Source: Halorussus vallis
GTDB lineage: Archaea > Halobacteriota > Halobacteria > Halobacteriales > Haladaptataceae
Length of the DNA stretch: 64,000 nucleotides
Assembly: GCF_024138165.1 (NCBI RefSeq)
Contig: NZ_CP100000.1
Location: 2,604,001 to 2,668,000, forward strand
Direction of reading: 5' to 3'
This document shows positions 1 to 64,000 of this stretch, piece after piece. The translations under genes were made by a program, and so were the position numbers. Within the stretch, counting starts at the first letter, position 1, and each line of letters opens with the position of its first letter. Under the pieces are notes generated by a model. It did no database searches, was not told the origin of the DNA, and worked only from the letters and a program-made list of their open reading frames with translations.

Positions 1-36
1 ATACGTCTCGTCGCTCCGGTCGACGTCGTCGCTCAC
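1..36 (-). CDS. 5' end of an unidentified gene (truncated by window edge)
   Basis: Only the first 12 codons lie in the window. They start at a GTG whose last bases overlap the TGA of the upstream AI-2E permease gene (GTGA, 4-nt overlap), a typical arrangement for translationally coupled genes. The visible peptide, MSDDVDRSDETY, is acidic. Nothing can be said about function, and the assignment rests only on the overlap and frame. Confidence 0.4.
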   Translation of the reverse strand, partial: MSDDVDRSDETY

Positions 37-1244
37 GAGTCGGTCCCTCCGTCGCGCCGGGACGCGTTTCCGGCCGGACTCTCGTCGCTCGTCACGTCTT
101 CGGGCGCATCGTCGGGTGCGAGGTCACTTGCGTCTGCCGCTTCGTCCGGGGTCGACCCGATGGACTCGGCGGCCTGAATCCGGCGGGTGACGGGCTCGCC
201 GTGGACCAGTTCGGGGACGACGATGCGCGCGAGGTGGACCGCGACGACGACCAACAGCGGGCCGAGGAACAGTCCGTACCAGCCGAACAGCATCGTGCCG
301 CCGACGTAGGCGAACACCATCAGGCCGCCGTGGACGTTCCGGCCCGCGATGTACGGCCGCAGCACCGCCACCGGCAGGAGGTCCAACAGCAGGAAGCAGA
401 CCGCGAAGAAGACCAGCGGGAACCACACCGGACCCCCGCCGTTGACGGCCTGGTAGGCCATGTACGCGCCCACGGGGACGTAGACCACCTTCCCGACCAC
501 GAGCGGAATCAGCGTCGCCACGCCGGTCAGGAGCGCCAACAGCGTCGGGACCGGGACGCCGTCGGAGGCCACCGGCGCCAGCACGTTCAGTCCGTTGTAG
601 ACCACGACGCCCAGGCCGGTCACGACGAAGACGGTCAGGACGTTGCCGACGTACACCTCCCGGAGGTCGTCGTCGACCGCCATCGCGTAGGCGTGGGCGG
701 CCGACCCCTTCGCGCCGAACTGGTCGCGGAACCACGCCGCGATGCGGTGGTCCTCGCGCAGAAGGACGAACGCCAGCAGCATCGACAGCACGAAGTGGGC
801 GAGGCCGGTCGCCACTGCGCTCCCGATCGACACAGCCGTCGAGAGCATCTTCTCGCGGGGCGTCTGGGTCGGTTGCGGGCCGAGGGCCTTCTGGAGGTCC
901 TCGGCCAGCGCGGTCGCTTGTTCGGGGGTGCCGGGGACGAACCGGGCGAACGACGACAGCGGCGCGCCGGTGAACTGACTGAGTTCCTGGAGGCCGACGA
1001 ACGCGGTGTAGCCGACCAGCGCGAACACCGGGAGGGAAACCAGCAGGACGGTCACGTCGGCGGCGACGTCGGAGGAGAACACGCCCCGCAGTCGCCGGTA
1101 GACCGGCCGCATCCCGTAGTAGATGAATATCCCCAGCACGACCGTGCCGACGAACGCCCAGAGGACGAACGCGAACACGCCCACCACCGCGAACGTGAAC
1201 GCCCACCAGGCGAGTCGCTCGCGGTCCTCGGGGAGTACGCTCAT
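33..1244 (-). CDS. AI-2E family (PerM/UPF0118) membrane transporter
   Basis: This 403-residue integral membrane protein belongs to the AI-2E/PerM permease family, whose members include autoinducer-2 exporters and Na+/H+ antiporters; the substrate here is unknown. Several hydrophobic segments appear: two near residues 15-45, one near 60-85, one near 140-160 and a cluster from about 200 to 345. The last ~45 residues form an acidic Asp/Glu/Ser-rich cytoplasmic tail. An ATATTTA box lies about 30 nt before the ATG, so the gene probably has its own leaderless promoter. A second paralogue lies at 45205-46209. Family assignment is from overall pattern and length. Confidence 0.82.
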   Translation of the reverse strand: MSVLPEDRERLAWWAFTFAVVGVFAFVLWAFVGTVVLGIFIYYGMRPVYRRLRGVFSSDVAADVTVLLVSLPVFALVGYTAFVGLQELSQFTGAPLSSFARFVPGTPEQATALAEDLQKALGPQPTQTPREKMLSTAVSIGSAVATGLAHFVLSMLLAFVLLREDHRIAAWFRDQFGAKGSAAHAYAMAVDDDLREVYVGNVLTVFVVTGLGVVVYNGLNVLAPVASDGVPVPTLLALLTGVATLIPLVVGKVVYVPVGAYMAYQAVNGGGPVWFPLVFFAVCFLLLDLLPVAVLRPYIAGRNVHGGLMVFAYVGGTMLFGWYGLFLGPLLVVVAVHLARIVVPELVHGEPVTRRIQAAESIGSTPDEAADASDLAPDDAPEDVTSDESPAGNASRRDGGTDS

Positions 1245-1341
1245 GCGGGGAGATTGGCCGGCCAGCCGTAAATATCGACTCGCCGACGGGCCGTTCGCGA
1301 TGGGTGTCGCAGAAGCGGGAAGCGAACGCGGACGCCGAGCG

Positions 1342-1845
1342 CTACTTCAGTTCTATCTTCCTGACGAAGCCGAGGTTCTTCAGTTCGTTCAACACGTCGC
1401 CGGGGATGTCGGCGTCGGTGACGAGGTAGAGTCGGGGTTCGTCGGTGAACTCCGGGTCCTCGCTGATGGTCTGGCGAATCGAGATGTCGTGTTCGGCGAG
1501 CAGGCCGGTGACGGTGGCGACGATGCCGGGTTCGTCGGCGTCGGCCACGTCGATGGTCAGCACCGTCAGGTCGAGCACGGGCGCCAGGTCCATCAGGCTC
1601 GGAATCGAGGAGATGTTCTGGAAGATGCGCCGCAACTGCTCGTCGGCGAGGATGGCGTCCGTCGTGGAGTCGACCACCCGGCGGTCCACGTCGATTTCGC
1701 GGGCGATCTGGGTGTTGGGAATCTCGATGCCGCCCGAGACGACCCGGCCGTCGTCGTTGACCGAGAAGCCGCGTTCGAGGAGCAGGCGTATGACGGCTTG
1801 CTGGGAGGGGCTTCCCTCGAACTTCTGCATAATCTCGTCGAACAT
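1342..1845 (-). CDS. ACT domain-containing regulator
   Basis: This 167-residue soluble protein has an N-terminal helical part (about 1-75) and a C-terminal ACT domain (about 90-165). The ACT core shows the pattern LTIDVADADEPGIVATVTGL followed by HDISIRQTI. ACT domains bind amino acids and regulate enzymes or transcription. The N-terminal part has HTH-like spacing (IPNTQIAREIDVDRRVV), so ligand-responsive transcription control is plausible but inferred. The gene points the same way as the downstream AI-2E permease, 97 nt away, but that gene has its own TATA-like box. Haloarchaea conserve this protein type. Confidence 0.75.
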   Translation of the reverse strand: MFDEIMQKFEGSPSQQAVIRLLLERGFSVNDDGRVVSGGIEIPNTQIAREIDVDRRVVDSTTDAILADEQLRRIFQNISSIPSLMDLAPVLDLTVLTIDVADADEPGIVATVTGLLAEHDISIRQTISEDPEFTDEPRLYLVTDADIPGDVLNELKNLGFVRKIELK

Positions 1846-2054
1846 CTGTTTGTAGGTGATGGGGTTGGAGGGGGCTTAGTGGTGTTGTCTCTCGGCGCTT
1901 CGCCGGTCGCTGTGAGGCGTATCTGGTTCGCTGAGTGAACGGAGCGGTACGTACCGCGCGGATTCCACGTCGGAAGAAAGACCGTAAGTTGTAGACTATT
2001 CTTGTAGTTGTTCAGGCGGAAGATAACTAACTTATTACAGATTCCAGCGGCCGT

Positions 2055-2519
2055 ATGGCCGAAAACGCGGGGCGCAACTCGAAACGATTCGACGACGAAA
2101 TCCCGACGGCAGACCCGGAGCAGACGCCCCACCGGACAATCGAAGAGTCGGGATGGTGGCGAGCGCATTTCCTCGTCTTGGCAAGCGGACTGTTCGGACT
2201 CACGGCGGGAATCATGTTGCTGGTACTAGTCGCATCCTCGTCGTTCGGTTCGCCGCTTTACTGGACGAGCGCGAATCTCTTCGGGTACGTTATCGTGGGT
2301 TCACTGCTGGTGTTCCTCGGGAGCACTCTCGCGGCGTTCTACGGCTATTACGTCGAGGCGAAAATCCTCAAACAGTCGAACGCCGAGTGGCAGCCGTACT
2401 GGTGGCTCTACGTTATCGCGACGCCGCTCTGCTCGATCTTCGTCACCTCCGTCATCTATCTGTTCCAGCGCGAACGACACGTCGGGATTCGATGGGAACA
2501 GTTGGCCATCTGGCGCTGA
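2055..2519 (+). CDS. hypothetical membrane protein, three TM segments
   Basis: This 154-residue protein has a polar acidic N-terminus (1-33) and three hydrophobic segments at about 36-62, 75-100 and 120-142. It ends in a short basic, tryptophan-containing tail. I recognise no family motif. A CTTATTA box lies about 25 nt before the ATG, which supports this start and a nearly leaderless mRNA. It is transcribed away from the ACT-domain gene across about 210 nt of spacer, in which I see nothing else. Confidence 0.6.
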   Translation: MAENAGRNSKRFDDEIPTADPEQTPHRTIEESGWWRAHFLVLASGLFGLTAGIMLLVLVASSSFGSPLYWTSANLFGYVIVGSLLVFLGSTLAAFYGYYVEAKILKQSNAEWQPYWWLYVIATPLCSIFVTSVIYLFQRERHVGIRWEQLAIWR

Positions 2520-2769
2520 GTATCTCTCCCGTGCCCGTTAGCGGATACGATTCTCCCAAATCGGTCACGACGTGAGTCAGCGACGGGTTCCACCACGTAC
2601 TTACCCCCACTGGCAGTTCAGTCTCGGATGCTGTTCTGAACGAAGCAATCGTAGTACCGGCTATTGTTCCGGGACCGACGACGGCTGTACCCGCATCCCA
2701 CCTCACGTGCCGAGAATCACTCCCACGGCGGGAGTAGTTTGATTTAGCTGCGACGAGTCGTCTACCCCG

Positions 2770-4089
2770 ATGTTCCCCGCCCGGTCAGACGTCGTCGACC
2801 TGGAGACGGGTCCCCGAGTCGTCTCCCTCTTCCCGATAGCGTTCGGCGACGACTGCGGGGCGACGGTTTCCGTCGAGTGGGTCGCCACCGCGACGCCCGA
2901 ACGCCCGGCCGAACTCCGCGCGACGCTGACGAACCGCAACGAGTTCCGCGCGAAGTTCCGGACGCGCTCGCTTCCGCCGTTCCACGGAGTCTGTAGCTCT
3001 CGGCTCCGAGAGCGCGCGGGTGCGTCGGCGACGGTGTATCTCGCACCGACGGCGGACCACCCGCTCGTCGACGAGCGGACGAGCTACGAACGCGGCGACG
3101 ACGGATACTGGCACGCGGCCGAAGTCCCCCCGGAACAGCCGGCGTCGCTCTGGCTCGACCCCGAGGAGTCGATTACCGGCGAGTACCACCTGCTGTGTCA
3201 CGCCGACACCGAGGGGTTCCCGACGGGGCGGTACCGATTCGGCGGTTCGGACGGCGGGTTCTCGATTTCGGTCTGGGACGCCGACGCGCCCGGTCCCGCC
3301 GAGGGGTCGGCGTTCGAGGGGGTCGCGCTCCCGCCGCTCCCGCGCGACGCGGGGACGGCGTGGCATCACGAGGCCGACGCGACGACCGAGACGTATCTCC
3401 GACCGACCGTGGAGGAGGCCGTGATACCGGGTCGCCTGGACTTCGAGTTGGTCAACCGCTCGCACGACCAGGTCGAGGGTAATCCGCTGGAGTGGCACCT
3501 GTATAAACTCCGCGGCGGCGAGTGGTATCGCATCGCGCCGCCCGAGACGCCGCAGCCGCTGAGTCACCTCTCTCCCGGCGACACGAAACCCTACACACTC
3601 CGGGTCTTCCGCGGCGACCCGGTCCCGTGCGACCGAGGGTACGACGTGGGGCACCTGGGCGGCGGTCGGTACGCGTTGGAAGTCGGGACGTGGGGGAGCG
3701 CCGTCCGCGCGGTCGCGTTCGACCTGCTCGGCGACCCCGTCGAGGTGACGCCCGGCGATGCGCTCACCGCCGTCGAGCGGGACGGCGACTCGCTCCTGGC
3801 GACCGCGGAACGCGGCGACGCGGGCGGCGAGCACAGTCGCCTCGCCAAGTACACGCTCGCCCGCGTGGACAGCGTCCCCGCGGATGCCGACCCGCAGCGC
3901 CTCGTCGCCGAGCAGGTGCTCCGCCGGGACCAGTTGCGCGACGCGCTGGGGCTACTCGACCGGTACGACGCGCGCTCGGTGACGATAGCGGAGTACGACT
4001 CGACTCGTCCGCCCTTCGGCTTCCGCGAATCCGGGTTCGTCGAGTACCGCGGCGACGTGTACGAGATTACCACCGAGGCCGAGGAGTGA
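2770..4089 (+). CDS. hypothetical protein, beta-rich
   Basis: This 439-residue soluble-looking protein has no signal peptide or TM segment. Its sequence alternates short hydrophobic strands with acidic turns (for example GEYHLLCH and GRYRFGG near 135-160), suggesting two or more immunoglobulin-like beta-sandwich modules. A comparable pattern recurs near 300-325 (GGGRYALEVGTWG). I do not recognise a named family. A TTTGATTTA box about 30 nt before the ATG supports the start. It stands alone between spacers. Function unknown. Confidence 0.6.
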   Translation: MFPARSDVVDLETGPRVVSLFPIAFGDDCGATVSVEWVATATPERPAELRATLTNRNEFRAKFRTRSLPPFHGVCSSRLRERAGASATVYLAPTADHPLVDERTSYERGDDGYWHAAEVPPEQPASLWLDPEESITGEYHLLCHADTEGFPTGRYRFGGSDGGFSISVWDADAPGPAEGSAFEGVALPPLPRDAGTAWHHEADATTETYLRPTVEEAVIPGRLDFELVNRSHDQVEGNPLEWHLYKLRGGEWYRIAPPETPQPLSHLSPGDTKPYTLRVFRGDPVPCDRGYDVGHLGGGRYALEVGTWGSAVRAVAFDLLGDPVEVTPGDALTAVERDGDSLLATAERGDAGGEHSRLAKYTLARVDSVPADADPQRLVAEQVLRRDQLRDALGLLDRYDARSVTIAEYDSTRPPFGFRESGFVEYRGDVYEITTEAEE

Positions 4090-4176
4090 GCTTCCGCTTC
4101 TCCGGTTTCAAGTGCGTCCGAATCGTTCGGCTACTTCTCCGGCGAACGCTCGATACCGAACTACCGTTTCGGGCGG

Positions 4177-4764
4177 CTACAACTGCCCCTTCGTACTCGC
4201 CACGTCGCCGCGCCGCTCGTCGATTCTCGTCGCGTCGTCGAGCGCCCGCGCCGCCGACTTGAACATCGCCTCTATCTCGTGGTGGGCGTTCTCCCCGCGA
4301 ACGCTCACGTGGAGCGTCAGTCCCGCGTTCGTCGCCAGCGAGCGGAAGAAGTGCTTCGCCATGTGACTGGTCATCCCGCCCACCGTCGCCTGCGAGAACT
4401 CGCCGTCGAACTCGAAGAGGGGTCGCCCGCTCACGTCCACGACGACCGAGGCCACCGCCTCGTCCAGCGGGACCTTCCGGTCGGCGAAGCGCTCGATGCC
4501 GCGCTTGTCGCCCAGCGCCTCGTCGAACGCCCGGCCGAGCGCGATGGCCACGTCCTCGACGGTGTGGTGGTCGTCGATGTCGAGGTCGCCGTCACAGCGC
4601 ACCGTCAGGTCGAACAGGCCGTGCTTGGCGAAACTCTCCAGCATGTGGTCGAAGAAGCCCACGCCCGTCTCGACCGTCGACTCGCCGTCGCCGTCGACGT
4701 CCAGCGTCACTTCGATGTCGGTCTCCGCCGTCTCGCGCGCGACGGCGGCCGTGCGGTCTGCCAT
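4177..4764 (-). CDS. hisB: imidazoleglycerol-phosphate dehydratase HisB
   Basis: HisB dehydrates imidazole glycerol phosphate to imidazole acetol phosphate in histidine biosynthesis. The 195-residue length is that of the monofunctional enzyme without a phosphatase domain. Both repeats of the fold carry the metal-binding histidine clusters: [13 protein letters not shown] and [10 protein letters not shown] in the first half, [10 protein letters not shown] and ENAHHEIEA in the second. The gene lies 78 nt downstream of hisA on the same strand and is probably co-transcribed with it. Confidence 0.95.
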
Positions 4765-4842
4765 GTGCCAGCATTAGGCCGGAGGACTATGGACGTTGCC
4801 CTCCGCGCTCGCCTCGGAGGTTCGCCCGCCGGTTTCCTTAGC

Positions 4843-5565
4843 TCAGGCCGCCATCGCGTCTTCGAGCGTGAACTCCCCCTCGTAGAGCGCGGTGCCGACG
4901 ACCACCGCGGCCGCGCCGGCCTCCCGGAGCGCCCGCACGTCGTCCAGCGTCGCGACGCCGCCCGAGGCGATTACCGGGATGTCGACCGCCTCGACCACCT
5001 CTCGCACGCGGTCCGTCTGGACGCCCTCTAACTTGCCCTCGACGTCCACGTCGGTGAACAGGATGGCGCCCGCGCCCAGGTCCTCGTAGCGCGCCGCCGC
5101 CTCCGCGGGGTCGAGGCCGGTCCCCTCGGTCCACCCGGCGACGACGACCTCGCCGTCCTTCGCGTCGAGACTCACGGTGACGGCGCCGGGATGGGACTCC
5201 GAGATTTCGGCGACGAGGTCGGGGTCCTCGACCGCGGCGGTGCCGAGGATGACGCGATCGACGCCCCGCTCCAGCAGGTCTATCGCGTCCTCCGCGGTCC
5301 GGATGCCCCCGCCGAGTTGCACGTCCACGGAGACGGCGTCGAGGATGCGCTCGACCGCGTCGGCGTTCGCTCGCTCGCCCTCGAACGCGCCGTCGAGGTC
5401 GACGAGGTGGAGCGTCTCTGCGCCCCGTTCGACCCACTGCTCGGCCGCTTCCACGGGGTCGCCGTAGGTCTTCTCGGTGCCGCGCTCGCCCTGGACCAAC
5501 TGGACGACCTCGCCGTCCTGCATGTCCACCGCCGGAATCACCTCGAACTCGGGGAAGGCAGTCAT
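4843..5565 (-). CDS. hisA: ProFAR isomerase HisA
   Basis: HisA is a 240-residue (beta/alpha)8 barrel that isomerises ProFAR to PRFAR in histidine biosynthesis. The first catalytic aspartate lies in IPAVDMQDG (Asp14) and the second in VSLDAKDGEV (about residue 133). Phosphate-binding glycines lie in LGGGIRTAEDA and near ASGGVATLDDV. Length is normal. It is followed at 78 nt by hisB, giving a small hisA-hisB cluster apart from the other his genes. Its upstream side faces a repeat-rich spacer of about 650 nt. Confidence 0.95.
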   Translation of the reverse strand: MTAFPEFEVIPAVDMQDGEVVQLVQGERGTEKTYGDPVEAAEQWVERGAETLHLVDLDGAFEGERANADAVERILDAVSVDVQLGGGIRTAEDAIDLLERGVDRVILGTAAVEDPDLVAEISESHPGAVTVSLDAKDGEVVVAGWTEGTGLDPAEAAARYEDLGAGAILFTDVDVEGKLEGVQTDRVREVVEAVDIPVIASGGVATLDDVRALREAGAAAVVVGTALYEGEFTLEDAMAA

Positions 5566-5724
5566 TGTCCGGTGGTATGTGTGGCGGGCGTTAAACGCTG
5601 ACTCTTCCGGCGATAGTGCGTGGTCGGGGACGAGGGGTGGGCGGATGATATCTGATGGGGCAAGATGTGGGTGAGCGTGTACGAAACTGGAGTGTCGAAG
5701 CAGCTAGCTACTCCCGATGACTAT

Positions 5725-5979
5725 GAGTAACCGCAGCCACATACCTCCCCAGCCGATTCCCTCGTTCGCTGGCGCTCACTCGGTCATCCCTCGCACGAAC
5801 GCGGCGCTCCGCGCCGCGTTTTCGCGCGCCGTAACCTGGGTCAGCTTCGCGCACTCTCACGTCTGGCGTGGCGCGTGCGGTCGCGGCCTCGTGCCGCGAC
5901 CAATCCGCGCGAGGGATGAGCGAACGCAGTGAGCGAATCGGCTGGGGAGGCGTGTGGCTGTGGCGGTGCGGTTATTCAT
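5725..5979. repeat. interspersed repeat family A, copy 1 (inverted-repeat element)
   Basis: This is the core of a 650-nt gene-free spacer (5566-6219). The ends are inverted: 16 nt at 5744-5759 (CCTCCCCAGCCGATTC) match the reverse complement of 5935-5950 exactly, and 11 nt at 5784-5794 match 5909-5919. Inside is a perfect 10-bp hairpin at 5798-5820 (AACGCGGCGC stem). The same blocks recur at 37541 and 57232 with different hairpin sequences at the same place. No coding pattern is convincing. The left part of the spacer (5566-5724) shows nothing recognisable. Confidence 0.75.
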
Positions 5980-5984
5980 TTGTA

Positions 5985-6092
5985 TCGTGCGAGCAGAACG
6001 CTTCACTCACCAAGCATACCCTTCGACGGAGTGCGAGCAGGACGCCTCACTCACCCAAAATTCTCCTTCGAGGGAGTGCGAGTAGAACGCTT
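5985..6092. repeat. family D short spaced repeats, three units
   Basis: Three copies of a motif close to TGCGAGCAGGACGCTTC start near 5988, 6032 and 6077, so the period is 44-45 bp. About 28 bp of dissimilar sequence separates them. The array directly abuts the right end of family A copy 1. A four-unit array with the same motif, reversed, abuts another A copy at 37379-37540. The repeats are too short and imperfect for CRISPR and no cas genes are present. Confidence 0.65.
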
Positions 6093-6219
6093 CGCGTCGT
6101 TCGTCTCCGGCTGTGGCTTTACGTCGCTCACTTCCAGGTCGTCACTTCCCGTCGTTCGATTCCTCCAATATCGCCGAGTCCCGACGTTTCAAGCCCCCGG
6201 CCCGCGAACCGGCCCACAC

Positions 6220-6858
6220 ATGACGCTGGTCGCGTTCGACTTCGACGGGACGCTCTCGGACTCGGAGATGACGGTCCTGCTCGGCGAGCGGATGGGAGTC
6301 GCCGACGAGATGGCCGACATCACCGAGCGAGCGATGAACGACGAGATTAGCTACGCCAAGAGCCTCCGCGACCGGGCGGCCCTGCTGAAGGGCCTCTCGG
6401 AGGAGGACGCCGAGGCGGCCTTCGACGACGTCTACCTCCGGACCGACGCCGGGACGCTCATCCGGGAACTCAACGAGGCGGGCGTGACCACCGCCGTCCT
6501 CACCGGCGGGTTCGAACGCGGCGTCGAGAAGGCGCTGGCGCGCGAGGGCGTCTCGGTCGACACCATCGTCGCCAACCGTCTGCCCATCGTAGACGGCGAA
6601 CTCACCGGCGAGGTCGAGGGGCCGCTCATCGAGGGCACCAAGGACGACGCGCTCGAACGCCTCGCGGCCGAGCGCGAGATAGACATCCGCGACACCGTCG
6701 CGGTCGGCGACGGCGCCAACGACCTCCCGATGCTCGAGATTGCCGGCCAGGCCATCGGCTTCGTCCCCAAGCCCGCGGTCCGGCCCGCCTGCGACCTGAC
6801 GGTTTCGACGATGGAGGAACTCAAGGACGTGTTCGAGGAGGACGGCCTGTTCGACTGA
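6220..6858 (+). CDS. serB: phosphoserine phosphatase SerB (HAD family)
   Basis: This 212-residue HAD-superfamily phosphatase probably converts phosphoserine to serine, the last step of serine synthesis. The catalytic loop FDFDGTLSDSE (Asp7, Asp9) is at the extreme N-terminus. The conserved lysine is near the GTKDDALE stretch (about 143-150) and the Mg2+ loop GDGANDLPML near 165-175. The reading frame is open upstream through repeat sequence, but the family always begins just before the DxDGT motif, so the ATG at 6220 is chosen. Related small HAD phosphatases cannot be fully excluded. Confidence 0.88.
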   Translation: MTLVAFDFDGTLSDSEMTVLLGERMGVADEMADITERAMNDEISYAKSLRDRAALLKGLSEEDAEAAFDDVYLRTDAGTLIRELNEAGVTTAVLTGGFERGVEKALAREGVSVDTIVANRLPIVDGELTGEVEGPLIEGTKDDALERLAAEREIDIRDTVAVGDGANDLPMLEIAGQAIGFVPKPAVRPACDLTVSTMEELKDVFEEDGLFD

Positions 6859-6888
6859 GGCGGCGCTCGTACGGAACCTATTCAGCGG

Positions 6889-7293
6889 TCAATCGGTCTG
6901 CAGTTCGGCCGTAATCCACTTCGAATCCGGGAACGCTTCTCGAATCAGTTTCACCCTCGATTTCCCGACCGTCTCTGGAGAGGAATCGCTGGACGCTCCG
7001 ACGAACAGTGCGACCGTCTTGTCGGGCACTCCTTTCGGTATCACGAATTTCTCTTCGGTGGCCTGTACGTATTTACCGACGTCGATCTCCCATCGAAGGT
7101 GCGCCACGCTTTCGCCTTCGCCGTTCTTCTCGATGTGAACCGTCGCCACGAACTCCCCGTCGGAAAGATGATACGTTCGCGCCGAGGTTATCGAAAAGTC
7201 CGGCTTTGCCGAGTTCGATCGAAGCGCCTGACAGCCCGTGAGAAGCGTGACGATAGCTGCCGTTCCAGCGGAGACGAACACGCGGCGATTCAT
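6889..7293 (-). CDS. small predicted lipoprotein
   Basis: This 134-residue protein has an N-terminal signal with a lipobox (LLTGC, Cys about 21), predicting export and lipid anchoring. The mature part is beta-rich (FVATVHIEKNGEGESVAHLRW) and resembles a small immunoglobulin-like domain, but I recognise no named family. The Arg pair near the N-terminus (MNRRVFVSAG) suits a Tat signal. It is convergent with serB, 30 nt apart. Function unknown. Confidence 0.65.
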   Translation of the reverse strand: MNRRVFVSAGTAAIVTLLTGCQALRSNSAKPDFSITSARTYHLSDGEFVATVHIEKNGEGESVAHLRWEIDVGKYVQATEEKFVIPKGVPDKTVALFVGASSDSSPETVGKSRVKLIREAFPDSKWITAELQTD

Positions 7294-7478
7294 GAGAATC
7301 GCAACTCCATCTCCGATATGAATTTTCCGATGTGAACGACGGAAAAGTCCCCGAGAAGACAGACACGACCGCCACCGAATTTAGATCAAGTCCGGAATAA
7401 TGGCGTATCGAGCGCTGTCCTACTACTTCTCGCCAACTTTATCTTCTCGGGAGGTCTATAGATGTGCGGTAATCCACA

Positions 7479-7949
7479 ATGGCTCGATACGACCCATTCG
7501 AGGAGATGGACCGCATGTTCGAACAGATGCGAACCCGGATGTGGAACGTCGGCGGGCCGTTCGACGGCCTCGACGTACGCACTCGCGGACGCGGTGACGC
7601 GAACCTCGACCTGACCGAGCGCGAGGGCGAGTACGTCCTCGTCGCCGACCTGCCGGGGTTCGAGAAGGAGGAGATCGACCTCACCTTCGACGACGGCACG
7701 CTGACCATCGCTGCCGAACACGAGGTCCGCGACGCCGAGGAGATGACGGGCGAGACGGGCGAAGTCGCCAACGTCGGCTTCGCCCGCTCGCGCAAGGTCG
7801 CCGAGAGCGTGACCGTCCCCGAGGAGATCGAGGAGGACGAGATCACCGCCTCGTACCGCAACGGCGTCCTCGAAGTCCACCTGCCCCTCGTGGCCCGGGA
7901 TGAGGACGACGAGGCCGACTCCGGCACGAAGATCGGCATCGAGGACTGA
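7479..7949 (+). CDS. Hsp20/alpha-crystallin small heat-shock protein
   Basis: This 156-residue cytoplasmic ATP-independent chaperone holds unfolding proteins. The alpha-crystallin domain covers about residues 35-130, with EYVLVADLPGFEKEEIDL at its start and the conserved YRNGVLEVHLP near 126-137. The N-terminus (MARYDPFEEMDRMFEQM) is typical of archaeal Hsp20. A TTTATC box at 7438-7443 is a plausible TATA element giving a leader of about a dozen bases. A T5 run at 7968-7972 after the stop could serve termination. Confidence 0.92.
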   Translation: MARYDPFEEMDRMFEQMRTRMWNVGGPFDGLDVRTRGRGDANLDLTEREGEYVLVADLPGFEKEEIDLTFDDGTLTIAAEHEVRDAEEMTGETGEVANVGFARSRKVAESVTVPEEIEEDEITASYRNGVLEVHLPLVARDEDDEADSGTKIGIED

Positions 7950-7967
7950 TCTCGACCCAGCGACGAG

Positions 7968-7972
7968 TTTTT
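7968..7972 (+). terminator. possible T-run terminator after the hsp20 gene
   Basis: Five thymidines occur 19-23 nt after the Hsp20 stop codon in otherwise G+C-rich sequence. Archaeal termination often relies on short T-runs without a hairpin. The run is short, so the call is weak. Confidence 0.3.
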
Positions 7973-8038
7973 CTGACGGCGGTAGAACGGACGTGCTCCC
8001 CGAAAATTACTTCGCCGACGCTTTCGAACGAATCGTCG

Positions 8039-8479
8039 ATGCCCTCCACTTTCTCCCGACGGACGTTCCTCCGCGCCGGTAGTGGAGCGGTCGCCGCTAC
8101 CCTCGCGGGCTGTTCCGCCTCCCGCCGGCCGGGGTCGGTCGACCTCTCCGTCGTCAACTTGACGGACCAACTCCGCACCGTCACGGTCGCCGTTCACCGC
8201 CAGCGGGGCAAACGAATCTGGAGGCAACGAGTCGATCTGCCCGCCCGCGAACCGAACGACGGGTATCGCGTCGAGACGACGAACGCGCTACGAAACGTCG
8301 GAGCGGACCAGAAATACAGCGTTCGGGTCTCGGTCGACGGAACGAACGCGACCGCCCGTGAGACGCTCTCCATCACGTGCGCCGACGAGGACGGAAAGAC
8401 GGACGCGGTCGTCGTTCGCGTCCTCGCGAACGGTTCCGGGTCGGTCGTTCCGGAGATCGACGTTCAGTCTTGCGGATAG
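8039..8479 (+). CDS. Tat-exported lipoprotein, hypothetical
   Basis: This 146-residue protein begins with a twin-arginine signal (SRRTFLRAG) followed by a lipobox (LAGC, Cys about 24). It should be exported folded and lipid-anchored at the cell surface. The mature part is beta-rich, with VDLSVVNLTDQLRTVTVAV resembling a small Ig-like domain. I recognise no specific family. The gene follows hsp20 by about 90 nt. Confidence 0.7.
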   Translation: MPSTFSRRTFLRAGSGAVAATLAGCSASRRPGSVDLSVVNLTDQLRTVTVAVHRQRGKRIWRQRVDLPAREPNDGYRVETTNALRNVGADQKYSVRVSVDGTNATARETLSITCADEDGKTDAVVVRVLANGSGSVVPEIDVQSCG

Positions 8480-8735
8480 TCCGTGGCCCCTGCGGAAATC
8501 GAGGAGAACGGACCGTGATTTTCTCGGACGGTTCGGAGGCGACCGTTGGCGTCCGAACCCACGCTTCGATGGCGTACCGCCATCCCGCACAGGTCGACCT
8601 GCACGGCGCCGTCCGTTCGAGCGGGAAGTTCCGCTCTGCGAGCGGCTTGCCATCAGCTATCACGGATCGCCGGTCGTCTCGTCCCTCCCCGTCGCCGTCC
8701 CACGACTAATGTGTCTTGCCGCCGAGAACGGTACC

Positions 8736-9176
8736 ATGGACGCCTCTCGCGCCACGGGTTGGTTGGAGCGGAGCGTCGCGTTCTTCCAGACGCTCATCGC
8801 CGGATTCCTCGTCGTCCTGCTCGCCGTCGGGGTCATCGACCTCGGCCTCATCGTCGGTCGGTTCTTCCTCGCGCGCGACGTCACGAACCCCGACGCCACG
8901 CTCACGCTGATCCGGTCGGCCGTCGACGTGGTGCTCTACCTGTTCGTCGTGGTCGAACTCTACAAGACGATCGTCGCGTACGTCGAAGAACAGAGCGTCG
9001 TCGTCGCCGTGATGCACGCCGGCCTCATCGCGGTCGTCCGACAGATTATCACGTTCAAACCCGACGAGTACGTCCCCTCGAAGGCCATCATCATCGCCGG
9101 CGTGTACGCGCTGTTGCTGGTTGCGTTACTGGTCGGCTTCTACGTGGTTCACGGCCGCATAGAGGGGTCGGAGTAG
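8736..9176 (+). CDS. PsiE-like (phosphate-starvation-inducible) membrane protein
   Basis: This 146-residue protein has four hydrophobic segments at about 15-40, 55-75, 85-110 and 120-140. The last two flank the conserved stretch containing RQIITFKPDEY. The arrangement and the VVVELYKTIVAYVEE segment match the PsiE family; the physiological role is unclear. I chose the ATG at 8736. An in-frame ATG at 8709 would add nine residues. The 256-nt spacer upstream (8480-8735) shows no supported gene. Confidence 0.72.
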   Translation: MDASRATGWLERSVAFFQTLIAGFLVVLLAVGVIDLGLIVGRFFLARDVTNPDATLTLIRSAVDVVLYLFVVVELYKTIVAYVEEQSVVVAVMHAGLIAVVRQIITFKPDEYVPSKAIIIAGVYALLLVALLVGFYVVHGRIEGSE

Positions 9177-9372
9177 GGAGGCGACTCGCGGCGGTCGGAA
9201 ACGGTAAGCGCACGGGAACGTTTCTCGCAGGGTGTTTGGGCAGTGAGGACGAGGGAACGCCGACGTCGACCGTCGCTTCGCCGCCGACCGTCAGCGAACG
9301 CTCCTCGTAGATGGCGCTCCCGGCTCTCGACAGGAGGTCGCTAAAAACTGTAGAACGCCGGTCCTTCGACCG

Positions 9373-10554
9373 TCAGGCTCCGGAGTCGGGCCGAGTGCCG
9401 AGCGTCACCGTCACCCGCTGGCGCTCGCCGTCTCGGAGGATGGTCATCCGGACCGTATCGCCCGGCCGCTTCTGGACGAGGACGCTGGCGAGGTCCTCCT
9501 GAGAGCCGATTCGCTGGCCGGCCACCCGGAGTATCACGTCGCCGCCGACCGGAACCGGCTGTCCGTTCACCTCCACCGTCCGGGTGCTCCCCTGGAGGAC
9601 GCCGTCGGCGGGCGACCCCGGGACCACCTGGCCGACGAGGACGCCGCGGGTGACCCGCAGGTCGTTGGCCTGCGCGACGGTCGGCGTCACGTCGGTCGAC
9701 GTGATGCCGAGGAACGAGTGGTTGTACGTGCCGTCCTCGATGAGCGCCGGGACGACCCGCTGGACCCGCGAGGCCGGGACCGCGAAGCCGATGTTGTCGC
9801 TCCCCTGGGCGCCCGCGGTGTTGACGCCGATGACCTGCCCGCGGCAGTTCATCAGCGGACCCCCGCTGTTGCCGGGGTTGATGGCCGCGGTGGTCTGGAC
9901 GGTGTTGGGTATCGTGAACTGCGGGCCGGTCGCGCCGCCGGCGGGCAGCGAGCGGTTCACCGCGCTGACGATGCCGCCGGTGATGGTTCCCTGGAGGCCG
10001 AGCGGACTCCCCAGCGCGGCGACCGGCTGACCCGGTTGCGGGCCGCTACCGTTCAGCGCGAGCGGGTCGGCGTAGTTCGGGACGTTGTTCACGTCGAGGA
10101 CCGCGAGGTCGCTGTAGGCGTCGGTGCCGACGACCTCGGCGGTCCGCCACTGGCCCTGGTTGAACTGAACCTCGACCGAGGTGGCGTTGGCCACGACGTG
10201 CTGGTTCGTGACGATGCGGCCCTGGTCGTCGTAGACGAACCCGGAGCCGAGTCCGCCGCCCCGCGGCGTCTGGACCTGTATCGTGACGACCGACCCGATG
10301 GCCTGGTCGTACAGCGACCGGTAGTTACAGGTCGGCTCCTGCTGGACCAGCGGCGCGCCGGCGGCCGACCCGGTCGCGGTTTCCGCCGCCGCGGCGGCCG
10401 TTCCTCCGTCGGTCGCCGCCCCTTCGGCGCCCGGAATCAGCTCACCCCCGTCGACGGCCGGAGCGAGCGCGGTCGCGCCGACCGCGCCGATCACTCCGCC
10501 GCTGACGAGCGCGAGCACCAGTACCCCCGTGAGAACTTGCGTGCGTCTTCGCAT
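9373..10554 (-). CDS. HtrA/DegP-type trypsin-like serine protease with PDZ domain
   Basis: This 393-residue exported protease probably degrades or refolds damaged surface proteins. A hydrophobic signal or anchor spans about 7-33, and a low-complexity Ala/Gly/Thr linker follows to about residue 70. The trypsin-like domain carries His119 (TNQHVV), Asp149 (AYSDLAVLDV) and Ser230 (NPGNSGGPL). A single C-terminal PDZ domain spans about 281-385. Two cysteines (about 76 and 237) could pair outside the cell. The single-PDZ layout is that of DegS-like or archaeal HtrA proteins. It is separated from the upstream surface-protein gene by about 175 nt. Confidence 0.9.
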   Translation of the reverse strand: MRRRTQVLTGVLVLALVSGGVIGAVGATALAPAVDGGELIPGAEGAATDGGTAAAAAETATGSAAGAPLVQQEPTCNYRSLYDQAIGSVVTIQVQTPRGGGLGSGFVYDDQGRIVTNQHVVANATSVEVQFNQGQWRTAEVVGTDAYSDLAVLDVNNVPNYADPLALNGSGPQPGQPVAALGSPLGLQGTITGGIVSAVNRSLPAGGATGPQFTIPNTVQTTAAINPGNSGGPLMNCRGQVIGVNTAGAQGSDNIGFAVPASRVQRVVPALIEDGTYNHSFLGITSTDVTPTVAQANDLRVTRGVLVGQVVPGSPADGVLQGSTRTVEVNGQPVPVGGDVILRVAGQRIGSQEDLASVLVQKRPGDTVRMTILRDGERQRVTVTLGTRPDSGA

Positions 10555-10729
10555 CGGAGGGAAACACGGTTTCGAGGTCCTTGAAACCGGTGACCGACGC
10601 GACTCCCCGCTCGACCCCTCGCGTCGGGGGAGTCGGCGAACGCGCGCCGACTGATGACGGCCGGGTGCGCTCGCGTCGGCCGACTACGGAATCGGGCGGC
10701 GTGCTCACGCCGCCCGATTCACCGGACGT

Positions 10730-13480
10730 TCAGTTCGGCGCGCTCGCGGAATCGGCGGCTTCCGTCGCCGTGGTAGTTTCGCTCGGTGATGCCGTCCCGT
10801 TCGTCGCGGTCCCGTTCGGCGACGCCGACGCCGCGGCGTCGGCGTCGGCGCCGAGGTTCGGCCGGAGGTCGTCGAGCGCCTCCACGGTCGGGGCGTTCAC
10901 GACGGTCACGCTCGTCCCGTTCCGGACCACACGGAAGGCGTCGGCGAACGGTCCCGACTCAATGACCCACGTGTTCGGGCCGACCTGCTCCGCGCCGTGG
11001 CCCAGGAGCGTCCGACGGTACGCCCGGTGGAACTCCTCGGCGTCCCGCGGCGTGTCCCACGCCGTCTGCCAGACGTAGCCGTACGCGGTCCCGTTCGGCG
11101 TCTCCTTCCGGTAGGGGACCAGCACGTCGTTGCCCCAGCCGACCGACGGCGGACTGGTGTAGTTGTAGAGGTCGAAGGGAGCGTCGTTGGGCACCAGGTG
11201 GTTCTCCACGCTCACGACCGGGATTCCGTACTCGTACCCCTGGTACCAGAACATCGCGAAGATGCCCACCTCGCCCACCGTCGTCCGGCCGTCCCGGGTC
11301 GGCCCGGTGAGGTTCTCCGGGTCGAACTCCTGCCAGCCGTCGCGGGCGGTGCTCTCGAACGCCAGGGGGACCGGCGTCTCGTTCCGGCGCTCGGGGTGGA
11401 GGAACTGCTCGGTGCTATTCGGGGGGTGCTCGTACGCCTCGTCGACCGCCGCCCAGCCGCCCCGCTCGCGCAGGGTCGCGATCAACTGCGGGCCGTCGGA
11501 GTACGGCGAGAGGACGATGGCCCGGCGCGCGAAGTTGCGGTCCGCCGGAACTTCGCCGCCGGGGGGCGTCTTCGACGGCGTCTGGACGCAGTTCCAGACG
11601 ACGCCGCAGTACTTCTCGTACAGCATGGCGACGTACTCGGCGTCGCCCTCGGTCAGGCCGAGGCTCCCGCGCAGTTCGTCCTCGGACCGGGGTCGGTCGC
11701 CCGGTCGGTCGACGTCGAAGTGCTGGCCCTGGAGTGCGTGGACGAGTTCGTGGACGAGCGTCGTGCCGTCGACGACCGGCGGGTCAGCGTCGGAGACGAG
11801 GGTCAGCCGCCGGGAGTCCCGGTAGTACGACCCCAGAATCCGGGTGCTCTCGTTCTCGAGTATCTGCGTGGCGTTGCGGTCCTCGCCGGCGACGAACAGC
11901 GCCTCCCAGTACTGGTTCTCCCAGGCCGACTGCTCGCCGCCGACGCTCGGCGTGGCGGCCGCCTGCCGCTCGAACCGGTCGCGGTCGACCACGTCGAGCG
12001 TAATCGACTCGGTGAACTCCAATTGCCGGAGGTGCTCGACTCGGGCGATGGACCGGTAGACGTACCGACGGAGTTCGTCGTCGGTTAGGCCGTTGGACTG
12101 GTTCACCGCGATGTCCTCGTCGTGGCGGATGCCGCCCTCCTCGCCGATGCCGTCGTCGGTCGATTCGAACGTCATCAGTCCGTTGCGGTTGTTCGCCACC
12201 CGGACGCCCGTGGAGTTGGTGACGTAGACGCCGGCGAAACTCGTGTTCAGGACGACGTTGTCGACGACGGCTCCGCCGGTCGCGTTGGCGACGTAGACGC
12301 CGGCGAACTGGTCGCTGGCGTTCGAGTCGACGACGGTCGCGCCGGCGGTCCCGTACAGGAAGACGCCGTACTGCTGGTTCCGCGAGGCGTTCGCGCCGAC
12401 CACCCGTCCGTTCGCGACCTCCTGGAAAAGGACGCCGGCGAGTCGGTTCCGCCGGGCGGTGCCGTCCCGAATCGTCGTCCCCGTCCCGTTGGCGGCGAAG
12501 ACGCCGATTCGATTGTCGGAGGCGTTCGTGCCCATGACGCGACTCCCGGTCGTGTTCTCCAGCAGGACGCCGGCGAGTCGGTTTCGAGCGGCGACGCCGT
12601 CCCGAATCGTCGTGCCCGCGGCGTCGATCGCGTAGACGCCCGCAAGCCGGTTGTCGACGGCGGTCGCCCCCGTCACGTCGGTTCCGGTCGCGCCGAACAG
12701 GTAGACGCCGATTCGGTTGCCCGAGGCGTTCGCGCCCGCGAGGTCGGCGTCGGTCGTCCCGTCGAGCAACACGCCCGCGAGGTCGTTGTTCCGCGCGACC
12801 ACCGCCGAGAGGGTCGCGTTCCGGCCGCCGGACCGGTAGACGCCGACGAGGCCGTTGCCCGAGGCGGTGACGTTCGCCAGTCGACTCCGGGCGGCCTCGA
12901 ACAGGCCGACGCCCACCACGGCGTTGTCGACCGCGGCGACGTCGGCGATTCGGACGCCCCACGACCGGGCCGAGACGACGCCGAAGCCGACGTTCGAGGC
13001 ACGGACGTCGACGATGCGACTGCTCCGGAGTCCGTTCGCGACCACGCCCCACCGCCAGTCGGTTACCCGAAGGTCGGTCACCGTGACGTTCGAGCGGCGT
13101 CGGTCCCCGGTCGCGGCGACGCCGACGCTCGTTCGCGGGGCCAGCGGGTTCGCGCGGCCGGCGAAGAACTGCCGGGAGAGTCGGTCGGCGTCGGGCGACG
13201 CCCTCCCGTCGACGACGTGGCCGTTCCCGTCGAGGACGACGTCGCTGGCCCGGATTCGGATGCAGGTGTTCGCGTCTCTGTTCTGCAAGTCGGCCGCGAG
13301 CACGTATCGTCCCGGCTCCGAGATGGTCGTACACGACGTGATTTCGGTGGGCGCGGCTGCGGCCGCTGTCGCGGCCGTCGATTGCCCTCCGTGCTGTGCT
13401 CTCCCCATCGTCGTTCCGGCGACGGTCCCGGCGCTCACCAGTGCGAGGACGAGTAGCCCCGCGAGCAGTCGGTTCCCCAT
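10730..13480 (-). CDS. surface protein: NosD-like beta-helix fused to an Hvo_1808-type HEXXH domain
   Basis: This 916-residue exported protein has two parts. After a signal segment (about 3-25), residues about 45-415 form a right-handed parallel beta-helix of the NosD/pectate-lyase type, with repeats such as NRLAGVLLENTTGSRV about every 23-25 residues. From about 450 onward it resembles the Hvo_1808 family of haloarchaeal surface proteins and carries a zinc-peptidase motif, HELVH (His577, Glu578, His581). The last ~40 residues are Ser/Thr/Ala-rich without a visible PGF-CTERM anchor. I chose the ATG at 13480 because it begins MGNRLLAGLLVLAL; the frame is open 40 codons further upstream. Proteolytic activity is inferred only from the motif. 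Confidence 0.75.
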   Translation of the reverse strand: MGNRLLAGLLVLALVSAGTVAGTTMGRAQHGGQSTAATAAAAAPTEITSCTTISEPGRYVLAADLQNRDANTCIRIRASDVVLDGNGHVVDGRASPDADRLSRQFFAGRANPLAPRTSVGVAATGDRRRSNVTVTDLRVTDWRWGVVANGLRSSRIVDVRASNVGFGVVSARSWGVRIADVAAVDNAVVGVGLFEAARSRLANVTASGNGLVGVYRSGGRNATLSAVVARNNDLAGVLLDGTTDADLAGANASGNRIGVYLFGATGTDVTGATAVDNRLAGVYAIDAAGTTIRDGVAARNRLAGVLLENTTGSRVMGTNASDNRIGVFAANGTGTTIRDGTARRNRLAGVLFQEVANGRVVGANASRNQQYGVFLYGTAGATVVDSNASDQFAGVYVANATGGAVVDNVVLNTSFAGVYVTNSTGVRVANNRNGLMTFESTDDGIGEEGGIRHDEDIAVNQSNGLTDDELRRYVYRSIARVEHLRQLEFTESITLDVVDRDRFERQAAATPSVGGEQSAWENQYWEALFVAGEDRNATQILENESTRILGSYYRDSRRLTLVSDADPPVVDGTTLVHELVHALQGQHFDVDRPGDRPRSEDELRGSLGLTEGDAEYVAMLYEKYCGVVWNCVQTPSKTPPGGEVPADRNFARRAIVLSPYSDGPQLIATLRERGGWAAVDEAYEHPPNSTEQFLHPERRNETPVPLAFESTARDGWQEFDPENLTGPTRDGRTTVGEVGIFAMFWYQGYEYGIPVVSVENHLVPNDAPFDLYNYTSPPSVGWGNDVLVPYRKETPNGTAYGYVWQTAWDTPRDAEEFHRAYRRTLLGHGAEQVGPNTWVIESGPFADAFRVVRNGTSVTVVNAPTVEALDDLRPNLGADADAAASASPNGTATNGTASPSETTTATEAADSASAPN

Positions 13481-13621
13481 TCCCGACTGCCGCCACGACG
13501 GGGGTGACAATGAATCTATGGCGGCGTCGCGGGGGCCGCGGCGACCGCCGCGGCCGCCCGCGAGCCTTCTGCGTCCGCCGAGCATCACGCGTCCGCCCAC
13601 GACCCTCTCACGCCCGGCGAA

Positions 13622-14821
13622 TCAGTCGCCGAACAGGCTGGCGTGGACCGGCGCGAACTGGCGTTCCTCGGCGTCGCTGACCGCCCGGCCCTCGACGCCC
13701 GCCTCGAGGAAGTCGCGGATGGGCGGGCCGACCTCCTCGGGTTCGACCAGGAAGGCGTCGTGGCCGTGGTCGCTCTCGACGACGTGGTGGGCGGTGTCGA
13801 CGCCCGCCGTCTCGAAGGCGGCCGCGAGGCGCTCGGCCTGCTCGACGGTGAAGTGCCAGTCGCCCGTGAAGCTCAGCACCAGCGCCTCGCCCGAGAAGCC
13901 GGAGAGCGCGTCGGCGTCCGAGTCGTAGCCCGACGAGAGGTCGTAGTCGTCCATCGCCCGGGTGAGGTAGAGGTAGCTGTTGGCGTCGAAGCGCTCGACG
14001 AACTTCTCGGCCTGGTAGTCGAGGTACGACTCGACCTCGCGGTAGGGGAAGTACTCGCCGGCGGGGTCGCCCGGGGCGAACCCGTCCGAGACGACCATCC
14101 CGGCCGACCGCCGGCCGAACTTCTGGGCCATCGAGTCCTTCGAGAGGTAGGTGACGTGGCCGAGTTGGCGCGCGACCGCCAGCCCCTCGTCGGGGTCGGG
14201 GCGGTCCTCGCCGTAGTAGTCGCCGCCGTTCCAGTTCTGGTCGGTGGTGATGGCCCGCCGGGCGATGGACTCGATGGCGAGAATCTGGGAGTCGAGGCGG
14301 GCGGCGGTCGCCACGGGGACGAGGCGGTCGACCCGTTCGGGGTAGCGCTTGCCCCACTCCAGGACGTTCATCCCGCCGACGCTCCCGCCGACCACCGCCT
14401 TGAGCGGCCCGATGCCGAGGTGGTCGAGCAGGCGGGCCTGCGCCCGGGTCCAGTCGCCGACCGTCACGGCCGGGAAGTCGGTGCCGTAGGGTTCGCCCGT
14501 CTCGGGGTCGACGCTCGCGGGACCGGTCGTCCCGTAGCAAGAACCGGGGACGTTGGCGCAGACGACGTGGTACTCGCGGGTGTCGATGGCCTTTCCGGGG
14601 CCGACCACGTCGCCCCACCACGCCCGTGCCTGTCCGTCGGTCCCGTTCTCGCCGCGGTGGGCGCCCGTGACGTGCTGGCTCCCGGTCAGGGCGTGACAGG
14701 CCAGCACCGCGTTGTCGCCGTCGTACTCGCCGTAGGTTTCGTAGGCGACTTCGAGGGGAAGGGTGCGGCCGCACTCGAACTCGAACTCGCCGAGGTCGGC
14801 GGTTTCTCGCGCTCGGGTCAT
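13622..14821 (-). CDS. metX: homoserine O-acetyltransferase MetX
   Basis: MetX acetylates homoserine with acetyl-CoA, supplying the substrate for direct sulfhydrylation by MetY. This 399-residue alpha/beta-hydrolase has the nucleophile Ser147 in [10 protein letters not shown], the acid Asp in LSFTGDWHF and the catalytic His in [10 protein letters not shown]. Its start overlaps the end of metY by four bases (ATGA), indicating a translationally coupled metY-metX operon. The frame stays open far upstream, but that part is antisense-like coding of metY. Succinyl-CoA specificity cannot be excluded from sequence alone. Confidence 0.93.
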
Positions 14822-16152
14822 GTCGCCTCCGGGGACGCTTCTGTCTCCGCAGTCGCGCGCTCGATGGCCCGCTCGAAGTCCGCCAGCAGGTCGGCGGGGT
14901 CCTCGATGCCGACCGACAGGCGCACGAGGTCGGGCGAGACGCCCGCGGCGCGCTGTTCCTCGGGGGATAACTGGGCGTGGGTCGTGCTCGCGGGGTGGAT
15001 GACGAGCGTCTTGGCGTCGCCGATGTTGGCCAGGAAACTGGCGAGTTCGACGCTCTCGCAGAAGCGCTTGCCGCCCTCGTAGCCGTTCTCCAGGCCGAAG
15101 GCGATCATGCCGCCGTACCCCCCGTCGAGGTACTCGCTGGCGTTGTCGTGGGTCCGGTGGCTCTCCAGTCCCGGATACTTCACCCAGGCGACGTCGTCGT
15201 GGTCGTCGAGGTACTCGGCGACCACGGCGGCGTTTTCGCAGTGGCGCTCCATCCGGAGCGGGAACGATTCGAGGCCCTGGAGGGTCTGCCACGCGTCGAA
15301 GGGCGCCTGCTGGTTGCCGAGGCTCCGGAGCGCGCGGAACCGGACCGCGGCCGCCAGCGGCGCGTCGGCGAAGTCCCGCGAGAAGTCGGTGTCGTGGTAG
15401 GCGGGGTTGACGCCCGCGAGTTCGGGGTAGTCGTCGGCGCGGGCCTCCCAGTCGAAGTCGCCGCCGTCGACGAGCACGCCGCCGACGGTGGTGCCAGAGC
15501 CGTGGAGCCACTTGGTCGTCGACTCCCAGACGACGTCGGCGCCGCGTTTGAGCGGGCGACAGAGCGCGGGCGTCGCGAAGGTGTTGTCGACGACGAGCGG
15601 CGCGCCGGCGTCGTGGGCGATGTCGGCCACGTGTTCGAGGTCGGGCGTCACCAGCGAGGGGTTGCCGACCGTCTCGACGTGGACGTAGGCGGTGTCCGAA
15701 TCCACCGCGTCCTCGTAGGCGTCGTAGTCGAGCGTGTCGACGAATCGGGCCTCGACGCCGCGCTTGCTCGCGGTCTTCGAGAGGTAAGCGGTCGTCCCGC
15801 CGTAGGTGTCGGTCGAGCAGACGACGTTGTTCCGCTCGCCGGTCAGCACGAGCGTCAGCGAGTCGAGCGCGGCCATGCCGGCGGAGGTCGCGACGGCGGC
15901 GGCGCCGCCCTCCAGGGAGGCGAGGCGTTCTTCGAGGGCGCGCGTCGTCGGGTTCGAGATGCGCGAGTAGATGTCGCCCTCGGCTTCGAGCGCGTAGAGG
16001 TCGGCGGCGTGGTCGGCGTCCTCGAACTCGTAGGAGGTCGTCTGGTAGAGCGGCGGCGCGCGCGCCCCCGTCGCGGCATCGGCCCCGTGGCCCGCGTGGA
16101 GGCTCCTGGTATCGAAGCGCGGCTCGTCGCTGGAGTCCTCGCCGTTAGTCAT
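14818..16152 (-). CDS. metY: O-acetylhomoserine sulfhydrylase MetY
   Basis: This 444-residue PLP enzyme of the Cys/Met metabolism family replaces the acetyl group of O-acetylhomoserine with sulfide or methanethiol to form homocysteine or methionine. The PLP lysine is Lys214 in [11 protein letters not shown], with the phosphate-binding SAGMAALDS near 90 and VVDNTFATP near 187-195. Length matches MetY rather than shorter MetB/MetC. It is the first gene of the metY-metX operon. Transcription probably starts from the palindromic TATA element at 16179-16188, about 30 nt upstream. Confidence 0.92.
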
Positions 16153-16178
16153 GTGCTACAATCATATTCTCGGAGAAG

Positions 16179-16188
16179 GTTATAACCG
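16179..16188. promoter_or_regulatory. palindromic TATA element shared by divergent metY and GH43 genes
   Basis: The sequence GGTTATAACC is a perfect palindrome in the divergent gap between metY and the GH43 gene. Leftward it sits about 30 nt from the metY ATG, the right distance for a leaderless transcript. Rightward it lies too close to the ATG at 16201 for a normal archaeal transcription start but fits a start near 16208 and translation from the GTG at 16258. Confidence 0.5.
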
Positions 16189-16257
16189 TCAGTTACGGTA
16201 ATGTTTGCGAACCCCCTCGGGCGGTGGGCTTTTCCCGCTGGTCGGCGAACGCCCGGC

Positions 16258-17331
16258 GTGAATCGGCGCACGTTCCTCGCGGGCGTCGGCGCGGCGACGC
16301 TCGGAGTGCAGACCGCCACGGACGCGCTCGCCGCTCGGGACCGCGCCAACTGGCGCGGTCCCGGACGGGGAAGAGAGCAGGACCGCCAGCGCGCGACCTA
16401 CCGCAATCCAGTCTATGCACACGTCTTTCCGGACCCCGACGTGCTCCGCGTCGACGGCACCTACTACGCTTACGGAACCTACCACCCGTGGGGGCGAAAG
16501 CCCAAGCGCCAGTTGATTCCGATTCTGCGCTCGCCGAACCTCGTCGACTGGGAACCCGTCGGGCCGGCGTTCGAGTCCGTGCCCGCGTGGTCGGAGTACG
16601 AGGGCCTCTGGGCGCCGGGGGTCGGCCGACTCGGCGGTCGAACCCTGCTGTACTACTCCGACTCGGAGTTCGGCGCGGATAACCCGGGAATCGGCGTCGC
16701 CGCCGCGCCCGACCCGACCGGCCCGTTCGAACCGCGCGGCGGTCTGTTCCGGAGCGAGCGAATCGGCGTCCCCAACTCTATCGACCCGATGTTGTTCACG
16801 AGGGAGGGAACGCCGTTCCTCTTCTGGGGGAGCCACCGCGGCCTCTACGGGATTCGACTCGCCGAGGACGGCCTCTCGACCGCGGGCGGGAAGTTCCAGA
16901 TAGCGGGCGAGGGCGTCGAGGCGCCCTACGTCATCCGGCGCGGCGACTTCTACTACCTGTTCGGCTCGCGGGGGACCTGCTGTCGCGGCGCCGAGAGCAC
17001 CTACCACGTCGTCGTCGGGCGCTCGCGGTCGCTCCGGGGACCGTACCGCAACCGCGCCGGTGAGCGACTCACGCTCGCCGACGTGACCGGGACGACGATT
17101 CTCCGGTCGGGCGAGCGGTTCGTCGGGCCGGGCCACTGCGCAGTCGTCCGCGACGAGAACGGCGGGTGGTGGATGCTGTACCACGCCTACGTCCGGGGGA
17201 ACGCGTGGATCGGCGAAACCCCCAGACGAGTCCTCATGCTCGACCGGATTCGCTGGCAAGACGGCTGGCCCGTGGTCGGAGAGAACGGAACCCCGAGCGC
17301 GCGGGGTCGGGTGCCGCCAGTTCGGGGCTGA
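16258..17331 (+). CDS. glycoside hydrolase family 43-like protein, Tat-exported
   Basis: This ~357-residue secreted protein has a five-bladed beta-propeller pattern typical of GH43 arabinanases/xylosidases. The catalytic acids are likely the Asp in VFPDPDVLR (base), the Asp in SIDPMLF and the Glu in GEGVEAPYVI (acid). A Tat signal follows the start (NRRTFLAGVG). The upstream ATG at 16201 would add 19 residues before the Tat motif; the GTG at 16258 fits both signal-peptide form and promoter position better. Substrate unknown, probably an arabinan- or xylan-type polysaccharide. It is divergent from the methionine operon, with no functional link. Confidence 0.78.
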   Translation: MNRRTFLAGVGAATLGVQTATDALAARDRANWRGPGRGREQDRQRATYRNPVYAHVFPDPDVLRVDGTYYAYGTYHPWGRKPKRQLIPILRSPNLVDWEPVGPAFESVPAWSEYEGLWAPGVGRLGGRTLLYYSDSEFGADNPGIGVAAAPDPTGPFEPRGGLFRSERIGVPNSIDPMLFTREGTPFLFWGSHRGLYGIRLAEDGLSTAGGKFQIAGEGVEAPYVIRRGDFYYLFGSRGTCCRGAESTYHVVVGRSRSLRGPYRNRAGERLTLADVTGTTILRSGERFVGPGHCAVVRDENGGWWMLYHAYVRGNAWIGETPRRVLMLDRIRWQDGWPVVGENGTPSARGRVPPVRG

Positions 17332-17364
17332 GCGAGGGTTTCCACCTCGTGGGGCGACGCGTCA

Positions 17365-17568
17365 TCAGGTGAAGGTGCGGAAGACCGCCAGGAAGAGGAG
17401 GAGGCAGAACCCGCCGACCATGACGACCACGAGGGCGACGCCGCTGAGTGCGAACAGCGACCCGCCGAGGACGTCGACGAGTTCGAGCGCGAGTAACGCG
17501 ACCAGCAGGTAGGTGACGCGGTCGAGTTTGGCGGCGAGGGCGTCGGCGTTCGGCGCAGTTCCGGACAT
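17365..17568 (-). CDS. small two-TM membrane protein
   Basis: This 67-residue protein has a short polar N-terminus and two hydrophobic helices at about 19-38 and 42-62. I start it at the ATG giving MSGTAPNADAL; an in-frame ATG 13 codons upstream gives a less likely positively charged extension. No family recognised. It is convergent with the GH43 gene. Confidence 0.5.
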   Translation of the reverse strand: MSGTAPNADALAAKLDRVTYLLVALLALELVDVLGGSLFALSGVALVVVMVGGFCLLLFLAVFRTFT

Positions 17569-17628
17569 GATTGATAGCCGCGAGCGAGAGACGAAAAATA
17601 CTTTCATCGAGTGTCGGAACCCGTCCCC

Positions 17629-18048
17629 ATGACCCGGCGCGCCCTAGCGTGTGTTCTCGCCCTCCTCTTGCTGGTGACTCCCGGCTGTTTCGGGCCCGGG
17701 CCGTTCGAGGAACCGCGGTCGGTTTACAGAGTGTGCGGCGCCGCCGTCGTCGACGCCCCCGAGAACGCGACCGTCGTCGACGCCTCGGACCGTCGAATCC
17801 GGGACGTCGAGTCGATTCGGCGGGCCGTCGACTGGGCGATAGCCGACGCCAGCGAGACGGAGTCGGGACCGATGCGGTGCGTGTCGGTGAACGAGAGCGA
17901 GTACGACGCCGCACGACGGCACCTCCGGACGACGCCGCTCTATCACGGCGACCCCCACGAGGAGTGGGGATTCAACGCCACCGGACTGTACGTCGCGGCG
18001 AACGGGACGGTGGTTCGAGTCGAACTCTCCGAGTCGGCGCTCGGTTAG
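17629..18048 (+). CDS. predicted lipoprotein, hypothetical
   Basis: This 139-residue protein has a hydrophobic signal (ALACVLALLLLV) ending in a lipobox-like TPGC, so it is probably membrane-anchored and exported. The mature domain is acidic with a pair of cysteines (about 37 and 84). I recognise no family. The ATG at 17629 is preferred over a GTG six codons upstream because the signal then starts MTRRALA. Role unknown. Confidence 0.55.
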   Translation: MTRRALACVLALLLLVTPGCFGPGPFEEPRSVYRVCGAAVVDAPENATVVDASDRRIRDVESIRRAVDWAIADASETESGPMRCVSVNESEYDAARRHLRTTPLYHGDPHEEWGFNATGLYVAANGTVVRVELSESALG

Positions 18049-18136
18049 GTCGCGGGGGAACGTCGAACCGCCACCGGGTGCGACCCCTCGACGCACCTCC
18101 GTAACACGTAGGTACTCCGACAGACAACTCCCGACG

Positions 18137-19201
18137 ATGAGCGAATTCGTCGTCCCGCCAGCCCTGGAGCGCGGCGACCGCGTCGCGGTCGTCGCGCCCG
18201 CCGGCGGCAGCGCCGCGCGGTACCCGCACGTCTACGAACTCGGACTCGAACGCCTCCGCGAGATCTTCGACCTCGAACCCGTCGAGTTCCCGACCGCGAC
18301 GAAGGACGACGAGTACCTCTACGACCACCCCGAGGCGCGCGCCCGGGACGTGATGGACGCCTTCGCCGACCCGGACATCGCGGGCGTCGTGTCGACCATC
18401 GGTGGCTGGGACCAGGTTCGGATTCTGAAGCACCTCGACCCCGAGGTGCTCGTGGAGAACCCCACGCGGTTCTACGGCATCAGCGACAACACCAACCTCG
18501 CGCTCTCCCTCTGGAACCTCGGCGTCGTCTCGTTCTACGGCGGGACCGTGATGACCGACCTCGCCATACAGGGCGAGATGCACGACTACACCGTCGAGCA
18601 CCTCGAACGCGCGTTCTTCGCCGACGACCTCGGCGCGTTCGGTGAGTTGCGGCCCGCCGAGCGGTTCACCGACCACGACCTCGACTGGGAGGACCCCGAC
18701 AACCTCGACCGTACTCGCGAGATGGAGTCCAATTCCGGGTGGACCTGGCGCGGGGCCGAGACGGCCGTCTCGGGCCGAACGTGGGGCGGGTGTCTGGAGA
18801 CGCTCGACATGCAACTTCGGACAGGCCGGTACCTCCCCGCGCCCGAGGACCTCGACGGGCGGGTCCTCCTGCTCGAAACGTCCGAGGAACTCCCCGACGC
18901 GATGCACGTCCGCGAGATTCTGGTCGGGATGGGCGAGCGCGGCCTGCTGGAGCGGTTCGCGGGCGTGCTCGTCGGCCGGGCGAAGGCCCGGAACCTCTTC
19001 GAGGACCCCGGCCCCGAGGGTCGCCGGGCGTACCGCGAGCGCCAGCGCGAGGCGATAGCCGAGGTGCTCGCGGAGTACAACCCGGACGCGCCGGTCGTCT
19101 TCGACCTCGACTTCGGTCACACCGCGCCGACCGTGCCGGTGCCGGTCGGCGGACGCGTCGAAATCGACCCCGCGAGCGAGACGGTCGCGTTCGGGGAGTG
19201 A
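18137..19201 (+). CDS. S66 family peptidase (LD-carboxypeptidase/MccF-like)
   Basis: This 354-residue serine peptidase belongs to family S66, which includes LD-carboxypeptidases that trim murein peptides and MccF, which inactivates microcin C. The catalytic triad is visible: Ser116 in YGISDNTN, Glu in LLLETSEE (about 250) and His in DFGHTAPTV (about 328). The class otherwise uses GxSD and HxxP-type contexts as here. Archaea lack murein, so a MccF-like role against acylated nucleotide toxins or a peptide-recycling role is more plausible; that is inference. No signal peptide, so it is cytoplasmic. Confidence 0.85.
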   Translation: MSEFVVPPALERGDRVAVVAPAGGSAARYPHVYELGLERLREIFDLEPVEFPTATKDDEYLYDHPEARARDVMDAFADPDIAGVVSTIGGWDQVRILKHLDPEVLVENPTRFYGISDNTNLALSLWNLGVVSFYGGTVMTDLAIQGEMHDYTVEHLERAFFADDLGAFGELRPAERFTDHDLDWEDPDNLDRTREMESNSGWTWRGAETAVSGRTWGGCLETLDMQLRTGRYLPAPEDLDGRVLLLETSEELPDAMHVREILVGMGERGLLERFAGVLVGRAKARNLFEDPGPEGRRAYRERQREAIAEVLAEYNPDAPVVFDLDFGHTAPTVPVPVGGRVEIDPASETVAFGE

Positions 19202-19254
19202 GCGCGTTCCAGCGTCTATAAGGGCCGGCCGTCCCAACGTCCGATACTTACACC

Positions 19255-20499
19255 GTGAGTTCCCCCCGACGCGATAGACGCCTCCTCGCCGCGGTCGTGT
19301 TCGCCGTCCTCCTCGCCCAGGTCCTCCTCTACCCCGGCGTCCCCGACCTCGTGGCGGCGGTCGGCGCGACCACGACCCTCGACGCGAGCATGTGGTTCCT
19401 CGCCGCGGAGTTCGCGGCGTTCGTGGCCTTCGCGGGCGTCTGGGGCGCGCTGAGCGACGTCACGGGGCGGCGCGTCCCGTACATCGTCGCGGGCGCCGTC
19501 GGCGGGTCGGCGGGCTACTTCGCGCTCGCGCTCCTGCCCGCGGCGCTCTCGCTGTCGTTCGCGGAGGTGCTGGCGGTCCGCGTCCTCCAGGGTGCGACCA
19601 CCATCGGCGCGTTCTCGCTGTCGATGACGATGCTGATGGACCTCGAAGGCGGGCACGGCCGCAACATGGGCGCGGCCGGCATCGCCATCGGCCTCGGCAC
19701 CGCCGTCGGCGCGCCGCTGGGCGGTCGGCTCTACGGTTTCGGCCCGCTCGTTCCGCTGTACGTCGCGGGTGGCCTGCTGCTCTGTGCGGCGGCGCTCGCG
19801 CTCCTCGTCGGCCGGCACGCGCCGCCGGCCGACTCCGCCACAGCGGAGTCGGCCGACGACTCGACCGGCGCGACTCCGGGTCGCATCGCGGAGGCGCTCT
19901 CCGTGCTGGCCGACCGGCCGACACTGGGCGTCCCGTACGTCTTCGGGTTCATCGACCGGTTCACGGCGGGGTTCTTCGCGCTCGTCGGCACCGTCTACTT
20001 CCGCCAGGAGTTCGGCCTCGACGCCGCGACGACCGGCATCCTGCTGGGTCTGTTCTTCGTCCCCTTCGCCCTGCTCCAGTACCCCTTCGGCGTCCTCTCG
20101 GACCGCATCGGCCGGACCAAACCCATCGTCGCGGGGTCGGCGGTGTACGGCCTTGCGGTGGTGGGCGTCGGCCTCGCGCCGACGGTCGCGACCGCCGGCG
20201 CGGCGATGGTCGGCGTCGGTGTCGTCGGCGCGCTGATGGCCCCGGCGACGATGGCGCTCGTGACCGACCTGGCGACCGACGCCGACCGCGGCACCGCGAT
20301 GGCCGGGTTCAACGTCTTCGGGAGCCTCGGCTTCCTCGCCGGCATCGTCGTCGGCGGCACCGTCGCCGACGAGGTCGGCTTCCTCGCGGCGTTCCTCGTC
20401 GCGGGCGCGCTCGAAACCGCCATCGCGCTGGTGTCGATTCCGGCGTTCCTCAAGTTCGACCTCGGAGAGCGGGGCGAGGGCGCGGCGTTCGGTCGGTAG
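19255..20499 (+). CDS. MFS transporter (DHA1-like)
   Basis: This 414-residue protein has about 12 hydrophobic helices in two halves split by a polar loop near 195-215. The motif-A-like loop GALSDVTGRRVPY (about 64-76) and its counterpart GVLSDRIGRTKP in the second half identify the Major Facilitator Superfamily, drug:H+ antiporter-like. The start is GTG, 35 nt after a TCTATAAG box. Substrate unknown. It follows the S66 peptidase by 53 nt on the same strand but probably has its own promoter. Confidence 0.85.
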   Translation: MSSPRRDRRLLAAVVFAVLLAQVLLYPGVPDLVAAVGATTTLDASMWFLAAEFAAFVAFAGVWGALSDVTGRRVPYIVAGAVGGSAGYFALALLPAALSLSFAEVLAVRVLQGATTIGAFSLSMTMLMDLEGGHGRNMGAAGIAIGLGTAVGAPLGGRLYGFGPLVPLYVAGGLLLCAAALALLVGRHAPPADSATAESADDSTGATPGRIAEALSVLADRPTLGVPYVFGFIDRFTAGFFALVGTVYFRQEFGLDAATTGILLGLFFVPFALLQYPFGVLSDRIGRTKPIVAGSAVYGLAVVGVGLAPTVATAGAAMVGVGVVGALMAPATMALVTDLATDADRGTAMAGFNVFGSLGFLAGIVVGGTVADEVGFLAAFLVAGALETAIALVSIPAFLKFDLGERGEGAAFGR

Positions 20500-20551
20500 C
20501 GTTCGCCGATACCCGTATCAGTCTCGGCGTCGACGACCCTAGCCGTTCCGG

Positions 20552-20854
20552 ATGTCACAGATTTCACGAAATCACGAAACCACGACAGAAACCGCGGTCA
20601 CGGTCGTGCGGTGGGCGGCGATGGCGCTCGCGACGTACGCGGTGATGGGGGTCGTCTACTCGGTGCTGGTGCTGGCCTCCGCCGGCGGGCCGTTACTCTC
20701 GGAGTCGCGTTGGGAGGTGATGACGGCGTTCCTCCTCCCGGCGTTCTACGCCAACCCCACGCGGGCGCTGGTCGTCCCGGGAATCGCGGCGGTCGCGTTC
20801 GTCGTCTCGGCGGTTGCGGTGGTACTCGCCGCCCGGGCTATCGAGTCGCTCTGA
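20552..20854 (+). CDS. small hypothetical membrane protein
   Basis: This 100-residue protein has two hydrophobic segments at about 19-45 and 72-97, separated by a short loop rich in aromatic and charged residues. No family motif is recognised. It lies 52 nt after the MFS gene and could be co-transcribed. It is convergent with the aminotransferase gene that follows. Confidence 0.55.
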   Translation: MSQISRNHETTTETAVTVVRWAAMALATYAVMGVVYSVLVLASAGGPLLSESRWEVMTAFLLPAFYANPTRALVVPGIAAVAFVVSAVAVVLAARAIESL

Positions 20855-20910
20855 AACGAAATCGGGCGACGCCGAAAAAGCGGAAACGGAAACGGAACCG
20901 GGACCAGTCG

Positions 20911-22080
20911 CTACCGCAGGATATCGCGGGCCGCGTCGACGCCCGCTTCCGCGTTCACGTCGGCGCCAACCGCCTCGAAGGCCTCGCCGATGGTGCGCAC
21001 GCCGCGCAGAATCTGCTCGCTGGAGAGGCCGCCCATGTTGCTCACGCGGAAGATCTCGCCGCCGAGGTGAGCCTGCCCGCCGCTGATGGAGACGCCGCGC
21101 TCCGTCACGGCGTCGAAGAAGGCGTCGGGGTTCTCGCGCACGTCGGCGGGCAGCGAGATGGCCGTCAGCGTGTTCGAGAACTCCGTGGCCTCGTTACGCT
21201 CGGGGAAACTCTCCAGTCCCATCGCGCGGAAGGCCTCGCGGAACGCCTTCGACTGCTCGCGGTGGCGCTCGATGCGCTCGGGCATCCCCTCCTCGGCGAT
21301 GTCCTCGACCGCGACCGCGAGGCCCCGGAAGAGCGGGACCGCGCTCGTAAAGGGCGTCTGGTGGGACTCGGCCTTCCGGAGGTGCCAGTCGAGGTCCTCG
21401 TAGAAGGGCGCGGCGTCGCCGTCGAACTGCTCCTGGGCGGCCTCGGTGGCGTACATCGCGGAGGTGCCCGGCGGCGCGGCCAGGCACTTCTGAGCGTCGG
21501 TGACTGCCACGTCGACGTTCCAGTCGTCGACGCGGAACTCGTCGCCGCCGATGGAGGTCACGCCGTCGACGACGAAGGTGGCGTCATGCTCGGCGGCGAT
21601 TTCGCCGACCTCCTCGACGGGGTTCAGCAGGCCCGTGGAGGTTTCGTTGTGGACCATCGTCACCACGTCGGTGTCGTCGTCGACCGCCTCGGCGACTTCG
21701 TCGAGGTCGAGGGACTGCCCCCACGTCGCATCGACGGCGTCGACCGAGGCGTACCGGTCGGCGATTCGCTTGAATCGCCGGCCGAACTTCCCGTTGACGA
21801 GCGCGACGACGTCTCCGCCGTCGCCGACGAGGTTGGCGACCGCGGCCTCCATCGCCATCGTCGCGGTGCCGTTGAAGATGAGACTGGTGCCGTCGCTCGC
21901 GGTCGAAGACCCGTCGAGCGTCGACTCGGTGAAGACGTAGTCGAGCGCGTCCTGCGCCCGCTCGTAGACGGCCTCGAACTCCGCGGAACGGTGCGAGACC
22001 ATCGGTTCGCTCATCGCCTGTCGCACCTCGCGCGTGACGGGGACCGGACCCGGATTCAAGAGGAGAAAGTCCTCGCGCAT
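20911..22080 (-). CDS. class V aminotransferase (alanine-glyoxylate/serine-pyruvate type)
   Basis: This 389-residue PLP-dependent fold-type I enzyme belongs to class V. The Schiff-base lysine is Lys198 in VAVTDAQKCLAAPPG. The N-terminal LLLNPGPVPV and the segment VDGVTSIGGDEF (about 171-182, with the PLP-ring Asp) are typical of alanine-glyoxylate or serine-pyruvate aminotransferases. Archaeal members may also act in phosphoserine-like or sulfopyruvate pathways, so substrate is uncertain. It stands alone and is divergent from the PRC-barrel-like gene. Confidence 0.88.
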   Translation of the reverse strand: MREDFLLLNPGPVPVTREVRQAMSEPMVSHRSAEFEAVYERAQDALDYVFTESTLDGSSTASDGTSLIFNGTATMAMEAAVANLVGDGGDVVALVNGKFGRRFKRIADRYASVDAVDATWGQSLDLDEVAEAVDDDTDVVTMVHNETSTGLLNPVEEVGEIAAEHDATFVVDGVTSIGGDEFRVDDWNVDVAVTDAQKCLAAPPGTSAMYATEAAQEQFDGDAAPFYEDLDWHLRKAESHQTPFTSAVPLFRGLAVAVEDIAEEGMPERIERHREQSKAFREAFRAMGLESFPERNEATEFSNTLTAISLPADVRENPDAFFDAVTERGVSISGGQAHLGGEIFRVSNMGGLSSEQILRGVRTIGEAFEAVGADVNAEAGVDAARDILR

Positions 22081-22268
22081 GGCTCAAACGTTCACGGCCG
22101 ACGGCTTAAAGTCGCGGGTGCTCGCAAATGCCGCCAATTTCGCCGGAATTGCGGCGGAGCGATACGCGTGCGGCGGCCCGCCGGAACGCGCCACCGCCGG
22201 CGGAGATGTGAGACGCCTGCCAAGCGGCCATAGCTCTGATGTGTGCATTCGTTGTATTTCCGACGCCT

Positions 22269-22505
22269 ATGGTAGAATTCAGTGACAGCGACGAGGGCAA
22301 GCCCGTGAAGATGGACGGAGAGAAGGTCGGCATGATCAAGACGGTCGAGCACGGCACCGCCTACGTCGACCCGGACGCCGGCATCACCGACAAGATAAAG
22401 GCGAAACTCGACTGGGGCGAGCGAGACGAGGACACCTACCCGCTTCAGGAGCGGGCCGTCGACACCATCACGGACGACGAGATTCGCCTGCGGAGCAACC
22501 TGTAA
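22269..22505 (+). CDS. PRC-barrel-like small protein
   Basis: This 78-residue acidic protein has a short beta-rich pattern (KPVKMDGEKVGMIKTVEHGTAYVDPD) that resembles a PRC-barrel domain, a small beta-barrel found in RNA-processing and photosynthetic proteins. The reading frame opens ten codons earlier, but the ATG at 22269 gives the usual start MVEFSDSDEG. It is convergent with the TraB-like gene. Domain assignment is from pattern only. Confidence 0.6.
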   Translation: MVEFSDSDEGKPVKMDGEKVGMIKTVEHGTAYVDPDAGITDKIKAKLDWGERDEDTYPLQERAVDTITDDEIRLRSNL

Positions 22506-22530
22506 GGTCCCGCCGGCCCGACTCCACGTC

Positions 22531-25639
<3,109 letters not shown>

Positions 25640-25665
25640 CGAGAGCGCGTTCGAAGCCCGGCGAT

Positions 25666-26544
25666 TCAGAGGTCCTCGTCCTTGAACACCCAGTACCCCA
25701 CGGCGACCGGCACCAGCAGCCACAGCAGGAACTGCGCGACCACGACCGGGTCCGAGAGGTAGAACGGCACGTCGCCCAACCGCTGGGTGATGATCTGCTT
25801 CTCCATCCGTCCGGCGCCGTACAGCCGAGCGTCCAGTACGCTACCCGTGTAGAGGCGCGCCAGCAGCGTCTCGTACGCCCGGACCGGGTTGAAGTACTTG
25901 ATGAACAGCCCGTACTTCACGAGAGTCATCGTGTCGAGGCCGAGCGAGAGCTGGTCGTTGAACAAGCTGAGGATGCGCCGAACCTGGGTCCAGAGCATCG
26001 TGAACAGCACGTAGAGGCCGACCGTGCCGAGCATCGCGCGGCGGTTGGTCGAGGTCGCGGCCGAAACCGCGACCGCGATGGAGACGAAGACGACGCCCAG
26101 CAGCACCGTCAACACGACGAACGCGAGGTAGTTGAGTATCTTCACGCCCACGCCGTAGGCCGCCAGCACGACGAGCGCGAGGACGAGTCCGGACAGTATC
26201 GACACCGCGACGACCGCGCTCCGGCCGACGGTCTTGCCGACGATGGCGTCCTTCCGGGAGTGGGGCAGCGACAGCAGTAGCTTGATGGTGCCCGACTCGC
26301 GCTCGCCGACGACCGAACTGTAGGAGGCGACCGTCGCCACCAGCGGGATGACCAGCGCGATGACGAACTGGCCCAGCGTCCGGACGAACGCGTCGGTGGT
26401 GAGCGACCCGTCGTTCGGGACGTTCGACCCGATGAAGTACGCGCTCCCGACGAACAGGCCGAGGAAGATGGCCGCCATCCCCCAGAGCCACTTCGAGCGC
26501 ACGGCGTCCTGGAAGTCCTTCCGGGCGACCGCCTGCCAGGTCAT
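25666..26544 (-). CDS. ABC-2 type transporter permease
   Basis: This 292-residue protein has six hydrophobic segments at about 20-40, 55-80, 105-135, 140-165, 175-200 and 260-285. A large soluble loop sits between the last two, as in ABC-2 permeases of the Nos/Cu- or Na-export type. SSVVGERESGTIKLLLSLP is a typical coupling-helix region. Its start overlaps the stop of the ATPase gene by four bases (ATGA). Together they form a two-gene exporter of unknown substrate. Confidence 0.87.
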   Translation of the reverse strand: MTWQAVARKDFQDAVRSKWLWGMAAIFLGLFVGSAYFIGSNVPNDGSLTTDAFVRTLGQFVIALVIPLVATVASYSSVVGERESGTIKLLLSLPHSRKDAIVGKTVGRSAVVAVSILSGLVLALVVLAAYGVGVKILNYLAFVVLTVLLGVVFVSIAVAVSAATSTNRRAMLGTVGLYVLFTMLWTQVRRILSLFNDQLSLGLDTMTLVKYGLFIKYFNPVRAYETLLARLYTGSVLDARLYGAGRMEKQIITQRLGDVPFYLSDPVVVAQFLLWLLVPVAVGYWVFKDEDL

Positions 26545-27467
26545 GCTCGCACCTCCTCGGTTTCGCCGTCGGTGGTGTAGGCCATGAAGAGGTCCTCCAG
26601 GCTCGCCTCCTCGGTTTCGAAGTCCTCGACGGTCGCGCCCGACTCCTCCAGCGTGGAGATGACGCGGGTCTTGGCGTCGCCCTCGCAGGTGACCCGGAGG
26701 ATATCGCCCTCGCGCGCCACCTCCGAGACGCCCGACAGCGCGCTGACGGACGCGACCGCCTCGTCGGTGAGCGAGTCGACGGTCACGCGGAGCACGGTGT
26801 CGCCGCCCGCGGCCTCGCGCAGGCCCTCGATGGAGTCCTCGGCGACCAGTTCGCCGTCGCGCATGATGCCCACGCGGTCGCAGACCGCCTCGACCTGCCC
26901 CAGGATGTGGCTGGAGAAGAAGACGGTCGCACCCCGGTCGGCCTCCGCCTGGACGATCTCGCGCATCTGGCGCGCGCCCTGGGGGTCCAGTCCCGTCGAG
27001 GGTTCGTCGAGGATGAGCATGTCCGGTTCGCCGACCAGCGCCATCCCGAGGACGAGTCGCTGGGCCATCCCCTTCGAGTAGCCGCCGGCCTTGCGGTCGC
27101 CGTCGCCCGCCAGGCCCACGCGGTCGAGGATGGCGTCGGGGTCGTCTTCGACCTCCTTGGATTCGATGGCGAATTCGAGGTGCTGGCGTCCCGTGAGTCG
27201 GTCGTACACCGAGAAGCCCTCGGGGAGCACGCCGAGGCGCTCGCGCACCGCGACGCTCTCGCGGTGGGCGTCATTGCCCAGCACGCGCACGTCGCCGTCG
27301 GTCGGCCGGACGAAGTCCAGGATCATGTTGATGGTCGTGGACTTGCCCGCGCCGTTCGGCCCGAGGAAGCCGAACACTTCGCCTTCCTCGACCGTGAACG
27401 AGAGGTCGCGGACGGCGACGACGTCGCCGTACCGCTTGGTCACCCCGTCGAGTTCTATCGCGGTCAT
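26541..27467 (-). CDS. ABC transporter ATP-binding protein
   Basis: This 308-residue ATPase drives the ABC-2 permease encoded immediately downstream. It shows Walker A GPNGAGKST (about 36-44), the signature YSKGMAQRL, Walker B MLILDEPSTGLD and a C-terminal accessory domain (about 215-300) typical of drug/antibiotic or Na+ exporter ATPases. It is the first gene of the operon and overlaps the permease gene by four bases. Confidence 0.93.
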   Translation of the reverse strand: MTAIELDGVTKRYGDVVAVRDLSFTVEEGEVFGFLGPNGAGKSTTINMILDFVRPTDGDVRVLGNDAHRESVAVRERLGVLPEGFSVYDRLTGRQHLEFAIESKEVEDDPDAILDRVGLAGDGDRKAGGYSKGMAQRLVLGMALVGEPDMLILDEPSTGLDPQGARQMREIVQAEADRGATVFFSSHILGQVEAVCDRVGIMRDGELVAEDSIEGLREAAGGDTVLRVTVDSLTDEAVASVSALSGVSEVAREGDILRVTCEGDAKTRVISTLEESGATVEDFETEEASLEDLFMAYTTDGETEEVRA

Positions 27468-27616
27468 TGTCGGCGGTTTTGCGGCACCCAGGGTAAAGCT
27501 TTGTCCTTATCGTGTCGACGGCCGGACGAAAAACGGGGGTTGCGAAGTCGTCGATTTCGCCGTTCAGCCGGCCGCTCCGGCCTCTCGACCGACGGACGCC
27601 GCCTCGGCCGGACCGC

Positions 27617-27892
27617 TCACACCGCGTCGTCCGGGTCGTTCTGCTCGGCCATCCGGGCCGCCTCCGTCGCGTACCGCTCGCGCGTCTCGTCGTCCTCGGT
27701 CGGCTTCAGTCGCTCCGGGTCGGCGTCGATGGCGGCGGTCACCTCGCTGTCGCCGCGGCGCACGATGGCGGCCGCCCGCTCCTGCTGGAGGTAGCGCTCG
27801 CCGTCGGGCGTCGCGTACACCAGCACCACGAGGTCGCGGTCGGTGTAGGTGCGCTCGACAAGCCAGAGTCGCACGTCGTCGTCTCCGTCCAT
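27617..27892 (-). CDS. small conserved hypothetical protein
   Basis: This 91-residue acidic protein has a beta-strand-rich first half (VRLWLVERTYTDRDLVVLVY) and a charged helical second half. The frame is open further upstream but the ATG at 27892 gives a haloarchaeal-looking start (MDGDDDVRL). No family recognised. It is 150 nt from the ABC ATPase gene start and read toward it. Confidence 0.6.
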   Translation of the reverse strand: MDGDDDVRLWLVERTYTDRDLVVLVYATPDGERYLQQERAAAIVRRGDSEVTAAIDADPERLKPTEDDETRERYATEAARMAEQNDPDDAV

Positions 27893-28022
27893 ACCGTCAC
27901 GTCGGGCGTCGCGGTGTTGAATCCACGGGGTTCGGCGTCGGGGGAGAATCGGATTCGACCCGGCGCGATTTCGGGTTCGAGAAGTGAAACCCTGGACTTC
28001 GCATTTCCGACCTTTTTCGCCT

Positions 28023-28062
28023 TCCGGGCGCGGCCGCGAGCGTGCTCGCGGCCGCGCCCGGA
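28023..28062. repeat. near-perfect palindrome in a 500-nt spacer
   Basis: Nineteen bases at 28023-28041 pair perfectly with 28044-28062 (CGGGCGCGGCCGCGAG arm) around a 2-nt centre, so a stable cruciform or hairpin is possible. The spacer 27893-28392 holds no supported gene. A smaller imperfect hairpin, with GAAACCG/CGGTTTC arms (28356-28382), lies just before the next start codon and could form in the leader RNA. Confidence 0.6.
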
Positions 28063-28392
28063 GCCATGGAACCCCCTTCGAGGTCGTTCGTTTCCGCACA
28101 AAAGTCGGGTTTCGTAGCGGGCCGGGAGAATTCGCCTCGGTTTTCTCGGTTTTACCCTGGTTTCGACTCATTGTTTTCGGCGTGAGTCGAGATACCGAAT
28201 CCCGCGACGAGTGCTGAACTATACCATTCGGCGATGAAGGGTTCCGTTTCGTGACACTGCCAGTAGCGTTAAGATGTACAGGGCCGTACCTGGGTGACGA
28301 ATGAGTCTACGTGGGTGGCAGGTACGAACGGGGAACAGCGTAGGAACACGGGACCGAAACCGCCTTCCGGGCGGTCGGTTTCACGCGTAACG

Positions 28393-29007
28393 ATGAGCCA
28401 GTCCCCGCTGTCTCAGGCGACCGACGACCGTCTGGCGAACATGCTGTTCCAGGGCGAGGAGGTCGAAGAGGAGTTCACCGCCGACGGCGCGCGCGTCGCG
28501 GTGACGACCCACCGCGTCCTGGTGTTCACCCCCGACGGTGACGCCAACGGCCGCCGCTTCGACCACGCCGACCGCCCGAACGTCGTCGACGCAACCGTCC
28601 GAACCAGCGGCCGCGAGTCCTACGTCGGGTGGGGCGCTCGCGTCGCGGTGTACGGCGTGGTGTTGCTCGGCGGCGGCTTCCTCCTGAAGAGCAGCGGCAT
28701 CGTCGAGCAGTTCGGCAGCGTCGACCCGCCGGAGTCCGCTCCCGCGGGCGGCATCGTCCAGTTCGTCGACGTCCTCCCGCACGCGCTGGCCGCGATGACC
28801 GACGTCTTCCTCCTGCTGGGCGGCCTGCTGTTGCTGGGCGCCGCCGGCCTGCTGGCGCTGTACTTCGGGTCGCGCTCGCGCGAACTGGTCATCGAGCGCT
28901 CGGGCCGCGACCCCATCCGAGTCCCCATCCGGGACGACGACGGCGAGCGAATCGCCCGACGGCTCCGCACGGTCGTAGGGACAGCTTCAAAGCCGAGCGG
29001 CGACTAA
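28393..29007 (+). CDS. hypothetical protein with two TM helices
   Basis: This 204-residue protein has an N-terminal soluble beta-rich region (1-70; VAVTTHRVLVFTPDG resembles a bacterial PH-like domain). Two hydrophobic helices follow at about 77-98 and 128-160, then a C-terminal beta-rich part (ELVIERSGRDPIRVPI). The ATG at 28393 is chosen; the frame is open 33 codons upstream. It is followed by uvrC after 9 nt, so the two may be co-transcribed. Function unknown. Confidence 0.65.
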   Translation: MSQSPLSQATDDRLANMLFQGEEVEEEFTADGARVAVTTHRVLVFTPDGDANGRRFDHADRPNVVDATVRTSGRESYVGWGARVAVYGVVLLGGGFLLKSSGIVEQFGSVDPPESAPAGGIVQFVDVLPHALAAMTDVFLLLGGLLLLGAAGLLALYFGSRSRELVIERSGRDPIRVPIRDDDGERIARRLRTVVGTASKPSGD

Positions 29008-29016
29008 CCTCGGTCG

Positions 29017-30888
29017 ATGGATGGGGACGCGGTCCGGGCGCGCGCGGCCGAATTGCCGCGCGAACCCGGCGTCTATCAGTTCCAAGATGGAGAGACGGTC
29101 CTCTACGTCGGCAAGGCCGTCGAGCTACGCGACCGGGTGCGGTCGTACGCCGACCCGCGGGGCAGGCGCATCCGGCGGATGGTCGAGCGCGCCGACCGCA
29201 TCGACTACTCGGTCACCGACACCGAAACCCAGGCGCTACTCCTCGAAGCGAACCTCATCAAGCGGTTCCAGCCGCGGTACAACGTCCGGCTGAAGGACGA
29301 CAAGTCCTACCCCCTCGTGGAACTCACCGACCACGAGTTCCCCCGCATCGAGGTCACCCGCGACCCCGACCCGGAGGCCAGCGCCACCCGCGGCACCGAC
29401 GGCCCGCGGGTGTTCGGCCCGTTCACGAAGAAGACCCGGGTCGAGACGGTCGTGAAGGCCCTGCGGGAAACCTACGGCGTCCGGGGCTGTTCGGACCACA
29501 AGTTCGCCAACCGCGACCGGCCCTGCCTCGACTACGACATCGGACTCTGCACCGCGCCCTGCACCGGCGAAATCGGCCGAGAGGGCTATCTGGCGGACGT
29601 GGAGTCGGTCGTTCGGTTCTTCGAGGGCGAAACCGGCGTGCTCGCCGACCCACTCCGCCGGGAGATGGAGCGGGCCGCCCAGGGCCAGGAGTTCGAGCGC
29701 GCGGCGAACCTCCGGGACAAACTCGAAGCCGTCGAGAACTTCCACGGCGGCGCGGGCGAGGCGGTCGCCAGCCAGCGCGACGAGCGCTCCGTCGACGTGC
29801 TCGGCGTCGCGCTCGAAGGCGAGTCGGCGACGGTCGCACGCCTCCACAGCGAGGCCGGTCAACTGGTCGAGCGCGAACGGCACGCCGTCTCGATACCCGA
29901 TGCGGACGAGACGAGCGAGGCCGACGCCGACGAGGCGAGCGCTGGCGCTCGCGACGAGGAAGCCCGACCCGGGGCCGTCCTCGCGGCGTTCGTCCCGCAG
30001 TACTACGCCGAGCGCCGGTTGCCCGACGCCCTCCTGCTCTCGGAGCGCCCCGACGACCGGGACGTGCTCGACTGGCTCGAACGCGAGGGCGTGGCGGTCC
30101 GAGTGCCCGGCGCGGGCCGCGAGGCGACCCTCGTGGACCTCGCGCTCAAGAACGCCCGCCGGGGGTCGAGCCAACCCGACGCCCTCGCGGCGCTCCGCGA
30201 CGAACTGAACTTGAGCCGGGTGCCCAAGCGCATCGAGGGGTTCGACGTGAGCCACGCCCAGGGTACCGCCGCGGTCGGGAGCGACGTCACCTTCGTCGAC
30301 GGGTCGGCCGAGAAGTCCGACTACCGCCGGAAGAAGCTCCGGGACGAGAACGACGACTACGCCAACATGTACGACCTCGTGCGGTGGCGCGCCGACCGCG
30401 CCGTCGAGGGTCGCGACGACCGGCCGGACCCCGACCTCCTGCTCATCGACGGCGGCGAGGGCCAACTCGGCGCGGCCCGCGACGCGCTCACCGACGCCAG
30501 GTGGGACGTGCCCGCAATCGCGCTCGCGAAGGCGGAGGAACTGGTCGTGACGCCCGACGGCAGTCCCGCGAGCGAAGCGAGGGGGAGTTCGTCGCGAGCG
30601 AAGCGAAGCTACGTAACGTACGACTGGCCCAACGACGCGGCCCACCTCCACGTCCTCCAGCGGGTCCGCGACGAGGCCCACCGCTTCGCTGTCCAGTACC
30701 ACCAGACGCTTCGGGACGACGTCTCGACCGAACTCGACAACGTGCCCGGCATCGGACCCCAGACCCGCCGAAAACTCCTCCGGCGCTTCGGGAGCGTCGA
30801 GGGCATCCGGAAGGCCTCGCCGACCGAGTTGCGGGCGGTCGAGGGCGTCGGGGAGAAGACGGCCGAGACGCTGGCGACTCAGCTCTGA
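29017..30888 (+). CDS. uvrC: excinuclease ABC subunit C
   Basis: UvrC makes both incisions during nucleotide excision repair with UvrB. The 623-residue protein has an N-terminal GIY-YIG domain ([18 protein letters not shown]), a cysteine-bearing region ([15 protein letters not shown]), a UVR motif ([17 protein letters not shown]), an RNase H-like endonuclease domain ([16 protein letters not shown], about 407-422) and a C-terminal tandem HhH domain ([14 protein letters not shown]). An acidic low-complexity insert lies near 290-315, and a short basic Ser/Arg-rich insert near 515-530. The gene overlaps the next convergent gene by 10 nt. Confidence 0.95.
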
Positions 30889-31211
30889 GCGCTCTCGCTC
30901 ATCGTTTCTCGCGCTCGCCCGGTCCACGCCAGCAGCACCGCGACCGCGAGCAACAGCGCGAACCCAAGCAGAACCTCGGCCTGGAGGAGTCCGACCACGG
31001 CCAGGCCCGCGGTGGCGACGCCCGCGAGGCGGTAGCGGTCGTACCAGATGCCGAGCGCCGCGACCAGCGCGAACGACAGCGGCAGCAAGTAGATGAGCGG
31101 CCCTGCTCCGCCGAATCCACCCTGGGTGTGGGTGTAGACGCCGATGAACAGGAACAGCATCACGACGGCGACCGAGAATCCCCGGGCCATTGCGACGCGA
31201 ACGTTCGACAT
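30879..31211 (-). CDS. small membrane protein, four TM segments
   Basis: This 110-residue protein consists largely of hydrophobic segments at about 12-27, 38-56, 60-75 and 80-96. It is convergent with uvrC and overlaps its last 10 nt. No family recognised; probably a conserved haloarchaeal inner-membrane protein. Confidence 0.55.
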
Positions 31212-31334
31212 GCCTCACAGTTGTCCGGCCGTCGGTATAACAGTGGTTGTGCCGCGATGACGTCGATGTAACCTGGTTGTCTCGGGGTTCGCGAAGGTAT
31301 ATCCACGCGACGCACCAACGTGCGGTGTGAGAAC

Positions 31335-32192
31335 ATGACTTCACCACCGGACGCGGGCCCGTTGCCGAAGGAAACCCGCATCGGGCGGAGCGCGCTCCGA
31401 GTCTCGGACGTCGCGGAGGCGACCGAGTTCTATCGGGACGTGGTCGGACTCGGCGTTCTCCGCCGCGCCGAGACGACGGCGGTGCTCGGCGTCGAGGAGA
31501 CGCCGCTCCTCGTGCTGGAGGGCGACGAGGACGCGCCGCAGCGACGTCGCGAGGGGACGGGACTCTATCACAACGCGTTCAGGCTGCCGTCGCGCGCGGC
31601 GCTCGGCGACGCGCTGGGCCGGATACGCGACCGCTGGAGACTCGGCGGCGCTTCCGACCACGGCGTCAGCGAAGCGCTGTACCTCACCGACCCGGAGGGC
31701 AACGGCGTCGAGATATACCGCGACTTCCCGCGCGAGGAGTGGCCGGTGGCCGACGACGACCGCGTTCGGATGACGACGACGCCGCTCGACCTCGACGCCG
31801 TCGAAGGCGCCGCCGCGGGCAACCAGCGGGTGCCGCCGGGTACCGATATCGGTCACGTCCACCTCGAAGTGTCCTCGTTGGAGGCGTTCCGGCGCTTCTA
31901 CGTCGAGGTCCTCGGGTTCGAGATTCAGGCCGACGCGCCCGGCGCGCTGTTCGTGTCGGCGGGCGGCTATCACCACCACGTGGGGGCGAACACCTGGAAC
32001 CACCGGACCGAACCGGTCGGCGGACGGGGTCTGTCGTGGTTCGAAGTGGTCGTCCCGGACGCGGACGCGCTCGATTCGGTTCGCGAACGGTTCGCCGACC
32101 GGGGGATTCCCGTCGCGGCGACGGACGAGGGTATCGCCGTCGACGACGAAGACGGTATCGAGGCTCGACTTCGCGCCGGGTCGCCGGAGTAG
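31335..32192 (+). CDS. VOC superfamily protein, two-domain (catechol 2,3-dioxygenase-like)
   Basis: This 285-residue protein has two glyoxalase/VOC modules, about 10-130 and 165-280. Metal-ligand positions are plausible: an early His is absent in module 1 (SALRVSDV) but module 2 has IGHVHLEVS and the downstream YHHHVGANTW with a Glu near FEVVVPD. This matches catechol 2,3-dioxygenase-like proteins, so the C-terminal module likely holds the metal. Substrate unknown. I chose the ATG at 31335 over one five codons upstream because the gene then starts MTSPPDAGP. Confidence 0.8.
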   Translation: MTSPPDAGPLPKETRIGRSALRVSDVAEATEFYRDVVGLGVLRRAETTAVLGVEETPLLVLEGDEDAPQRRREGTGLYHNAFRLPSRAALGDALGRIRDRWRLGGASDHGVSEALYLTDPEGNGVEIYRDFPREEWPVADDDRVRMTTTPLDLDAVEGAAAGNQRVPPGTDIGHVHLEVSSLEAFRRFYVEVLGFEIQADAPGALFVSAGGYHHHVGANTWNHRTEPVGGRGLSWFEVVVPDADALDSVRERFADRGIPVAATDEGIAVDDEDGIEARLRAGSPE

Positions 32193-32270
32193 CCGTCGGA
32201 CCGGTCGAGCGCTTCTGCTATCTCGTCACGAAGGTGAACTGTTAAGCCGCTCGGGGCGAGTGTAACTCGC

Positions 32271-33416
32271 ATGGACAGTCCCTTCTACCTCCTGGGACGG
32301 CTCACCTCCGGCTTCGACCTCTCGAAGGTCGTCGCCGGCGCCGTCTTGGTCGGTATCCTCCTCTTCGCCCTCCCGCAACTCGACCCCATCGCGGTGGTCG
32401 GCGTGCTCGTCGTCGCACTCGCGCTGGCGGTGCTCGCCAGCGCCGTCGAGATCGTCGGTCCCTACGAGAAGCGCGCGCTGACGGTGTTCGGCGAGTACAG
32501 GGAACTGCTCGGGCCGGGGCTGAACGTCGTGGTCCCGCTGGTCAGCCAGACTCACACCTTCGACATGCGGACTCAGGTGCTCAACGTGCCCGAACAGGAG
32601 GCCATCACGCGCGACAACTCGCCGGTCGTCGCCGACGCGGTGGTGTTCATCCGCGTGATGGACGCCGAGAAGGCGTACCTCGAGGTCGAAAACTACAAGC
32701 GCGCCGTCTCGAACCTCGCCCAGACCAGTCTCCGGGCGGTGATAGGCGACATGGACCTCGACGCGACGCTCTCCCGCCAGGACGAGATCAACGCCCGCAT
32801 CAGCGAGGAACTCGACGAAGCCACCGACAAGTGGGGCGTCAGGGTCGAGGCCGTCGAGGTCCAGAAGGTGATGCCCACGCCGACCGTCGTGGACGCGATG
32901 GAGCAACAGACCTCCGCCGAGCGCCGCCGCCGCGCGATGATTCTGGAAGCGCAGGGCGAGCGCCGGAGCGCCGTCGAAACCGCCCAGGGTGACAAGCAGT
33001 CGAACGTGATTCGCGCCCAGGGCGAGAAGCAGGCACAGGTGCTCGAGGCGCAGGGCGACGCCGTCTCGACGGTCTTGCGGGCCAAATCCGCCGAGTCGAT
33101 GGGCGAGCGCGCCGTCGTCGACAAGGGGATGGAGACCCTGGCGTCCATCGGCCAGGGCGAATCCACGACGTTCGTCCTGCCCCAGGAACTGTCCTCGCTG
33201 GTCGGCCGCTACGGCAAGCACCTCACCGGTAGCGACGTGCAGACCGACGGGGAGACGCTGGAGAGCCTGAAGTTCGACGCCGAAACCCAGGAGCTACTCG
33301 GACTGGACGACCTCGACGAGCTGCTCGCGGGCATGGACGACGGCGGGATTGTGGCCGACGGCGAGGAGGAACTCGACGTGGAGCGCGAGGAACTGCGGGA
33401 CGCCGAGACGGAGTGA
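32271..33416 (+). CDS. SPFH domain (stomatin/prohibitin-like) membrane protein
   Basis: This 381-residue protein has two N-terminal hydrophobic helices (about 17-38 and 40-60), then an SPFH domain (about 62-235) with VEIVGPYEKRALTVFGEY and LGPGLNVVVPL. A long coiled coil (about 205-290) carries repeated QGE/QGD motifs, and the tail is acidic. SPFH proteins build ring-like membrane microdomain scaffolds and often associate with proteases. No NfeD-like partner is next to it here. Confidence 0.88.
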   Translation: MDSPFYLLGRLTSGFDLSKVVAGAVLVGILLFALPQLDPIAVVGVLVVALALAVLASAVEIVGPYEKRALTVFGEYRELLGPGLNVVVPLVSQTHTFDMRTQVLNVPEQEAITRDNSPVVADAVVFIRVMDAEKAYLEVENYKRAVSNLAQTSLRAVIGDMDLDATLSRQDEINARISEELDEATDKWGVRVEAVEVQKVMPTPTVVDAMEQQTSAERRRRAMILEAQGERRSAVETAQGDKQSNVIRAQGEKQAQVLEAQGDAVSTVLRAKSAESMGERAVVDKGMETLASIGQGESTTFVLPQELSSLVGRYGKHLTGSDVQTDGETLESLKFDAETQELLGLDDLDELLAGMDDGGIVADGEEELDVEREELRDAETE

Positions 33417-33587
33417 CGCCGTCTCGGCGTCGAGCGCTCCGCCCGAGGCCCCCGGCGCGAACCGAGGCCGACCCAGACGCGAACTCCGGAACGAGAGCGC
33501 GAACGGCCCGAGCGGGACGACGGAACCGACGAGAGCGCCGCCTCCGGCGGCCGCCAGCCATTTTCTGCCGACCGTCGTACTGCCTCC

Positions 33588-34019
33588 ATGTCCGACCAGA
33601 AGCGCATCGCGGTCGACTTCGACAAGACGCTGACCGAGGGCGAGAAGAGCTACGTCAACGAGGAACCCGAGAACCCCGACGAGGAGATGGTCCAGTGGGT
33701 CAACGAGAAGTACGCGGAGGACCACACCGTCATCATCTGGACCGCCCGGCCCTGGGAGGCGGCCCAGGACACCGTCGCGCGACTCACCGAGTGGGGCGTC
33801 GACTGGCACGGCATCCGGATGGAGAAGGGCAACGCCGACATGTACGTCGACGACAAGGGGACGACGCCCTCTTCGGAACTGGAGCAGGACGGCTACGACG
33901 GCGACGGCGAACTCGACGAGAGCGAAACCGAGGGCGACGGCACCGACCCCGAACACGGGGACGTGCAGGAGGCGGAGGGAGACGATGCCGAGAGCGGCGC
34001 CGAAGAGGGCGAGGCGTAA
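33588..34019 (+). CDS. HAD-like hydrolase (capsule-biosynthesis phosphatase-like) with acidic tail
   Basis: This 143-residue protein begins with IAVDFDKTLTEGE, a DxDxT HAD loop, and has the second motif IIWTARP near residue 50 and a lysine further on (MEKGNADMYVDDKG). It resembles small HAD phosphatases of the BT0820/capsule biosynthesis type without a cap domain. The final ~50 residues are almost wholly Asp/Glu/Gly/Ser, probably disordered. Substrate unknown. Confidence 0.7.
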   Translation: MSDQKRIAVDFDKTLTEGEKSYVNEEPENPDEEMVQWVNEKYAEDHTVIIWTARPWEAAQDTVARLTEWGVDWHGIRMEKGNADMYVDDKGTTPSSELEQDGYDGDGELDESETEGDGTDPEHGDVQEAEGDDAESGAEEGEA

Positions 34020-34070
34020 CGGTCGAAAGCGGTTCGAAGTCGTTCGAGGCGTCGTGTGGCCGACGCCGAA

Positions 34071-34454
34071 CTACGAGTGAGGCGGGTTTCGGTCGTTCTT
34101 CTGGCACGCCATCAGTTGATTCCCGTCCGGGTCCTCGAAGGTGACGAAGGTGACGCTCCCGACGTCTTCGGGCCCCATGACGACCGGGACGTCGAGGTCT
34201 ACGAGAAAGTCCCGCGTCGCTTCTGCGTCGTCGGTCCAGAAGAAATACAGCGGCTGCGAGGAGTTCTCGACCGGTCGGTTGGCGTCGAGAACCAGCCCCG
34301 TCTCGCCCGCCATCTCGACGTCGTAGATGGTCCCCTCGTGAGCGGTGTCCTCCGCGGGCAGGCCGAACAGTTCGCTGTACCACTCGACCGAGCGCTCCAT
34401 GTCCGACACGGGGACGAACACGTTTCCGATTCGATTCCGAAGTGGACTTTCCAT
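34071..34454 (-). CDS. VOC family (glyoxalase-like) protein
   Basis: This 127-residue single-module VOC protein has the fold signature NVFVPVSDMERSVEWYSELFG and ends with VTFEDPDGNQLMACQ. A canonical His metal ligand is not obvious at the first strand, so it may be a binding protein rather than an enzyme. The ATG at 34454 gives the family-typical N-terminus; the frame extends 61 codons further upstream without support. Confidence 0.75.
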   Translation of the reverse strand: MESPLRNRIGNVFVPVSDMERSVEWYSELFGLPAEDTAHEGTIYDVEMAGETGLVLDANRPVENSSQPLYFFWTDDAEATRDFLVDLDVPVVMGPEDVGSVTFVTFEDPDGNQLMACQKNDRNPPHS

Positions 34455-34607
34455 CGAGTCGAAGTCCGAAGAACGGCGACATAACCGTTCAGCGCGCGCC
34501 GAAAGTGTTCGCCGTACGGACCACAACCGACGCCGTGAGGTTCCTGATTCTCTTGGGTATTGAAACCGAGCGAACGATTCAAGCGGAACGGGTGGCAGGT
34601 AAGAGTC

Positions 34608-35201
34608 ATGTCTACGAGTAAAACTGCAAAGGAACATTCTGAGGAGGCAGAAGTCGACTTACTGAGTCAAAGAACCGTCCCGAACAAGACCTACTGGTCA
34701 AAGATTGCAGCGGGAAGTTTCGATAGACTCTCCGTTTTCCTCGTCCTGAGTGCGTTCCTTGTACCAATTATCCTCGCCGCTCTTTGGGGAACTATCGGGA
34801 ATCACCTTCCTTTTCTCAAGGCTGGTCCCTACCGTGGAAACCTGATTGCGTTCTCCATCGCCTCCCTTTCTGCGGTCTTCACGCTACTTTCGATTAGAGA
34901 AAAGAAACGCGACCGTGAAGCGAGTGTCGGACCAACATTGTTCGTCGCCAAGCGGGGCGACGAATACGGAATCGTGAACTTGGGTGCCGGTCCAGCCCAC
35001 GAACTCACGGTGCAAGTGGCCGACGAACACGTCGACGATTGGGAGCACCACTCATCGGTCGAGACTGACAAAATCCTCCGTGTAGGAGACGATTTCCTCT
35101 CACTCGATACCGAGGACGAACCGAGGGAGGTTCGGATGGTGTACCGAACCAACCTCGGAAACAAGGAACGTCCCATAATCCGGGAAATCACCGCGGAGTA
35201 G
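34608..35201 (+). CDS. hypothetical membrane protein of atypical composition
   Basis: This 197-residue protein has two TM segments (about 38-62 and 80-100), then a basic stretch and a soluble beta-rich C-terminal domain (PTLFVAKRGDEYGIVNLGAG). Codon usage and base composition are noticeably more A/T-rich than its neighbours, suggesting recent transfer. No family recognised. It ends 3 nt from the convergent uvrB stop. Confidence 0.6.
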   Translation: MSTSKTAKEHSEEAEVDLLSQRTVPNKTYWSKIAAGSFDRLSVFLVLSAFLVPIILAALWGTIGNHLPFLKAGPYRGNLIAFSIASLSAVFTLLSIREKKRDREASVGPTLFVAKRGDEYGIVNLGAGPAHELTVQVADEHVDDWEHHSSVETDKILRVGDDFLSLDTEDEPREVRMVYRTNLGNKERPIIREITAE

Positions 35202-35204
35202 CCG

Positions 35205-37265
35205 TCAGAACTCGCCTTTCGGCTCCGGTACGCCGCCTTCGACCTCCACGTCCACGTCGAACTCCTCGCGGAGTTCCCGGATGCGGTCGCGGATGTCGGC
35301 GGCCAGTTCGAACTCCAGGTTGCTCGCGGCCTCGTTCATCCGGTCTTCTAGGTCCTCGATGCGCCGGGCGGCCTCGTCGTCGGTTTCGGGTTCGCCGTCG
35401 GTCACGCCGGAGGTGTCGGTCTTGGACCCCGGCAGGTTGGCGTCCGAAACCTCCTTCTCGATGGTCGTGGCTTCGAAGCCGTGCTCCTCGTTGAACTGCT
35501 GTTGAATCTTCCGGCGGCGCTGGGTTTCGTCGATGGCGGCCTCCATCGCGTCGGTCATCTGGTCGGCGTACAGCACCACCTCGCCGTTGACGTTCCGGGC
35601 GGCCCGGCCCATCGTCTGGACCAGCGAGGTTTCCGAGCGCAGGAAGCCCTGCTGGTCGGCGTCGAGGATGGCCACGAGCGACACTTCGGGGATGTCCAGA
35701 CCCTCCCGGAGGAGGTTGATGCCCACCAGCACGTCGAACTCGCCCAGGCGCAGGCCCCGGACGAGTTCGTGGCGTTCGAGGGTGTCGGTCTCGTCGTGCA
35801 TGTACTCGACCGCGACGCCGGCCTCCTCGAGGTACTCGGTGAGGTCCTCGGCCATGCGCTTGGTGAGCGTCGTCACGAGCACGCGCTCGTCGTTCTCGGT
35901 TCGCTTGCTGATGCGGTCCATCAGGTCGTCGATCTGGCCCTGCGCGTCGGTGACCTCGACCTTCGGGTCGACGAGGTGGGTCGGCCGAACGATTTGCTCG
36001 ACGATCTGCTCGCTCTGTTCCTGCTCGTAGTCGGCGGGGGTCGCCGAGACGTACAGCGTCCGGTCGGTCTTCTCCTCGAACTCCTCGAAGGTGAGCGGGC
36101 GGTTGTCGTACGCCGTGGGGAGTCGGAAGCCGTTCTCGACCAGGCTGTCCTTGCGGGACTTGTCGCCCGCGAACTGGCCCTTGATCTGCGGGACGGTCTG
36201 GTGGGACTCGTCGATGACCGTGAGGAAGTCGTCGGGGAAGTAGTCGAGCAGGGTGTACGGCGCGTCGCCGACCTCCCTGTCGGAGAGGTACACCGAGTAG
36301 TTCTCGATGCCCGAACAGTAGCCGGCCTCGCGCATCATCTCTAGGTCGAAGGTGGTCCGCTCCTCGATGCGCTGGGCCGCCACGAGGTCGTTGTTCCGCT
36401 CGAAGTATCGGATGCGGTCGTCGAGGTCGTCCTTGATCTCGGCGATGGCGTCCTCCATGGTCTTCTCGGGGATGGAGTAGTGCTCCGCCGGGTGGACCAG
36501 CACCGCGGGTTCCTGGGAGACGACTTCGCCCTCCAGGGGGTCGACCTTCATCATGCGGTCGACCTCCTCGCCCCACAGTTCGACCCGTACCGCGTACCGG
36601 CCGTACATCGGGAAGATTTCGACCGTGTCGCCCCGCACGCGGAAGGTACCCTGCGTGAAGTCGACGTCGTTGCGCTCGTAGTTGAGGTCCACCAGTCGGG
36701 CGAGCAGTTCGTCCCGGCCGATGTCGTCGCCGACCTCCAGGCGGAGGCTCATCTCCTCGTAGTTCCGCGGGTCACCGAGGCCGTAGATCGCGGAAACCGA
36801 CGCGACCACGATGACGTCGTCGCGGGTGAGCAGCGACCGGGTCGCGGAGTGGCGCAGGCGGTCGATCTCGTCGTTGATGGACGCGTCCTTCTCGATGTAC
36901 TTGTCCGTCTGCTCGACGTACGCCTCCGGTTGGTAGTAGTCGTAGTAGGAGACGAAGTACTCGACGGCGTTGTCCGGAAAGAGGTTGCGGAACTCCTCGT
37001 ACAATTGGGCGGCGAGGGTCTTGTTGTGGGCGATGACCAGCGTGGGCATCTCTATCTCCTCGACCACCCACGAGACGGTGTTGGTCTTGCCCGACCCCGT
37101 CACGCCCAGCAGGGTCTGTTTGTCCATTCCAGACCGGAACCCTTCGGCCAACTGCTCGATGGCCTCGGGCTGGTCGCCCGCGGGGTCGAAGGGCGCGTCG
37201 ACCCGGAAGTCGCTTTCGGCGTCGGGTTGGTCGGGCGAGAGGGGACCGGAGTCGGCGTCGCTCAT
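35205..37265 (-). CDS. uvrB: excinuclease ABC subunit B
   Basis: UvrB verifies DNA damage and recruits UvrC. The 686-residue helicase-like protein carries Walker [11 protein letters not shown] (about 54-63), the beta-hairpin region ([11 protein letters not shown]), the DEAD-type motif IDESHQ, motif VI near [12 protein letters not shown] and a C-terminal UVR domain ([20 protein letters not shown]) for UvrC contact. Length is normal. uvrC lies 4-8 kb away on the other strand. A repeat-filled spacer of 640 nt lies upstream. Confidence 0.96.
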
Positions 37266-37378
37266 ACTGGAACACGGTAAGCATCGGAGCTACTTGAGAC
37301 GGTCGCTTGGGAACAAGAGGGGAGTGAAAGTGGTCGTGTCTTTCGGTCGTTCGGGGCTACCGAGGAGGGACCTTTCGG

Positions 37379-37540
37379 ACGAAGCATCCTGCTCGTACTC
37401 CGCAATCGAATGGTGTCTTTGCGAGTCGGGCGTCCTGCTCGCACTCCGCAGAGACGTGTTCTTTCCTCAATCGAAGCGTCCTGCTCGTAGTCTATGGTTG
37501 ATGGTGTTTATGCGGTGAAGCGTCCTGCTCGCACGATGCA
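37379..37540. repeat. family D short spaced repeats, four units
   Basis: On the minus strand, TRCGAGCAGGAYGCTTC-like motifs occur four times; the shared 9-mer TCCTGCTCG on the plus strand begins at 37387, 37433, 37479 and 37523. The spacing is 46, 46 and 44 bp with unrelated 28-30 bp between. The array abuts family A copy 2, the same order as D next to A at 5.7-6.1 kb. The remaining 37266-37378 shows nothing clear. Confidence 0.65.
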
Positions 37541-37650
37541 AATGAGTAACCGCAACCACATCCTCCCCAACCGACTCCTTCGTGCCCTGCGGGCACTCAG
37601 TCGTCCCTCGCGCGGTCGCACCCTGCCGGGTGCGACTTCGCGCGCCGGGG
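37541..37650. repeat. family A repeat, copy 2 (half element)
   Basis: It starts with GAGTAACCGCAACCACATCC and continues with CTCCCCAACCGACTCC and TCGTCCCTCGCGCG, shared with copies at 5725 and 57232. Two hairpins occupy the same places as in the other copies but have different sequence: a 6-bp stem at 37582-37596 (GTGCCC) and a 9-bp stem at 37615-37636 (GTCGCACCC). The right-hand inverted half is missing. Confidence 0.65.
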
Positions 37651-37755
37651 AACCGGTGAAAATAGCGCGAGGTAGTGTTTTCGAATTGGCGTGCGCTGGC
37701 AGAGTGCAGTGGCGGTTTGCAGGGCGCGAAGCGCCCGCACCAGTTCTCCGAAGAT

Positions 37756-37796
37756 GCGAACGAGATGACCGCGCGCTGCGCGGTCATCTCGTTCGC
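37756..37796. repeat. 19-bp perfect inverted repeat
   Basis: The arm at 37756-37774 (GCGAACGAGATGACCGCGC) pairs exactly with 37778-37796 around GCT. It lies at the left edge of family C copy 1. The equivalent place in copy 2 (near 39320-39345) holds the unrelated but short GAGCGAACGAAGTGAGCG phrase. Confidence 0.65.
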
Positions 37797-37798
37797 GT

Positions 37799-37904
37799 GC
37801 CCTTTTTTGGTCCAGATTTTTTCGAGGAGTGGTTGCCGGACAGACCTCCGGCCTGTCCGGCGACCCGACGAAGAAAAAAGGTGGGAACGAAAGGTGGGGG
37901 TCGG
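37799..37904 (-). terminator. family C repeat, copy 1, ending at a gene's 3' end
   Basis: On the minus strand, directly after the stop of the 37906-38976 gene, come a conserved block with CACCTTTTTTCTTCGTCGG, then a 9-bp hairpin (37835-37861, GCCGGACAG arm), then an A-rich block. On the plus strand the latter is CCTTTTTTGG and ATTTTTT. The same blocks abut the stop of the gene at 39501. The T-runs make termination on one or both strands plausible. Confidence 0.55.
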
Positions 37905-37905
37905 G

Positions 37906-38976
37906 TTAGGTGCTCCAGTCGGTGTCGGCGCGCTGTTCCTCCTCCGGGGTGAACGGCCCGAACACGACCGTCCGGCGCGAAACCGTCGCCAGTCGGAGCG
38001 CGTAGGAGAACAGCACCGCGACGGGCGAGAGCGTGACCGCCGTGAGGAGTGAAATCGCGACCACCGACGGGAGGAACGACACCGTCAGCGCCCAGGCGTT
38101 CTTGTACGCCAGCAGGACCACGCTGGCGGTGACGATGGCGACCGACCCGACGTAGACGATGCGCCGCGAGAGCTGGGCGAGTTCGCGCTGGAGGTACAGC
38201 GTCTTGAAGTACTGGCGAGCGGTGTCTATCTGCTTCAGGAGTTCGCGCATCTCCTCCAGCAGTTCGTTCGCGCGGTCGGAGAACTGGTCGCCGTAGATGG
38301 TCTGGAACCGCCGGGTCGTGTAGAACTGCCAGGAGTCGTCGTAGTTGAGGATGGTGAGCAGGCCGTCCATCTCGAACGGCTGGGCTTCGAGGTCGTCGGC
38401 CACGTCGTTGGTCTGGTCGCGCACGGTGGCGACGTAGTCGGCGATCTCGTTCCGGAGTCGGTCGTCGTCCGGGGTCGCCTCCTCGCCCAACTCGGCCGCG
38501 CGACCGTGGAGCGCCCGGAAGAGCACGCGCGTGAAGCCCGCGGGCTGGGAGGGCGAGATGACCGAGTCCGTCGTGTCCTCGATCCGCTCGCGGAACTCGA
38601 TGCGTTCGTTGAGTCGGTCGTAGAGGTCGTCCGGCGAGCCGAACTGCCGCGAGAGCATCAACTGGTTGATGGTGAGGACGATGGTGACCAGCGAGAGCAG
38701 ACCGTTGACGAGGCCGTTGAACAGCCACCGCATCCGCTTGGCGTTGAGGTTCGGTTCCAGCACCACGAGGCTCACCGTGAGCGCCACGACCATCCCCGCG
38801 AGGATGACTCCCGAGACGGCGAACCGGTTGCCCCGCAGGAGCATCCACCGGACGAATCGCCCCCCGCGAATCCACTCGATGAGGCTCGCTTCCGACCGGT
38901 CGGCCTTCGACGGGTCGGGGTCCTCGCCCGACGTGGTCGACGTCCCCGACGGTCCGTCGCGCTGTGATGAACCCAT
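37906..38976 (-). CDS. hypothetical membrane protein with four TM helices
   Basis: This 356-residue protein has TM pairs at about 52-72 and 88-108, then a large cytosolic helical region (110-265) with conserved acidic and aromatic residues (NYDDSWQFYTTRRFQ). A second TM pair follows at about 270-292 and 298-325. The N-terminus is polar and disordered. I recognise no named family. Its stop is followed directly by family C repeat copy 1. Confidence 0.6.
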   Translation of the reverse strand: MGSSQRDGPSGTSTTSGEDPDPSKADRSEASLIEWIRGGRFVRWMLLRGNRFAVSGVILAGMVVALTVSLVVLEPNLNAKRMRWLFNGLVNGLLSLVTIVLTINQLMLSRQFGSPDDLYDRLNERIEFRERIEDTTDSVISPSQPAGFTRVLFRALHGRAAELGEEATPDDDRLRNEIADYVATVRDQTNDVADDLEAQPFEMDGLLTILNYDDSWQFYTTRRFQTIYGDQFSDRANELLEEMRELLKQIDTARQYFKTLYLQRELAQLSRRIVYVGSVAIVTASVVLLAYKNAWALTVSFLPSVVAISLLTAVTLSPVAVLFSYALRLATVSRRTVVFGPFTPEEEQRADTDWST

Positions 38977-39039
38977 CCGTCCGGAACGTCTACGAGTGCA
39001 GACAAAAGTCCGATGGCAGTTCCGGATTTCCGACAGTAG

Positions 39040-39192
39040 TTACTCGAACGACAGGTCGTTGGGATCCTCGGCGACGACCCACCAGTGGACATCCCGCTTG
39101 GGGTGTCTGCGCTCGACGTGGGCTTCGAGGTCGTCCCCGCTGTCGAAGTCCTTCCCGCAGAGGTTGCATCGGTGGTGGCGCTTGTGAGGCAT
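39040..39192 (-). CDS. 50-residue C2H2 zinc-finger protein
   Basis: A complete 50-codon gene starts MPHKRHHRCNLCGKDF and contains one classical C2H2 finger: Cys9-x2-Cys12-x12-His25-x4-His30. It ends with a tryptophan-bearing acidic tail (DVHWWVVAEDPNDLSFE). Haloarchaea encode many such micro-proteins, some of which affect biofilm formation or other cell processes; the role of this one is unknown. It lies between the membrane protein and the ferritin-like gene, on the same strand. Confidence 0.7.
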   Translation of the reverse strand: MPHKRHHRCNLCGKDFDSGDDLEAHVERRHPKRDVHWWVVAEDPNDLSFE

Positions 39193-39300
39193 GGCGAAGG
39201 TGGTACGCCGGACGCGGCAAAAGCCCTACCGGCGATGACAGTCGTTCCAAATCGGTATCTCAATCGACAGCTCCTCACTGGACGAGGCCGGAAGGCGGTA

Positions 39301-39499
39301 GTCGCACCGGTTGCTCTCAGATGCGAGCGAACGAAGTGAGCGAGCGTGTCCTTTTTGGTCCGGATTTTCTCGAGCACCGTGGGAGCGAAGCTCCCACGAA
39401 CCGTGCGAGCGGCGGAGCCGCGAGCAGAGAGCGGTGGCTAATTCGCCTTCGGCGAATTAGCCATCCGACGAAGAAAAAAAGTAGAACGAAAGGTGGGGA
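39301..39499 (-). terminator. family C repeat, copy 2, ending at a gene's 3' end
   Basis: It holds the same conserved blocks as copy 1: on the plus strand CCTTTTTGGTCC, GGATTTTCTCGAG and GACGAAGAAAAAAAG, then AACGAAAGGTGGGGAC directly before the stop of the gene at 39501. The intervening hairpins differ completely: a 9-bp stem at 39378-39398 (CGTGGGAGC) and a 12-bp stem at 39436-39462 (GGCTAATTCGCC). No gene lies in 39193-39500. Confidence 0.55.
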
Positions 39500-39500
39500 C

Positions 39501-40130
39501 CTAGCAGACCGGCTTCGGATTCACGCCCATCGACTCCAGTGACTCGGTGTACTCCTCGTAGGCCGCCTGAATCGCGCCGCCGGCCGCCTCCTTCGCGCGC
39601 TCGTAGTCGTCGTCGCTCTCGCAGACCTCCTCCAGCAGGTCGGTCGCGCGCTCTAACTGGCCGTCGAGATCGTCGCCCAAGTCGCGGAACAGTTGAGCGG
39701 TCTGCGGGTCGGCCTGCCCGACGAAGAAGCCGACCATCTGGGACTTCGACTGGTCGCTGGCGAGGATGCGCCCGAGCAGGCCGCCGACTCGGCCCTGGGT
39801 GTCCTCGACGCCCCGGAGGTACTCGTGGAGCGCCGGCACCTCGCTCGGTTCGTGGTCCTCGCCGAGTTTTCCGACGACCTTCTCGTAGTGGTCGCGCTCC
39901 TCGTCGGCAGTCTCGGCGAAGACCTCGCGCGCGGTGTCGTCGTCCTCCGAGTCGGCCCACTCCTCGAACGTCTCGGCGGCGGCGTACTCCGAGTCGGCGG
40001 CGGCCCGGAACACGTCCTCGGGGTCCATCTCGCCGCCGGTCGCGGCGTACAGCGACTTCGAGGAGCCGAGTCGTGAGAGGGCGGTTTCGTTGTCGTCGCG
40101 GACCGCGTCGAGGAAGTCCTCTGCGTTCAT
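39501..40130 (-). CDS. ferritin-like/rubrerythrin family protein
   Basis: This 209-residue helical protein carries carboxylate and His residues with rubrerythrin-like spacing: a Glu in YAAAETFEEWAD (about 50-60) and ExxH-type EERDHYEKV (about 77-85), followed by another helical pair. It lacks a rubredoxin domain, so it may be a diiron oxidase or peroxide-defence protein, as inferred for haloarchaeal relatives. Iron-binding capacity cannot be confirmed from sequence alone. Confidence 0.7.
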   Translation of the reverse strand: MNAEDFLDAVRDDNETALSRLGSSKSLYAATGGEMDPEDVFRAAADSEYAAAETFEEWADSEDDDTAREVFAETADEERDHYEKVVGKLGEDHEPSEVPALHEYLRGVEDTQGRVGGLLGRILASDQSKSQMVGFFVGQADPQTAQLFRDLGDDLDGQLERATDLLEEVCESDDDYERAKEAAGGAIQAAYEEYTESLESMGVNPKPVC

Positions 40131-40257
40131 GGCTCGTGGTACGGAGGGCGGGCGTTTGTAAGTAGCGACGGCGGAAAGAGTGGACAGTAGACGTGTCCGT
40201 TTCGGAAACGTTCGTCAGTTAGTTACGAGTGACAACAACCGAGTCAGTGACCGCTTC

Positions 40258-40375
40258 GAAAGCCCCCGGCCGCTACGCTCCCGCGGCTCGATGCGCTCCT
40301 CGGTCGCGCCTTCGGCGCACCCTGCGGTGCTTGACTTCGCCGGGGTTCGCGTAGCGGCCGGCCCCTTTCAGTCCC
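40258..40375 (+). repeat. family B repeat, copy 1
   Basis: It begins GAAAGCCCCCGG and ends CCCCTTTCAGTCCC, with a perfect 13-bp outer stem (40266-40278 with 40349-40361, CCGGCCGCTACGC). The centre includes the block GCTCGATGCGCTCCTCGG and a short hairpin GCGCC-TTC-GGCGC. Matching blocks recur at 57106-57231 and, reversed, at 57493-57609, with different stem sequences. The spacer 40131-40510 holds no gene. Confidence 0.7.
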
Positions 40376-40510
40376 ACCCTGGCGGCTGGTTCACCGAGCG
40401 CTACCCGTGATCTGTGTCGCCGAGCGCGACCCTCGGCCGGTAATCTACTGTTGCGGAAAATGGGAAGACGCGTCTCGTTTCGCCCGTCGGTCGAAGCCGC
40501 GGGTCCGTCG

Positions 40511-41374
40511 TCAGTTGCTGCCCTTCTCGATGGGCGCGTCGACGAGGTTGCCCCACTCGGTCCACGACCCGTCGTAGTTGACGGTGTCGTCGTAGCCCAG
40601 CAGTTCGTGGAGCGCGAACCAGGCGACCGACGAGCGCTCGCCGATGCGGCAGTACGCGACCGTCGTGCCCTCGCCGTCGATGTCCTCGTCGGCGTAGAGT
40701 TCCTGGAGTTCGTCGCGGTCCTTGAACGTCCCATCGTCGTTGGTCACCGCGGCCCACGAGATGTTCTTCGCGCCCGGGATGTGGCCGCCGCGCTGGGCGG
40801 TCTCCTGGAGTCCTGGTGGGGCGAGCACTTCGCCGGAGAACTCCTCGGGCGAGCGAACGTCCACGAGGGGGACGCCGCGGTCGATGGCCTTCTCGACGTC
40901 GTCGCGGTACGCGCGGATGGACTCGCGCGGGCCGCCGGCGTCGTAGGACTGCTCGGAGAACTCCGGCACCTCGTCGGTGGTCGGGTAGTCGTTCTCCAGC
41001 CAGTAGTCGCGGCCGCCGTCGAGCAGGCGGACGTCGTCGTGGCCGTAGTACTTGAACTGCCAGTAGGCGTAGGCGGCGAACCAGTTGGAGTTGTCGCCGT
41101 AGAGGACGACCGTCGAGTCCTCGGTGATGCCGTGGCCGCCCAGCAGGTCCTCGAAGTCTCCCTTCTCGAGGATGTCGCGCTGGGTCTGGTCCTGCAGTTG
41201 CGTCTCCCAGTTGAAGCCGATGGCGCCGGGGGCGTGACTCTCCTCGTAGGCCTCGGTGTCGACGTCGACCTCGACGAGTCGGTACTCGGGGTCGTCGCTC
41301 TGGAACTCCTCCAGGTGGTCTTCCACCCAGTCGGCCGTGACGAGAACGTCGTTTGCGTACTCGGTGTCGCTCAT
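40511..41374 (-). CDS. rhodanese-type sulfurtransferase
   Basis: This 287-residue two-domain enzyme transfers sulfur from thiosulfate or mercaptopyruvate to acceptors. The inactive first domain covers about 1-140 and the catalytic second domain about 160-285. The active-site cysteine lies in the loop AYCRIGERSSV (about 240). A Cys-Arg-x-Gly-Glu-Arg loop is typical of thiosulfate sulfurtransferases. Transcription is probably leaderless, with the TATA-like box at 41400-41407 about 29 nt upstream. It is divergent from a second two-domain rhodanese. Confidence 0.9.
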   Translation of the reverse strand: MSDTEYANDVLVTADWVEDHLEEFQSDDPEYRLVEVDVDTEAYEESHAPGAIGFNWETQLQDQTQRDILEKGDFEDLLGGHGITEDSTVVLYGDNSNWFAAYAYWQFKYYGHDDVRLLDGGRDYWLENDYPTTDEVPEFSEQSYDAGGPRESIRAYRDDVEKAIDRGVPLVDVRSPEEFSGEVLAPPGLQETAQRGGHIPGAKNISWAAVTNDDGTFKDRDELQELYADEDIDGEGTTVAYCRIGERSSVAWFALHELLGYDDTVNYDGSWTEWGNLVDAPIEKGSN

Positions 41375-41399
41375 ACGTCCACTCCTTGACGACGTAGCG

Positions 41400-41407
41400 T
41401 TATATTA
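41400..41407 (-). promoter_or_regulatory. TATA-like box for the sulfurtransferase gene at 40511-41374
   Basis: TATATTA lies with its centre about 29 nt before the ATG on the minus strand, the usual TATA-to-start distance for leaderless haloarchaeal genes, so it also supports that start codon. Confidence 0.45.
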
Positions 41408-41605
41408 CCTTTACTCACGGTAGGTACCGCCTCGTGTCGGCTTTACCGGAAAGGATTGCCAGTTGGTTGCCCCGGCCGCCCTCCTCCCCGAGAGGCGATG
41501 TGTCTCCCCGACGGAGAGGCGGCAGTACTTACCGGGACCTCGGAGTCCCCGCGAAAGGTCGCCCGAACCGGGAGATTAAGCCTTCGGAGGCGCTACCGTG
41601 GGGTG

Positions 41606-42394
41606 ATGCAGGAGAACGTCGTAGTGAGCGCCGACTGGCTCGCCGACCGCCTCGGCGAGGTGGCCGTCGTGGACGTGCGCGACGCCTGGGAGTACGAGGG
41701 CATCGGCCACGTGCCGACCGCGGTCAACGTCCCTTTCGACACCTTCCGGAGCGCCGAGGAGAGCGACGAAGGGATGTTGCCGGGCGCCGAGCGGTGGGCC
41801 GAACTGCTCGGCGACGCGGGTATCGAGAACGACGACACTATCGTCGCCTACGACGACACCCACGGCGTGTTCGCGGCGCGGTTCCTCGTCACGGCCGAAC
41901 TGTACGGCCACGAAGACCTCCGCCTGCTCGACGGCGACTTTAGTTCGTGGACCCGCGAGCACGAGACGACCACCGACGTCCCGGACCCCGAACCGACCGC
42001 CTACGAGGTCCGTGAACCCGCCGCCTCGCCGCTGGTCGACCGCGAGGCGGTCGAAGTGGCGGTGGACGCGCCCGACGACGACACGGTCATCGTCGACACC
42101 CGCACCCCCGAGGAGTTCGCGGCGGGCCACGTCCCCGGCGCGGTCAACCTCGACTGGAAGGAACTCGTCGACGACGACTCTCGCGGATTGAAACCTCGGG
42201 AGGAACTCGAAGCGATACTGTCCGACCGGGGTATCACGCCCGACCGCCGCGTGCTGCTCTACTGCAACACCGCTCGACGAATCAGCCACACCTACGTCGT
42301 CCTCTCGTTCCTGGGGTACGACGACCTCGCGTTCTACGAGGGAAGCCTGACCGAGTGGGAGGCCGTCGGCGGTCCCATCGAGACGGGGTCGTAA
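41606..42394 (+). CDS. rhodanese-type sulfurtransferase, second copy
   Basis: This 262-residue protein again has two rhodanese modules: residues about 5-120 (inactive; VVVDVRDAWEYEGIGH) and 140-255. The catalytic cysteine lies in LLYCNTARRIS (about 230). The loop differs from its neighbour's CRIGER, so donor or acceptor preference may differ. Start: an ATTAAG box about 33 nt upstream of ATG 41606 supports it over the upstream open frame. It forms a divergent pair with 40511-41374. Confidence 0.88.
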   Translation: MQENVVVSADWLADRLGEVAVVDVRDAWEYEGIGHVPTAVNVPFDTFRSAEESDEGMLPGAERWAELLGDAGIENDDTIVAYDDTHGVFAARFLVTAELYGHEDLRLLDGDFSSWTREHETTTDVPDPEPTAYEVREPAASPLVDREAVEVAVDAPDDDTVIVDTRTPEEFAAGHVPGAVNLDWKELVDDDSRGLKPREELEAILSDRGITPDRRVLLYCNTARRISHTYVVLSFLGYDDLAFYEGSLTEWEAVGGPIETGS

Positions 42395-42414
42395 TCGTCC
42401 GGTCGCGCGGCGAG

Positions 42415-45078
42415 TCAGTCGTCGAAGTTCGTGAATTCGAAGCGCGCGCCGCCCGTCTCGCTCTCGGTCACCCGACAGTCCCACTCGTACACCTCGGCCA
42501 ACTGCTGGACGAACGCCAGTCCGAGACCGGTCCCGCCTTCCTCGGCGGCGGTCGTGTAGCCCGCCTCGAAGACGGTTTTCCGGTCGTTTTTCGGGATGCC
42601 AGGACCGTCGTCGGCCACGTAGAAGCCGTTCGGTAAGTCGCCGACCGTGACGGTGACGTCCGACCCGCCGTGTTCGACCGCGTTCTCGAAGAGGTTGCGG
42701 AAGAGGTGGCGGATGTACGTCTCGTCGGCCTGTCTCGTGGTATCGAGCGCGACGTCCAGGGTCGCCTCGGGCGTCTCCACTTCTCCCCACGCCTGCGCGG
42801 CCACGTCCGCGAGTCGGACCGCGCTCCCCTCCTCGACCGCCTCCTGACCCCGGGCCAGCACCAGCAGGACGTCGATCATGTCCTCGATGCGGTCGAACGC
42901 CTCGGTGACGTACTCGACCGCGTCGGGGGCCGCCTCGGCCGGGAGTTGGCTCCCGTATATCTGGCCGATGGTGACGGGGTTGCGGAGTTCGTGGGCCAGC
43001 ATGCTCGCGAAACTGTCCAGGCGGTCCTTCTGGCGCTGGAGGCGGCGCTCGCGGTCGGTCCGCTTGAGCGCGGCCTCCGCGGTGGCCGCGACGAGTTCGA
43101 CGAGGCTCTCCATGTTCTCGTCGAACGTCCCCTGGTCGGCCGCCTCGACCGCGAGCGCGCCGTACTCACCCAACGGCACTACCATCGTCCGGCGCTCGCC
43201 GGTTTCGTCGGCGTCGTCGGTCGGGGCGGCCCCCTCGAACAGCGTCACGCCGTCGGCGATGCTCCGCCGGATTTTCTCGTCGTCCTCGGCGGTGAGCGAC
43301 CTCGCCCGCTCCGTCGTCGATTCGGCGCCGCGCGACGAACTCATCAGTTCGAGCACGTCCTCGTCGGCGTCGTAGGAGTAGACGACCGCGTCGGCCAGCG
43401 CGATGTCGTCCGTGAGCGTCTCGACGATGATATCGCCGATCTCCTCGCGGGTTTCCGTCTGGAGCAGTCCGCGGGTCGACTCCTGGAGCGCGGTGAGCGT
43501 CTGTTCGCGTTCCTTGCGCCTGATAGCCGCTATCGCGTGACTGATGGTTTCGCCCAGTTCGCTCATCACGGCTATCTTGCGCTCGTCGAAGGCCGACTCG
43601 TGCTCGGCGTACACGGTCAGGACGCCGTACTCGACCTCGTTGTACCGGAGCGGAACCGTTATCGCCGACTCGTAGCCCGCCGTGAGCGAGGCGTCCCGCC
43701 ACGGTTCGCCCGCGGGGTCGTTTCGCAGATATTGGACGGGCTGGACCTCCCGGGTCCGGAGCGCGGTCGCCCCGACGCCCTTCTCCGTCCGCTCGGCGAT
43801 CTCGGCGTCCGTGGTCCGAATCGCGTCCAGGTACTCGTCGCTGACCCCGGCCCACGCTCGGGGCGTGATCGTCTCGTAGTCCTCGGTGTACTCGGCGGTC
43901 CACGCCGCGGAGTACGTGTTCGACGCCGCCAACCGGTCGCACACCTCCTGTTCTATCTCCTCGCGCGACGTCGCCGTGACGAGCGCCTGGTCGATGTCCC
44001 GGATGACCGCGTTTATCTGGTTGAGTTCGTCCAACTCGTCGCGCTGACTGCGGAGTCGTTGCTCGTACAGGTGGCGCTCGGTCATGTCCCGGGTGACCTT
44101 CGCGAAGCCCCGCAGGTTCCCGTCGTCGTCGTGGAGGGCCGTGATGGTGACGTTGGCCCAGAACGTCCCGCCGCCCTTCTGGACGCGCTTGCCTTCGTCT
44201 TCGACCCGTCCGTTCTCGACGGCCTTCTCGAGGTTCCGCTCGGGGACGCCGTTCTCGCGGGCCTCGTCGGTGTAGAACGTCGAGAAGTGTTCGCCGACGA
44301 TCTCGTCCTCCTCGTAGCCCTTCAACTGCTCGGCGCCACGGTTCCAGGTCTGGACGATTCCGTCGGAGTCCAGCAGGAAGATAGCGTAGTCCTTGACCTC
44401 CCGAACGAGCGTCTCGAACCGCCTTTTCTGCTCGCGGAGTCGCTGTTCGTACTCGTGGCGCTCGGTCATGTCCCGGGTGACCTTGACGAACCCGCGGAGT
44501 TCACCGTCGTCGTCTCGGACCGACGTTATCGTCACGCTGGCCCAGAACCGCTCGCCGTCGTTCCTGAGCCGCCACCCCTTGTCCTCGGTGCGTCCGTCCT
44601 CCCTGGCCCTCGCGAGATTTCGCTCGGGGATGCCGTTCTCGCGGTCCTCGTCGGTGTAGAACGTCGAGAAGTGCTCGCCGATGATCTCGTCTTCCTCGTA
44701 ACCCTTCAACTGCTCGGCGCCACGGTTCCAGGTCTGGACGATTCCGTCGGGGTCGAGCACGAAGATGGCGTAGTCGGTGACCGACTGGACGAGTTCGCGA
44801 AACTGCGCCTGTTCGAGCGTCGACTCCGTGCCCGACTGAGCGGCCGACCCCCTGTCTGGCGGCCGCCACCAGAGTCGCCGGTCCGAACCGACCTCCCTGG
44901 TTTCCAGTTCACCACACTCGACCAACGCTTCGAGTCGCTCGGCGGTCGCATGCTCCGTACGGTCCAACGCGTCAGCGACCTCGCCCGTCGTGAGTGGTCG
45001 CCCGGGCGAATCGCCCCGGGTGAACACGTCGAGCGTGTCGTCGGGCGTGCGTCGTGACGGAGGCCCGGACGTTCCCAT
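42415..45078 (-). CDS. multidomain sensor histidine kinase (wHTH-PAS-PAS-GAF-GAF-HisKA-HATPase)
   Basis: This 887-residue cytoplasmic sensor has no TM segment. The N-terminal ~80 residues look like a winged helix (TTGEVADALDRTEHATAERL). Two PAS domains follow (about 95-200 and 225-330), then two GAF-like modules (about 345-490 and 500-640). Next come a HisKA domain with the phosphorylated His696 (MLAHELRNPV) and an ATPase domain with ENAVEHGGSD and a GTGLGL box. The two PAS domains are almost identical, even in DNA, so they arose by a recent internal duplication. A TATAAAT element 27 nt before the ATG (45102-45108) fixes the start. No response regulator is adjacent. Confidence 0.88.
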   Translation of the reverse strand: MGTSGPPSRRTPDDTLDVFTRGDSPGRPLTTGEVADALDRTEHATAERLEALVECGELETREVGSDRRLWWRPPDRGSAAQSGTESTLEQAQFRELVQSVTDYAIFVLDPDGIVQTWNRGAEQLKGYEEDEIIGEHFSTFYTDEDRENGIPERNLARAREDGRTEDKGWRLRNDGERFWASVTITSVRDDDGELRGFVKVTRDMTERHEYEQRLREQKRRFETLVREVKDYAIFLLDSDGIVQTWNRGAEQLKGYEEDEIVGEHFSTFYTDEARENGVPERNLEKAVENGRVEDEGKRVQKGGGTFWANVTITALHDDDGNLRGFAKVTRDMTERHLYEQRLRSQRDELDELNQINAVIRDIDQALVTATSREEIEQEVCDRLAASNTYSAAWTAEYTEDYETITPRAWAGVSDEYLDAIRTTDAEIAERTEKGVGATALRTREVQPVQYLRNDPAGEPWRDASLTAGYESAITVPLRYNEVEYGVLTVYAEHESAFDERKIAVMSELGETISHAIAAIRRKEREQTLTALQESTRGLLQTETREEIGDIIVETLTDDIALADAVVYSYDADEDVLELMSSSRGAESTTERARSLTAEDDEKIRRSIADGVTLFEGAAPTDDADETGERRTMVVPLGEYGALAVEAADQGTFDENMESLVELVAATAEAALKRTDRERRLQRQKDRLDSFASMLAHELRNPVTIGQIYGSQLPAEAAPDAVEYVTEAFDRIEDMIDVLLVLARGQEAVEEGSAVRLADVAAQAWGEVETPEATLDVALDTTRQADETYIRHLFRNLFENAVEHGGSDVTVTVGDLPNGFYVADDGPGIPKNDRKTVFEAGYTTAAEEGGTGLGLAFVQQLAEVYEWDCRVTESETGGARFEFTNFDD

Positions 45079-45101
45079 ACGCGGTAGTCCCACGCGACGG
45101 G

Positions 45102-45108
45102 TATAAAT
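45102..45108 (-). promoter_or_regulatory. TATA box of the histidine kinase gene
   Basis: On the minus strand ATTTATA is centred about 27 nt before the ATG at 45078, typical of a leaderless haloarchaeal promoter. Confidence 0.5.
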
Positions 45109-45204
45109 GAACCTTTCCAGATCGACTAACGTCAAGTCCTTCGCACTCTTTCACGACGATCCGCCGGAGTTGCGGAAAAGGCCGTGGAGCGCGACGGCCG
45201 CCCG

Positions 45205-46209
45205 CTATTCGGGTTCTTCGTGCCCGTGGCCGTTGACCTCGACCGTCAGCATCTGTGAGGCCTCCACGAGGAGTGCGACCACGAGCGGTCCCGCGATGAA
45301 TCCGACGGGGCCGAGGCTGAGCAGGCCGCCGGTGAAGCCGACGAAGTAGAGGCTTCCGGGGAGGTGGGCCGTCTCGCGGGCGAGGCGCGGCCGGACGACC
45401 GCATCGGGAAGCCACCCGACGACGACGCTGGCCACGACGGCGAACAGGACCGCGCCGGTCGCGTCACCGACCGTGAACCGGTGGACCGCGAGCAGGGCGA
45501 CCAAAAACGAGGGGCCGACGATGGGCAGGAACTGGAGGAGTCCCGAGACGATGGCGAGCGTCACGTAGAACTCGAAGTCGAACAGGACGAACACCGGGAG
45601 CGCGACGAGGAAGGTGGCGAGTGCCGTCGCGGCCTGGAGGACGTAGATGGCGAACAGCGTCTCGCGGGTGCGCTCGTGGAAGGCGGTCGCGATGTCCCGG
45701 TGGGCTGCCGGAACCAGTCCCAGCAGCGCCCGGCGGACCTCTCCGCGGTGAATCAACAGCGCGAACACCAGCATCGCGAACAGCGTGGCCTTGAGCGCGA
45801 GGATGGGCGCGAGGCGGGCGATAGACAGCGCGAGTCCGGTCAGGGACTCTCGGGAGAGTCTGACGACGACGCTCGCGTCGAGCGTGTAGACGAAGCCGAA
45901 CAGTTCGACCGTCGTGCTCCGCGGGAGTTCCCGGATGAGCGCGAGCAACTCGGCCTGCCGGCGGTATATCAGGAAGCCGAACGAGGCGAAGACGACGACC
46001 ACGCCGACGAACGCGAGCGCCGTCGCGACCGCGCTGGCCCACCACGGCGGGAGCCCCCGGTCGACCAGTCGGCGGTGGAGCGGGACGAGGACGTAGGCGA
46101 CGGTGATGGCGAAGAAGACCGTCGCGAGCACGTCGAACAGCACCGCGGCCGAGAGGGCGACGAGCGCCAGAAAGACGGCGCCCACCGCGCGCTGTCTCGT
46201 TCCGGACAT
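45205..46209 (-). CDS. AI-2E family membrane transporter, second copy
   Basis: This 334-residue protein belongs to the AI-2E/PerM family. It has about eight hydrophobic helices: pairs near 9-30 and 33-65, and a cluster from 150 to 320. A soluble segment at about 75-145 contains RELPRSTTVELFGFVYTLD. It is shorter than the copy at 33-1244 and lacks the acidic tail. The ATG at 46209 gives a typical N-terminus (MSGTRQRAV). It is divergent from thiB, with 117 nt between. Confidence 0.82.
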   Translation of the reverse strand: MSGTRQRAVGAVFLALVALSAAVLFDVLATVFFAITVAYVLVPLHRRLVDRGLPPWWASAVATALAFVGVVVVFASFGFLIYRRQAELLALIRELPRSTTVELFGFVYTLDASVVVRLSRESLTGLALSIARLAPILALKATLFAMLVFALLIHRGEVRRALLGLVPAAHRDIATAFHERTRETLFAIYVLQAATALATFLVALPVFVLFDFEFYVTLAIVSGLLQFLPIVGPSFLVALLAVHRFTVGDATGAVLFAVVASVVVGWLPDAVVRPRLARETAHLPGSLYFVGFTGGLLSLGPVGFIAGPLVVALLVEASQMLTVEVNGHGHEEPE

Positions 46210-46326
46210 GTTCGACCCTGCGCAAGCGGAGGTGATAGGCTTTCGGCTCTCGACTCTCGCCCGGCCCGGCACCGGGGCGACCGCACATCACGCGAATTAA
46301 GTACCACCGACTGTAATAACCGGGTA

Positions 46327-47484
46327 ATGAAACGACGAACCTTCGTCAAAAGCGGCGCGGCGGGAGCGCTCGTCGGCCTCGCCGGTTGCACCGGCGGCGG
46401 GACCGGCGGCCAGGGGACGACCGCGAACGGCGGGACGACGACCGGCGACGCGACCACGACCGCGGAGACCGAAACCGCGGCGGCGAAGACGACCCGCGAG
46501 AACCTCAGCGGGACGCTGACGGTCGCGACGTACAGTTCGTTCGTCGACGCGCCGAGTTCCTCGCCCGGCAAGTGGCTCAAGCAGACCTTCGAGAAGCGCC
46601 ACCCGGACGTGACCGTGAAGTTCCGGACGCCCGAGAACGAACTCAACTACTACATCCAGCGGGCCGCCCAGGGCGTCGACCTCGACGCCGACCTCTACGT
46701 CGGAGTCAACCCCGACCACCTCATCCGCATCGACGAGAAACTGGGCGGCAAGAAGCTGTTCGAACCGACGGCGCAGTCGCTGTCGAACTACGGCCACGTC
46801 AAGGACAGCCTGAAGTTCGACCCGAAGCACCGCGCAGTGCCCTACGACACGGGGTACATCAGCCTCGTCTACAACGAGAACCAGATTAAACAGGCGCCCA
46901 CGACGTTCGCCGACCTGCTGAAGGACCGCTACCAGGGCAAGCTCATCGTCCAGAACGCCAAGACCGCCGTCACGGGCCGGGCGTTCCTGCTGTGGACCGT
47001 CCACACCGTCGGCGAGGACCGCTACCTCGACTGGTGGCGGAAGCTCGCGAACAACGGCGCCAAGATAATGGGGTCGTGGGACGACGCCTACACCGCCTAC
47101 GAGAACGGCGAGGCCCCGATGGTCGTGTCGTACTCGACCGACCAGGTGTACGCCAACCGCTACAACAAGGACATGAGCAAGCACCAGGTCGGCTTCCTCA
47201 ACGACCAGGGGTACGCCAACCCCGAGGGGATGGCGAAGTTCGCCGGCACCGACCAGTCGGCGCTCGCCGAGGCGTTCATGGACTTCATGCTCGAGAAGGA
47301 GGCCCAGAAGCAGATCGCCCAACGCAACGTCCAGTTCCCCGCGACCGACTGGGCGCCGCTGGGCGAGGAGTTCAAGAAGTACGCCAAGGAGCCGCCGAAC
47401 CCCGTCACGTTCACCTACGACCAACTGAAGGGCAACGTCGACGACTGGGTCGACTCGTGGGCGCGCGAGATAGCCAGCAAGTAA
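46327..47484 (+). CDS. thiB: thiamine ABC transporter substrate-binding lipoprotein ThiB
   Basis: ThiB captures thiamine (and its phosphates) outside the membrane for the ThiPQ permease. The 385-residue protein has a lipobox (LVGLAGC, Cys about 22) followed by a Thr/Gly linker. The mature part matches the ThiB pattern closely: VPYDTGYISLVYNENQIKQ, RAFLLWTVHTVGEDRYLDWW, then GSWDDAYTAYENGEAPMVVS, where the W..AY residues belong to the ligand site. An AATTAAGT box about 30 nt upstream suggests a leaderless mRNA. I see no THI-box riboswitch before it. It is the first gene of thiB-thiP-thiQ. Confidence 0.9.
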   Translation: MKRRTFVKSGAAGALVGLAGCTGGGTGGQGTTANGGTTTGDATTTAETETAAAKTTRENLSGTLTVATYSSFVDAPSSSPGKWLKQTFEKRHPDVTVKFRTPENELNYYIQRAAQGVDLDADLYVGVNPDHLIRIDEKLGGKKLFEPTAQSLSNYGHVKDSLKFDPKHRAVPYDTGYISLVYNENQIKQAPTTFADLLKDRYQGKLIVQNAKTAVTGRAFLLWTVHTVGEDRYLDWWRKLANNGAKIMGSWDDAYTAYENGEAPMVVSYSTDQVYANRYNKDMSKHQVGFLNDQGYANPEGMAKFAGTDQSALAEAFMDFMLEKEAQKQIAQRNVQFPATDWAPLGEEFKKYAKEPPNPVTFTYDQLKGNVDDWVDSWAREIASK

Positions 47485-47523
47485 CGCCAGCGATAACCGA
47501 CCGGCGACGAGAACGGAGGACGA

Positions 47524-49395
47524 GTGAGCGACAGACGCGAGGACGCGACCGAGAACCCGGAGTCCGGTAGCGCGCCCGGAGCGCCAGCGTCGGACGGCGC
47601 GCCCGGAACCCGCGAGCGAGAGCCAGTCGCCCGCGCTCGCGCGGGCGACTGGCTCGAACGCCGCGCGCTGACGGTGCTCGGCGTTGTGACGGCGGCGGTC
47701 CTGCTCGTGGTCTTCTACTACCCTGTCCTCACGGTGTTCGCCGACGCGGTCCGGGTCGGCGGACGGTTCACGACCGAGGTCGTCGCCGAGGTGCTGACCG
47801 ACCCGTTCTACTTCGGCGTGCTCGCCCCGCTCCTCTCGGGCGACTTCGCCGAACTCGGCGACGTCGCCGCCGACACGCCGCTGGGGCTGTTCGGCTTCAC
47901 GGCGTTCCAGGCGCTACTCTCGACGGTCGCCAGCGTCGCGCTCGGCGTCCCCGGCGCCTACGTCCTCTCTCGCTACGAGTTCCCCGGCCGGCGGACGATT
48001 CGTTCGCTGACCATCGTCCCGTTCGTCCTGCCCTCCATCATGGTCGCCATCGGATTCTACGCCTTCTTCGGCGCGAACGGTCCCGTCAACGACCTGCTCG
48101 CCGCGCTCGGGTTCGGCCGGGCGAACCTGCTGTTGACCCTCGAAGCGATAATCGTCGCCCACGCCTTCTACAACGCGCCGCTGGTCGCGCGGGTCACCAC
48201 CGCGGCGTGGGAGAGCGTGGACGCCCGGATGGTCGAAACCGCCCGCTCGCTCGGCGCGAACCCGCGGCGAGCGTTCCGCAACGTGCTCGCACCCCAACTC
48301 CTGCCGGCGATTCTGACGGGCGCGCTCCTAACCTTCGTCTTCACGTTCATGTCGTTCCCCATCGTGCTCGCGCTCGGCGGGTTCGAGTTGGCGACCGTCG
48401 AGGTGTGGGTGTACTCGCTGGTCCAGGACCTGGACTACGCCGAGGCCGCGACGCTCGCCGCGTTCGAAACCGTGCTCTCGCTCGTACTGACCTACGCCTA
48501 CCTCCGGTACGAGGCCCGGCAGGCCGGCGGTGCGCGCGCGGCGAATCCGCCGGCCCGCAAGCGACTCGTCCCCGACGACTGGACGCCCGGCGCCGCGCTC
48601 GAACGCGCCGGCGTCCTCGCCTACGCCGTCGTGGTCGCCGTGGTGTTCGTCGGCCCGCTGGCGAGCATGGTCGTCGAGAGCCTGACCGGGCCGCAGGGGT
48701 TCACCCTCCAGTACTACCGGTTCCTCGTCGAGCGCCAGGTCGAGGGCGCCTCGTTCCAGACCAAGCCCGGCGTGGCGGTGCGCAACTCCCTGCTGTTCGG
48801 CGTCGCCACCCTCGTCGTCGCGCTCCCGATGGGCGTCACCGTCGCGGTGCTGACGACCCGGGGCGGCCGGGGGCGAAAGCTGGCCGACACCGCCGCGATG
48901 GCGCCGCTGGCGGTCAGCGGCGTCGTCGTCGGCCTCGGGATGCTCCGGGGACTGGTCTTCGGCGTCGAACTCTGGGGGACGAGGGTCCAGGTTTCGGGGC
49001 CGGTCGCCATCGTGGCGGCCCACGCCGTCGCGGCCTACCCCTTCGTGGTCCGGAACGTCGCGCCCCTGCTGGCGGGCGTCGACCGCTCGATGGTCGAGTC
49101 GGCCCGCGCGCTCGGGGCGACCCGGGCGCGGGCGCTCCTCGACGTCGAACTCCCGCTGGTCGCCTCGGGAGTGGCCGCGGGCGCCGCCTTCGCGTTCGCC
49201 ATCAGCGTCGGCGAGTTCGATTCGACGGTGATTTTGGCCACGGGGAGTTCGAGTTACACGATGCCCGTCGCCGTCGAGCGCTACATCGGCAGCCAGACCC
49301 TCGGCCCGGCCACCGCGATGGGGACGGTGCTGCTGGTCGTGACCAGCGTCGCGTTCGTCGCGGTCGACAGACTGGGAGGGCGGTGGGAGACGTGA
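47524..49395 (+). CDS. thiP: thiamine ABC transporter permease ThiP (fused dimer)
   Basis: This 623-residue permease contains two BPD_transp_1 modules in one chain, with about 12 TM helices in total. Each has an EAA-type loop: ETARSLGANPRRAF near 240 and ESARALGATRARAL near 527. These are the contact sites for the ATPase. The duplicated layout matches ThiP. The start is GTG, 39 nt after thiB, and a polar acidic N-terminal stretch of about 40 residues precedes the first helix. The stop overlaps the thiQ start. Confidence 0.9.
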   Translation: MSDRREDATENPESGSAPGAPASDGAPGTREREPVARARAGDWLERRALTVLGVVTAAVLLVVFYYPVLTVFADAVRVGGRFTTEVVAEVLTDPFYFGVLAPLLSGDFAELGDVAADTPLGLFGFTAFQALLSTVASVALGVPGAYVLSRYEFPGRRTIRSLTIVPFVLPSIMVAIGFYAFFGANGPVNDLLAALGFGRANLLLTLEAIIVAHAFYNAPLVARVTTAAWESVDARMVETARSLGANPRRAFRNVLAPQLLPAILTGALLTFVFTFMSFPIVLALGGFELATVEVWVYSLVQDLDYAEAATLAAFETVLSLVLTYAYLRYEARQAGGARAANPPARKRLVPDDWTPGAALERAGVLAYAVVVAVVFVGPLASMVVESLTGPQGFTLQYYRFLVERQVEGASFQTKPGVAVRNSLLFGVATLVVALPMGVTVAVLTTRGGRGRKLADTAAMAPLAVSGVVVGLGMLRGLVFGVELWGTRVQVSGPVAIVAAHAVAAYPFVVRNVAPLLAGVDRSMVESARALGATRARALLDVELPLVASGVAAGAAFAFAISVGEFDSTVILATGSSSYTMPVAVERYIGSQTLGPATAMGTVLLVVTSVAFVAVDRLGGRWET

Positions 49396-50447
49396 CCGAC
49401 CTCCACCTCGACGCCGTCTCGAAGTCCTTCGGCAACGTGACCGCGCTCCGCGCCGTCGACCTCGACGTGGCCGACGGCGAGTTCTTCACGCTGGTCGGCC
49501 CGTCGGGGTGCGGCAAGACCACCACCCTGCGGGCGGTCGCGGGGTTCGAGACGCCCGACTCGGGGTCGGTCCGGTTCGGCGACCGCGAGATGACCGGCGT
49601 CGCCCCCGAGGACCGCGACGTGGGCGTGGTCTTCCAGAACTACGCGCTGTTTCCCCACATGACCGTCGCGGAGAACGTCGCCTACGGCCTGCGGTTCCGC
49701 GAGACGCCGCGGGGACGCTCGCGGGACGAGCGGGTCGCCGACCTGCTCGAACTGGTCGACCTCGCCGGGTTCGGCGACCGGGACCCCGACGAACTGTCTG
49801 GTGGCCAGCGCCAGCGCGTCGCGCTGGCGCGGGCGCTCGCGCCCGGCCCGGAGGTGCTCCTGCTCGACGAACCGATGAGCGCGCTCGACGCCCGCCTCCG
49901 CCAGACGCTGCGGACCCAGGTCAAGCGAATTCAGTCGGAACTCGGCATCACGACCCTCTACGTCACCCACGACCAGGAGGAGGCGCTGGCGGTGAGCGAC
50001 CGGGTGGCCGTGATGAACGACGGTCGGGTCGAACAGGTCGGCCGCCCCGAGGACGTCTATCGCCGGCCTGCGACCCGCTTCGTCGCGGAGTTCGTCGGCG
50101 ACAACAACGTCTTCGAGGGCGAACTCCGGGACGGGTCGGTGCGGGTCGGGGACGCGGCGTTCCGCGTCGCCGACCTCGACCGCTCGCCGGGCGGGGCCGT
50201 CACCTTCTGCGTGCGGCCGGAGGTGCTCGAACTCGGCGCGACCGAGAACGCCTTCGAGGCGACGGTCGAAACCGTCGAGTTCCTCGGCGAATCCTTTCGG
50301 GTCCACCTCGACTGGGACGGCCGACCCGTGGTGCTCCGGGTCGAGGAACGCCCGGAGCGAGAGCGCCTGCGGGTCGGTTTCGACCCCGAGGACGCCCACG
50401 TGGTTTCCGCCGCCGGAAGCGGGCGGGCGGTCGCCGAGGAGCGGTGA
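49392..50447 (+). CDS. thiQ: thiamine ABC transporter ATPase ThiQ (PotA/MalK-like)
   Basis: This 351-residue ATPase has Walker A GPSGCGKTTT, signature LSGGQRQRVALARAL and Walker B LLLDEPMSALDARL. A C-terminal TOBE-like regulatory domain (about 240-345) makes it longer than bacterial ThiQ. The GTG start overlaps the thiP stop (GTGA), so the genes are coupled. Sequence alone would allow another substrate, but the thiB partner indicates thiamine. Confidence 0.88.
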   Translation: MTDLHLDAVSKSFGNVTALRAVDLDVADGEFFTLVGPSGCGKTTTLRAVAGFETPDSGSVRFGDREMTGVAPEDRDVGVVFQNYALFPHMTVAENVAYGLRFRETPRGRSRDERVADLLELVDLAGFGDRDPDELSGGQRQRVALARALAPGPEVLLLDEPMSALDARLRQTLRTQVKRIQSELGITTLYVTHDQEEALAVSDRVAVMNDGRVEQVGRPEDVYRRPATRFVAEFVGDNNVFEGELRDGSVRVGDAAFRVADLDRSPGGAVTFCVRPEVLELGATENAFEATVETVEFLGESFRVHLDWDGRPVVLRVEERPERERLRVGFDPEDAHVVSAAGSGRAVAEER

Positions 50448-50454
50448 GCGCCCG

Positions 50455-50676
50455 TCACTCGCGGGGAAAACAGCGGGTGCAATCGTCGTAGAAGACGGTC
50501 TGGCGCGCCGAGAGCTTCCGCCACCCGGCGTCGTCGCGGTGGAGGAACGTGCGGCACGCCGGTTCGTCGCCGGTTTCGTCGGGCCGGTGGCGCTTCTTCG
50601 TGGTCGGGGACGGACTCACGATGTAGTACCCCTCGGCGTCGCCGGGGGCGTCGGAAGTGTCGCGTCGCGTACTCAT
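50455..50676 (-). CDS. small hypothetical protein
   Basis: This 73-residue protein contains three cysteines: PACRTF near the middle and CTRC at the C-terminus. These could bind zinc, as in haloarchaeal zinc-ribbon micro-proteins. Its start overlaps the stop of the gene at 50673-50843 by 4 nt (ATGA), so the two are probably one transcript. It is convergent with thiQ, with 7 nt between. Confidence 0.55.
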   Translation of the reverse strand: MSTRRDTSDAPGDAEGYYIVSPSPTTKKRHRPDETGDEPACRTFLHRDDAGWRKLSARQTVFYDDCTRCFPRE

Positions 50677-50843
50677 CGGTAGTCCTCCAGGTCGACGACG
50701 CTCGCCGACGCGGCGTTGATCCACTCGTGGGTTTCGCCGGGGGTGTAGACGACGAGTTCCGGCGTCCCGTCGCTGCCGGTTCGGGCGTAGGTTTCGATGC
50801 TGTTCTCGGTTCGGTCGTCGGTGGGGGTGGCGCGTGTTTTCAT
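50673..50843 (-). CDS. small hypothetical protein, 56 residues
   Basis: This 56-residue protein has the pattern IETYARTGSDGTPELVVYTP...WINAASASVVDLEDYR, which resembles a set of small conserved haloarchaeal proteins I have seen annotated as a DUF of this size; that recollection is not checked. A GGGAGG ribosome-binding site 8 nt before the ATG is unusually clear for this window. It overlaps the next gene by 4 nt. Confidence 0.5.
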   Translation of the reverse strand: MKTRATPTDDRTENSIETYARTGSDGTPELVVYTPGETHEWINAASASVVDLEDYR

Positions 50844-51017
50844 GTCGGGTGCCTCCCGTGGGATACCGATATCGGGTAGGCGTCGGACGGGGTTAAGGGC
50901 GAGCCATGACCGCGGTGAAAGTGAAACTGAGAGGGCCGGTCGGAAACACGCGCAGGTACTTCGACCTCGCCGACGCTCGAATCGCCGGTCGATTCCCAAA
51001 GAAGGAGTCGGGCGGTT

Positions 51018-51587
51018 TCAGTAACCGCCACCGCCGCCGCCACCGTCGGTCGTCGTGCCGTTCGCCGCTGTCGTCGTCCCGCCGGCCGTGGTCGTCTCGA
51101 ACCCGGTGCCGAACTGGATGTCGCCGCGCATTCGCTTCGGGTGGTACTCGCAGTAGTACTGGGCCATCTCCTCGCTCGCCGTGAACGTCAGCGACGCGGT
51201 GGCTCCCATCTGCTCGTTCGACTCGCTCGCCACGATTTCGCCCCCGTTCGCGTCCTCGATGATGAGTTCGTGTTCGTGGCCGTCGAGGTTCATCCAGACG
51301 ATTTCGTACCGCTGGCCCGACTGCAGTTGGAGCGTCGGGTTCTCTGCTCCGTGAATCGCCGACGGTGCGAGGCCGAACCAGTGTTCGACCTCGCCGCCGA
51401 GCAGTATCGTCGTCGCCTGGCCGCCGGCCGTCGTGGTTTCCTGGCCGGTCGTCGTCCCCTGGCCGGCCGCGAGCCCGCCGAGGCTCGTGGCCGCCCCGAC
51501 CGCGCCGGTCGCCAGCAGGAAACTGCGCCGCGATGCGACGTCGCTGTTCGCGTTGTCGTTACTGTCGGAACCGCTCGATCGTGTCAT
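51018..51587 (-). CDS. halocyanin-like exported cupredoxin
   Basis: This 189-residue protein has a Tat signal (RRSFLLATGAVG) and a single cupredoxin domain (about 58-160). Copper ligands are visible: His in DGHEHELII and the YYCEYHPKRMRG cluster supplying Cys, His and Met. These type-1 copper proteins carry electrons at the membrane surface. No lipobox is obvious (SLGGLAAGQ). The tail is Thr/Gly-rich. Two related genes lie close by; the next one has two such domains. Confidence 0.85.
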   Translation of the reverse strand: MTRSSGSDSNDNANSDVASRRSFLLATGAVGAATSLGGLAAGQGTTTGQETTTAGGQATTILLGGEVEHWFGLAPSAIHGAENPTLQLQSGQRYEIVWMNLDGHEHELIIEDANGGEIVASESNEQMGATASLTFTASEEMAQYYCEYHPKRMRGDIQFGTGFETTTAGGTTTAANGTTTDGGGGGGGY

Positions 51588-51687
51588 TCTTCCCCACCGA
51601 GCGCGAGGTACGACCCCGGTCGTTCAAAATGTTACCGGCCGAAACGGTCTGGCAACCCGGACGAGAGAGCGGTTCGAAGCGTCTCCG

Positions 51688-52566
51688 CTACCGCCGGACG
51701 AGTCCCTCGCCGGTCACGACCTCGACTCCGCCCCGCATCGACTGCGGATGGAACGCACAGAAGTACTCGGCCATCGCCGGTGTCGCCTCGAACGACGTCT
51801 CGTGGGTTTCGCCCACGCCGTCTCGGTCACTGGTGTCGGCGAGGTCCTCGCCGCTCGCGTCCGCGACGTGGAAGTCGTGCTCGACGCCGTCGAGGTTCAC
51901 CCAGACGAGGTCGTACTCGCGTCCCGCTCGGAGCCGAAGCGTCGGATTCGGTCGCCCCCGAATTCCGGCCGGCGTGAGGCCGAGCCAGTAGCCCACCTGC
52001 GCGCCGAGCACGACGGTCGTCTCGTCCAGCACCGGCGGCCGCTCGCTCGCGCGGGTAGTTTCGTCGTCTGCCGTCGTCTCCGTTCCCGTCGCCGTCTCCT
52101 CTCCCGTTTCTCCGCCGCCGCTCGTCGCGCCCCCCGATTCGACCGCCACCGTCCCGCGCATCGTCTGCGGGTGCACCTCGCAGTAGTACTCGGCCATCGC
52201 CGGCGTCGCCTCGAACTCGACGGTCTGTGTCGCGCCCCGCTCGGAGACGATGTCCGTCTCCACGAGCGGGTTCCCGTCCGAGTCTTCGACCACGAAACTG
52301 TGCGGAACCCCGTCGGCGTTGGTCCACGTGACTCGGTAGGTCACGCCGGGGTCGAGCGACAGCGCCGGATTCGTCATCCCTGCGATCGATTGCGGCGTCC
52401 GACCGACCCACCCCGAGACCGCTCCGTCCAGCGCGATTTCGGTCGCCTGTACCCGCCTGAATTTCTCCACTCCCCGTACTCCCCCGATTCCTGCGAGCGC
52501 CCCGGTCGTCGTGGCGGCCGCGAGGACGGCCCGCCGCGACAGTCGCGCGTGCTGATTTTCCCCCAT
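51688..52566 (-). CDS. exported protein with two tandem cupredoxin domains
   Basis: This 292-residue protein has a basic hydrophobic signal (SRRAVLAAATTTGALAG) and two cupredoxin domains: one about 42-140 ending in YYCEVHPQTMRG, a second about 185-288 ending in YFCAFHPQSMRG. A Thr/Glu/Gly-rich linker joins them. Each has its own upstream His (VPHSFVVED and VEHDFHVAD), so both should bind type-1 copper. The copies have diverged. It is probably an electron-transfer protein at the cell surface. The single-domain copy at 51018 is about 100 nt downstream. Confidence 0.82.
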   Translation of the reverse strand: MGENQHARLSRRAVLAAATTTGALAGIGGVRGVEKFRRVQATEIALDGAVSGWVGRTPQSIAGMTNPALSLDPGVTYRVTWTNADGVPHSFVVEDSDGNPLVETDIVSERGATQTVEFEATPAMAEYYCEVHPQTMRGTVAVESGGATSGGGETGEETATGTETTADDETTRASERPPVLDETTVVLGAQVGYWLGLTPAGIRGRPNPTLRLRAGREYDLVWVNLDGVEHDFHVADASGEDLADTSDRDGVGETHETSFEATPAMAEYFCAFHPQSMRGGVEVVTGEGLVRR

Positions 52567-52724
52567 CGAGACGCGTTACTACCGCTGAGCCGATAAATCG
52601 AGTGGGCGGTATCGGCGCGCCGTTCGACGTACCGGTGAAAAAAGACCGCGACGCCGGTCGATTCGAGGACCGTCGAAGCGTTCGACGGTCCTCGAAGCAT
52701 TCCGATGTCCTAGAAGTCGCTCGC

Positions 52725-54440
52725 CTACGCTCCGGCGTCGAGCGTAATCGTCTCCGTCGCCGTCTTGCCGTCGCTACTGGTGACGCGTAGTGTGACTTCG
52801 ACGCTGCCGCACGCCGGAACGGTCACTTCGGCGCGTTTGCCCGTGGTCTCGAAGGTGCCGTCACCGTCGAGGTCCCACTCGTACGTCACTATCTCGTCGT
52901 CCTCGTCGCTCGCGTCCGCCCGCAGTTTGACGGTCGAGTTGCCGCCGAGTTCTCCGTCTTCGGCGTCCTTCGGCGCGGTCCGAATCGTCGCCGTCGGTTC
53001 GGAGTCCCGCGTCCGCGGTTCGTCGTCTGCGACCTGATGCTCGTCGCTCGGTTTCGTCTCGCTCCCGTTGAGCGCGTAGACTTCTCCACCCAACTCTAAT
53101 GACCGGTCGTCGTTCTCGGCGACGTAGACGTGACCGTTCGCGGGTGCCGTGACGAACGGGTCCTCGTACCGTAGTCCACCCTCGGTCGCGTAGCTCCACC
53201 GCTCGCTTCCGTCTGCTCGGTCGAGCGAGTAGACGACCGTGTGCGCGGTCGGGTAGTGGACGTACTTCGTCGGGTCTTCACCCTCCTGGAAGCCCGGGCC
53301 GTAGTCGCCCTTCGTGGGGAAGTCGCCGCCGACGTACACCGAGTTCGCGCCGACCGATGGCGCGCTCGTGAGTCGCACGGCGGTCCGGAACTGCCAGTCT
53401 TCGGTTCCCGTCTTCGCGTCGAGCGCGTGAACCGCACCGACACGCTCGTCGTCGCCGTCTTCGTAGTGGTCGTCGGTCGTGACGTACACCGTCTCGTCCG
53501 TCACCGCGGGGGCGCTAATCCAGTCGGACTCGCTGTCCTCGAACTTCGCCCGCACGGGTCGTCGCCATTCGACGCCCCCGTCGTCCGCCGACAGCCGATA
53601 GACGACGTTCGGCTGTGCGGTGACGTAGATTGCGCCGTCCGAGACCGCAGGACCGGACATCTCCGACGCGGCCGGGACCGACACGTTCCACTGTTGGCTC
53701 CCGTCGCTGGCGTCGTACGCTGTCACGGTTCCCTCGGCACCGGTCACGTAGACGCTGCCGTCGGCGACTGCAAAGCCACTCAACGAAAAGCTCGGGATTT
53801 CCGTGGTCTCCGTACTCCATCGCCGTTCGCCGGTTTCGGCGTCGAGCGCGTAGAGAGTCCTGTTCGAAATTGCGTACACCGTGCCGTCGGCCACGGTCGC
53901 ACCGGTCGCCCAGTCGGTCGCTTCCTCGAACCGCCACTTCGTCTCGCCCGTCTCGGCGTCGAACGCGAACAGTCCGGCCTTGCCGACATCGTAGCTCGGC
54001 GGACTGGTAATCGTCTCCGTGGACGCGAACACCGTGTCGCCGGAGACGGCGGGCGTGCCGACCACGACCGAGAGGTCGGTTCTGTTCCACTCTTCCACAC
54101 CGGTCGTCGCGTTGTGCGCGACGACCGCGCCCTTGGCGACCGCGGTGTCGGATTGGGATTCGTAACCGACGTAGGCGGTCCCGTCGGCGACGGCGACGCC
54201 AGACGGTTCGCCCTCTCCTTCCGGTTTCCACGCGGTGTCTGCGTACGTTGCGCTCGGTCCACTCGCGTTCGTCACGCCGGTTCGTCCGCCGTCCGCGCGC
54301 TCTCCGGGCCACGCGCCGTCCGCTTCGGCCGCGTTGGCCGCGGTCGGCGACCCGGCGAGGACCGCGCCGCCGAGCGACGCAGACGAGACGACGAGGATCG
54401 TCGTTACTAGTAGTACCGATAACTTCGTTTCTCGTTTCAT
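52725..54440 (-). CDS. exported PQQ-type beta-propeller protein with PKD domain
   Basis: This 571-residue protein has a signal segment (about 6-28). Repeated strands follow, each like FAFDAETGETKWRFEE or YALDAETGERRWS; about seven to eight such blades form a PQQ-like (alcohol-dehydrogenase type) propeller at about 60-470. The C-terminal ~95 residues form a PKD-like domain (YEWDLDGDGTFETTG). Catalytic residues for a true quinoprotein are not evident, so it may be an adhesin or assembly protein of BamB type. It sits next to cupredoxins, which could be functionally linked, but that is inference. I prefer the ATG at 54440 over a GTG four codons upstream. Confidence 0.75.
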   Translation of the reverse strand: MKRETKLSVLLVTTILVVSSASLGGAVLAGSPTAANAAEADGAWPGERADGGRTGVTNASGPSATYADTAWKPEGEGEPSGVAVADGTAYVGYESQSDTAVAKGAVVAHNATTGVEEWNRTDLSVVVGTPAVSGDTVFASTETITSPPSYDVGKAGLFAFDAETGETKWRFEEATDWATGATVADGTVYAISNRTLYALDAETGERRWSTETTEIPSFSLSGFAVADGSVYVTGAEGTVTAYDASDGSQQWNVSVPAASEMSGPAVSDGAIYVTAQPNVVYRLSADDGGVEWRRPVRAKFEDSESDWISAPAVTDETVYVTTDDHYEDGDDERVGAVHALDAKTGTEDWQFRTAVRLTSAPSVGANSVYVGGDFPTKGDYGPGFQEGEDPTKYVHYPTAHTVVYSLDRADGSERWSYATEGGLRYEDPFVTAPANGHVYVAENDDRSLELGGEVYALNGSETKPSDEHQVADDEPRTRDSEPTATIRTAPKDAEDGELGGNSTVKLRADASDEDDEIVTYEWDLDGDGTFETTGKRAEVTVPACGSVEVTLRVTSSDGKTATETITLDAGA

Positions 54441-54653
54441 TGCTGCTGTCACTATGTCTCCTTTCGTCGCTCAGTCGAATCGACCGAATGCGACACCGAG
54501 AACGATTACAATCAGACACCTAACTATTCAGTAGGTAAACAATTCTGAAAGGCTGTTATTCGCTGCACAACTCAGACAGGTGGGTCGCTAACCAGCTTCT
54601 ACGCGCCGTCTAGCAGTTCTCTGGGGGAAATTGCGGCTCTCGCCGAGGCCGAA

Positions 54654-57002
54654 TCAATCTCGCCAGAACCGCTCCAGCCCCAGCGAGAGCATGTCCGGAC
54701 TCACCGGCTGAAACTCCTCTCGCTCGGTCGCGGGGAAGTACTCCCGGACGCCGTCCCACGACTCGCGGGCGTACCGGGCGTCGACGAGCACGCGGACGCC
54801 CACCTCGTCGACGCCCCGGATGACCCGGCCGAGCGCCTGGCGGGCCTTGCGGACCGCCGGGACGGTCAGCGCGTACTCGAAACCGTCGCCGAACTCGCGG
54901 TCGTAGGCGGTCCGCACCGCCTTCGTGCGGGGGCTGGCGGTGTTGATGATGGGGACGCCGCAGACCACCGCGGCGCTGAGTTTGTCGCCCTCGTAGTCGA
55001 CGCCCTCCGTGAGGGTGCCCCGAAGGCTCGTCACGAGGACCTTCGACTCACCGCCGAAGAACTCGGCCTTGAGGTCTTCGGTGGCCTCGTCGGCGCTGGA
55101 CTCGTCGAGCAGGACGGGTTTCTCGACCTTCGGGTTCTCCCGGAGGCTCTCGGCGGCCCACTCGGCCTCGGCGTAGTTGGGCATCCCGACCAGGACGTTA
55201 CCGGGGGTGCTGGTCGCCACGTCGCGGAGCGCGTCGGCGTACACCTGCCGAGTGGGGGTTTCCTCGCCCGGTGCGCCCCGGTTGTCGTAGGTGAACTTCG
55301 GAGCGTCGACCGCGAAGCTCTCGCGGTTGGCCTCGGGGAAGTTCAGGCCGTAGGTCCGCTCGACGACCGGGCGGCGCTCCTCGCCCTCCAGGTGGTTCAG
55401 CCCCGTCACCTCCTCGAACACGTCGACCGGTTCGAGGGTCGCGCTCATCAGCACGCCGCCGCCGAACTCCGAGAGTCGCTCGCCGATGGCGTCGCTGGGC
55501 ACGCAGTTCTGCATGGCGAGGCGGGCGTTGTACGCCCGCCGCCACGACTGGGGAGGTTCGGCGTCGTTCCACGTGCGTTCGAGTTCTATCTCCCGGAAGT
55601 AGCGCTCGTGGTCGTTGCGGTACCACTCGCCGAGCACGCGGCCCGCGGCGGGCGCGGCCCGCTCTTTCTCCTCGTCTTCGGCCTCGTTCAGGATGCGAGC
55701 GACCACCGAGCCGACCGCTTCGGCGCGCACCCAGACGCCGTCGTGGTAGCCCCGGTTGGCGGCCCACTCCGATATCTCGTCCTCCTGCGGTTCGGTCGGC
55801 GGGCGCAGGGGGATTTCGGCGTCCGGCAGGTCGGGGAGGTTCGACTTCCAGCCCCGGTGTTCGCGTTCGAGGTACTCGGTCACCCGGCGGTCGAGTTCCT
55901 CGCGGAGTTCCCGGAGGAACTCGCGGGTTTCTTCGAGTTCCGAGAGGCTCACGTCGCTGTCGCCGAGTTCGCCCCGGACGAGGTCGGCGTCGGCGGTGGT
56001 GTGGCTCTCCTGCCCGTCGAACTTGATGGGCTGGATGACCCGCGTGAGTTCGGATTCGGCGTCCCGAAGCGTCTTGTCGGCCACCGCGTCGCTGACGAGG
56101 TCCCGGACGCGGGGTTCGAGCATGTGGGCCTCGTCGCAGACCACGAACGTCGAATCGTCGAGCAGCGCGCCGGTGAACGTCGCGGTGGTGACGGGGTCGA
56201 ACGCGTGGTAGTAGTTGCCCACGACGACCTCGGCGTGGGCCAGCACCGCGCCCATCATCGAGTGGGGGCAGGTACCGTACTCGACCGACCGCGCGACCAG
56301 CGTCTCGGGGTCGATGAGCCCCATCGACTCGAAGTCGAAGGGGACCGCCTCGATGGGTTCGCCGTCCTCGGGCATGTCCTCGAGGAACTGGGCGTAGAAC
56401 GGACAGTACTCCAGGTTGTCGTACTCGGGCATCTGCGGCGGGTAGGGCGTCGGCTCGTCGGCGGTTTCGAGGTACGAGGCGGCCGCCCGGCCCTGCGCGC
56501 CCGAGTCGGCGAGCCCGGTCTGCTGGCTCCGGGCGCGCGAGACGAGGTTCTGGGCCGTGGTCGACCCGCCCTCGCCGGTGATGGCCCGGGTGTCCTCCCG
56601 GAGCGTCTCGCACCGCCCGTAGACGTTCTCGTCGTCGATACCGCCGGCGTTCTCACGGTTGTACGGACAGACGTCGGCCTTCCCGACGAGCGTCAGCCCC
56701 GTGACGGGGTTCCAGTCGTCGGGGAGGTTCGCGTTGATGGTCCGGAGGTCCGCCTCGAACTGCCGAAGTTGTTGCTTGACGCTCGTGAGGACGACCACGC
56801 GTTCGTAGTCGCTGTCGGGGTCGCGGACCAGGTGGATGCCGGCGGTCAGCGCCAGCATCGTCTTGCCGGTCCCGCAGGCCCCCTCCACGACCGCGAAGCC
56901 GCCCCGCTCGGCGGTATCGATGGCCGTCTCGATGCCGTCGACCTGCTCGTCGTAGGCTGCGTCGTGGCCGAAAATCTCGCGCCACGAATCTGCGGAAGTC
57001 AC
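54654..57002 (-). CDS. XPD/Rad3/DinG-type ATP-dependent DNA helicase
   Basis: This 782-residue superfamily 2 helicase has Walker A GACGTGKTML and a DEAH box (VVCDEAHML). The iron-sulfur domain is marked by four cysteines: Cys112 (VCPYN), Cys131 (GRCETL), Cys200 (EYCPFY) and Cys245 (GTCPHS). The C-terminal motif VI (QALGRVIRGVDEVG) is present. XPD-like 4Fe-4S helicases unwind 5' to 3' and act in repair or transcription-coupled roles. The GTG start at 57002 is chosen because the preceding 55 codons resemble spacer rather than protein. UvrBC and LigA are elsewhere in the window. Confidence 0.9.
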   Translation of the reverse strand: MTSADSWREIFGHDAAYDEQVDGIETAIDTAERGGFAVVEGACGTGKTMLALTAGIHLVRDPDSDYERVVVLTSVKQQLRQFEADLRTINANLPDDWNPVTGLTLVGKADVCPYNRENAGGIDDENVYGRCETLREDTRAITGEGGSTTAQNLVSRARSQQTGLADSGAQGRAAASYLETADEPTPYPPQMPEYDNLEYCPFYAQFLEDMPEDGEPIEAVPFDFESMGLIDPETLVARSVEYGTCPHSMMGAVLAHAEVVVGNYYHAFDPVTTATFTGALLDDSTFVVCDEAHMLEPRVRDLVSDAVADKTLRDAESELTRVIQPIKFDGQESHTTADADLVRGELGDSDVSLSELEETREFLRELREELDRRVTEYLEREHRGWKSNLPDLPDAEIPLRPPTEPQEDEISEWAANRGYHDGVWVRAEAVGSVVARILNEAEDEEKERAAPAAGRVLGEWYRNDHERYFREIELERTWNDAEPPQSWRRAYNARLAMQNCVPSDAIGERLSEFGGGVLMSATLEPVDVFEEVTGLNHLEGEERRPVVERTYGLNFPEANRESFAVDAPKFTYDNRGAPGEETPTRQVYADALRDVATSTPGNVLVGMPNYAEAEWAAESLRENPKVEKPVLLDESSADEATEDLKAEFFGGESKVLVTSLRGTLTEGVDYEGDKLSAAVVCGVPIINTASPRTKAVRTAYDREFGDGFEYALTVPAVRKARQALGRVIRGVDEVGVRVLVDARYARESWDGVREYFPATEREEFQPVSPDMLSLGLERFWRD

Positions 57003-57105
57003 TGCACCGAGGTAGCGCTTCTTCGGGTTTGAACGTTTGGATGGCGCGGTGGAAGTGAAGGTGAGCGTCTCTAAACGCAACGACCAGCGGAACTGTGACC
57101 GCCCA

Positions 57106-57231
57106 GAAAGCCCCCGGGCGCTCGCGGTCGCTGGCCGGGATATGCGGTTCGCGCCTGCGGCGCTCACCGAATAGTGGCCCGTCCAGACGACCTAGCCCTT
57201 CGGGCGCGAGTACCCGGCCCCTTTCAGTCCC
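57106..57231 (+). repeat. family B repeat, copy 2
   Basis: It has ends GAAAGCCCCCGGG and CCGGCCCCTTTCAGTCCC, as in copy 1. The outer stem CGGGCGCTCGCG can pair with CGCGAGTACCCG with two mismatches. It is immediately followed by family A copy 3. The gap 57003-57105 before it shows nothing distinct. Confidence 0.7.
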
Positions 57232-57492
57232 ACCCGAACCGCACCGCGCCACACCCTCCCCAGCCGACTCCCTCACGCCTGCGGCGTTCAGTCGTCCCTC
57301 GCGCGGCTTGGTCGCGGCACGGGGCCGCGACCCCGCGCGCCACGCCGGCTGTGGAGATGCGCGAGATAGTCTCCCGGTCACGGCGCGCGCTGGCGCGACC
57401 TCGTGTCGCGCCGTCCTCGTGCGAGGGATGAGCGAACGGAGTGAGCGAATCGGCTGGGGAGGGCGTGGCGTGCGGTCGCGGTGTTGCCTGGC
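57232..57492. repeat. family A repeat, copy 3 (inverted halves)
   Basis: The left half carries CCTCCCCAGCCGACTCCCTC and TCGTCCCTCGCGCG; the right half carries GCGAGGGATGAGCGAACGGA and GAATCGGCTGGGGAGG in inverse. Variable stems: 5 bp at 57275-57287 (ACGCC), 9 bp at 57310-57332 (GGTCGCGGC), 8 bp at 57392-57412 (GGCGCGAC). Compared with copies 1 and 2 the stem sequences differ but still pair. Confidence 0.72.
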
Positions 57493-57609
57493 GGACTGAA
57501 AGGGCGAGTGCGTCTCGGCGAAGCACGGCGACGTAAGCACCACAGGCCGTGCCGAGGGCACGGCCGAGGAGCGCAGCGAGCCGCGCGAGTCGAGCGCACG
57601 AGGGCTTTC
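57493..57609 (-). repeat. family B repeat, copy 3 (reverse orientation)
   Basis: Read on the minus strand it begins GAAAGCCCTCGTGCGCTCG, contains GCGCGGCTCGCTGCGCTCC and the hairpin CCGTGCC-CTC-GGCACGG, and ends GCCCTTTCAGTCC. Blocks match copy 1 at 40258; stems differ. With copies B2 and A3 it makes a ~500-bp symmetrical element. The rest of the spacer (57610-57722) is featureless. Confidence 0.7.
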
Positions 57610-57722
57610 TGGCGGTTCACGTTCTCCCGTCGGTATCTGAACGTCTCGGTTGCAGCGCTTGCTGACTCAACCGTCTGGTATCGATGAGAAGCATTACCCG
57701 CGACCAAACACAACTCACGTCC

Positions 57723-58283
57723 ATGACCGAAGCCGAGCAGGACGACTTCGATCCCGAGCAGTGGCGCGCCGAACTCGAAGGCCACCGCGAGCAGAAGGAC
57801 GAGTTCCTGGCCGACCATCCACAGTCGCCGCTCCCGCCCGAGGAGCGCGAGGGCTTCGCGGGCCTCGAGTACTTCGACCCGGACCCCGACTACCGCGTTC
57901 GCGCCGAGGTCGAGGTCCACGACGACCCCGAACCGGTCGAGATGGACGTGAGCGCCGGTCGCCCCCAGCGGTACCTCCGGGTGGCGACCTTGCACTTCGA
58001 CCTCGACGGCGAGGCGTACGAACTCGCGGGGTACCGTCAGGAGGAACAGGAGGGCCTGTTCGTCCCCTTCCGCGACAAGACCACGGGCCAGCAGAGCTAC
58101 CAGGACGGCCGGTATATGGAGTTCGAAACCGAGGCCGACCTCGAAGACGGTGCGGAGATGGTGCTGGACTTCAACCTGGCGTACTCGCCGTTCTGCGCGT
58201 TCAGCGAGGTGTTCTCCTGTCCTCTGCCGCCCGAGGAGAACTGGCTGGAAACCGAGATTCTCGCGGGCGAGAAGGCTCCGTAG
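57723..58283 (+). CDS. DUF1684 family protein
   Basis: This 186-residue protein matches the DUF1684 pattern: FRDKTTGQQSYQDGRYMEFE, DFNLAYSPFCAFSEVFSCPL and PEENWLETEILAGEK at the C-terminus. The invariant motifs F(x)DxT, GRY, DFN and CP(x)PPEN are typical. Function is unknown; it is cytoplasmic. The ATG at 57723 gives MTEAEQDDFD; the upstream ATG at 57684 lies in repeat-flanking sequence. Confidence 0.85.
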   Translation: MTEAEQDDFDPEQWRAELEGHREQKDEFLADHPQSPLPPEEREGFAGLEYFDPDPDYRVRAEVEVHDDPEPVEMDVSAGRPQRYLRVATLHFDLDGEAYELAGYRQEEQEGLFVPFRDKTTGQQSYQDGRYMEFETEADLEDGAEMVLDFNLAYSPFCAFSEVFSCPLPPEENWLETEILAGEKAP

Positions 58284-58415
58284 ACGGCCTTCGCGCTCGC
58301 CACACCCGGCCGACGCTCGCCGCGCCCGTCCGTACACTCGCCGTGACCTCCCGGACCCGACGGCACCAGGGACGAACTCATGCCACCCCGTCACGAAGGC
58401 TTCGACGGGGGAGCT

Positions 58416-58631
58416 ATGTCCGCCAATCTCAAACAGCGAATCCGGCGCGTCGTCGCCGAGCAAACCGCCGAGAGCGAATCGGGGACCGTGAGCGAGCAGA
58501 CGCTCAAGCGAATCCTCTCCGGGAACGCCGGCGTCGAACCGCCCGAGGTCGAAGCTGCGCTCGACGAACTCGTCGAAGACGGGACGCTGCGGAAGGTCGA
58601 CGGCGAGTACGCACCGTCGGCGGAGGCCTGA
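58416..58631 (+). CDS. small winged-helix-like protein
   Basis: This 71-residue protein is helical with a winged-helix-like spacing: LKQRIRRVVAEQT, then VSEQTLKRILSG, then PPEVEAALDELVEDGTLRKV and a short beta hairpin (VDGEYAP). It could bind DNA, but there is no basic recognition helix strong enough to be sure. It lies between the DUF1684 gene and the AhpD-like gene on the same strand. Confidence 0.55.
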   Translation: MSANLKQRIRRVVAEQTAESESGTVSEQTLKRILSGNAGVEPPEVEAALDELVEDGTLRKVDGEYAPSAEA

Positions 58632-58700
58632 CCTGGCCGGACGCGTTCGGACGGTTCGGGACGCAGACTTAACTGGTGACCTCGCGTGGTTCCGCCCGCC

Positions 58701-59279
58701 ATGGCCGACGAGCCGATGACCCGTTTTCCCGTTCCCGACCTCGAATCGCTCCCGGAGGACCTCCGCGACCGAATCGAGGAAGAAACCGAGCGCGCCGGCT
58801 TCACGCCGAACGTCTTCAGCGCGTTCGGCTACAAGCCCAGCCACTTCCGGCCGTTCTTCCAGTACCACGACGCCTTAGTGGAGGACACGCCGCTCGACCG
58901 CGAGGAAGTCGAGATGATCGTGGTGACGGTCAGCGGGGTCAACGACTGCCTCTACTGCGTGGTCGCCCACGGCGCGCTCTGCCGATTCTACAGCGAGCGT
59001 CCGAAGTTGGCCGACCAACTCGCGACGAACCACCGCGCCGCCGACCTCTCGGCGCGCCGCCGGGCGATGCTCGACTTCGCCGTGAAACTCACCGAGGAAC
59101 CGAGGCGCGTGACGGGCGACGACCTCGACGCGCTCCGGGAGGCGGGCCTGTCCGACGAGGAGATCTGGGACGTGGGGAGCGTCACCGCCTTCTTCAACCT
59201 GAGCAACCGGATGGCGACGATGGCCGACATGCGCCCGAACGACGAGTTCTACGGGTTCGCACGCGAGATGGACGAGTAG
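58701..59279 (+). CDS. carboxymuconolactone decarboxylase/AhpD-like peroxidase-related protein
   Basis: This 192-residue all-helical protein has the redox motif CxxC followed by His: DCLYCVVAHGA (about 74-84). Such AhpD-type proteins reduce peroxides or alkyl hydroperoxides using the Cys pair. The rest, such as YHDALVEDTPLDREEVEMIV, matches the uncharacterised peroxidase-related group. The ATG at 58701 is preferred over an upstream GTG. Confidence 0.82.
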   Translation: MADEPMTRFPVPDLESLPEDLRDRIEEETERAGFTPNVFSAFGYKPSHFRPFFQYHDALVEDTPLDREEVEMIVVTVSGVNDCLYCVVAHGALCRFYSERPKLADQLATNHRAADLSARRRAMLDFAVKLTEEPRRVTGDDLDALREAGLSDEEIWDVGSVTAFFNLSNRMATMADMRPNDEFYGFAREMDE

Positions 59280-59354
59280 CCGGCGGTGCCTCCAAGCCAA
59301 TAGAGTATAAGGCACGTATTAGGTAATTTATCCTCCCTAAAGGATATGGCGGCA

Positions 59355-59363
59355 AAATATAAA
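59355..59363 (+). promoter_or_regulatory. TATA box of the 58-residue zinc-ribbon gene
   Basis: AAATATAAA is centred about 29 nt before the ATG at 59388, fixing a leaderless start and ruling out the ATG at 59346. Confidence 0.5.
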
Positions 59364-59387
59364 CGCCTCGTCGGCCCACTCATAGCC

Positions 59388-59564
59388 ATGAGCGCAACAG
59401 CGACTTGGAACGACCCGAACCACTGCCCGTTCTGCGGGACCGAACTCGCCGACCCCGGCGCGGGGTTCGTCGACCACATCGACGCGAGCGACGAGTGCGA
59501 GTCCGGTTTCGAGACGTGGCGGAGCAACGTCGCGGGCGACATCCGCGGCGGCTGGAGCGGGTAG
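59388..59564 (+). CDS. small zinc-binding-like protein
   Basis: This 58-residue protein has CPFCGTELADPGAGFVDHID then SDECESGFETW, giving Cys-x2-Cys...His...Cys, a likely single zinc site. Such one-domain micro-proteins are common in haloarchaea. The start follows the TATA box at 59355-59363. It is convergent with the methyltransferase gene. Function unknown. Confidence 0.65.
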   Translation: MSATATWNDPNHCPFCGTELADPGAGFVDHIDASDECESGFETWRSNVAGDIRGGWSG

Positions 59565-59648
59565 AAGCCGTCGACCCCGTCAGAAGGGGCCTCGGTTTCA
59601 CTGCTTTTGGGACATTCCGACGAGAAGAGGCAGAGGAGAGTTCGTTCG

Positions 59649-60329
59649 TCAGGGTGCGACGCCGACCGTCAGCAGCGTGCCGAACTCCCGATAGCGTTCG
59701 ACCATCTCCTCTCGGGAGTCCCAGTCGTCGGTCGGGAACTCGCTCGCGTCGGGAATCTCGGTTTCGCGGTCGGGGACGTTGTCCTGCTCGGCGACGTACA
59801 GCCCAGCGTTCCGGAAGGCCTCCCGGTACTCCTCGGCCGACCAGCGGGTCATCTCCACGTCGATGAACTCCTGCCACTCGTGGGAGTGGACGTTCTCCTC
59901 GTAGTAGTTCACGGCGCAGAAGAAGGTACCGCCGGGCCGGAGGATTCTGCGTACTTCTTCGAGCACGTGCTCGGGGTCGTTGGCGTAGTAGAACGCCTCC
60001 ATCGTGAAGACGTGGTCGACGCTATCGTCGGCGAACGGGAGGTAGTCGAAGTCGCCCACGAGGAAGCCGACCTGCGGGTCGTCGGTGTATCCGCGGGCGT
60101 TCCTGGCCATCTCGGGCGACCCGTCGAGGCCGTAAGCCCGTCCGGCGCGCTGGGTGTCCCGGAGCGCCCGGACCGCGTAGCCGCTTCCGGTGCCGAGGTC
60201 GAGCACGGTTTCGCCCTCCTCGACGGGCATGCGCGCCAGCACGTACTTGGCGGTGTGCCAGTGTCGGTCTTCCATCCCCCTGTCGCGGCCGTCGGCCGCC
60301 CACTCGTCGAACTCCTCGCGTACGCTCAT
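59649..60329 (-). CDS. class I SAM-dependent methyltransferase
   Basis: This 226-residue Rossmann-fold methyltransferase has the SAM motif VLDLGTGSGYAVRAL (about 42-56), an acidic Asp near GLDGSPEMAR, and motif IV-like FTMEAFYYANDPEHV. It resembles UbiE/Methyltransf_11 small-molecule methylases; the substrate cannot be told from sequence. The ATG at 60329 is used because nine upstream codons are weak. It is divergent from the membrane gene at 60560, across a 230-nt spacer with a palindrome. Confidence 0.82.
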   Translation of the reverse strand: MSVREEFDEWAADGRDRGMEDRHWHTAKYVLARMPVEEGETVLDLGTGSGYAVRALRDTQRAGRAYGLDGSPEMARNARGYTDDPQVGFLVGDFDYLPFADDSVDHVFTMEAFYYANDPEHVLEEVRRILRPGGTFFCAVNYYEENVHSHEWQEFIDVEMTRWSAEEYREAFRNAGLYVAEQDNVPDRETEIPDASEFPTDDWDSREEMVERYREFGTLLTVGVAP

Positions 60330-60369
60330 GCGAGGTGGGAGACGCGCCAGCGACAAAACGGGTTCGGAA

Positions 60370-60419
60370 CGACGTTTTGCAAGGGAGGCGCGGTACCGCG
60401 CCTCCCTTGCAAAACGTCG
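60370..60419. repeat. perfect 50-bp palindrome
   Basis: Twenty-five bases at 60370-60394 (starting CGACGTTTTGCAAGGGAGGC) are exactly repeated in inverse at 60395-60419, with GGTACC at the centre and no spacer. It lies between two divergently transcribed genes. The adjoining sequence contains CTCGCTCACTTCGTTCGCTC, a phrase that also occurs near the other repeats. Confidence 0.75.
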
Positions 60420-60559
60420 ACGAAAAGCACTGCGCTCGTCCCTTCGGTCCTCGCTTGGCCCACTCGCTCACTTCGTTCGCTCGCGGTGATACCACACGGT
60501 CGCAAACCGCCCCGCTGGATGGCAGGAGCCTTTTGTTCGCTCGGTGTGTCACGTCGCGT

Positions 60560-61000
60560 ATGGTCGGTCGGAAAAAGCGATACGCGCTGGCGGACTCGGC
60601 CCAGCAGATAGTCGGTGGCTTCCTGCTGGCCGGACCGTTCGTCGTCACCGAGGAGGTGTGGAATCTGGCCCGGGACATGACGTGGTTCCAGGCGGTCGCC
60701 ACGGTCGGCATCGTCTTTCTCATCGGGTACGGCGCGCTCTACAAGGCGGACGCCGACCGCGACCCCGACCGGGAGGCGGAGGTCGTGGGCATCCCCACGC
60801 GGTTCATCTCGCTGATGCTGGTTTCGTTCGGGTCGGTCGCGATACTGGCGGTCGCGTTCGGCGCGCCCGACACCTTCCTCGGCGACACGTTCGTAGACGG
60901 CAAGCCGTCGATGGAGACGGTCGCCATCACGCTCCGGGCCGTCAGCGTCGGTGCGGTGTTCAGCGTCGTCGGTGCGGCCACCGCCGACAGCGTCTTTTGA
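60560..61000 (+). CDS. DUF2391-like membrane protein
   Basis: This 146-residue protein has four hydrophobic segments at about 16-35, 40-58, 83-100 and 122-142, with a charged N-terminus (MVGRKKRYALADSAQQ). Length and layout resemble the DUF2391 family of putative integral membrane proteins. The frame is open upstream through palindrome sequence, but the ATG at 60560 begins the natural protein. Function unknown. Confidence 0.65.
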   Translation: MVGRKKRYALADSAQQIVGGFLLAGPFVVTEEVWNLARDMTWFQAVATVGIVFLIGYGALYKADADRDPDREAEVVGIPTRFISLMLVSFGSVAILAVAFGAPDTFLGDTFVDGKPSMETVAITLRAVSVGAVFSVVGAATADSVF

Positions 61001-61064
61001 ACCGACTGTCACTTTCGCGAACCTACCCGCATTCTTAAGTCCGTACCCCGTATTACCCGACGAT

Positions 61065-61652
61065 ATGGACTATCGACTCGCCATCGAGAACGCGCCCGAT
61101 ACCGTCCCCGGTGGCACGGGCATCCTCCTCCTGCATCCGAGCACCGGCGAGACCGACCGCATCGACACCGACTTCCTGAAGACCGACACCGACAACTTCC
61201 TCGTCATCTCCACCCGGACCACCGCCCGGGAGGTCAAACAGAAACTCGACCACTACGACGTCGACGAGAGCAAGGCCCAGATCCTCGACACCCTGAGCAT
61301 CGAACGGGGCTACTCCCGGCGGAGCACCGACAACGTCCACTACGTCTCCTCGCCCGACGACCTTGACGGCGTCCGGGAGGTCACCGAGCGGTTCCTCGAA
61401 ACCACCGAGGGCAAGCGTCGTATCAGCCTCGATTCCATCACGGAGATGGCCTACTACGCCGACGAATCGCGGGTTCGGGAACTCGTCCAGGACGTCCTCG
61501 ACCTGCTGGACGAACACGACGCCGTCGGCCTGTTCCATCTCTCGAAGGGCGTCCACGACGAGGTCCAGGTCGAGCAGTATCTCGGGATGTTCGACGCCAT
61601 CGTGGACCTGGACCGCGACGGCAACGTCTCGACCGACTTCGAGGACCTGTAG
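61065..61652 (+). CDS. KaiC/RadA-like degenerate protein (haloarchaeal DUF)
   Basis: This 195-residue protein begins MDYRLAIENAPDTVPGGTGI and resembles haloarchaeal RecA-superfamily-like proteins of the DUF835/HTR-like type. Strands such as NFLVISTRTTAREV and a helix-rich C-terminal half are present. The first loop, VPGGTGILLLHPS, lacks a Walker lysine, so no ATPase is expected. An ATTCTTAAG box about 29 nt upstream fixes a leaderless start. Identity is tentative. Confidence 0.55.
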   Translation: MDYRLAIENAPDTVPGGTGILLLHPSTGETDRIDTDFLKTDTDNFLVISTRTTAREVKQKLDHYDVDESKAQILDTLSIERGYSRRSTDNVHYVSSPDDLDGVREVTERFLETTEGKRRISLDSITEMAYYADESRVRELVQDVLDLLDEHDAVGLFHLSKGVHDEVQVEQYLGMFDAIVDLDRDGNVSTDFEDL

Positions 61653-61785
61653 GCGAGCGCGTTTCGCGGCGAGTCTCGGGGGTTCAGAGCGGGGCGTGGG
61701 TGAAGTCTCTAAAGGGCTGCTCGTCCGTCGAGAGGTCGTTTCGGTGTGGCATACTTATTAGTCAATAGACGAACAACTATCCCGC

Positions 61786-62295
61786 ATGGATTCGCGGTCC
61801 CATCGACTGCGCGACCTGATGGTCGGCGAGGGACGGTCGAAGACGATGCGGGCGCTCGTTCTCGCGGGCGGATTCGTCGCCGCCGGCGCACTGCTCGAGT
61901 ATCTCCTCCTTCTCACGTCGTTCGAGAACCCCGTCGTCGAACTTCTGCACGAGACGTTTCTCCTCGACGGATACCTTCCCGGCTGGCACGCGACGGGCGC
62001 GGTCTTCGTCGTCGGCTTCGCCGCCCTCCACGCCTATCTGAACGAGGGCTACCTCCCGAGCGTCCTCCTCGGTTGGAGTCCGGCGTACGGCAACCTCGCC
62101 TGGACCCTCGGGTCGCCGACCGAGGTCGCGAACTACTACCTCGACCCCGCCGCGGCGTTCGAACGCACGTTTCCGGAGGCGTTCGTCCTCGCGACGTGCG
62201 GATTCGTCCTGGGGGTCGGCTTTCGCTGGGTTCGAAGGCGGCGCGGCCACGTCGTATCGCCATCGGAATCGGACGAAGTGCAGTCTGCAGGTTGA
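61786..62295 (+). CDS. hypothetical membrane protein
   Basis: This 169-residue protein has hydrophobic segments at about 23-45, 68-85, 90-105 and 130-148, and a charged C-terminal tail. No family recognised. A CTTATTAG box about 29 nt before the ATG supports the start. It is convergent with the nuclease-like gene, with 5 nt between. Confidence 0.55.
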   Translation: MDSRSHRLRDLMVGEGRSKTMRALVLAGGFVAAGALLEYLLLLTSFENPVVELLHETFLLDGYLPGWHATGAVFVVGFAALHAYLNEGYLPSVLLGWSPAYGNLAWTLGSPTEVANYYLDPAAAFERTFPEAFVLATCGFVLGVGFRWVRRRRGHVVSPSESDEVQSAG

Positions 62296-62300
62296 ATCCG

Positions 62301-62762
62301 CTACGTTGCAGGTTCGTTCGCTGAACGTTCGTCGCGAATCGACTCCACCCATCTCTCGACACTGTACTCGTCGGCCCAGTTGATGTTCGGCGAGTTCTTC
62401 TTCGACGGCTCTATTCGAAGCCCCATCGTCGTTTCGGGCGCTTCGGCTATCGGGACGACGAACGACTCCTCTATCGCCGGCGCGTAAACCGCGAACACGT
62501 CCACCTGTCCATCGTATCCCTCCTTCTCGATGGCTCTGGTCAACGTCCCCGAACTCCGTGTTTCGAACTGGACTCGCCCATTCTCCAACCTCCCTGTTTT
62601 TATCTGGACGCGGTGAAACTCCCCGCCTTCCTCGACCACGACATCGTATCGTTCGTTGTCACCGAAGGGTTCTAGTACTGCTAACCCTCGACGAACGAAT
62701 TCGAAGATGATCGCCGCTTCGCTCCGCTGCCCTCGCTCTTTTGGATGGGTTCTCTCGCTCAC
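62301..62762 (-). CDS. PD-(D/E)XK endonuclease-like protein
   Basis: This 153-residue protein resembles the group-I-intron/phage-associated PD-(D/E)XK endonuclease family. Glu in QRSEAAIIFEFV, Asp in ERYDVVVEEG and the QIKTG core (VQIKTGRL) form the likely catalytic triad. Such genes are found in mobile elements. The GTG at 62762 is used because a TTTTTAG box lies 26 nt upstream, and the ORF's earlier ATG is unsupported. Its base composition is lower in G+C than its neighbours', and it lies beside a duplicated tRNA 3' end. It may be part of a relic integrated element. Confidence 0.7.
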   Translation of the reverse strand: MSERTHPKERGQRSEAAIIFEFVRRGLAVLEPFGDNERYDVVVEEGGEFHRVQIKTGRLENGRVQFETRSSGTLTRAIEKEGYDGQVDVFAVYAPAIEESFVVPIAEAPETTMGLRIEPSKKNSPNINWADEYSVERWVESIRDERSANEPAT

Positions 62763-63010
62763 GGTCGGAAAATAGTCGTTTCGACTAAAAATGATTGGAG
62801 CTGGTTTCGACCATAAATTGTGGTTTCTGGGCAACAGCGATACGCTATTATCCTATTTCGAGCGCAACAGATTCAACAGTTACCCGCGACCCAGACGTTT
62901 GGCAGTTGCTTCCAACCCAGATGATGCACTCGATTCACGGATTCCCGCGCACCCAGGTTCACCCCCTCCTTAGGTGTTTATACATCGACAGTATATACGA
63001 GAAGGTAGTC

Positions 63011-63196
63011 ATGTCGAGAAACAATGAACCTACGGTATTTGACAAAGGACACGGACCACTCTCCAGCCTCGACGAACGAGGCGGCGGTGTAGTCGGCGCC
63101 CTCGGTGGTGCCGCGCTCGGCTTCCGTGCCGGCGGGCCCGCCGGCGCACTCGGCGGCTGGGCAGTCGGCGAAGCAGTCCACGACCCGGACCGATAG
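63011..63196 (+). CDS. small glycine-rich (glycine-zipper) protein
   Basis: This 61-residue protein has a Gly/Ala-rich segment (VVGALGGAALGFRAGGPAGA) like a glycine zipper, which can form membrane-active helices. A TTTATAC box about 34 nt before the ATG suits a leaderless start. It ends one base before the next gene, so the two are probably co-transcribed. Function unknown. Confidence 0.45.
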   Translation: MSRNNEPTVFDKGHGPLSSLDERGGGVVGALGGAALGFRAGGPAGALGGWAVGEAVHDPDR

Positions 63197-63197
63197 C

Positions 63198-63386
63198 ATG
63201 GTCCGAGACAGCGTCAAAGCGCTCGCGATCGGCGTCATCATCATCGGTGTCGGGATGATTGCCGGTGGGTTCCAAGGAACGAGCATCGCGGTCCCCGCAG
63301 TCGAAGTCGGTGGTCAGCTCGTCCTAGTGGGATTCCTTGCGTTCATCGGCGGGGTTGCACTGGTCCGGCAGTGGGCCAAGGACTAA
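63198..63386 (+). CDS. small two-TM membrane protein
   Basis: This 62-residue protein has hydrophobic segments at about 6-26 and 34-56. It starts one base after the preceding gene's stop, suggesting a two-gene unit. No family recognised. It lies within the lower-G+C stretch bordered by the duplicated tRNA 3' end. Confidence 0.5.
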   Translation: MVRDSVKALAIGVIIIGVGMIAGGFQGTSIAVPAVEVGGQLVLVGFLAFIGGVALVRQWAKD

Positions 63387-63470
63387 CCCCTCTGTTTCCT
63401 CTGTAACCCATAAACCGTGGTTTCTCCCGGTAGAATACCTAGCAGGTACTGTTCATCGAATTCCTCGTAG

Positions 63471-63495
63471 AAGCGGGCCAGGAGGGATTTGAACC
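63471..63495. repeat. duplicated tRNA-Lys 3' end (probable attachment-site remnant)
   Basis: Twenty-five bases here match 63595-63619 with one mismatch; the latter covers the 3' end of the tRNA-Lys gene plus three flanking bases. Direct copies of a tRNA 3' end are the classic footprint of integrative elements. The copies are 124 bp apart. No integrase remains. Confidence 0.55.
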
Positions 63496-63597
63496 ACCTG
63501 AAGACGCTTCCTCGCCGAAAGGCGAGAGTGCCTCTTCCGTCGTTCAAATCCAACCACGGCATCCGCTTTTCGTCACTCACTTCGTTCGTTCGAAAAG

Positions 63598-63710
63598 CGG
63601 GCCGGGAGGGATTTGAACCCCCGGCCGTCTGGTGTCTTCCACAACCACCCGAAACGGTGCGAGTAGTCGTGCTAAAAGCCAGACGCTCTGCCTAACTGAG
63701 CTACCGGCCC
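63598..63710 (-). tRNA. tRNA-Lys(UUU) with intron
   Basis: The exons give a 7-bp acceptor stem (GGGCCGG/CCGGCCC) with discriminator G, a D arm (AGCTC...GAGC), an anticodon stem TCTGG/CCAGA with loop CTTTTAA and a T arm with TTCAAAT. The anticodon is UUU. A 39-nt intron lies at the canonical site between positions 37 and 38. It folds into a bulge-helix-bulge: CTTT pairs with GAAG, and CACGAC in the intron pairs with GTTGTG, with two 3-nt bulges. CCA is not encoded. Confidence 0.9.
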
Positions 63711-63806
63711 TCAATTTCCGGTTGCGTCCGCGAAGGTTAAACGTTTACTATCTGCGACCGGCCGCCATCCCGCAAAATTTACTCTCCGAGCCACTTTGAC
63801 TCGGGC

Positions 63807-64000
63807 ATGGACGAGGACTTCGCCGCACGCGACGCCGACTTCTGGGCGTTCGCCGAGAAACTGCTCGGGTTCGACACCACCGTCGGGAACGAAGCGCCCG
63901 CCAACCGGTGGTTCCGCGACACGCTGGACGAGATGGGCTTCGAAACCTACGAGTGGACCGCCGACGCCGAGGCGCTGGCGGCCCACTCGTCGTTCCCGGA
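63807..64000 (+). CDS. M20 family metallopeptidase (truncated by window edge)
   Basis: The first 64 codons read MDEDFAARDADFWAFAEKLLGFDTTVGNEAPANRWFRDTLDEMGFETYEW (shown split here as MDEDFAARDADFWAF, then EKLLGFDTTVGNEAP). The pattern of short segments matches the N-terminus of M20 peptidases such as ArgE/DapE. The metal-binding residues lie beyond the window end. A purine-rich leader precedes the ATG. Confidence 0.6.
   Translation, partial: MDEDFAARDADFWAFAEKLLGFDTTVGNEAPANRWFRDTLDEMGFETYEWTADAEALAAHSSFP

Follow-up and report, generated by a model that had tools for sequence, protein, structure and literature searches.

The stretch of Halorussus vallis DNA analysed here, 64,000 nucleotides long and called the window below, carries scattered repeats of two families, A and B. 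An element of family A forms a nested palindrome of ~200-230 bp in which a 40-nt apex is flanked by two inverted half-elements of ~80-105 nt; a listing of inverted repeats together with gene placement shows that its terminal repeats are inverted and that it is non-coding. Copy 1 is a full element, two inverted half-elements and the apex, on the plus strand of the divergent hisA/serB spacer (5733-5961). Reading along that strand, it comprises a left-half variable hairpin with a perfect 10-bp stem and the 3-nt loop TCC (5798-5820), a GCGCGCC-apex-GGCGCGT core whose apex is in plus orientation (5824-5876), a right-half variable hairpin of 9 bp with the loop CTCGT (5879-5901), and a stretch holding the GAGGGATGAG block, the tandem G.A hairpin GAGCGAAC-GCA-GTGAGCGA and then TCGGCTGGGG (5911-5947). 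Copy 2 is a left half-element alone (37551-37652, plus strand), with a perfect 9-bp hairpin and the 4-nt loop TGCC at 37615-37636 (plus). Copy 3 is a full element with its apex in minus orientation (57244-57473, minus strand), and its two variable hairpins lie at 57310-57332 (plus; perfect 9 bp, 5-nt loop ACGGG) and 57392-57412 (plus; 8 bp, loop CTCGT). Taking the arms as reference, the apex of this 57-kb copy is inverted relative to the 5.8-kb copy; orientation was read from the apex, and arm motifs were abandoned as a guide. An earlier sequence-only reading had placed one perfect hairpin in each copy, and the positions and stems are as it described. Its treatment of the three as a like-for-like set does not stand, since it set a left-type hairpin at 5.8 kb against a non-homologous right-type hairpin at 57 kb.

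Family B was taken to be GAAAGCCYYCG...CCCTTTCAGTC, an assumed identity, as the sequence-only reading gave no B coordinates. Most copies (77 of 92) are 110-129 bp long, and conserved unpaired positions lie next to covarying stems. A copy of the TCCCGCG subfamily occupies 40258-40373, its structure-forming strand apparently the minus one. Two inverted copies flank A copy 3, one on its left (57106-57229, minus) and one on its right (57494-57609, plus), with the presumed structured strand of each pointing outward. A flanking arm of type D (ATTCATTTGTATCGTGCGAG...) lies at 5967-6006 and has its inverted partner at 37515-37554. The elements are nested: arms of type D or B enclose A, and element C, ~50 nt with two hairpins, in turn interrupts A.

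An isolated hairpin of this size is not rare, and the window contains 32 perfect stems of at least 9 bp with loops of 3-9. What lies above chance is the recurrence of a hairpin at the same position between conserved blocks, copy after copy, with complementarity inside each copy. Stems were located by an ungapped search favouring Watson-Crick pairs, which found no stem of score 6 in 16 of 199 half-elements. A score of at least 7 was reached by 34 of 40 H. vallis half-elements, compared with 15 of 800 shuffles (2%) and 182 of 1560 cross-copy chimeras (12%). The chimeras are the fair test, as the stem is chosen within the copy and the following shares are biased towards within-copy pairing: Watson-Crick pairing within and across copies was 0.982 and 0.505 in H. 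vallis, 0.985 and 0.509 in the genus, and 0.832 and 0.349 in other genera. In the A alignment 98.4% of cells were paired versus 80.3% in shuffles, and the covariation score was 0.460 versus 0.122, a value that 0 of 500 shuffles reached; on two other measures the excess was less clear, pairs changed on both sides being matched by 3 of 500 shuffles and further pair types by 37 of 500. For family B, where stems had likewise been said to differ yet still pair, 95.3% of cells were paired versus 83.2%, and double-changed cells numbered 131 versus 42.7 (0 of 500 as high), while two of five measures were not above shuffles: 36 of 500 shuffles matched the number of pairs with both sides changed, and 160 of 500 that of further pair types. 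Slid pairings also gave less covariation of stem halves than was observed, as did, for some pairs, a custom tree-based null. In a fixed-geometry subset (68 of 183 stems, 58 distinct, none from other genera), two of the eight pairs had E <0.05, two 0.05 and one 0.15, and three were nearly invariant. The covariation is real. The check that the sequence-only reading had proposed, carried out in simplified form on larger alignments, thus came out in its favour; neither stem halves varying without covariation nor pairing at the random level was what we found.

The same reading had held that the stems vary completely while staying paired. Variation with pairing kept was indeed seen, but it is far from complete. 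Four of eight aligned A pairs are nearly invariant (the commonest pair in 36-39 of 39), and double-changed cells number 6-20 in each of the remaining four, with the maximum, 20 of 39, in the second pair counted from the loop. For 28 of 33 distinct stems the nearest other stem is one base pair away, counting a change on either side and with a non-Watson-Crick pair in 8 of the 33. Stem swapping from a small shared pool was rejected, since 178 stem-loops fall into 142 distinct types, 129 of which occur once, yet common types recur, one of them in 14 loci. Template switching or repair in hairpins could re-match the arms and keep pairing without functional selection, and this mutational account suits stems that are near-perfect (138 of 183 free of mismatch) and that differ among orthologues in length and loop. 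It is nevertheless improbable: whole-arm replacement was not seen among stems so closely spaced, loop positions 1 and 4 of A covary (C..G/T..A), and the strand asymmetry described next is not predicted. Palindrome-correcting mutation could contribute, yet alone would not yield such asymmetry. Stems that change and stay mostly paired point to a single-stranded fold kept by selection.

The type of mismatch shows that the second A hairpin, which needs tandem G.A pairs, has a preferred strand. Its score over 43 H. vallis tails was 9.33 with G.A allowed, compared with 3.81 with T.C allowed, 3.78 with Watson-Crick pairs only and 4.96 in shuffles with G.A allowed; the gap recurred in 73 genus tails (8.03 vs 3.68) and 63 others (8.13 vs 3.04). 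Its triloops were GNA in 111 of 129 cases and TNC in one. The variable A stem gives weak strand evidence in Halorussus (G.T 6 vs A.C 3), and tandem G.A occurs inside it in 22 of 57 stems from other genera versus 1 of 126 from H. vallis and the genus. B mismatches are mostly A.C (33 vs 5 G.T) and T.C (37 vs 8 G.A), which makes the complementary strand the preferred one. The A half-element, and each B, is a unit with a preferred strand. This strand-specific spectrum adds weight to the earlier suggestion that a structure, in DNA or RNA, is under selection, selection itself being what the pattern suggests.

Strand-specific mismatches would also suit a structured non-coding RNA, with A half-elements and B transcribed from the structured strand and acting as RNA or as part of a transcript. 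So would the conserved unpaired positions beside covarying stems in B, where RNAalifold gave 32 pairs, 14 of them with double changes. Rfam, however, matched neither family: the whole window yielded only a tRNA, 57050-57680 nothing up to E 1, and four B-bearing loci nothing at B, with one hit elsewhere at E 0.73, far below the cut-off. On the structured strand G.T pairs are scarce, A stems having 14 among 1786 and B stems ~33 among 2001, next to 34 of 423 in ARAGORN tRNAs of the loci analysed, a comparison in which the methods differ, several tRNAs look false and 3 of 22 predictions were dropped. The loops are GNA triloops, a habit of DNA, and not GNRA tetraloops. Orientation relative to genes shows no clear bias for B (21:15), and the spacer that holds B is divergent in 19 of 64 cases. 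We consider an RNA role unlikely, although it is the foremost of the rival explanations.

Wherever a gene was predicted on both sides, the elements were intergenic, in 23 of 23 cases for full A and 64 of 64 for B (of 74 H. vallis and genus copies; 18 copies from other genera were excluded). This placement, and single-strand DNA folding of both full A copies tested far better than shuffles (z -10.65 for copy 1 and -6.80 for copy 3), would fit cruciforms, double-stranded protein-binding sites or transcription terminators. Cruciform extrusion involves both strands, however, and leaves one-strand G.A pairs and GNA loops without a reason. A general terminator role was rejected because of the many divergent spacers (7 of 23 for A, 19 of 64 for B). 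Convergent ones are few (3 for A, 9 for B), which is no argument against terminators, since just 1 of 28 window spacers of at least 120 nt is convergent. In addition, one congener (G009) had neither an A nor a B match among the 18 Halorussus genomes searched, so the role is not essential to the genus; another, G013, had at least 1-3 matches. These explanations are the least probable of those weighed. A is also present or absent at orthologous sites: the hisA-serB spacer holds A in H. vallis and in G017 and an A half in G011, and measures just 117-209 nt in 5 congeners out of the 14 in which SerB was recognised. Filled and empty sites fit insertion or loss alike.

Both families are abundant. 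The H. vallis genome has at least 117 A half-element matches and at least 77 B matches, A half-elements occur in at least 45 of 116 sampled Halobacteria genomes, and B matches range from 0 to at least 150 per Halorussus congener, with up to 150 candidates scored per genome and 31 or 37 in the class-wide searches. Near-identical full-length copies were absent among the matches listed, and with the best full-length non-self matches at only 79-82% (A) and 91% (B) a recent burst is not seen; short pieces of copies exceed these identities. A virus or plasmid origin was rejected, as the A and B patterns matched 0 viral contigs, no phage match for A was found, and the plasmid records with matches (9 and 5) were all haloarchaeal. 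A Y1/RAYT partner was rejected for the present-day genus: 8 of 18 Halorussus genomes had no Y1 transposase match, and six of these eight nonetheless hold at least 19-47 A and at least 38-47 B matches. H. vallis itself has a full Y1 match and a weak one, with no A outer motif beside either. In 20 loci of Y1 transposases neither the A outer motif nor a complete B was found; single B-like end motifs appeared in six of them at about chance level (8 vs 3.45 in shuffles), and the C pattern gave two degenerate, unconfirmed hits. A past role for Y1 stays conceivable.

Known repeats offer partial parallels. SMR-A of Haloquadratum walsbyi (HqIRS42/43/55) is a small mobile repeat of ~110 bp whose mobilisation is called enigmatic in the 2011 text on these elements (PMC3119063). 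By its description there, SMR-A shares with A and B a non-coding nature, haloarchaeal hosts, prominent inverted ends and tens of copies. B is close to it in size, whereas A is about twice as long. SMR-A is found within palindromes of other elements, namely PATE/IS605 (PMC3119063). Inverted D or B arms enclose A, and C is found within A; these hosts would be no more than candidate palindromes of that kind. According to a table note, same-type SMR copies are commonly >95% identical; A and B, with their variable stems, are far more diverse and fall below that level (PMC3119063). PATEs, IS605-derived terminal-only elements, are like A and B palindromes without a transposase, and a 52-bp terminal-only PATE recalls element C, but as described they lack the inverted terminal repeats that A has (PMC3119063). 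REP/REPIN/BIME sequences resemble A as extragenic, many-copy inverted hairpin half-units around a spacer; their hairpins are predicted in ssDNA or mRNA, and the REPIN paper's account has compensatory changes as common across the hairpin (PMC3116915, PMC3733652, PMC6006769). Their half-units are 20-40 bp, compared with ~80-105 nt in A (PMC3116915, PMC3733652, PMC6006769), and they have a RAYT partner, while the Y1 search of 18 Halorussus genomes found none for A or B. Subclass 1.1 (IS200-type) is reported as the sole Y1 subclass found in Archaea (PMC6006769).

We hypothesize, at a probability of roughly one half, that A and B are mobile palindromes of Halobacteria, present in high copy number, non-coding and non-autonomous, which resemble SMRs and REPINs and are recognised as folded single-stranded DNA. 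The preferred strand, once single-stranded, would fold, and a putative protein would read the fold together with the short conserved blocks GAGGGATGAG and GGYTGGGGAGG. The recognised element might then be copied or moved by a putative mover, and because only the fold would be read, stem sequence could drift by small compensated steps. A broader version is possible but doubtful, in which A and B form a class-wide haloarchaeal, strand-specific folded-ssDNA system, an unrecognised non-Y1 enzyme reads shape over stem sequence, and satellites C target one fixed A site. The features collected under that version are tandem G.A stems, GNA triloops, the covarying loop pair and possibly an extrahelical T below.

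The scattered A and B repeats are probably mobile DNA elements, small in size and of a type that has been little described. One genome holds more than 100 half-elements and family B reaches at least 56 of the 116 class genomes sampled, yet no prior description of either was found among the top-ranked matches in open-licence articles. The strand-specific covariation amounts to a natural experiment on the needs of a putative fold-reading enzyme, and the range of B matches among congeners makes it possible to look for the mover among genes that some congeners have and others lack.

Used as a query against its own genome (5.05 Mb, 5 contigs; window G+C 67.5%), copy 1 of family A, at about 5.8 kb of the window, matched in 77 pieces, which by-eye merging grouped into about 40 places. 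The full element is a pair of inverted half-elements flanking one apex. In order, the left half comprises the arm CCACACGCCTCCCCAGCCGA, hairpin a, TCCCTCGCRCG, a variable hairpin and GCGCGCC; after an apex of about 40 nt (by-eye consensus GTGACC...TATCGCGCATCTYCAC...GGCGT), the right half comprises GGCGCGC, a variable hairpin, CGYGCGAGGGATGA, hairpin a' and TCGGCTGGGGAGGCGTGTGG. The 23 full copies measure 181-325 bp between arms, with insertions in the longest ones. As the sequence-only reading had proposed, conserved blocks lie beside varying, paired stems across A copies, and its three hairpins were recovered, all perfect. Its comparison of them was not like with like, because the apex of the 57 kb copy runs opposite to that of the 5.8 kb copy and a left-type hairpin was thus set against a right-type one. 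Since 32 perfect stems of at least 9 bp with loops of 3-9 nt occur across the 64-kb window, a single hairpin is no evidence; the evidence is the recurring position.

Inverted arms of repeat D (CGCACGATRCAAATGAGTARCCGC) enclose most full A copies, giving nested palindromes; for copy 1 the flanks concerned are 5700-5732 and 5962-6100, and repeats of about 45 nt occupy 5990-6090, to its right. Unclassified long perfect hairpins also occur at 28023-28062 (18 bp), 37756-37796 (19 bp) and 60370-60419 (23 bp), and a tRNA-Lys(TTT), predicted to contain an intron of 39 nt, lies at 63597-63710 on the minus strand. Element C, about 50 nt with two hairpins and often GCGAAGC, is inserted in A half-elements in constant orientation and at a constant site, 3' of GCGAGG or a near form and mostly 5' of GGATGA. 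Such insertions were seen in retrieved loci L017 (2130), L024 (2008), L025 (2113), L028 (1927), L030 (1939), L103 (3892), L197 (2270), L220 (239), L222 (273), L280 (489), L306 (1379) and L326 (1314); among the first 40 matches listed, they came from Halorussus and Halococcus morrhuae (L103). C-like elements also sit within the stem or loop of A variable hairpins (L024 2086, L035, L037 2050, L038).

The stems covary. The best stem score was at least 7 in 34 of 40 own half-elements, compared with 15/800 mononucleotide shuffles and 182/1560 chimeras, which join the 5' half of one copy to the 3' half of another. Half-elements of congeners and other genera reached it in 37/57 cases (shuffles 28/1140, chimeras 194/3192), and the stem was present in 183/199 of an enlarged set. 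In an alignment of 39 half-elements, 98.4% of cells were paired vs 80.3% in shuffles, and the covariation score was 0.460, against 0.122 for shuffled and 0.038-0.073 for slid pairings. Under a tree-based null of our own construction (58 distinct A sequences), the top six column pairs were five stem pairs plus loop positions 1/4 (C..G or T..A), with E <0.05 for three column pairs, two of them annotated. The larger alignments thus bear out the suspected covariation in both families, above shuffles for A and B and, for A, also above chimeras and slid pairings. The stems of B had likewise been said to differ yet pair, and across 35 copies 95.3% of cells were paired vs 83.2% in shuffles, with 131 double-changed cells vs 42.7 and a score of 0.312 vs 0.107; two of five measures were no higher than shuffles. 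In a separate fold of B, 14 of 32 pairs showed double changes.

Divergence of the stems goes by small steps, with intermediates. Four of the eight aligned A pairs are near-invariant and four variable, with double-changed cells (per 39) numbering 12 at the second pair from outside and 6, 20 and 6 at the three loop-proximal pairs. Among distinct stems of 8 bp with 5-nt loops from the own genome and the genus, 28 of 33 lie one base pair from the nearest other, and 8 of 33 contain a non-Watson-Crick pair. At orthologous A sites, where flank pieces are 73-93% identical, stem sequences differ and pairing is kept. Upstream of the gene at 57684, four congeners (loci L200, L204, L206 and L208) carry four stems differing in sequence or length; L207, L209 and L211 have no half-element in the stretch read there. 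Arms crossed between these orthologues still form 6-8 of the outer 8 pairs, so while difference with pairing stood, to call the stems completely different was an overstatement.

Mismatch types suggest which strand would fold. By Watson-Crick pairs alone, hairpin a' seems almost unpaired (score 3.78 over 43 own tails), but it scored 9.33 with G.A admitted (shuffles 4.96) and 3.81 with T.C; elsewhere, scores were 8.03 vs 3.68 for 73 genus tails and 8.13 vs 3.04 for 63 others. Triloops close 129 of 177 of these hairpins, 111 being GNA and one TNC. GNA triloops are mainly a DNA preference, RNA favouring GNRA tetraloops. As a DNA minihairpin, the GNA triloop is known to be exceptionally stable (Yoshizawa 1997, as discussed in PMC6479982). 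Read on the GAAAGCC strand of B, mismatches were A.C 33 vs G.T 5 (p 4e-6) and T.C 37 vs G.A 8 (2001 pairs, 92 copies; from an ungapped helix search that may misplace some pairs at stem edges), a spectrum that points to the complement. At 57.1-57.6 kb, where B copies (57106-57229 and 57494-57609) lie either side of A, the putative structured strand points away from the apex in each A half as well as in each B copy. The main rival reading is a structured RNA; the G.T share on the structured strand is 0.8% in A and about 1.6% in B against 8% in predicted tRNAs, which leans toward DNA, the methods differing between sets.

Dispersed copies, tested where our codon-usage gene caller predicted a gene on both sides, all fell outside predicted genes (full A 23/23, B 64/64). 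Spacers were co-directional, divergent and convergent in 13, 7 and 3 cases for A and 36, 19 and 9 for B; scarcity of convergent spacers is ordinary, since window spacers of at least 120 nt number 14, 13 and 1. The divergent spacers are at odds with a transcription terminator, and the absence of a clear bias of B relative to genes (structured strand same 21, opposed 15; p 0.4) does not suit a general UTR-element role.

A folded single strand may be recognised by a putative protein, and the same protein would move the element. A and B resemble SMR-A elements in working, but their copies are not near-identical; they also resemble REPINs, whose RAYT partner was not found for A/B. No match to the Y1 transposase (PF01797) appeared in 8 of 18 genus genomes, repeat-rich ones included. 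We file both families, as a variant, among transposase-free palindromic elements, belonging to neither SMR-A nor REPINs. Compensatory changes are described for REPIN hairpins in PMC3116915, so a mobile repeat whose hairpins covary is, by that account, not new in kind.

Presence varies between genomes. In the own genome, a 654-nt spacer between hisA and serB carries a full A; so does the 690-nt spacer of congener G017, with the apex flipped with respect to the genes, and the 391-nt spacer of G011 (L179) carries an A half-element. The spacer is merely 117-209 nt in 5 of 14 congeners with SerB recognised beside HisA, and four more were covered by length (620-1070 nt). In three congeners (L184, L185, L192) this spacer apparently holds two small adjacent genes, which by eye look like an antitoxin/PIN-toxin pair. 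Across the class sample, the B model matched 56/116 genomes (30/45 genera) and the A half-element model 45/116 (20/45). A 20-nt A pattern hit at least 120 stretches in named genomes, and 80/80 records among the matches listed were named as Halobacteria; viral contigs gave no match to the A and B patterns. Matches to the B and A models, respectively, numbered at least 77 and at least 117 in the own genome, at least 150 and at least 113 in G015, 1 and 3 in G013, and 0 and 0 in G009. Being almost or fully without matches, G009 and G013 are useful for tracing the putative mover.

Follow-up and report, generated by a model that had tools for sequence, protein, structure and literature searches.

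A regularly spaced motif array at the end of a palindromic intergenic repeat of Halorussus: probably a degenerate minisatellite

Described repeat systems and how the locus compares

CRISPR arrays are built of near-identical repeats of ~21–50 bp and unique, non-homologous spacers that match viruses or plasmids, with cas genes nearby. In Haloquadratum walsbyi, the small mobile repeats (SMRs) carry terminal inverted repeats and no transposase, and their mode of mobilization is unknown; one of them, SMR-A, is ~110 bp long and inserts into IS605/PATE palindromes (PMC3119063). Bacterial REPs measure 20–40 bp and show a correlation between their spread and a RAYT (IS200/IS605-type) transposase; the BIMEs, regularly spaced palindromes that bind proteins, are also linked to RAYT transposases (PMC2817692).

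Here, we describe a motif array and the palindromic repeat that it adjoins (family A) in a 64,000-nt stretch, the window, of the 5.05-Mb genome of Halorussus vallis. Like the SMRs, family A is haloarchaeal, non-coding and multi-copy, with terminal inverted repeats and no known transposon; judged by description only, it differs from them in the ~170–320 bp between its arms, its intergenic position and the tandem arrays at its end (PMC3119063). It shares with REPs and BIMEs the form of intergenic palindromes in dozens of copies, a mosaic build, regular units and, in the relative G001, head-to-head elements ~40 bp apart. However, the counts of Y1 transposases do not follow the copy number of family A: G001 combines at least 40 A-array query matches with the absence of any Y1 gene, and genome G012 has seven Y1 matches and three to the A-array query. 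For this reason, we rejected an IS200/IS605 or RAYT element as the driver.

Family A also resembles MITEs, being short, palindromic, present in many copies and bounded by terminal inverted boxes, but no parent transposon sharing its ends was found. Compared with empty sites, the flanks of A elements are too diverged for the junctions, or a target-site duplication, to be defined, and loss of the element from such sites is possible. The array itself recalls CRISPR and TIGR arrays in its short repeat and regular interval, but differs from them in its degenerate repeat, its homologous intervals, the lack of a protospacer match and the lack of any effector gene found nearby. Its decaying head-to-tail units of tens of bp resemble a bacterial or archaeal minisatellite (VNTR); on the other hand, the same unit family occurs at 12 places, always beside the same palindromic element. 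A literature search, with subscription journals mostly outside its coverage, found no paper on Halorussus family A.

The array and family A in the window

Three copies of a 17-bp motif resembling TGCGAGCAGGACGCTTC lie on the plus strand at 5988–6004 (1 mismatch), 6032–6048 (1) and 6077–6093 (2), between hisA (4843–5565, minus strand) and serB (6220–6858, plus strand). Their starts are 44 and then 45 bp apart, as the first-pass annotation had described. The first unit, TCG-TGCGAGCAGAACGCTTC (5985–6004, plus strand), forms the terminal box at the right end of a family A element and belongs to a type that we call E1; the cores of the second and third units read TGCGAGCAGGACGCCTC and TGCGAGTAGAACGCTTC. 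Allowing up to three mismatches, the motif has seven matches in the window against 0.47 expected, a number that none of 100 shuffles reached, which excludes chance. The same annotation had called the intervening sequence unlike, and here we observed the opposite: homology is plain between the two intervals, ACTCACCAAGCATACCCTTCGACGGAG and ACTCACCCAAAATTCTCCTTCGAGGGAG, and Tandem Repeats Finder takes 5987–6090, intervals included, as a single tandem repeat (period 44, 2.3 copies, 83% matches). The locus therefore consists of adjoining head-to-tail copies of one unit, which is what defines a minisatellite.

The family A element next to the array (5718–5984) is an imperfect inverted repeat of ~267 bp with inner hairpins and the arms CCTCCCCAGCCGA and TCGGCTGGGGAGG. 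The 33-nt arms at 5731–5763 and 5931–5963 are 88% complementary, and its single-strand fold reaches −96.6 kcal/mol (z −10.7 against shuffles). The right end, GCGGTTATTCATTTGTATCG, runs straight into the first motif copy, in agreement with the earlier remark that the array directly abuts the element. The left terminal box (5697–5727, GAAGCAGCTAGCTACTCCCGATGACTATGAG) is of another type, E3, which is found at the ends of other copies and, in two relatives, also between hisA and serB.

A second array, of four units spaced 44, 46 and 46 bp apart (37381–37533, minus strand), lies ~116 bp upstream of uvrB (35205–37265, minus strand) and is joined to a family A half-element at 37540–37650. NCBIfam models support the identities of hisA, serB and uvrB. 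In both window arrays, the outer end lies 116–127 bp upstream of a start codon. The window holds one more family A element (57247–57470), the third, which carries no E1 array.

Several other features were seen in the window. Beside the second A half-element, the region 37700–37890 holds a 19-bp perfect hairpin (37756–37796), a longer imperfect one and a motif, (TG)CCCTTTTTTGGTCCAG, that recurs by other A elements of the genome; it represents another non-coding repeat family linked to A. On both sides of the third A element, at 57090–57240 and 57490–57610, lies the module GGAYTGAAAGGGGCCG...CTCGCG, present at ~10 A ends genome-wide. A perfect 50-bp palindrome of two 25-nt arms without a gap (CGACGTTTTGCAAGGGAGGCGCGGT/ACCGCGCCTCCCTTGCAAAACGTCG) occupies 60370–60419, ~40 bp away from where a gene probably starts. 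At 44050–44782, there is a 384-bp tandem duplication of 83% identity, probably repeated domains within one protein. Rfam detected a 113-nt tRNA at 63598–63710, missed by ARAGORN and probably intron-containing; this was its only RNA family in the window, with nothing at the array.

Distribution and unit structure in the source genome and its relatives

The family A arm CGGYTGGGGAGG has 117 exact matches in the source genome, compared with 11 for the reversed control. With its many intergenic copies and strong inverted repeat, family A is an intergenic palindromic repeat of the REP/SMR-like kind. We catalogued 112 half-ends, a partial catalogue drawn from searches and sequence stretches that includes a few chance matches. 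Their outer boxes are of types E1 (GTGCGAGCAGGACGCTTC), E2 (GTGCGAGTAGCGGTC), E3 (AGCTAGC) and others, with E2 in the majority (60 of the 112). Only E1 forms regular arrays; repeated E2 boxes are few and irregularly spaced and serve as an internal control.

The first-pass annotation had suggested a genome-wide search, and held that a lack of further arrays, or random spacing in them, would refute its observation. With a weight matrix, we identified 12 arrays of more than one unit in the source genome, with spacings of 43; 46 and 45; 44; 45; 43 and 45; 44; 44 and 45; 44, 46 and 46; 67, 44 and 44; 68; 44; and 45, 45 and 54 bp. Thus, 18 of the 21 spacings fall within 43–46 bp, a regularity well beyond chance, the other three being 54, 67 and 68, and the arrays are neither solitary nor randomly spaced in this genome; in a relative, the spacings vary from array to array. 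When each locus contributes a single spacing, 10 of the 12 lie within 43–46 bp (binomial P ~5e-13 if spacings were uniform over 17–119 bp), a value that is indicative only, since units of the same arrays that the matrix later scored had served to seed it. All 12 arrays begin at an A-type end, where a version of ACTCATTTGnATCG precedes the first unit. Relative to the next gene, as called by a simple codon model, seven arrays lie 5' and five lie 3'; with no consistent gene orientation, the arrays as a class were rejected as promoter elements.

The 17-bp core is 0.81 identical within arrays and 0.80 between them, whereas the aligned intervals are 0.65 identical within arrays, 0.56 between them and 0.50 when shuffled. 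The intervals are thus alike genome-wide, weakly but significantly; their positional information exceeds that of all 1000 shuffles, with the weak consensus GTTCGACnAAAAA...GCGGAG. These results indicate that the unit is ~45 bp long, with a core that is firmly conserved and an A-rich linker that is only loosely so. The core holds a small dyad, GCG-N7-CGC. Furthermore, in nearly all arrays the second copy is poorer than the A-adjacent one, the sequence decaying outward from the palindrome: under the same seeded matrix, the first unit scored 25.6 bits and the second 21.0 (Wilcoxon P 0.001), and they carried 1.7 and 2.8 mismatches, respectively (Wilcoxon P 0.008). The better-kept A-adjacent box is more in keeping with a tandem repeat that decays outward than with a row of equivalent binding sites.

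Searching 18 Halorussus genomes, the source genome included, we found matches to the A-array query in 15, from 2 to at least ~40 per genome. The 17-bp motif is concentrated in the source genome and G001, with 0–2 copies in the others among 242 haloarchaea, and in relatives, too, A elements end in this box, next to the palindrome. In G001, this A-adjacent box is mostly unchanged, but the periods are specific to each array: 38, 39 and 39 bp at one locus (L255) and about 22–58 bp elsewhere. The A elements of G001 often stand in facing pairs (L100, L107–L110, L252 and L256), with their E1 boxes ~23–49 bp apart; no such head-to-head pairs occur among the source-genome elements examined. No arrays were found in 27 other genomes of the family, and a search of GTDB genomes gave 50 hits, every one of them in an unrelated bacterium; their spacings were scattered, with 8 of the 50 at 43–46 bp, and we read them as chance.

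At the hisA–serB locus, an A element is present in 3 of the 18 genomes (source, G001 and G006), with differing outer modules, and none was seen in the rest. At the uvrB side, neither an A element nor an array was seen in 15 relatives. Where the flanks of A sites match between species, the terminal module is E1 in G001 or G006 and E2 in the source genome. From this occupancy and these module differences, it appears that some A sites are old and others specific to the source genome, and that the outer modules turn over. At the hisA–serB locus of G006 (L152; H. halophilus), the position of the array is taken by another short repeat, AGTGCTGTTCTCGAACT, present twice ~39 bp apart. A plasmid match at 114989–115047 of H. 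halophilus falls on the same place as a same-genus hit in G006 (C2, 114989–115029), in line with the Halorussus origin of the window.

Origin and possible role of the array

Among the terminal boxes of family A is the 17-bp core, and the core and its A-rich interval are repeated in tandem at 12 A ends with a period of mostly 43–46 bp. We think it more likely than not that the array is a degenerate minisatellite, borne at its outer end by a palindromic, non-coding repeat that lies between genes of Halorussus. The box and ~28 bp of neighbouring sequence would have undergone duplication, with replication slippage, or repair at the strong hairpin that A can form, as the probable mechanism; a version with the ~45-bp unit may then have been copied onto several A ends in the lineage, its distal units decaying. 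The terminal box, in turn, might be kept by concerted evolution, with elements copying their ends from one another, or through recognition by a factor that moves or processes the element. In favour of the minisatellite, we count the conservation of the first unit, the tandem-repeat call that includes the intervals, the strong hairpin and the module differences between species. The locus-specific periods of G001 beside a mostly unchanged box would follow if each A end gained its tandem duplications independently.

Could the array instead be a row of sites for a DNA-binding protein? The uniform 43–46-bp period at most of the 12 loci, combined with far-diverged intervals, could mean that the spacing is selected, and a neutral repeat should not hold its core at 80% between arrays while its intervals are near random, unless the ends are homogenized. 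It also counts against the minisatellite that the observations made include neither an intermediate duplication event nor strain polymorphism. The core might be the site of a nucleoid protein, a recombinase or a transposase of the A element, with the ~45-bp spacing and the A-rich stretch serving assembly or bending. Consistent with this, the core is conserved far better than the intervals and contains the small dyad, the same box stands next to A across species, and the BIMEs of E. coli offer a precedent of protein-binding intergenic repeats (PMC2817692). However, the distal units decay, relatives have the box without the spacing, most A ends of the source genome bear E2 and no regular array, and there is no fixed relation to promoters; moreover, the spacings of 54, 67 and 68 bp are out of phase with 44 at 10.5 bp per turn. 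As neither 44–46 nor 67–68 bp fits that pitch, we make no claim of helical phasing. The conserved core and narrow spacing range thus leave room for a candidate protein-binding role, which we regard as possible, though clearly the less probable reading. Somewhat more speculatively still, the arrays may be assembly platforms for a putative haloarchaeal protein that recognizes the A terminal box and needs ~45 bp from one site to the next, or four turns of ~11 bp each; such a protein could be a factor that copies A ends or organizes the chromosome at A hairpins.

The position of both window arrays shortly upstream of a start codon would suit activator or repressor sites of the neighbouring gene, serB at the first locus and uvrB at the second. 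This seems unlikely, as 5 of the 12 arrays lie at gene 3' ends, the uvrB locus lacks element and array in the 15 relatives, and the flanking genes share no evident pathway. A guide-RNA array with acquired spacers, whether CRISPR, TIGR-like or other, would likewise show a repeat and a variable interval of regular length, but it is highly improbable here: the intervals are mutually homologous and the repeat degenerate (core 80% identical), and the intervals match nothing significantly among records of phages or plasmids, and nothing exactly in viral contigs. Furthermore, none of the eight array-neighbour proteins scanned with PADLOC is a defence gene (the scan, covering cas genes as well, gave only helicase-domain cross matches of UvrB), and the folding of the array RNA is no better than that of shuffles (z −1.3 to +0.2). 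We therefore rejected a guide array, and the comparison with plasmids and viruses proposed in the first-pass annotation turned up no source for the intervals, while its judgement that the array is not CRISPR stands. Short repeats are many in a GC-rich genome, but chance is hardly credible when shuffles fall short and 12 loci agree, and coding periodicity is no better, as the spacing is mostly no multiple of three and the array is intergenic.

The preferred reading, a decayed minisatellite at the end of family A, carries a warning: short, regularly spaced motifs with seemingly variable intervals can be decayed tandem repeats. An odd-looking motif array thereby finds its place in an intergenic repeat family of Halorussus that is definable and high in copy number. 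Family A makes testable both the spread of transposase-free repeats in haloarchaea and the idea that strong hairpins act as seeds of adjacent tandem duplications.
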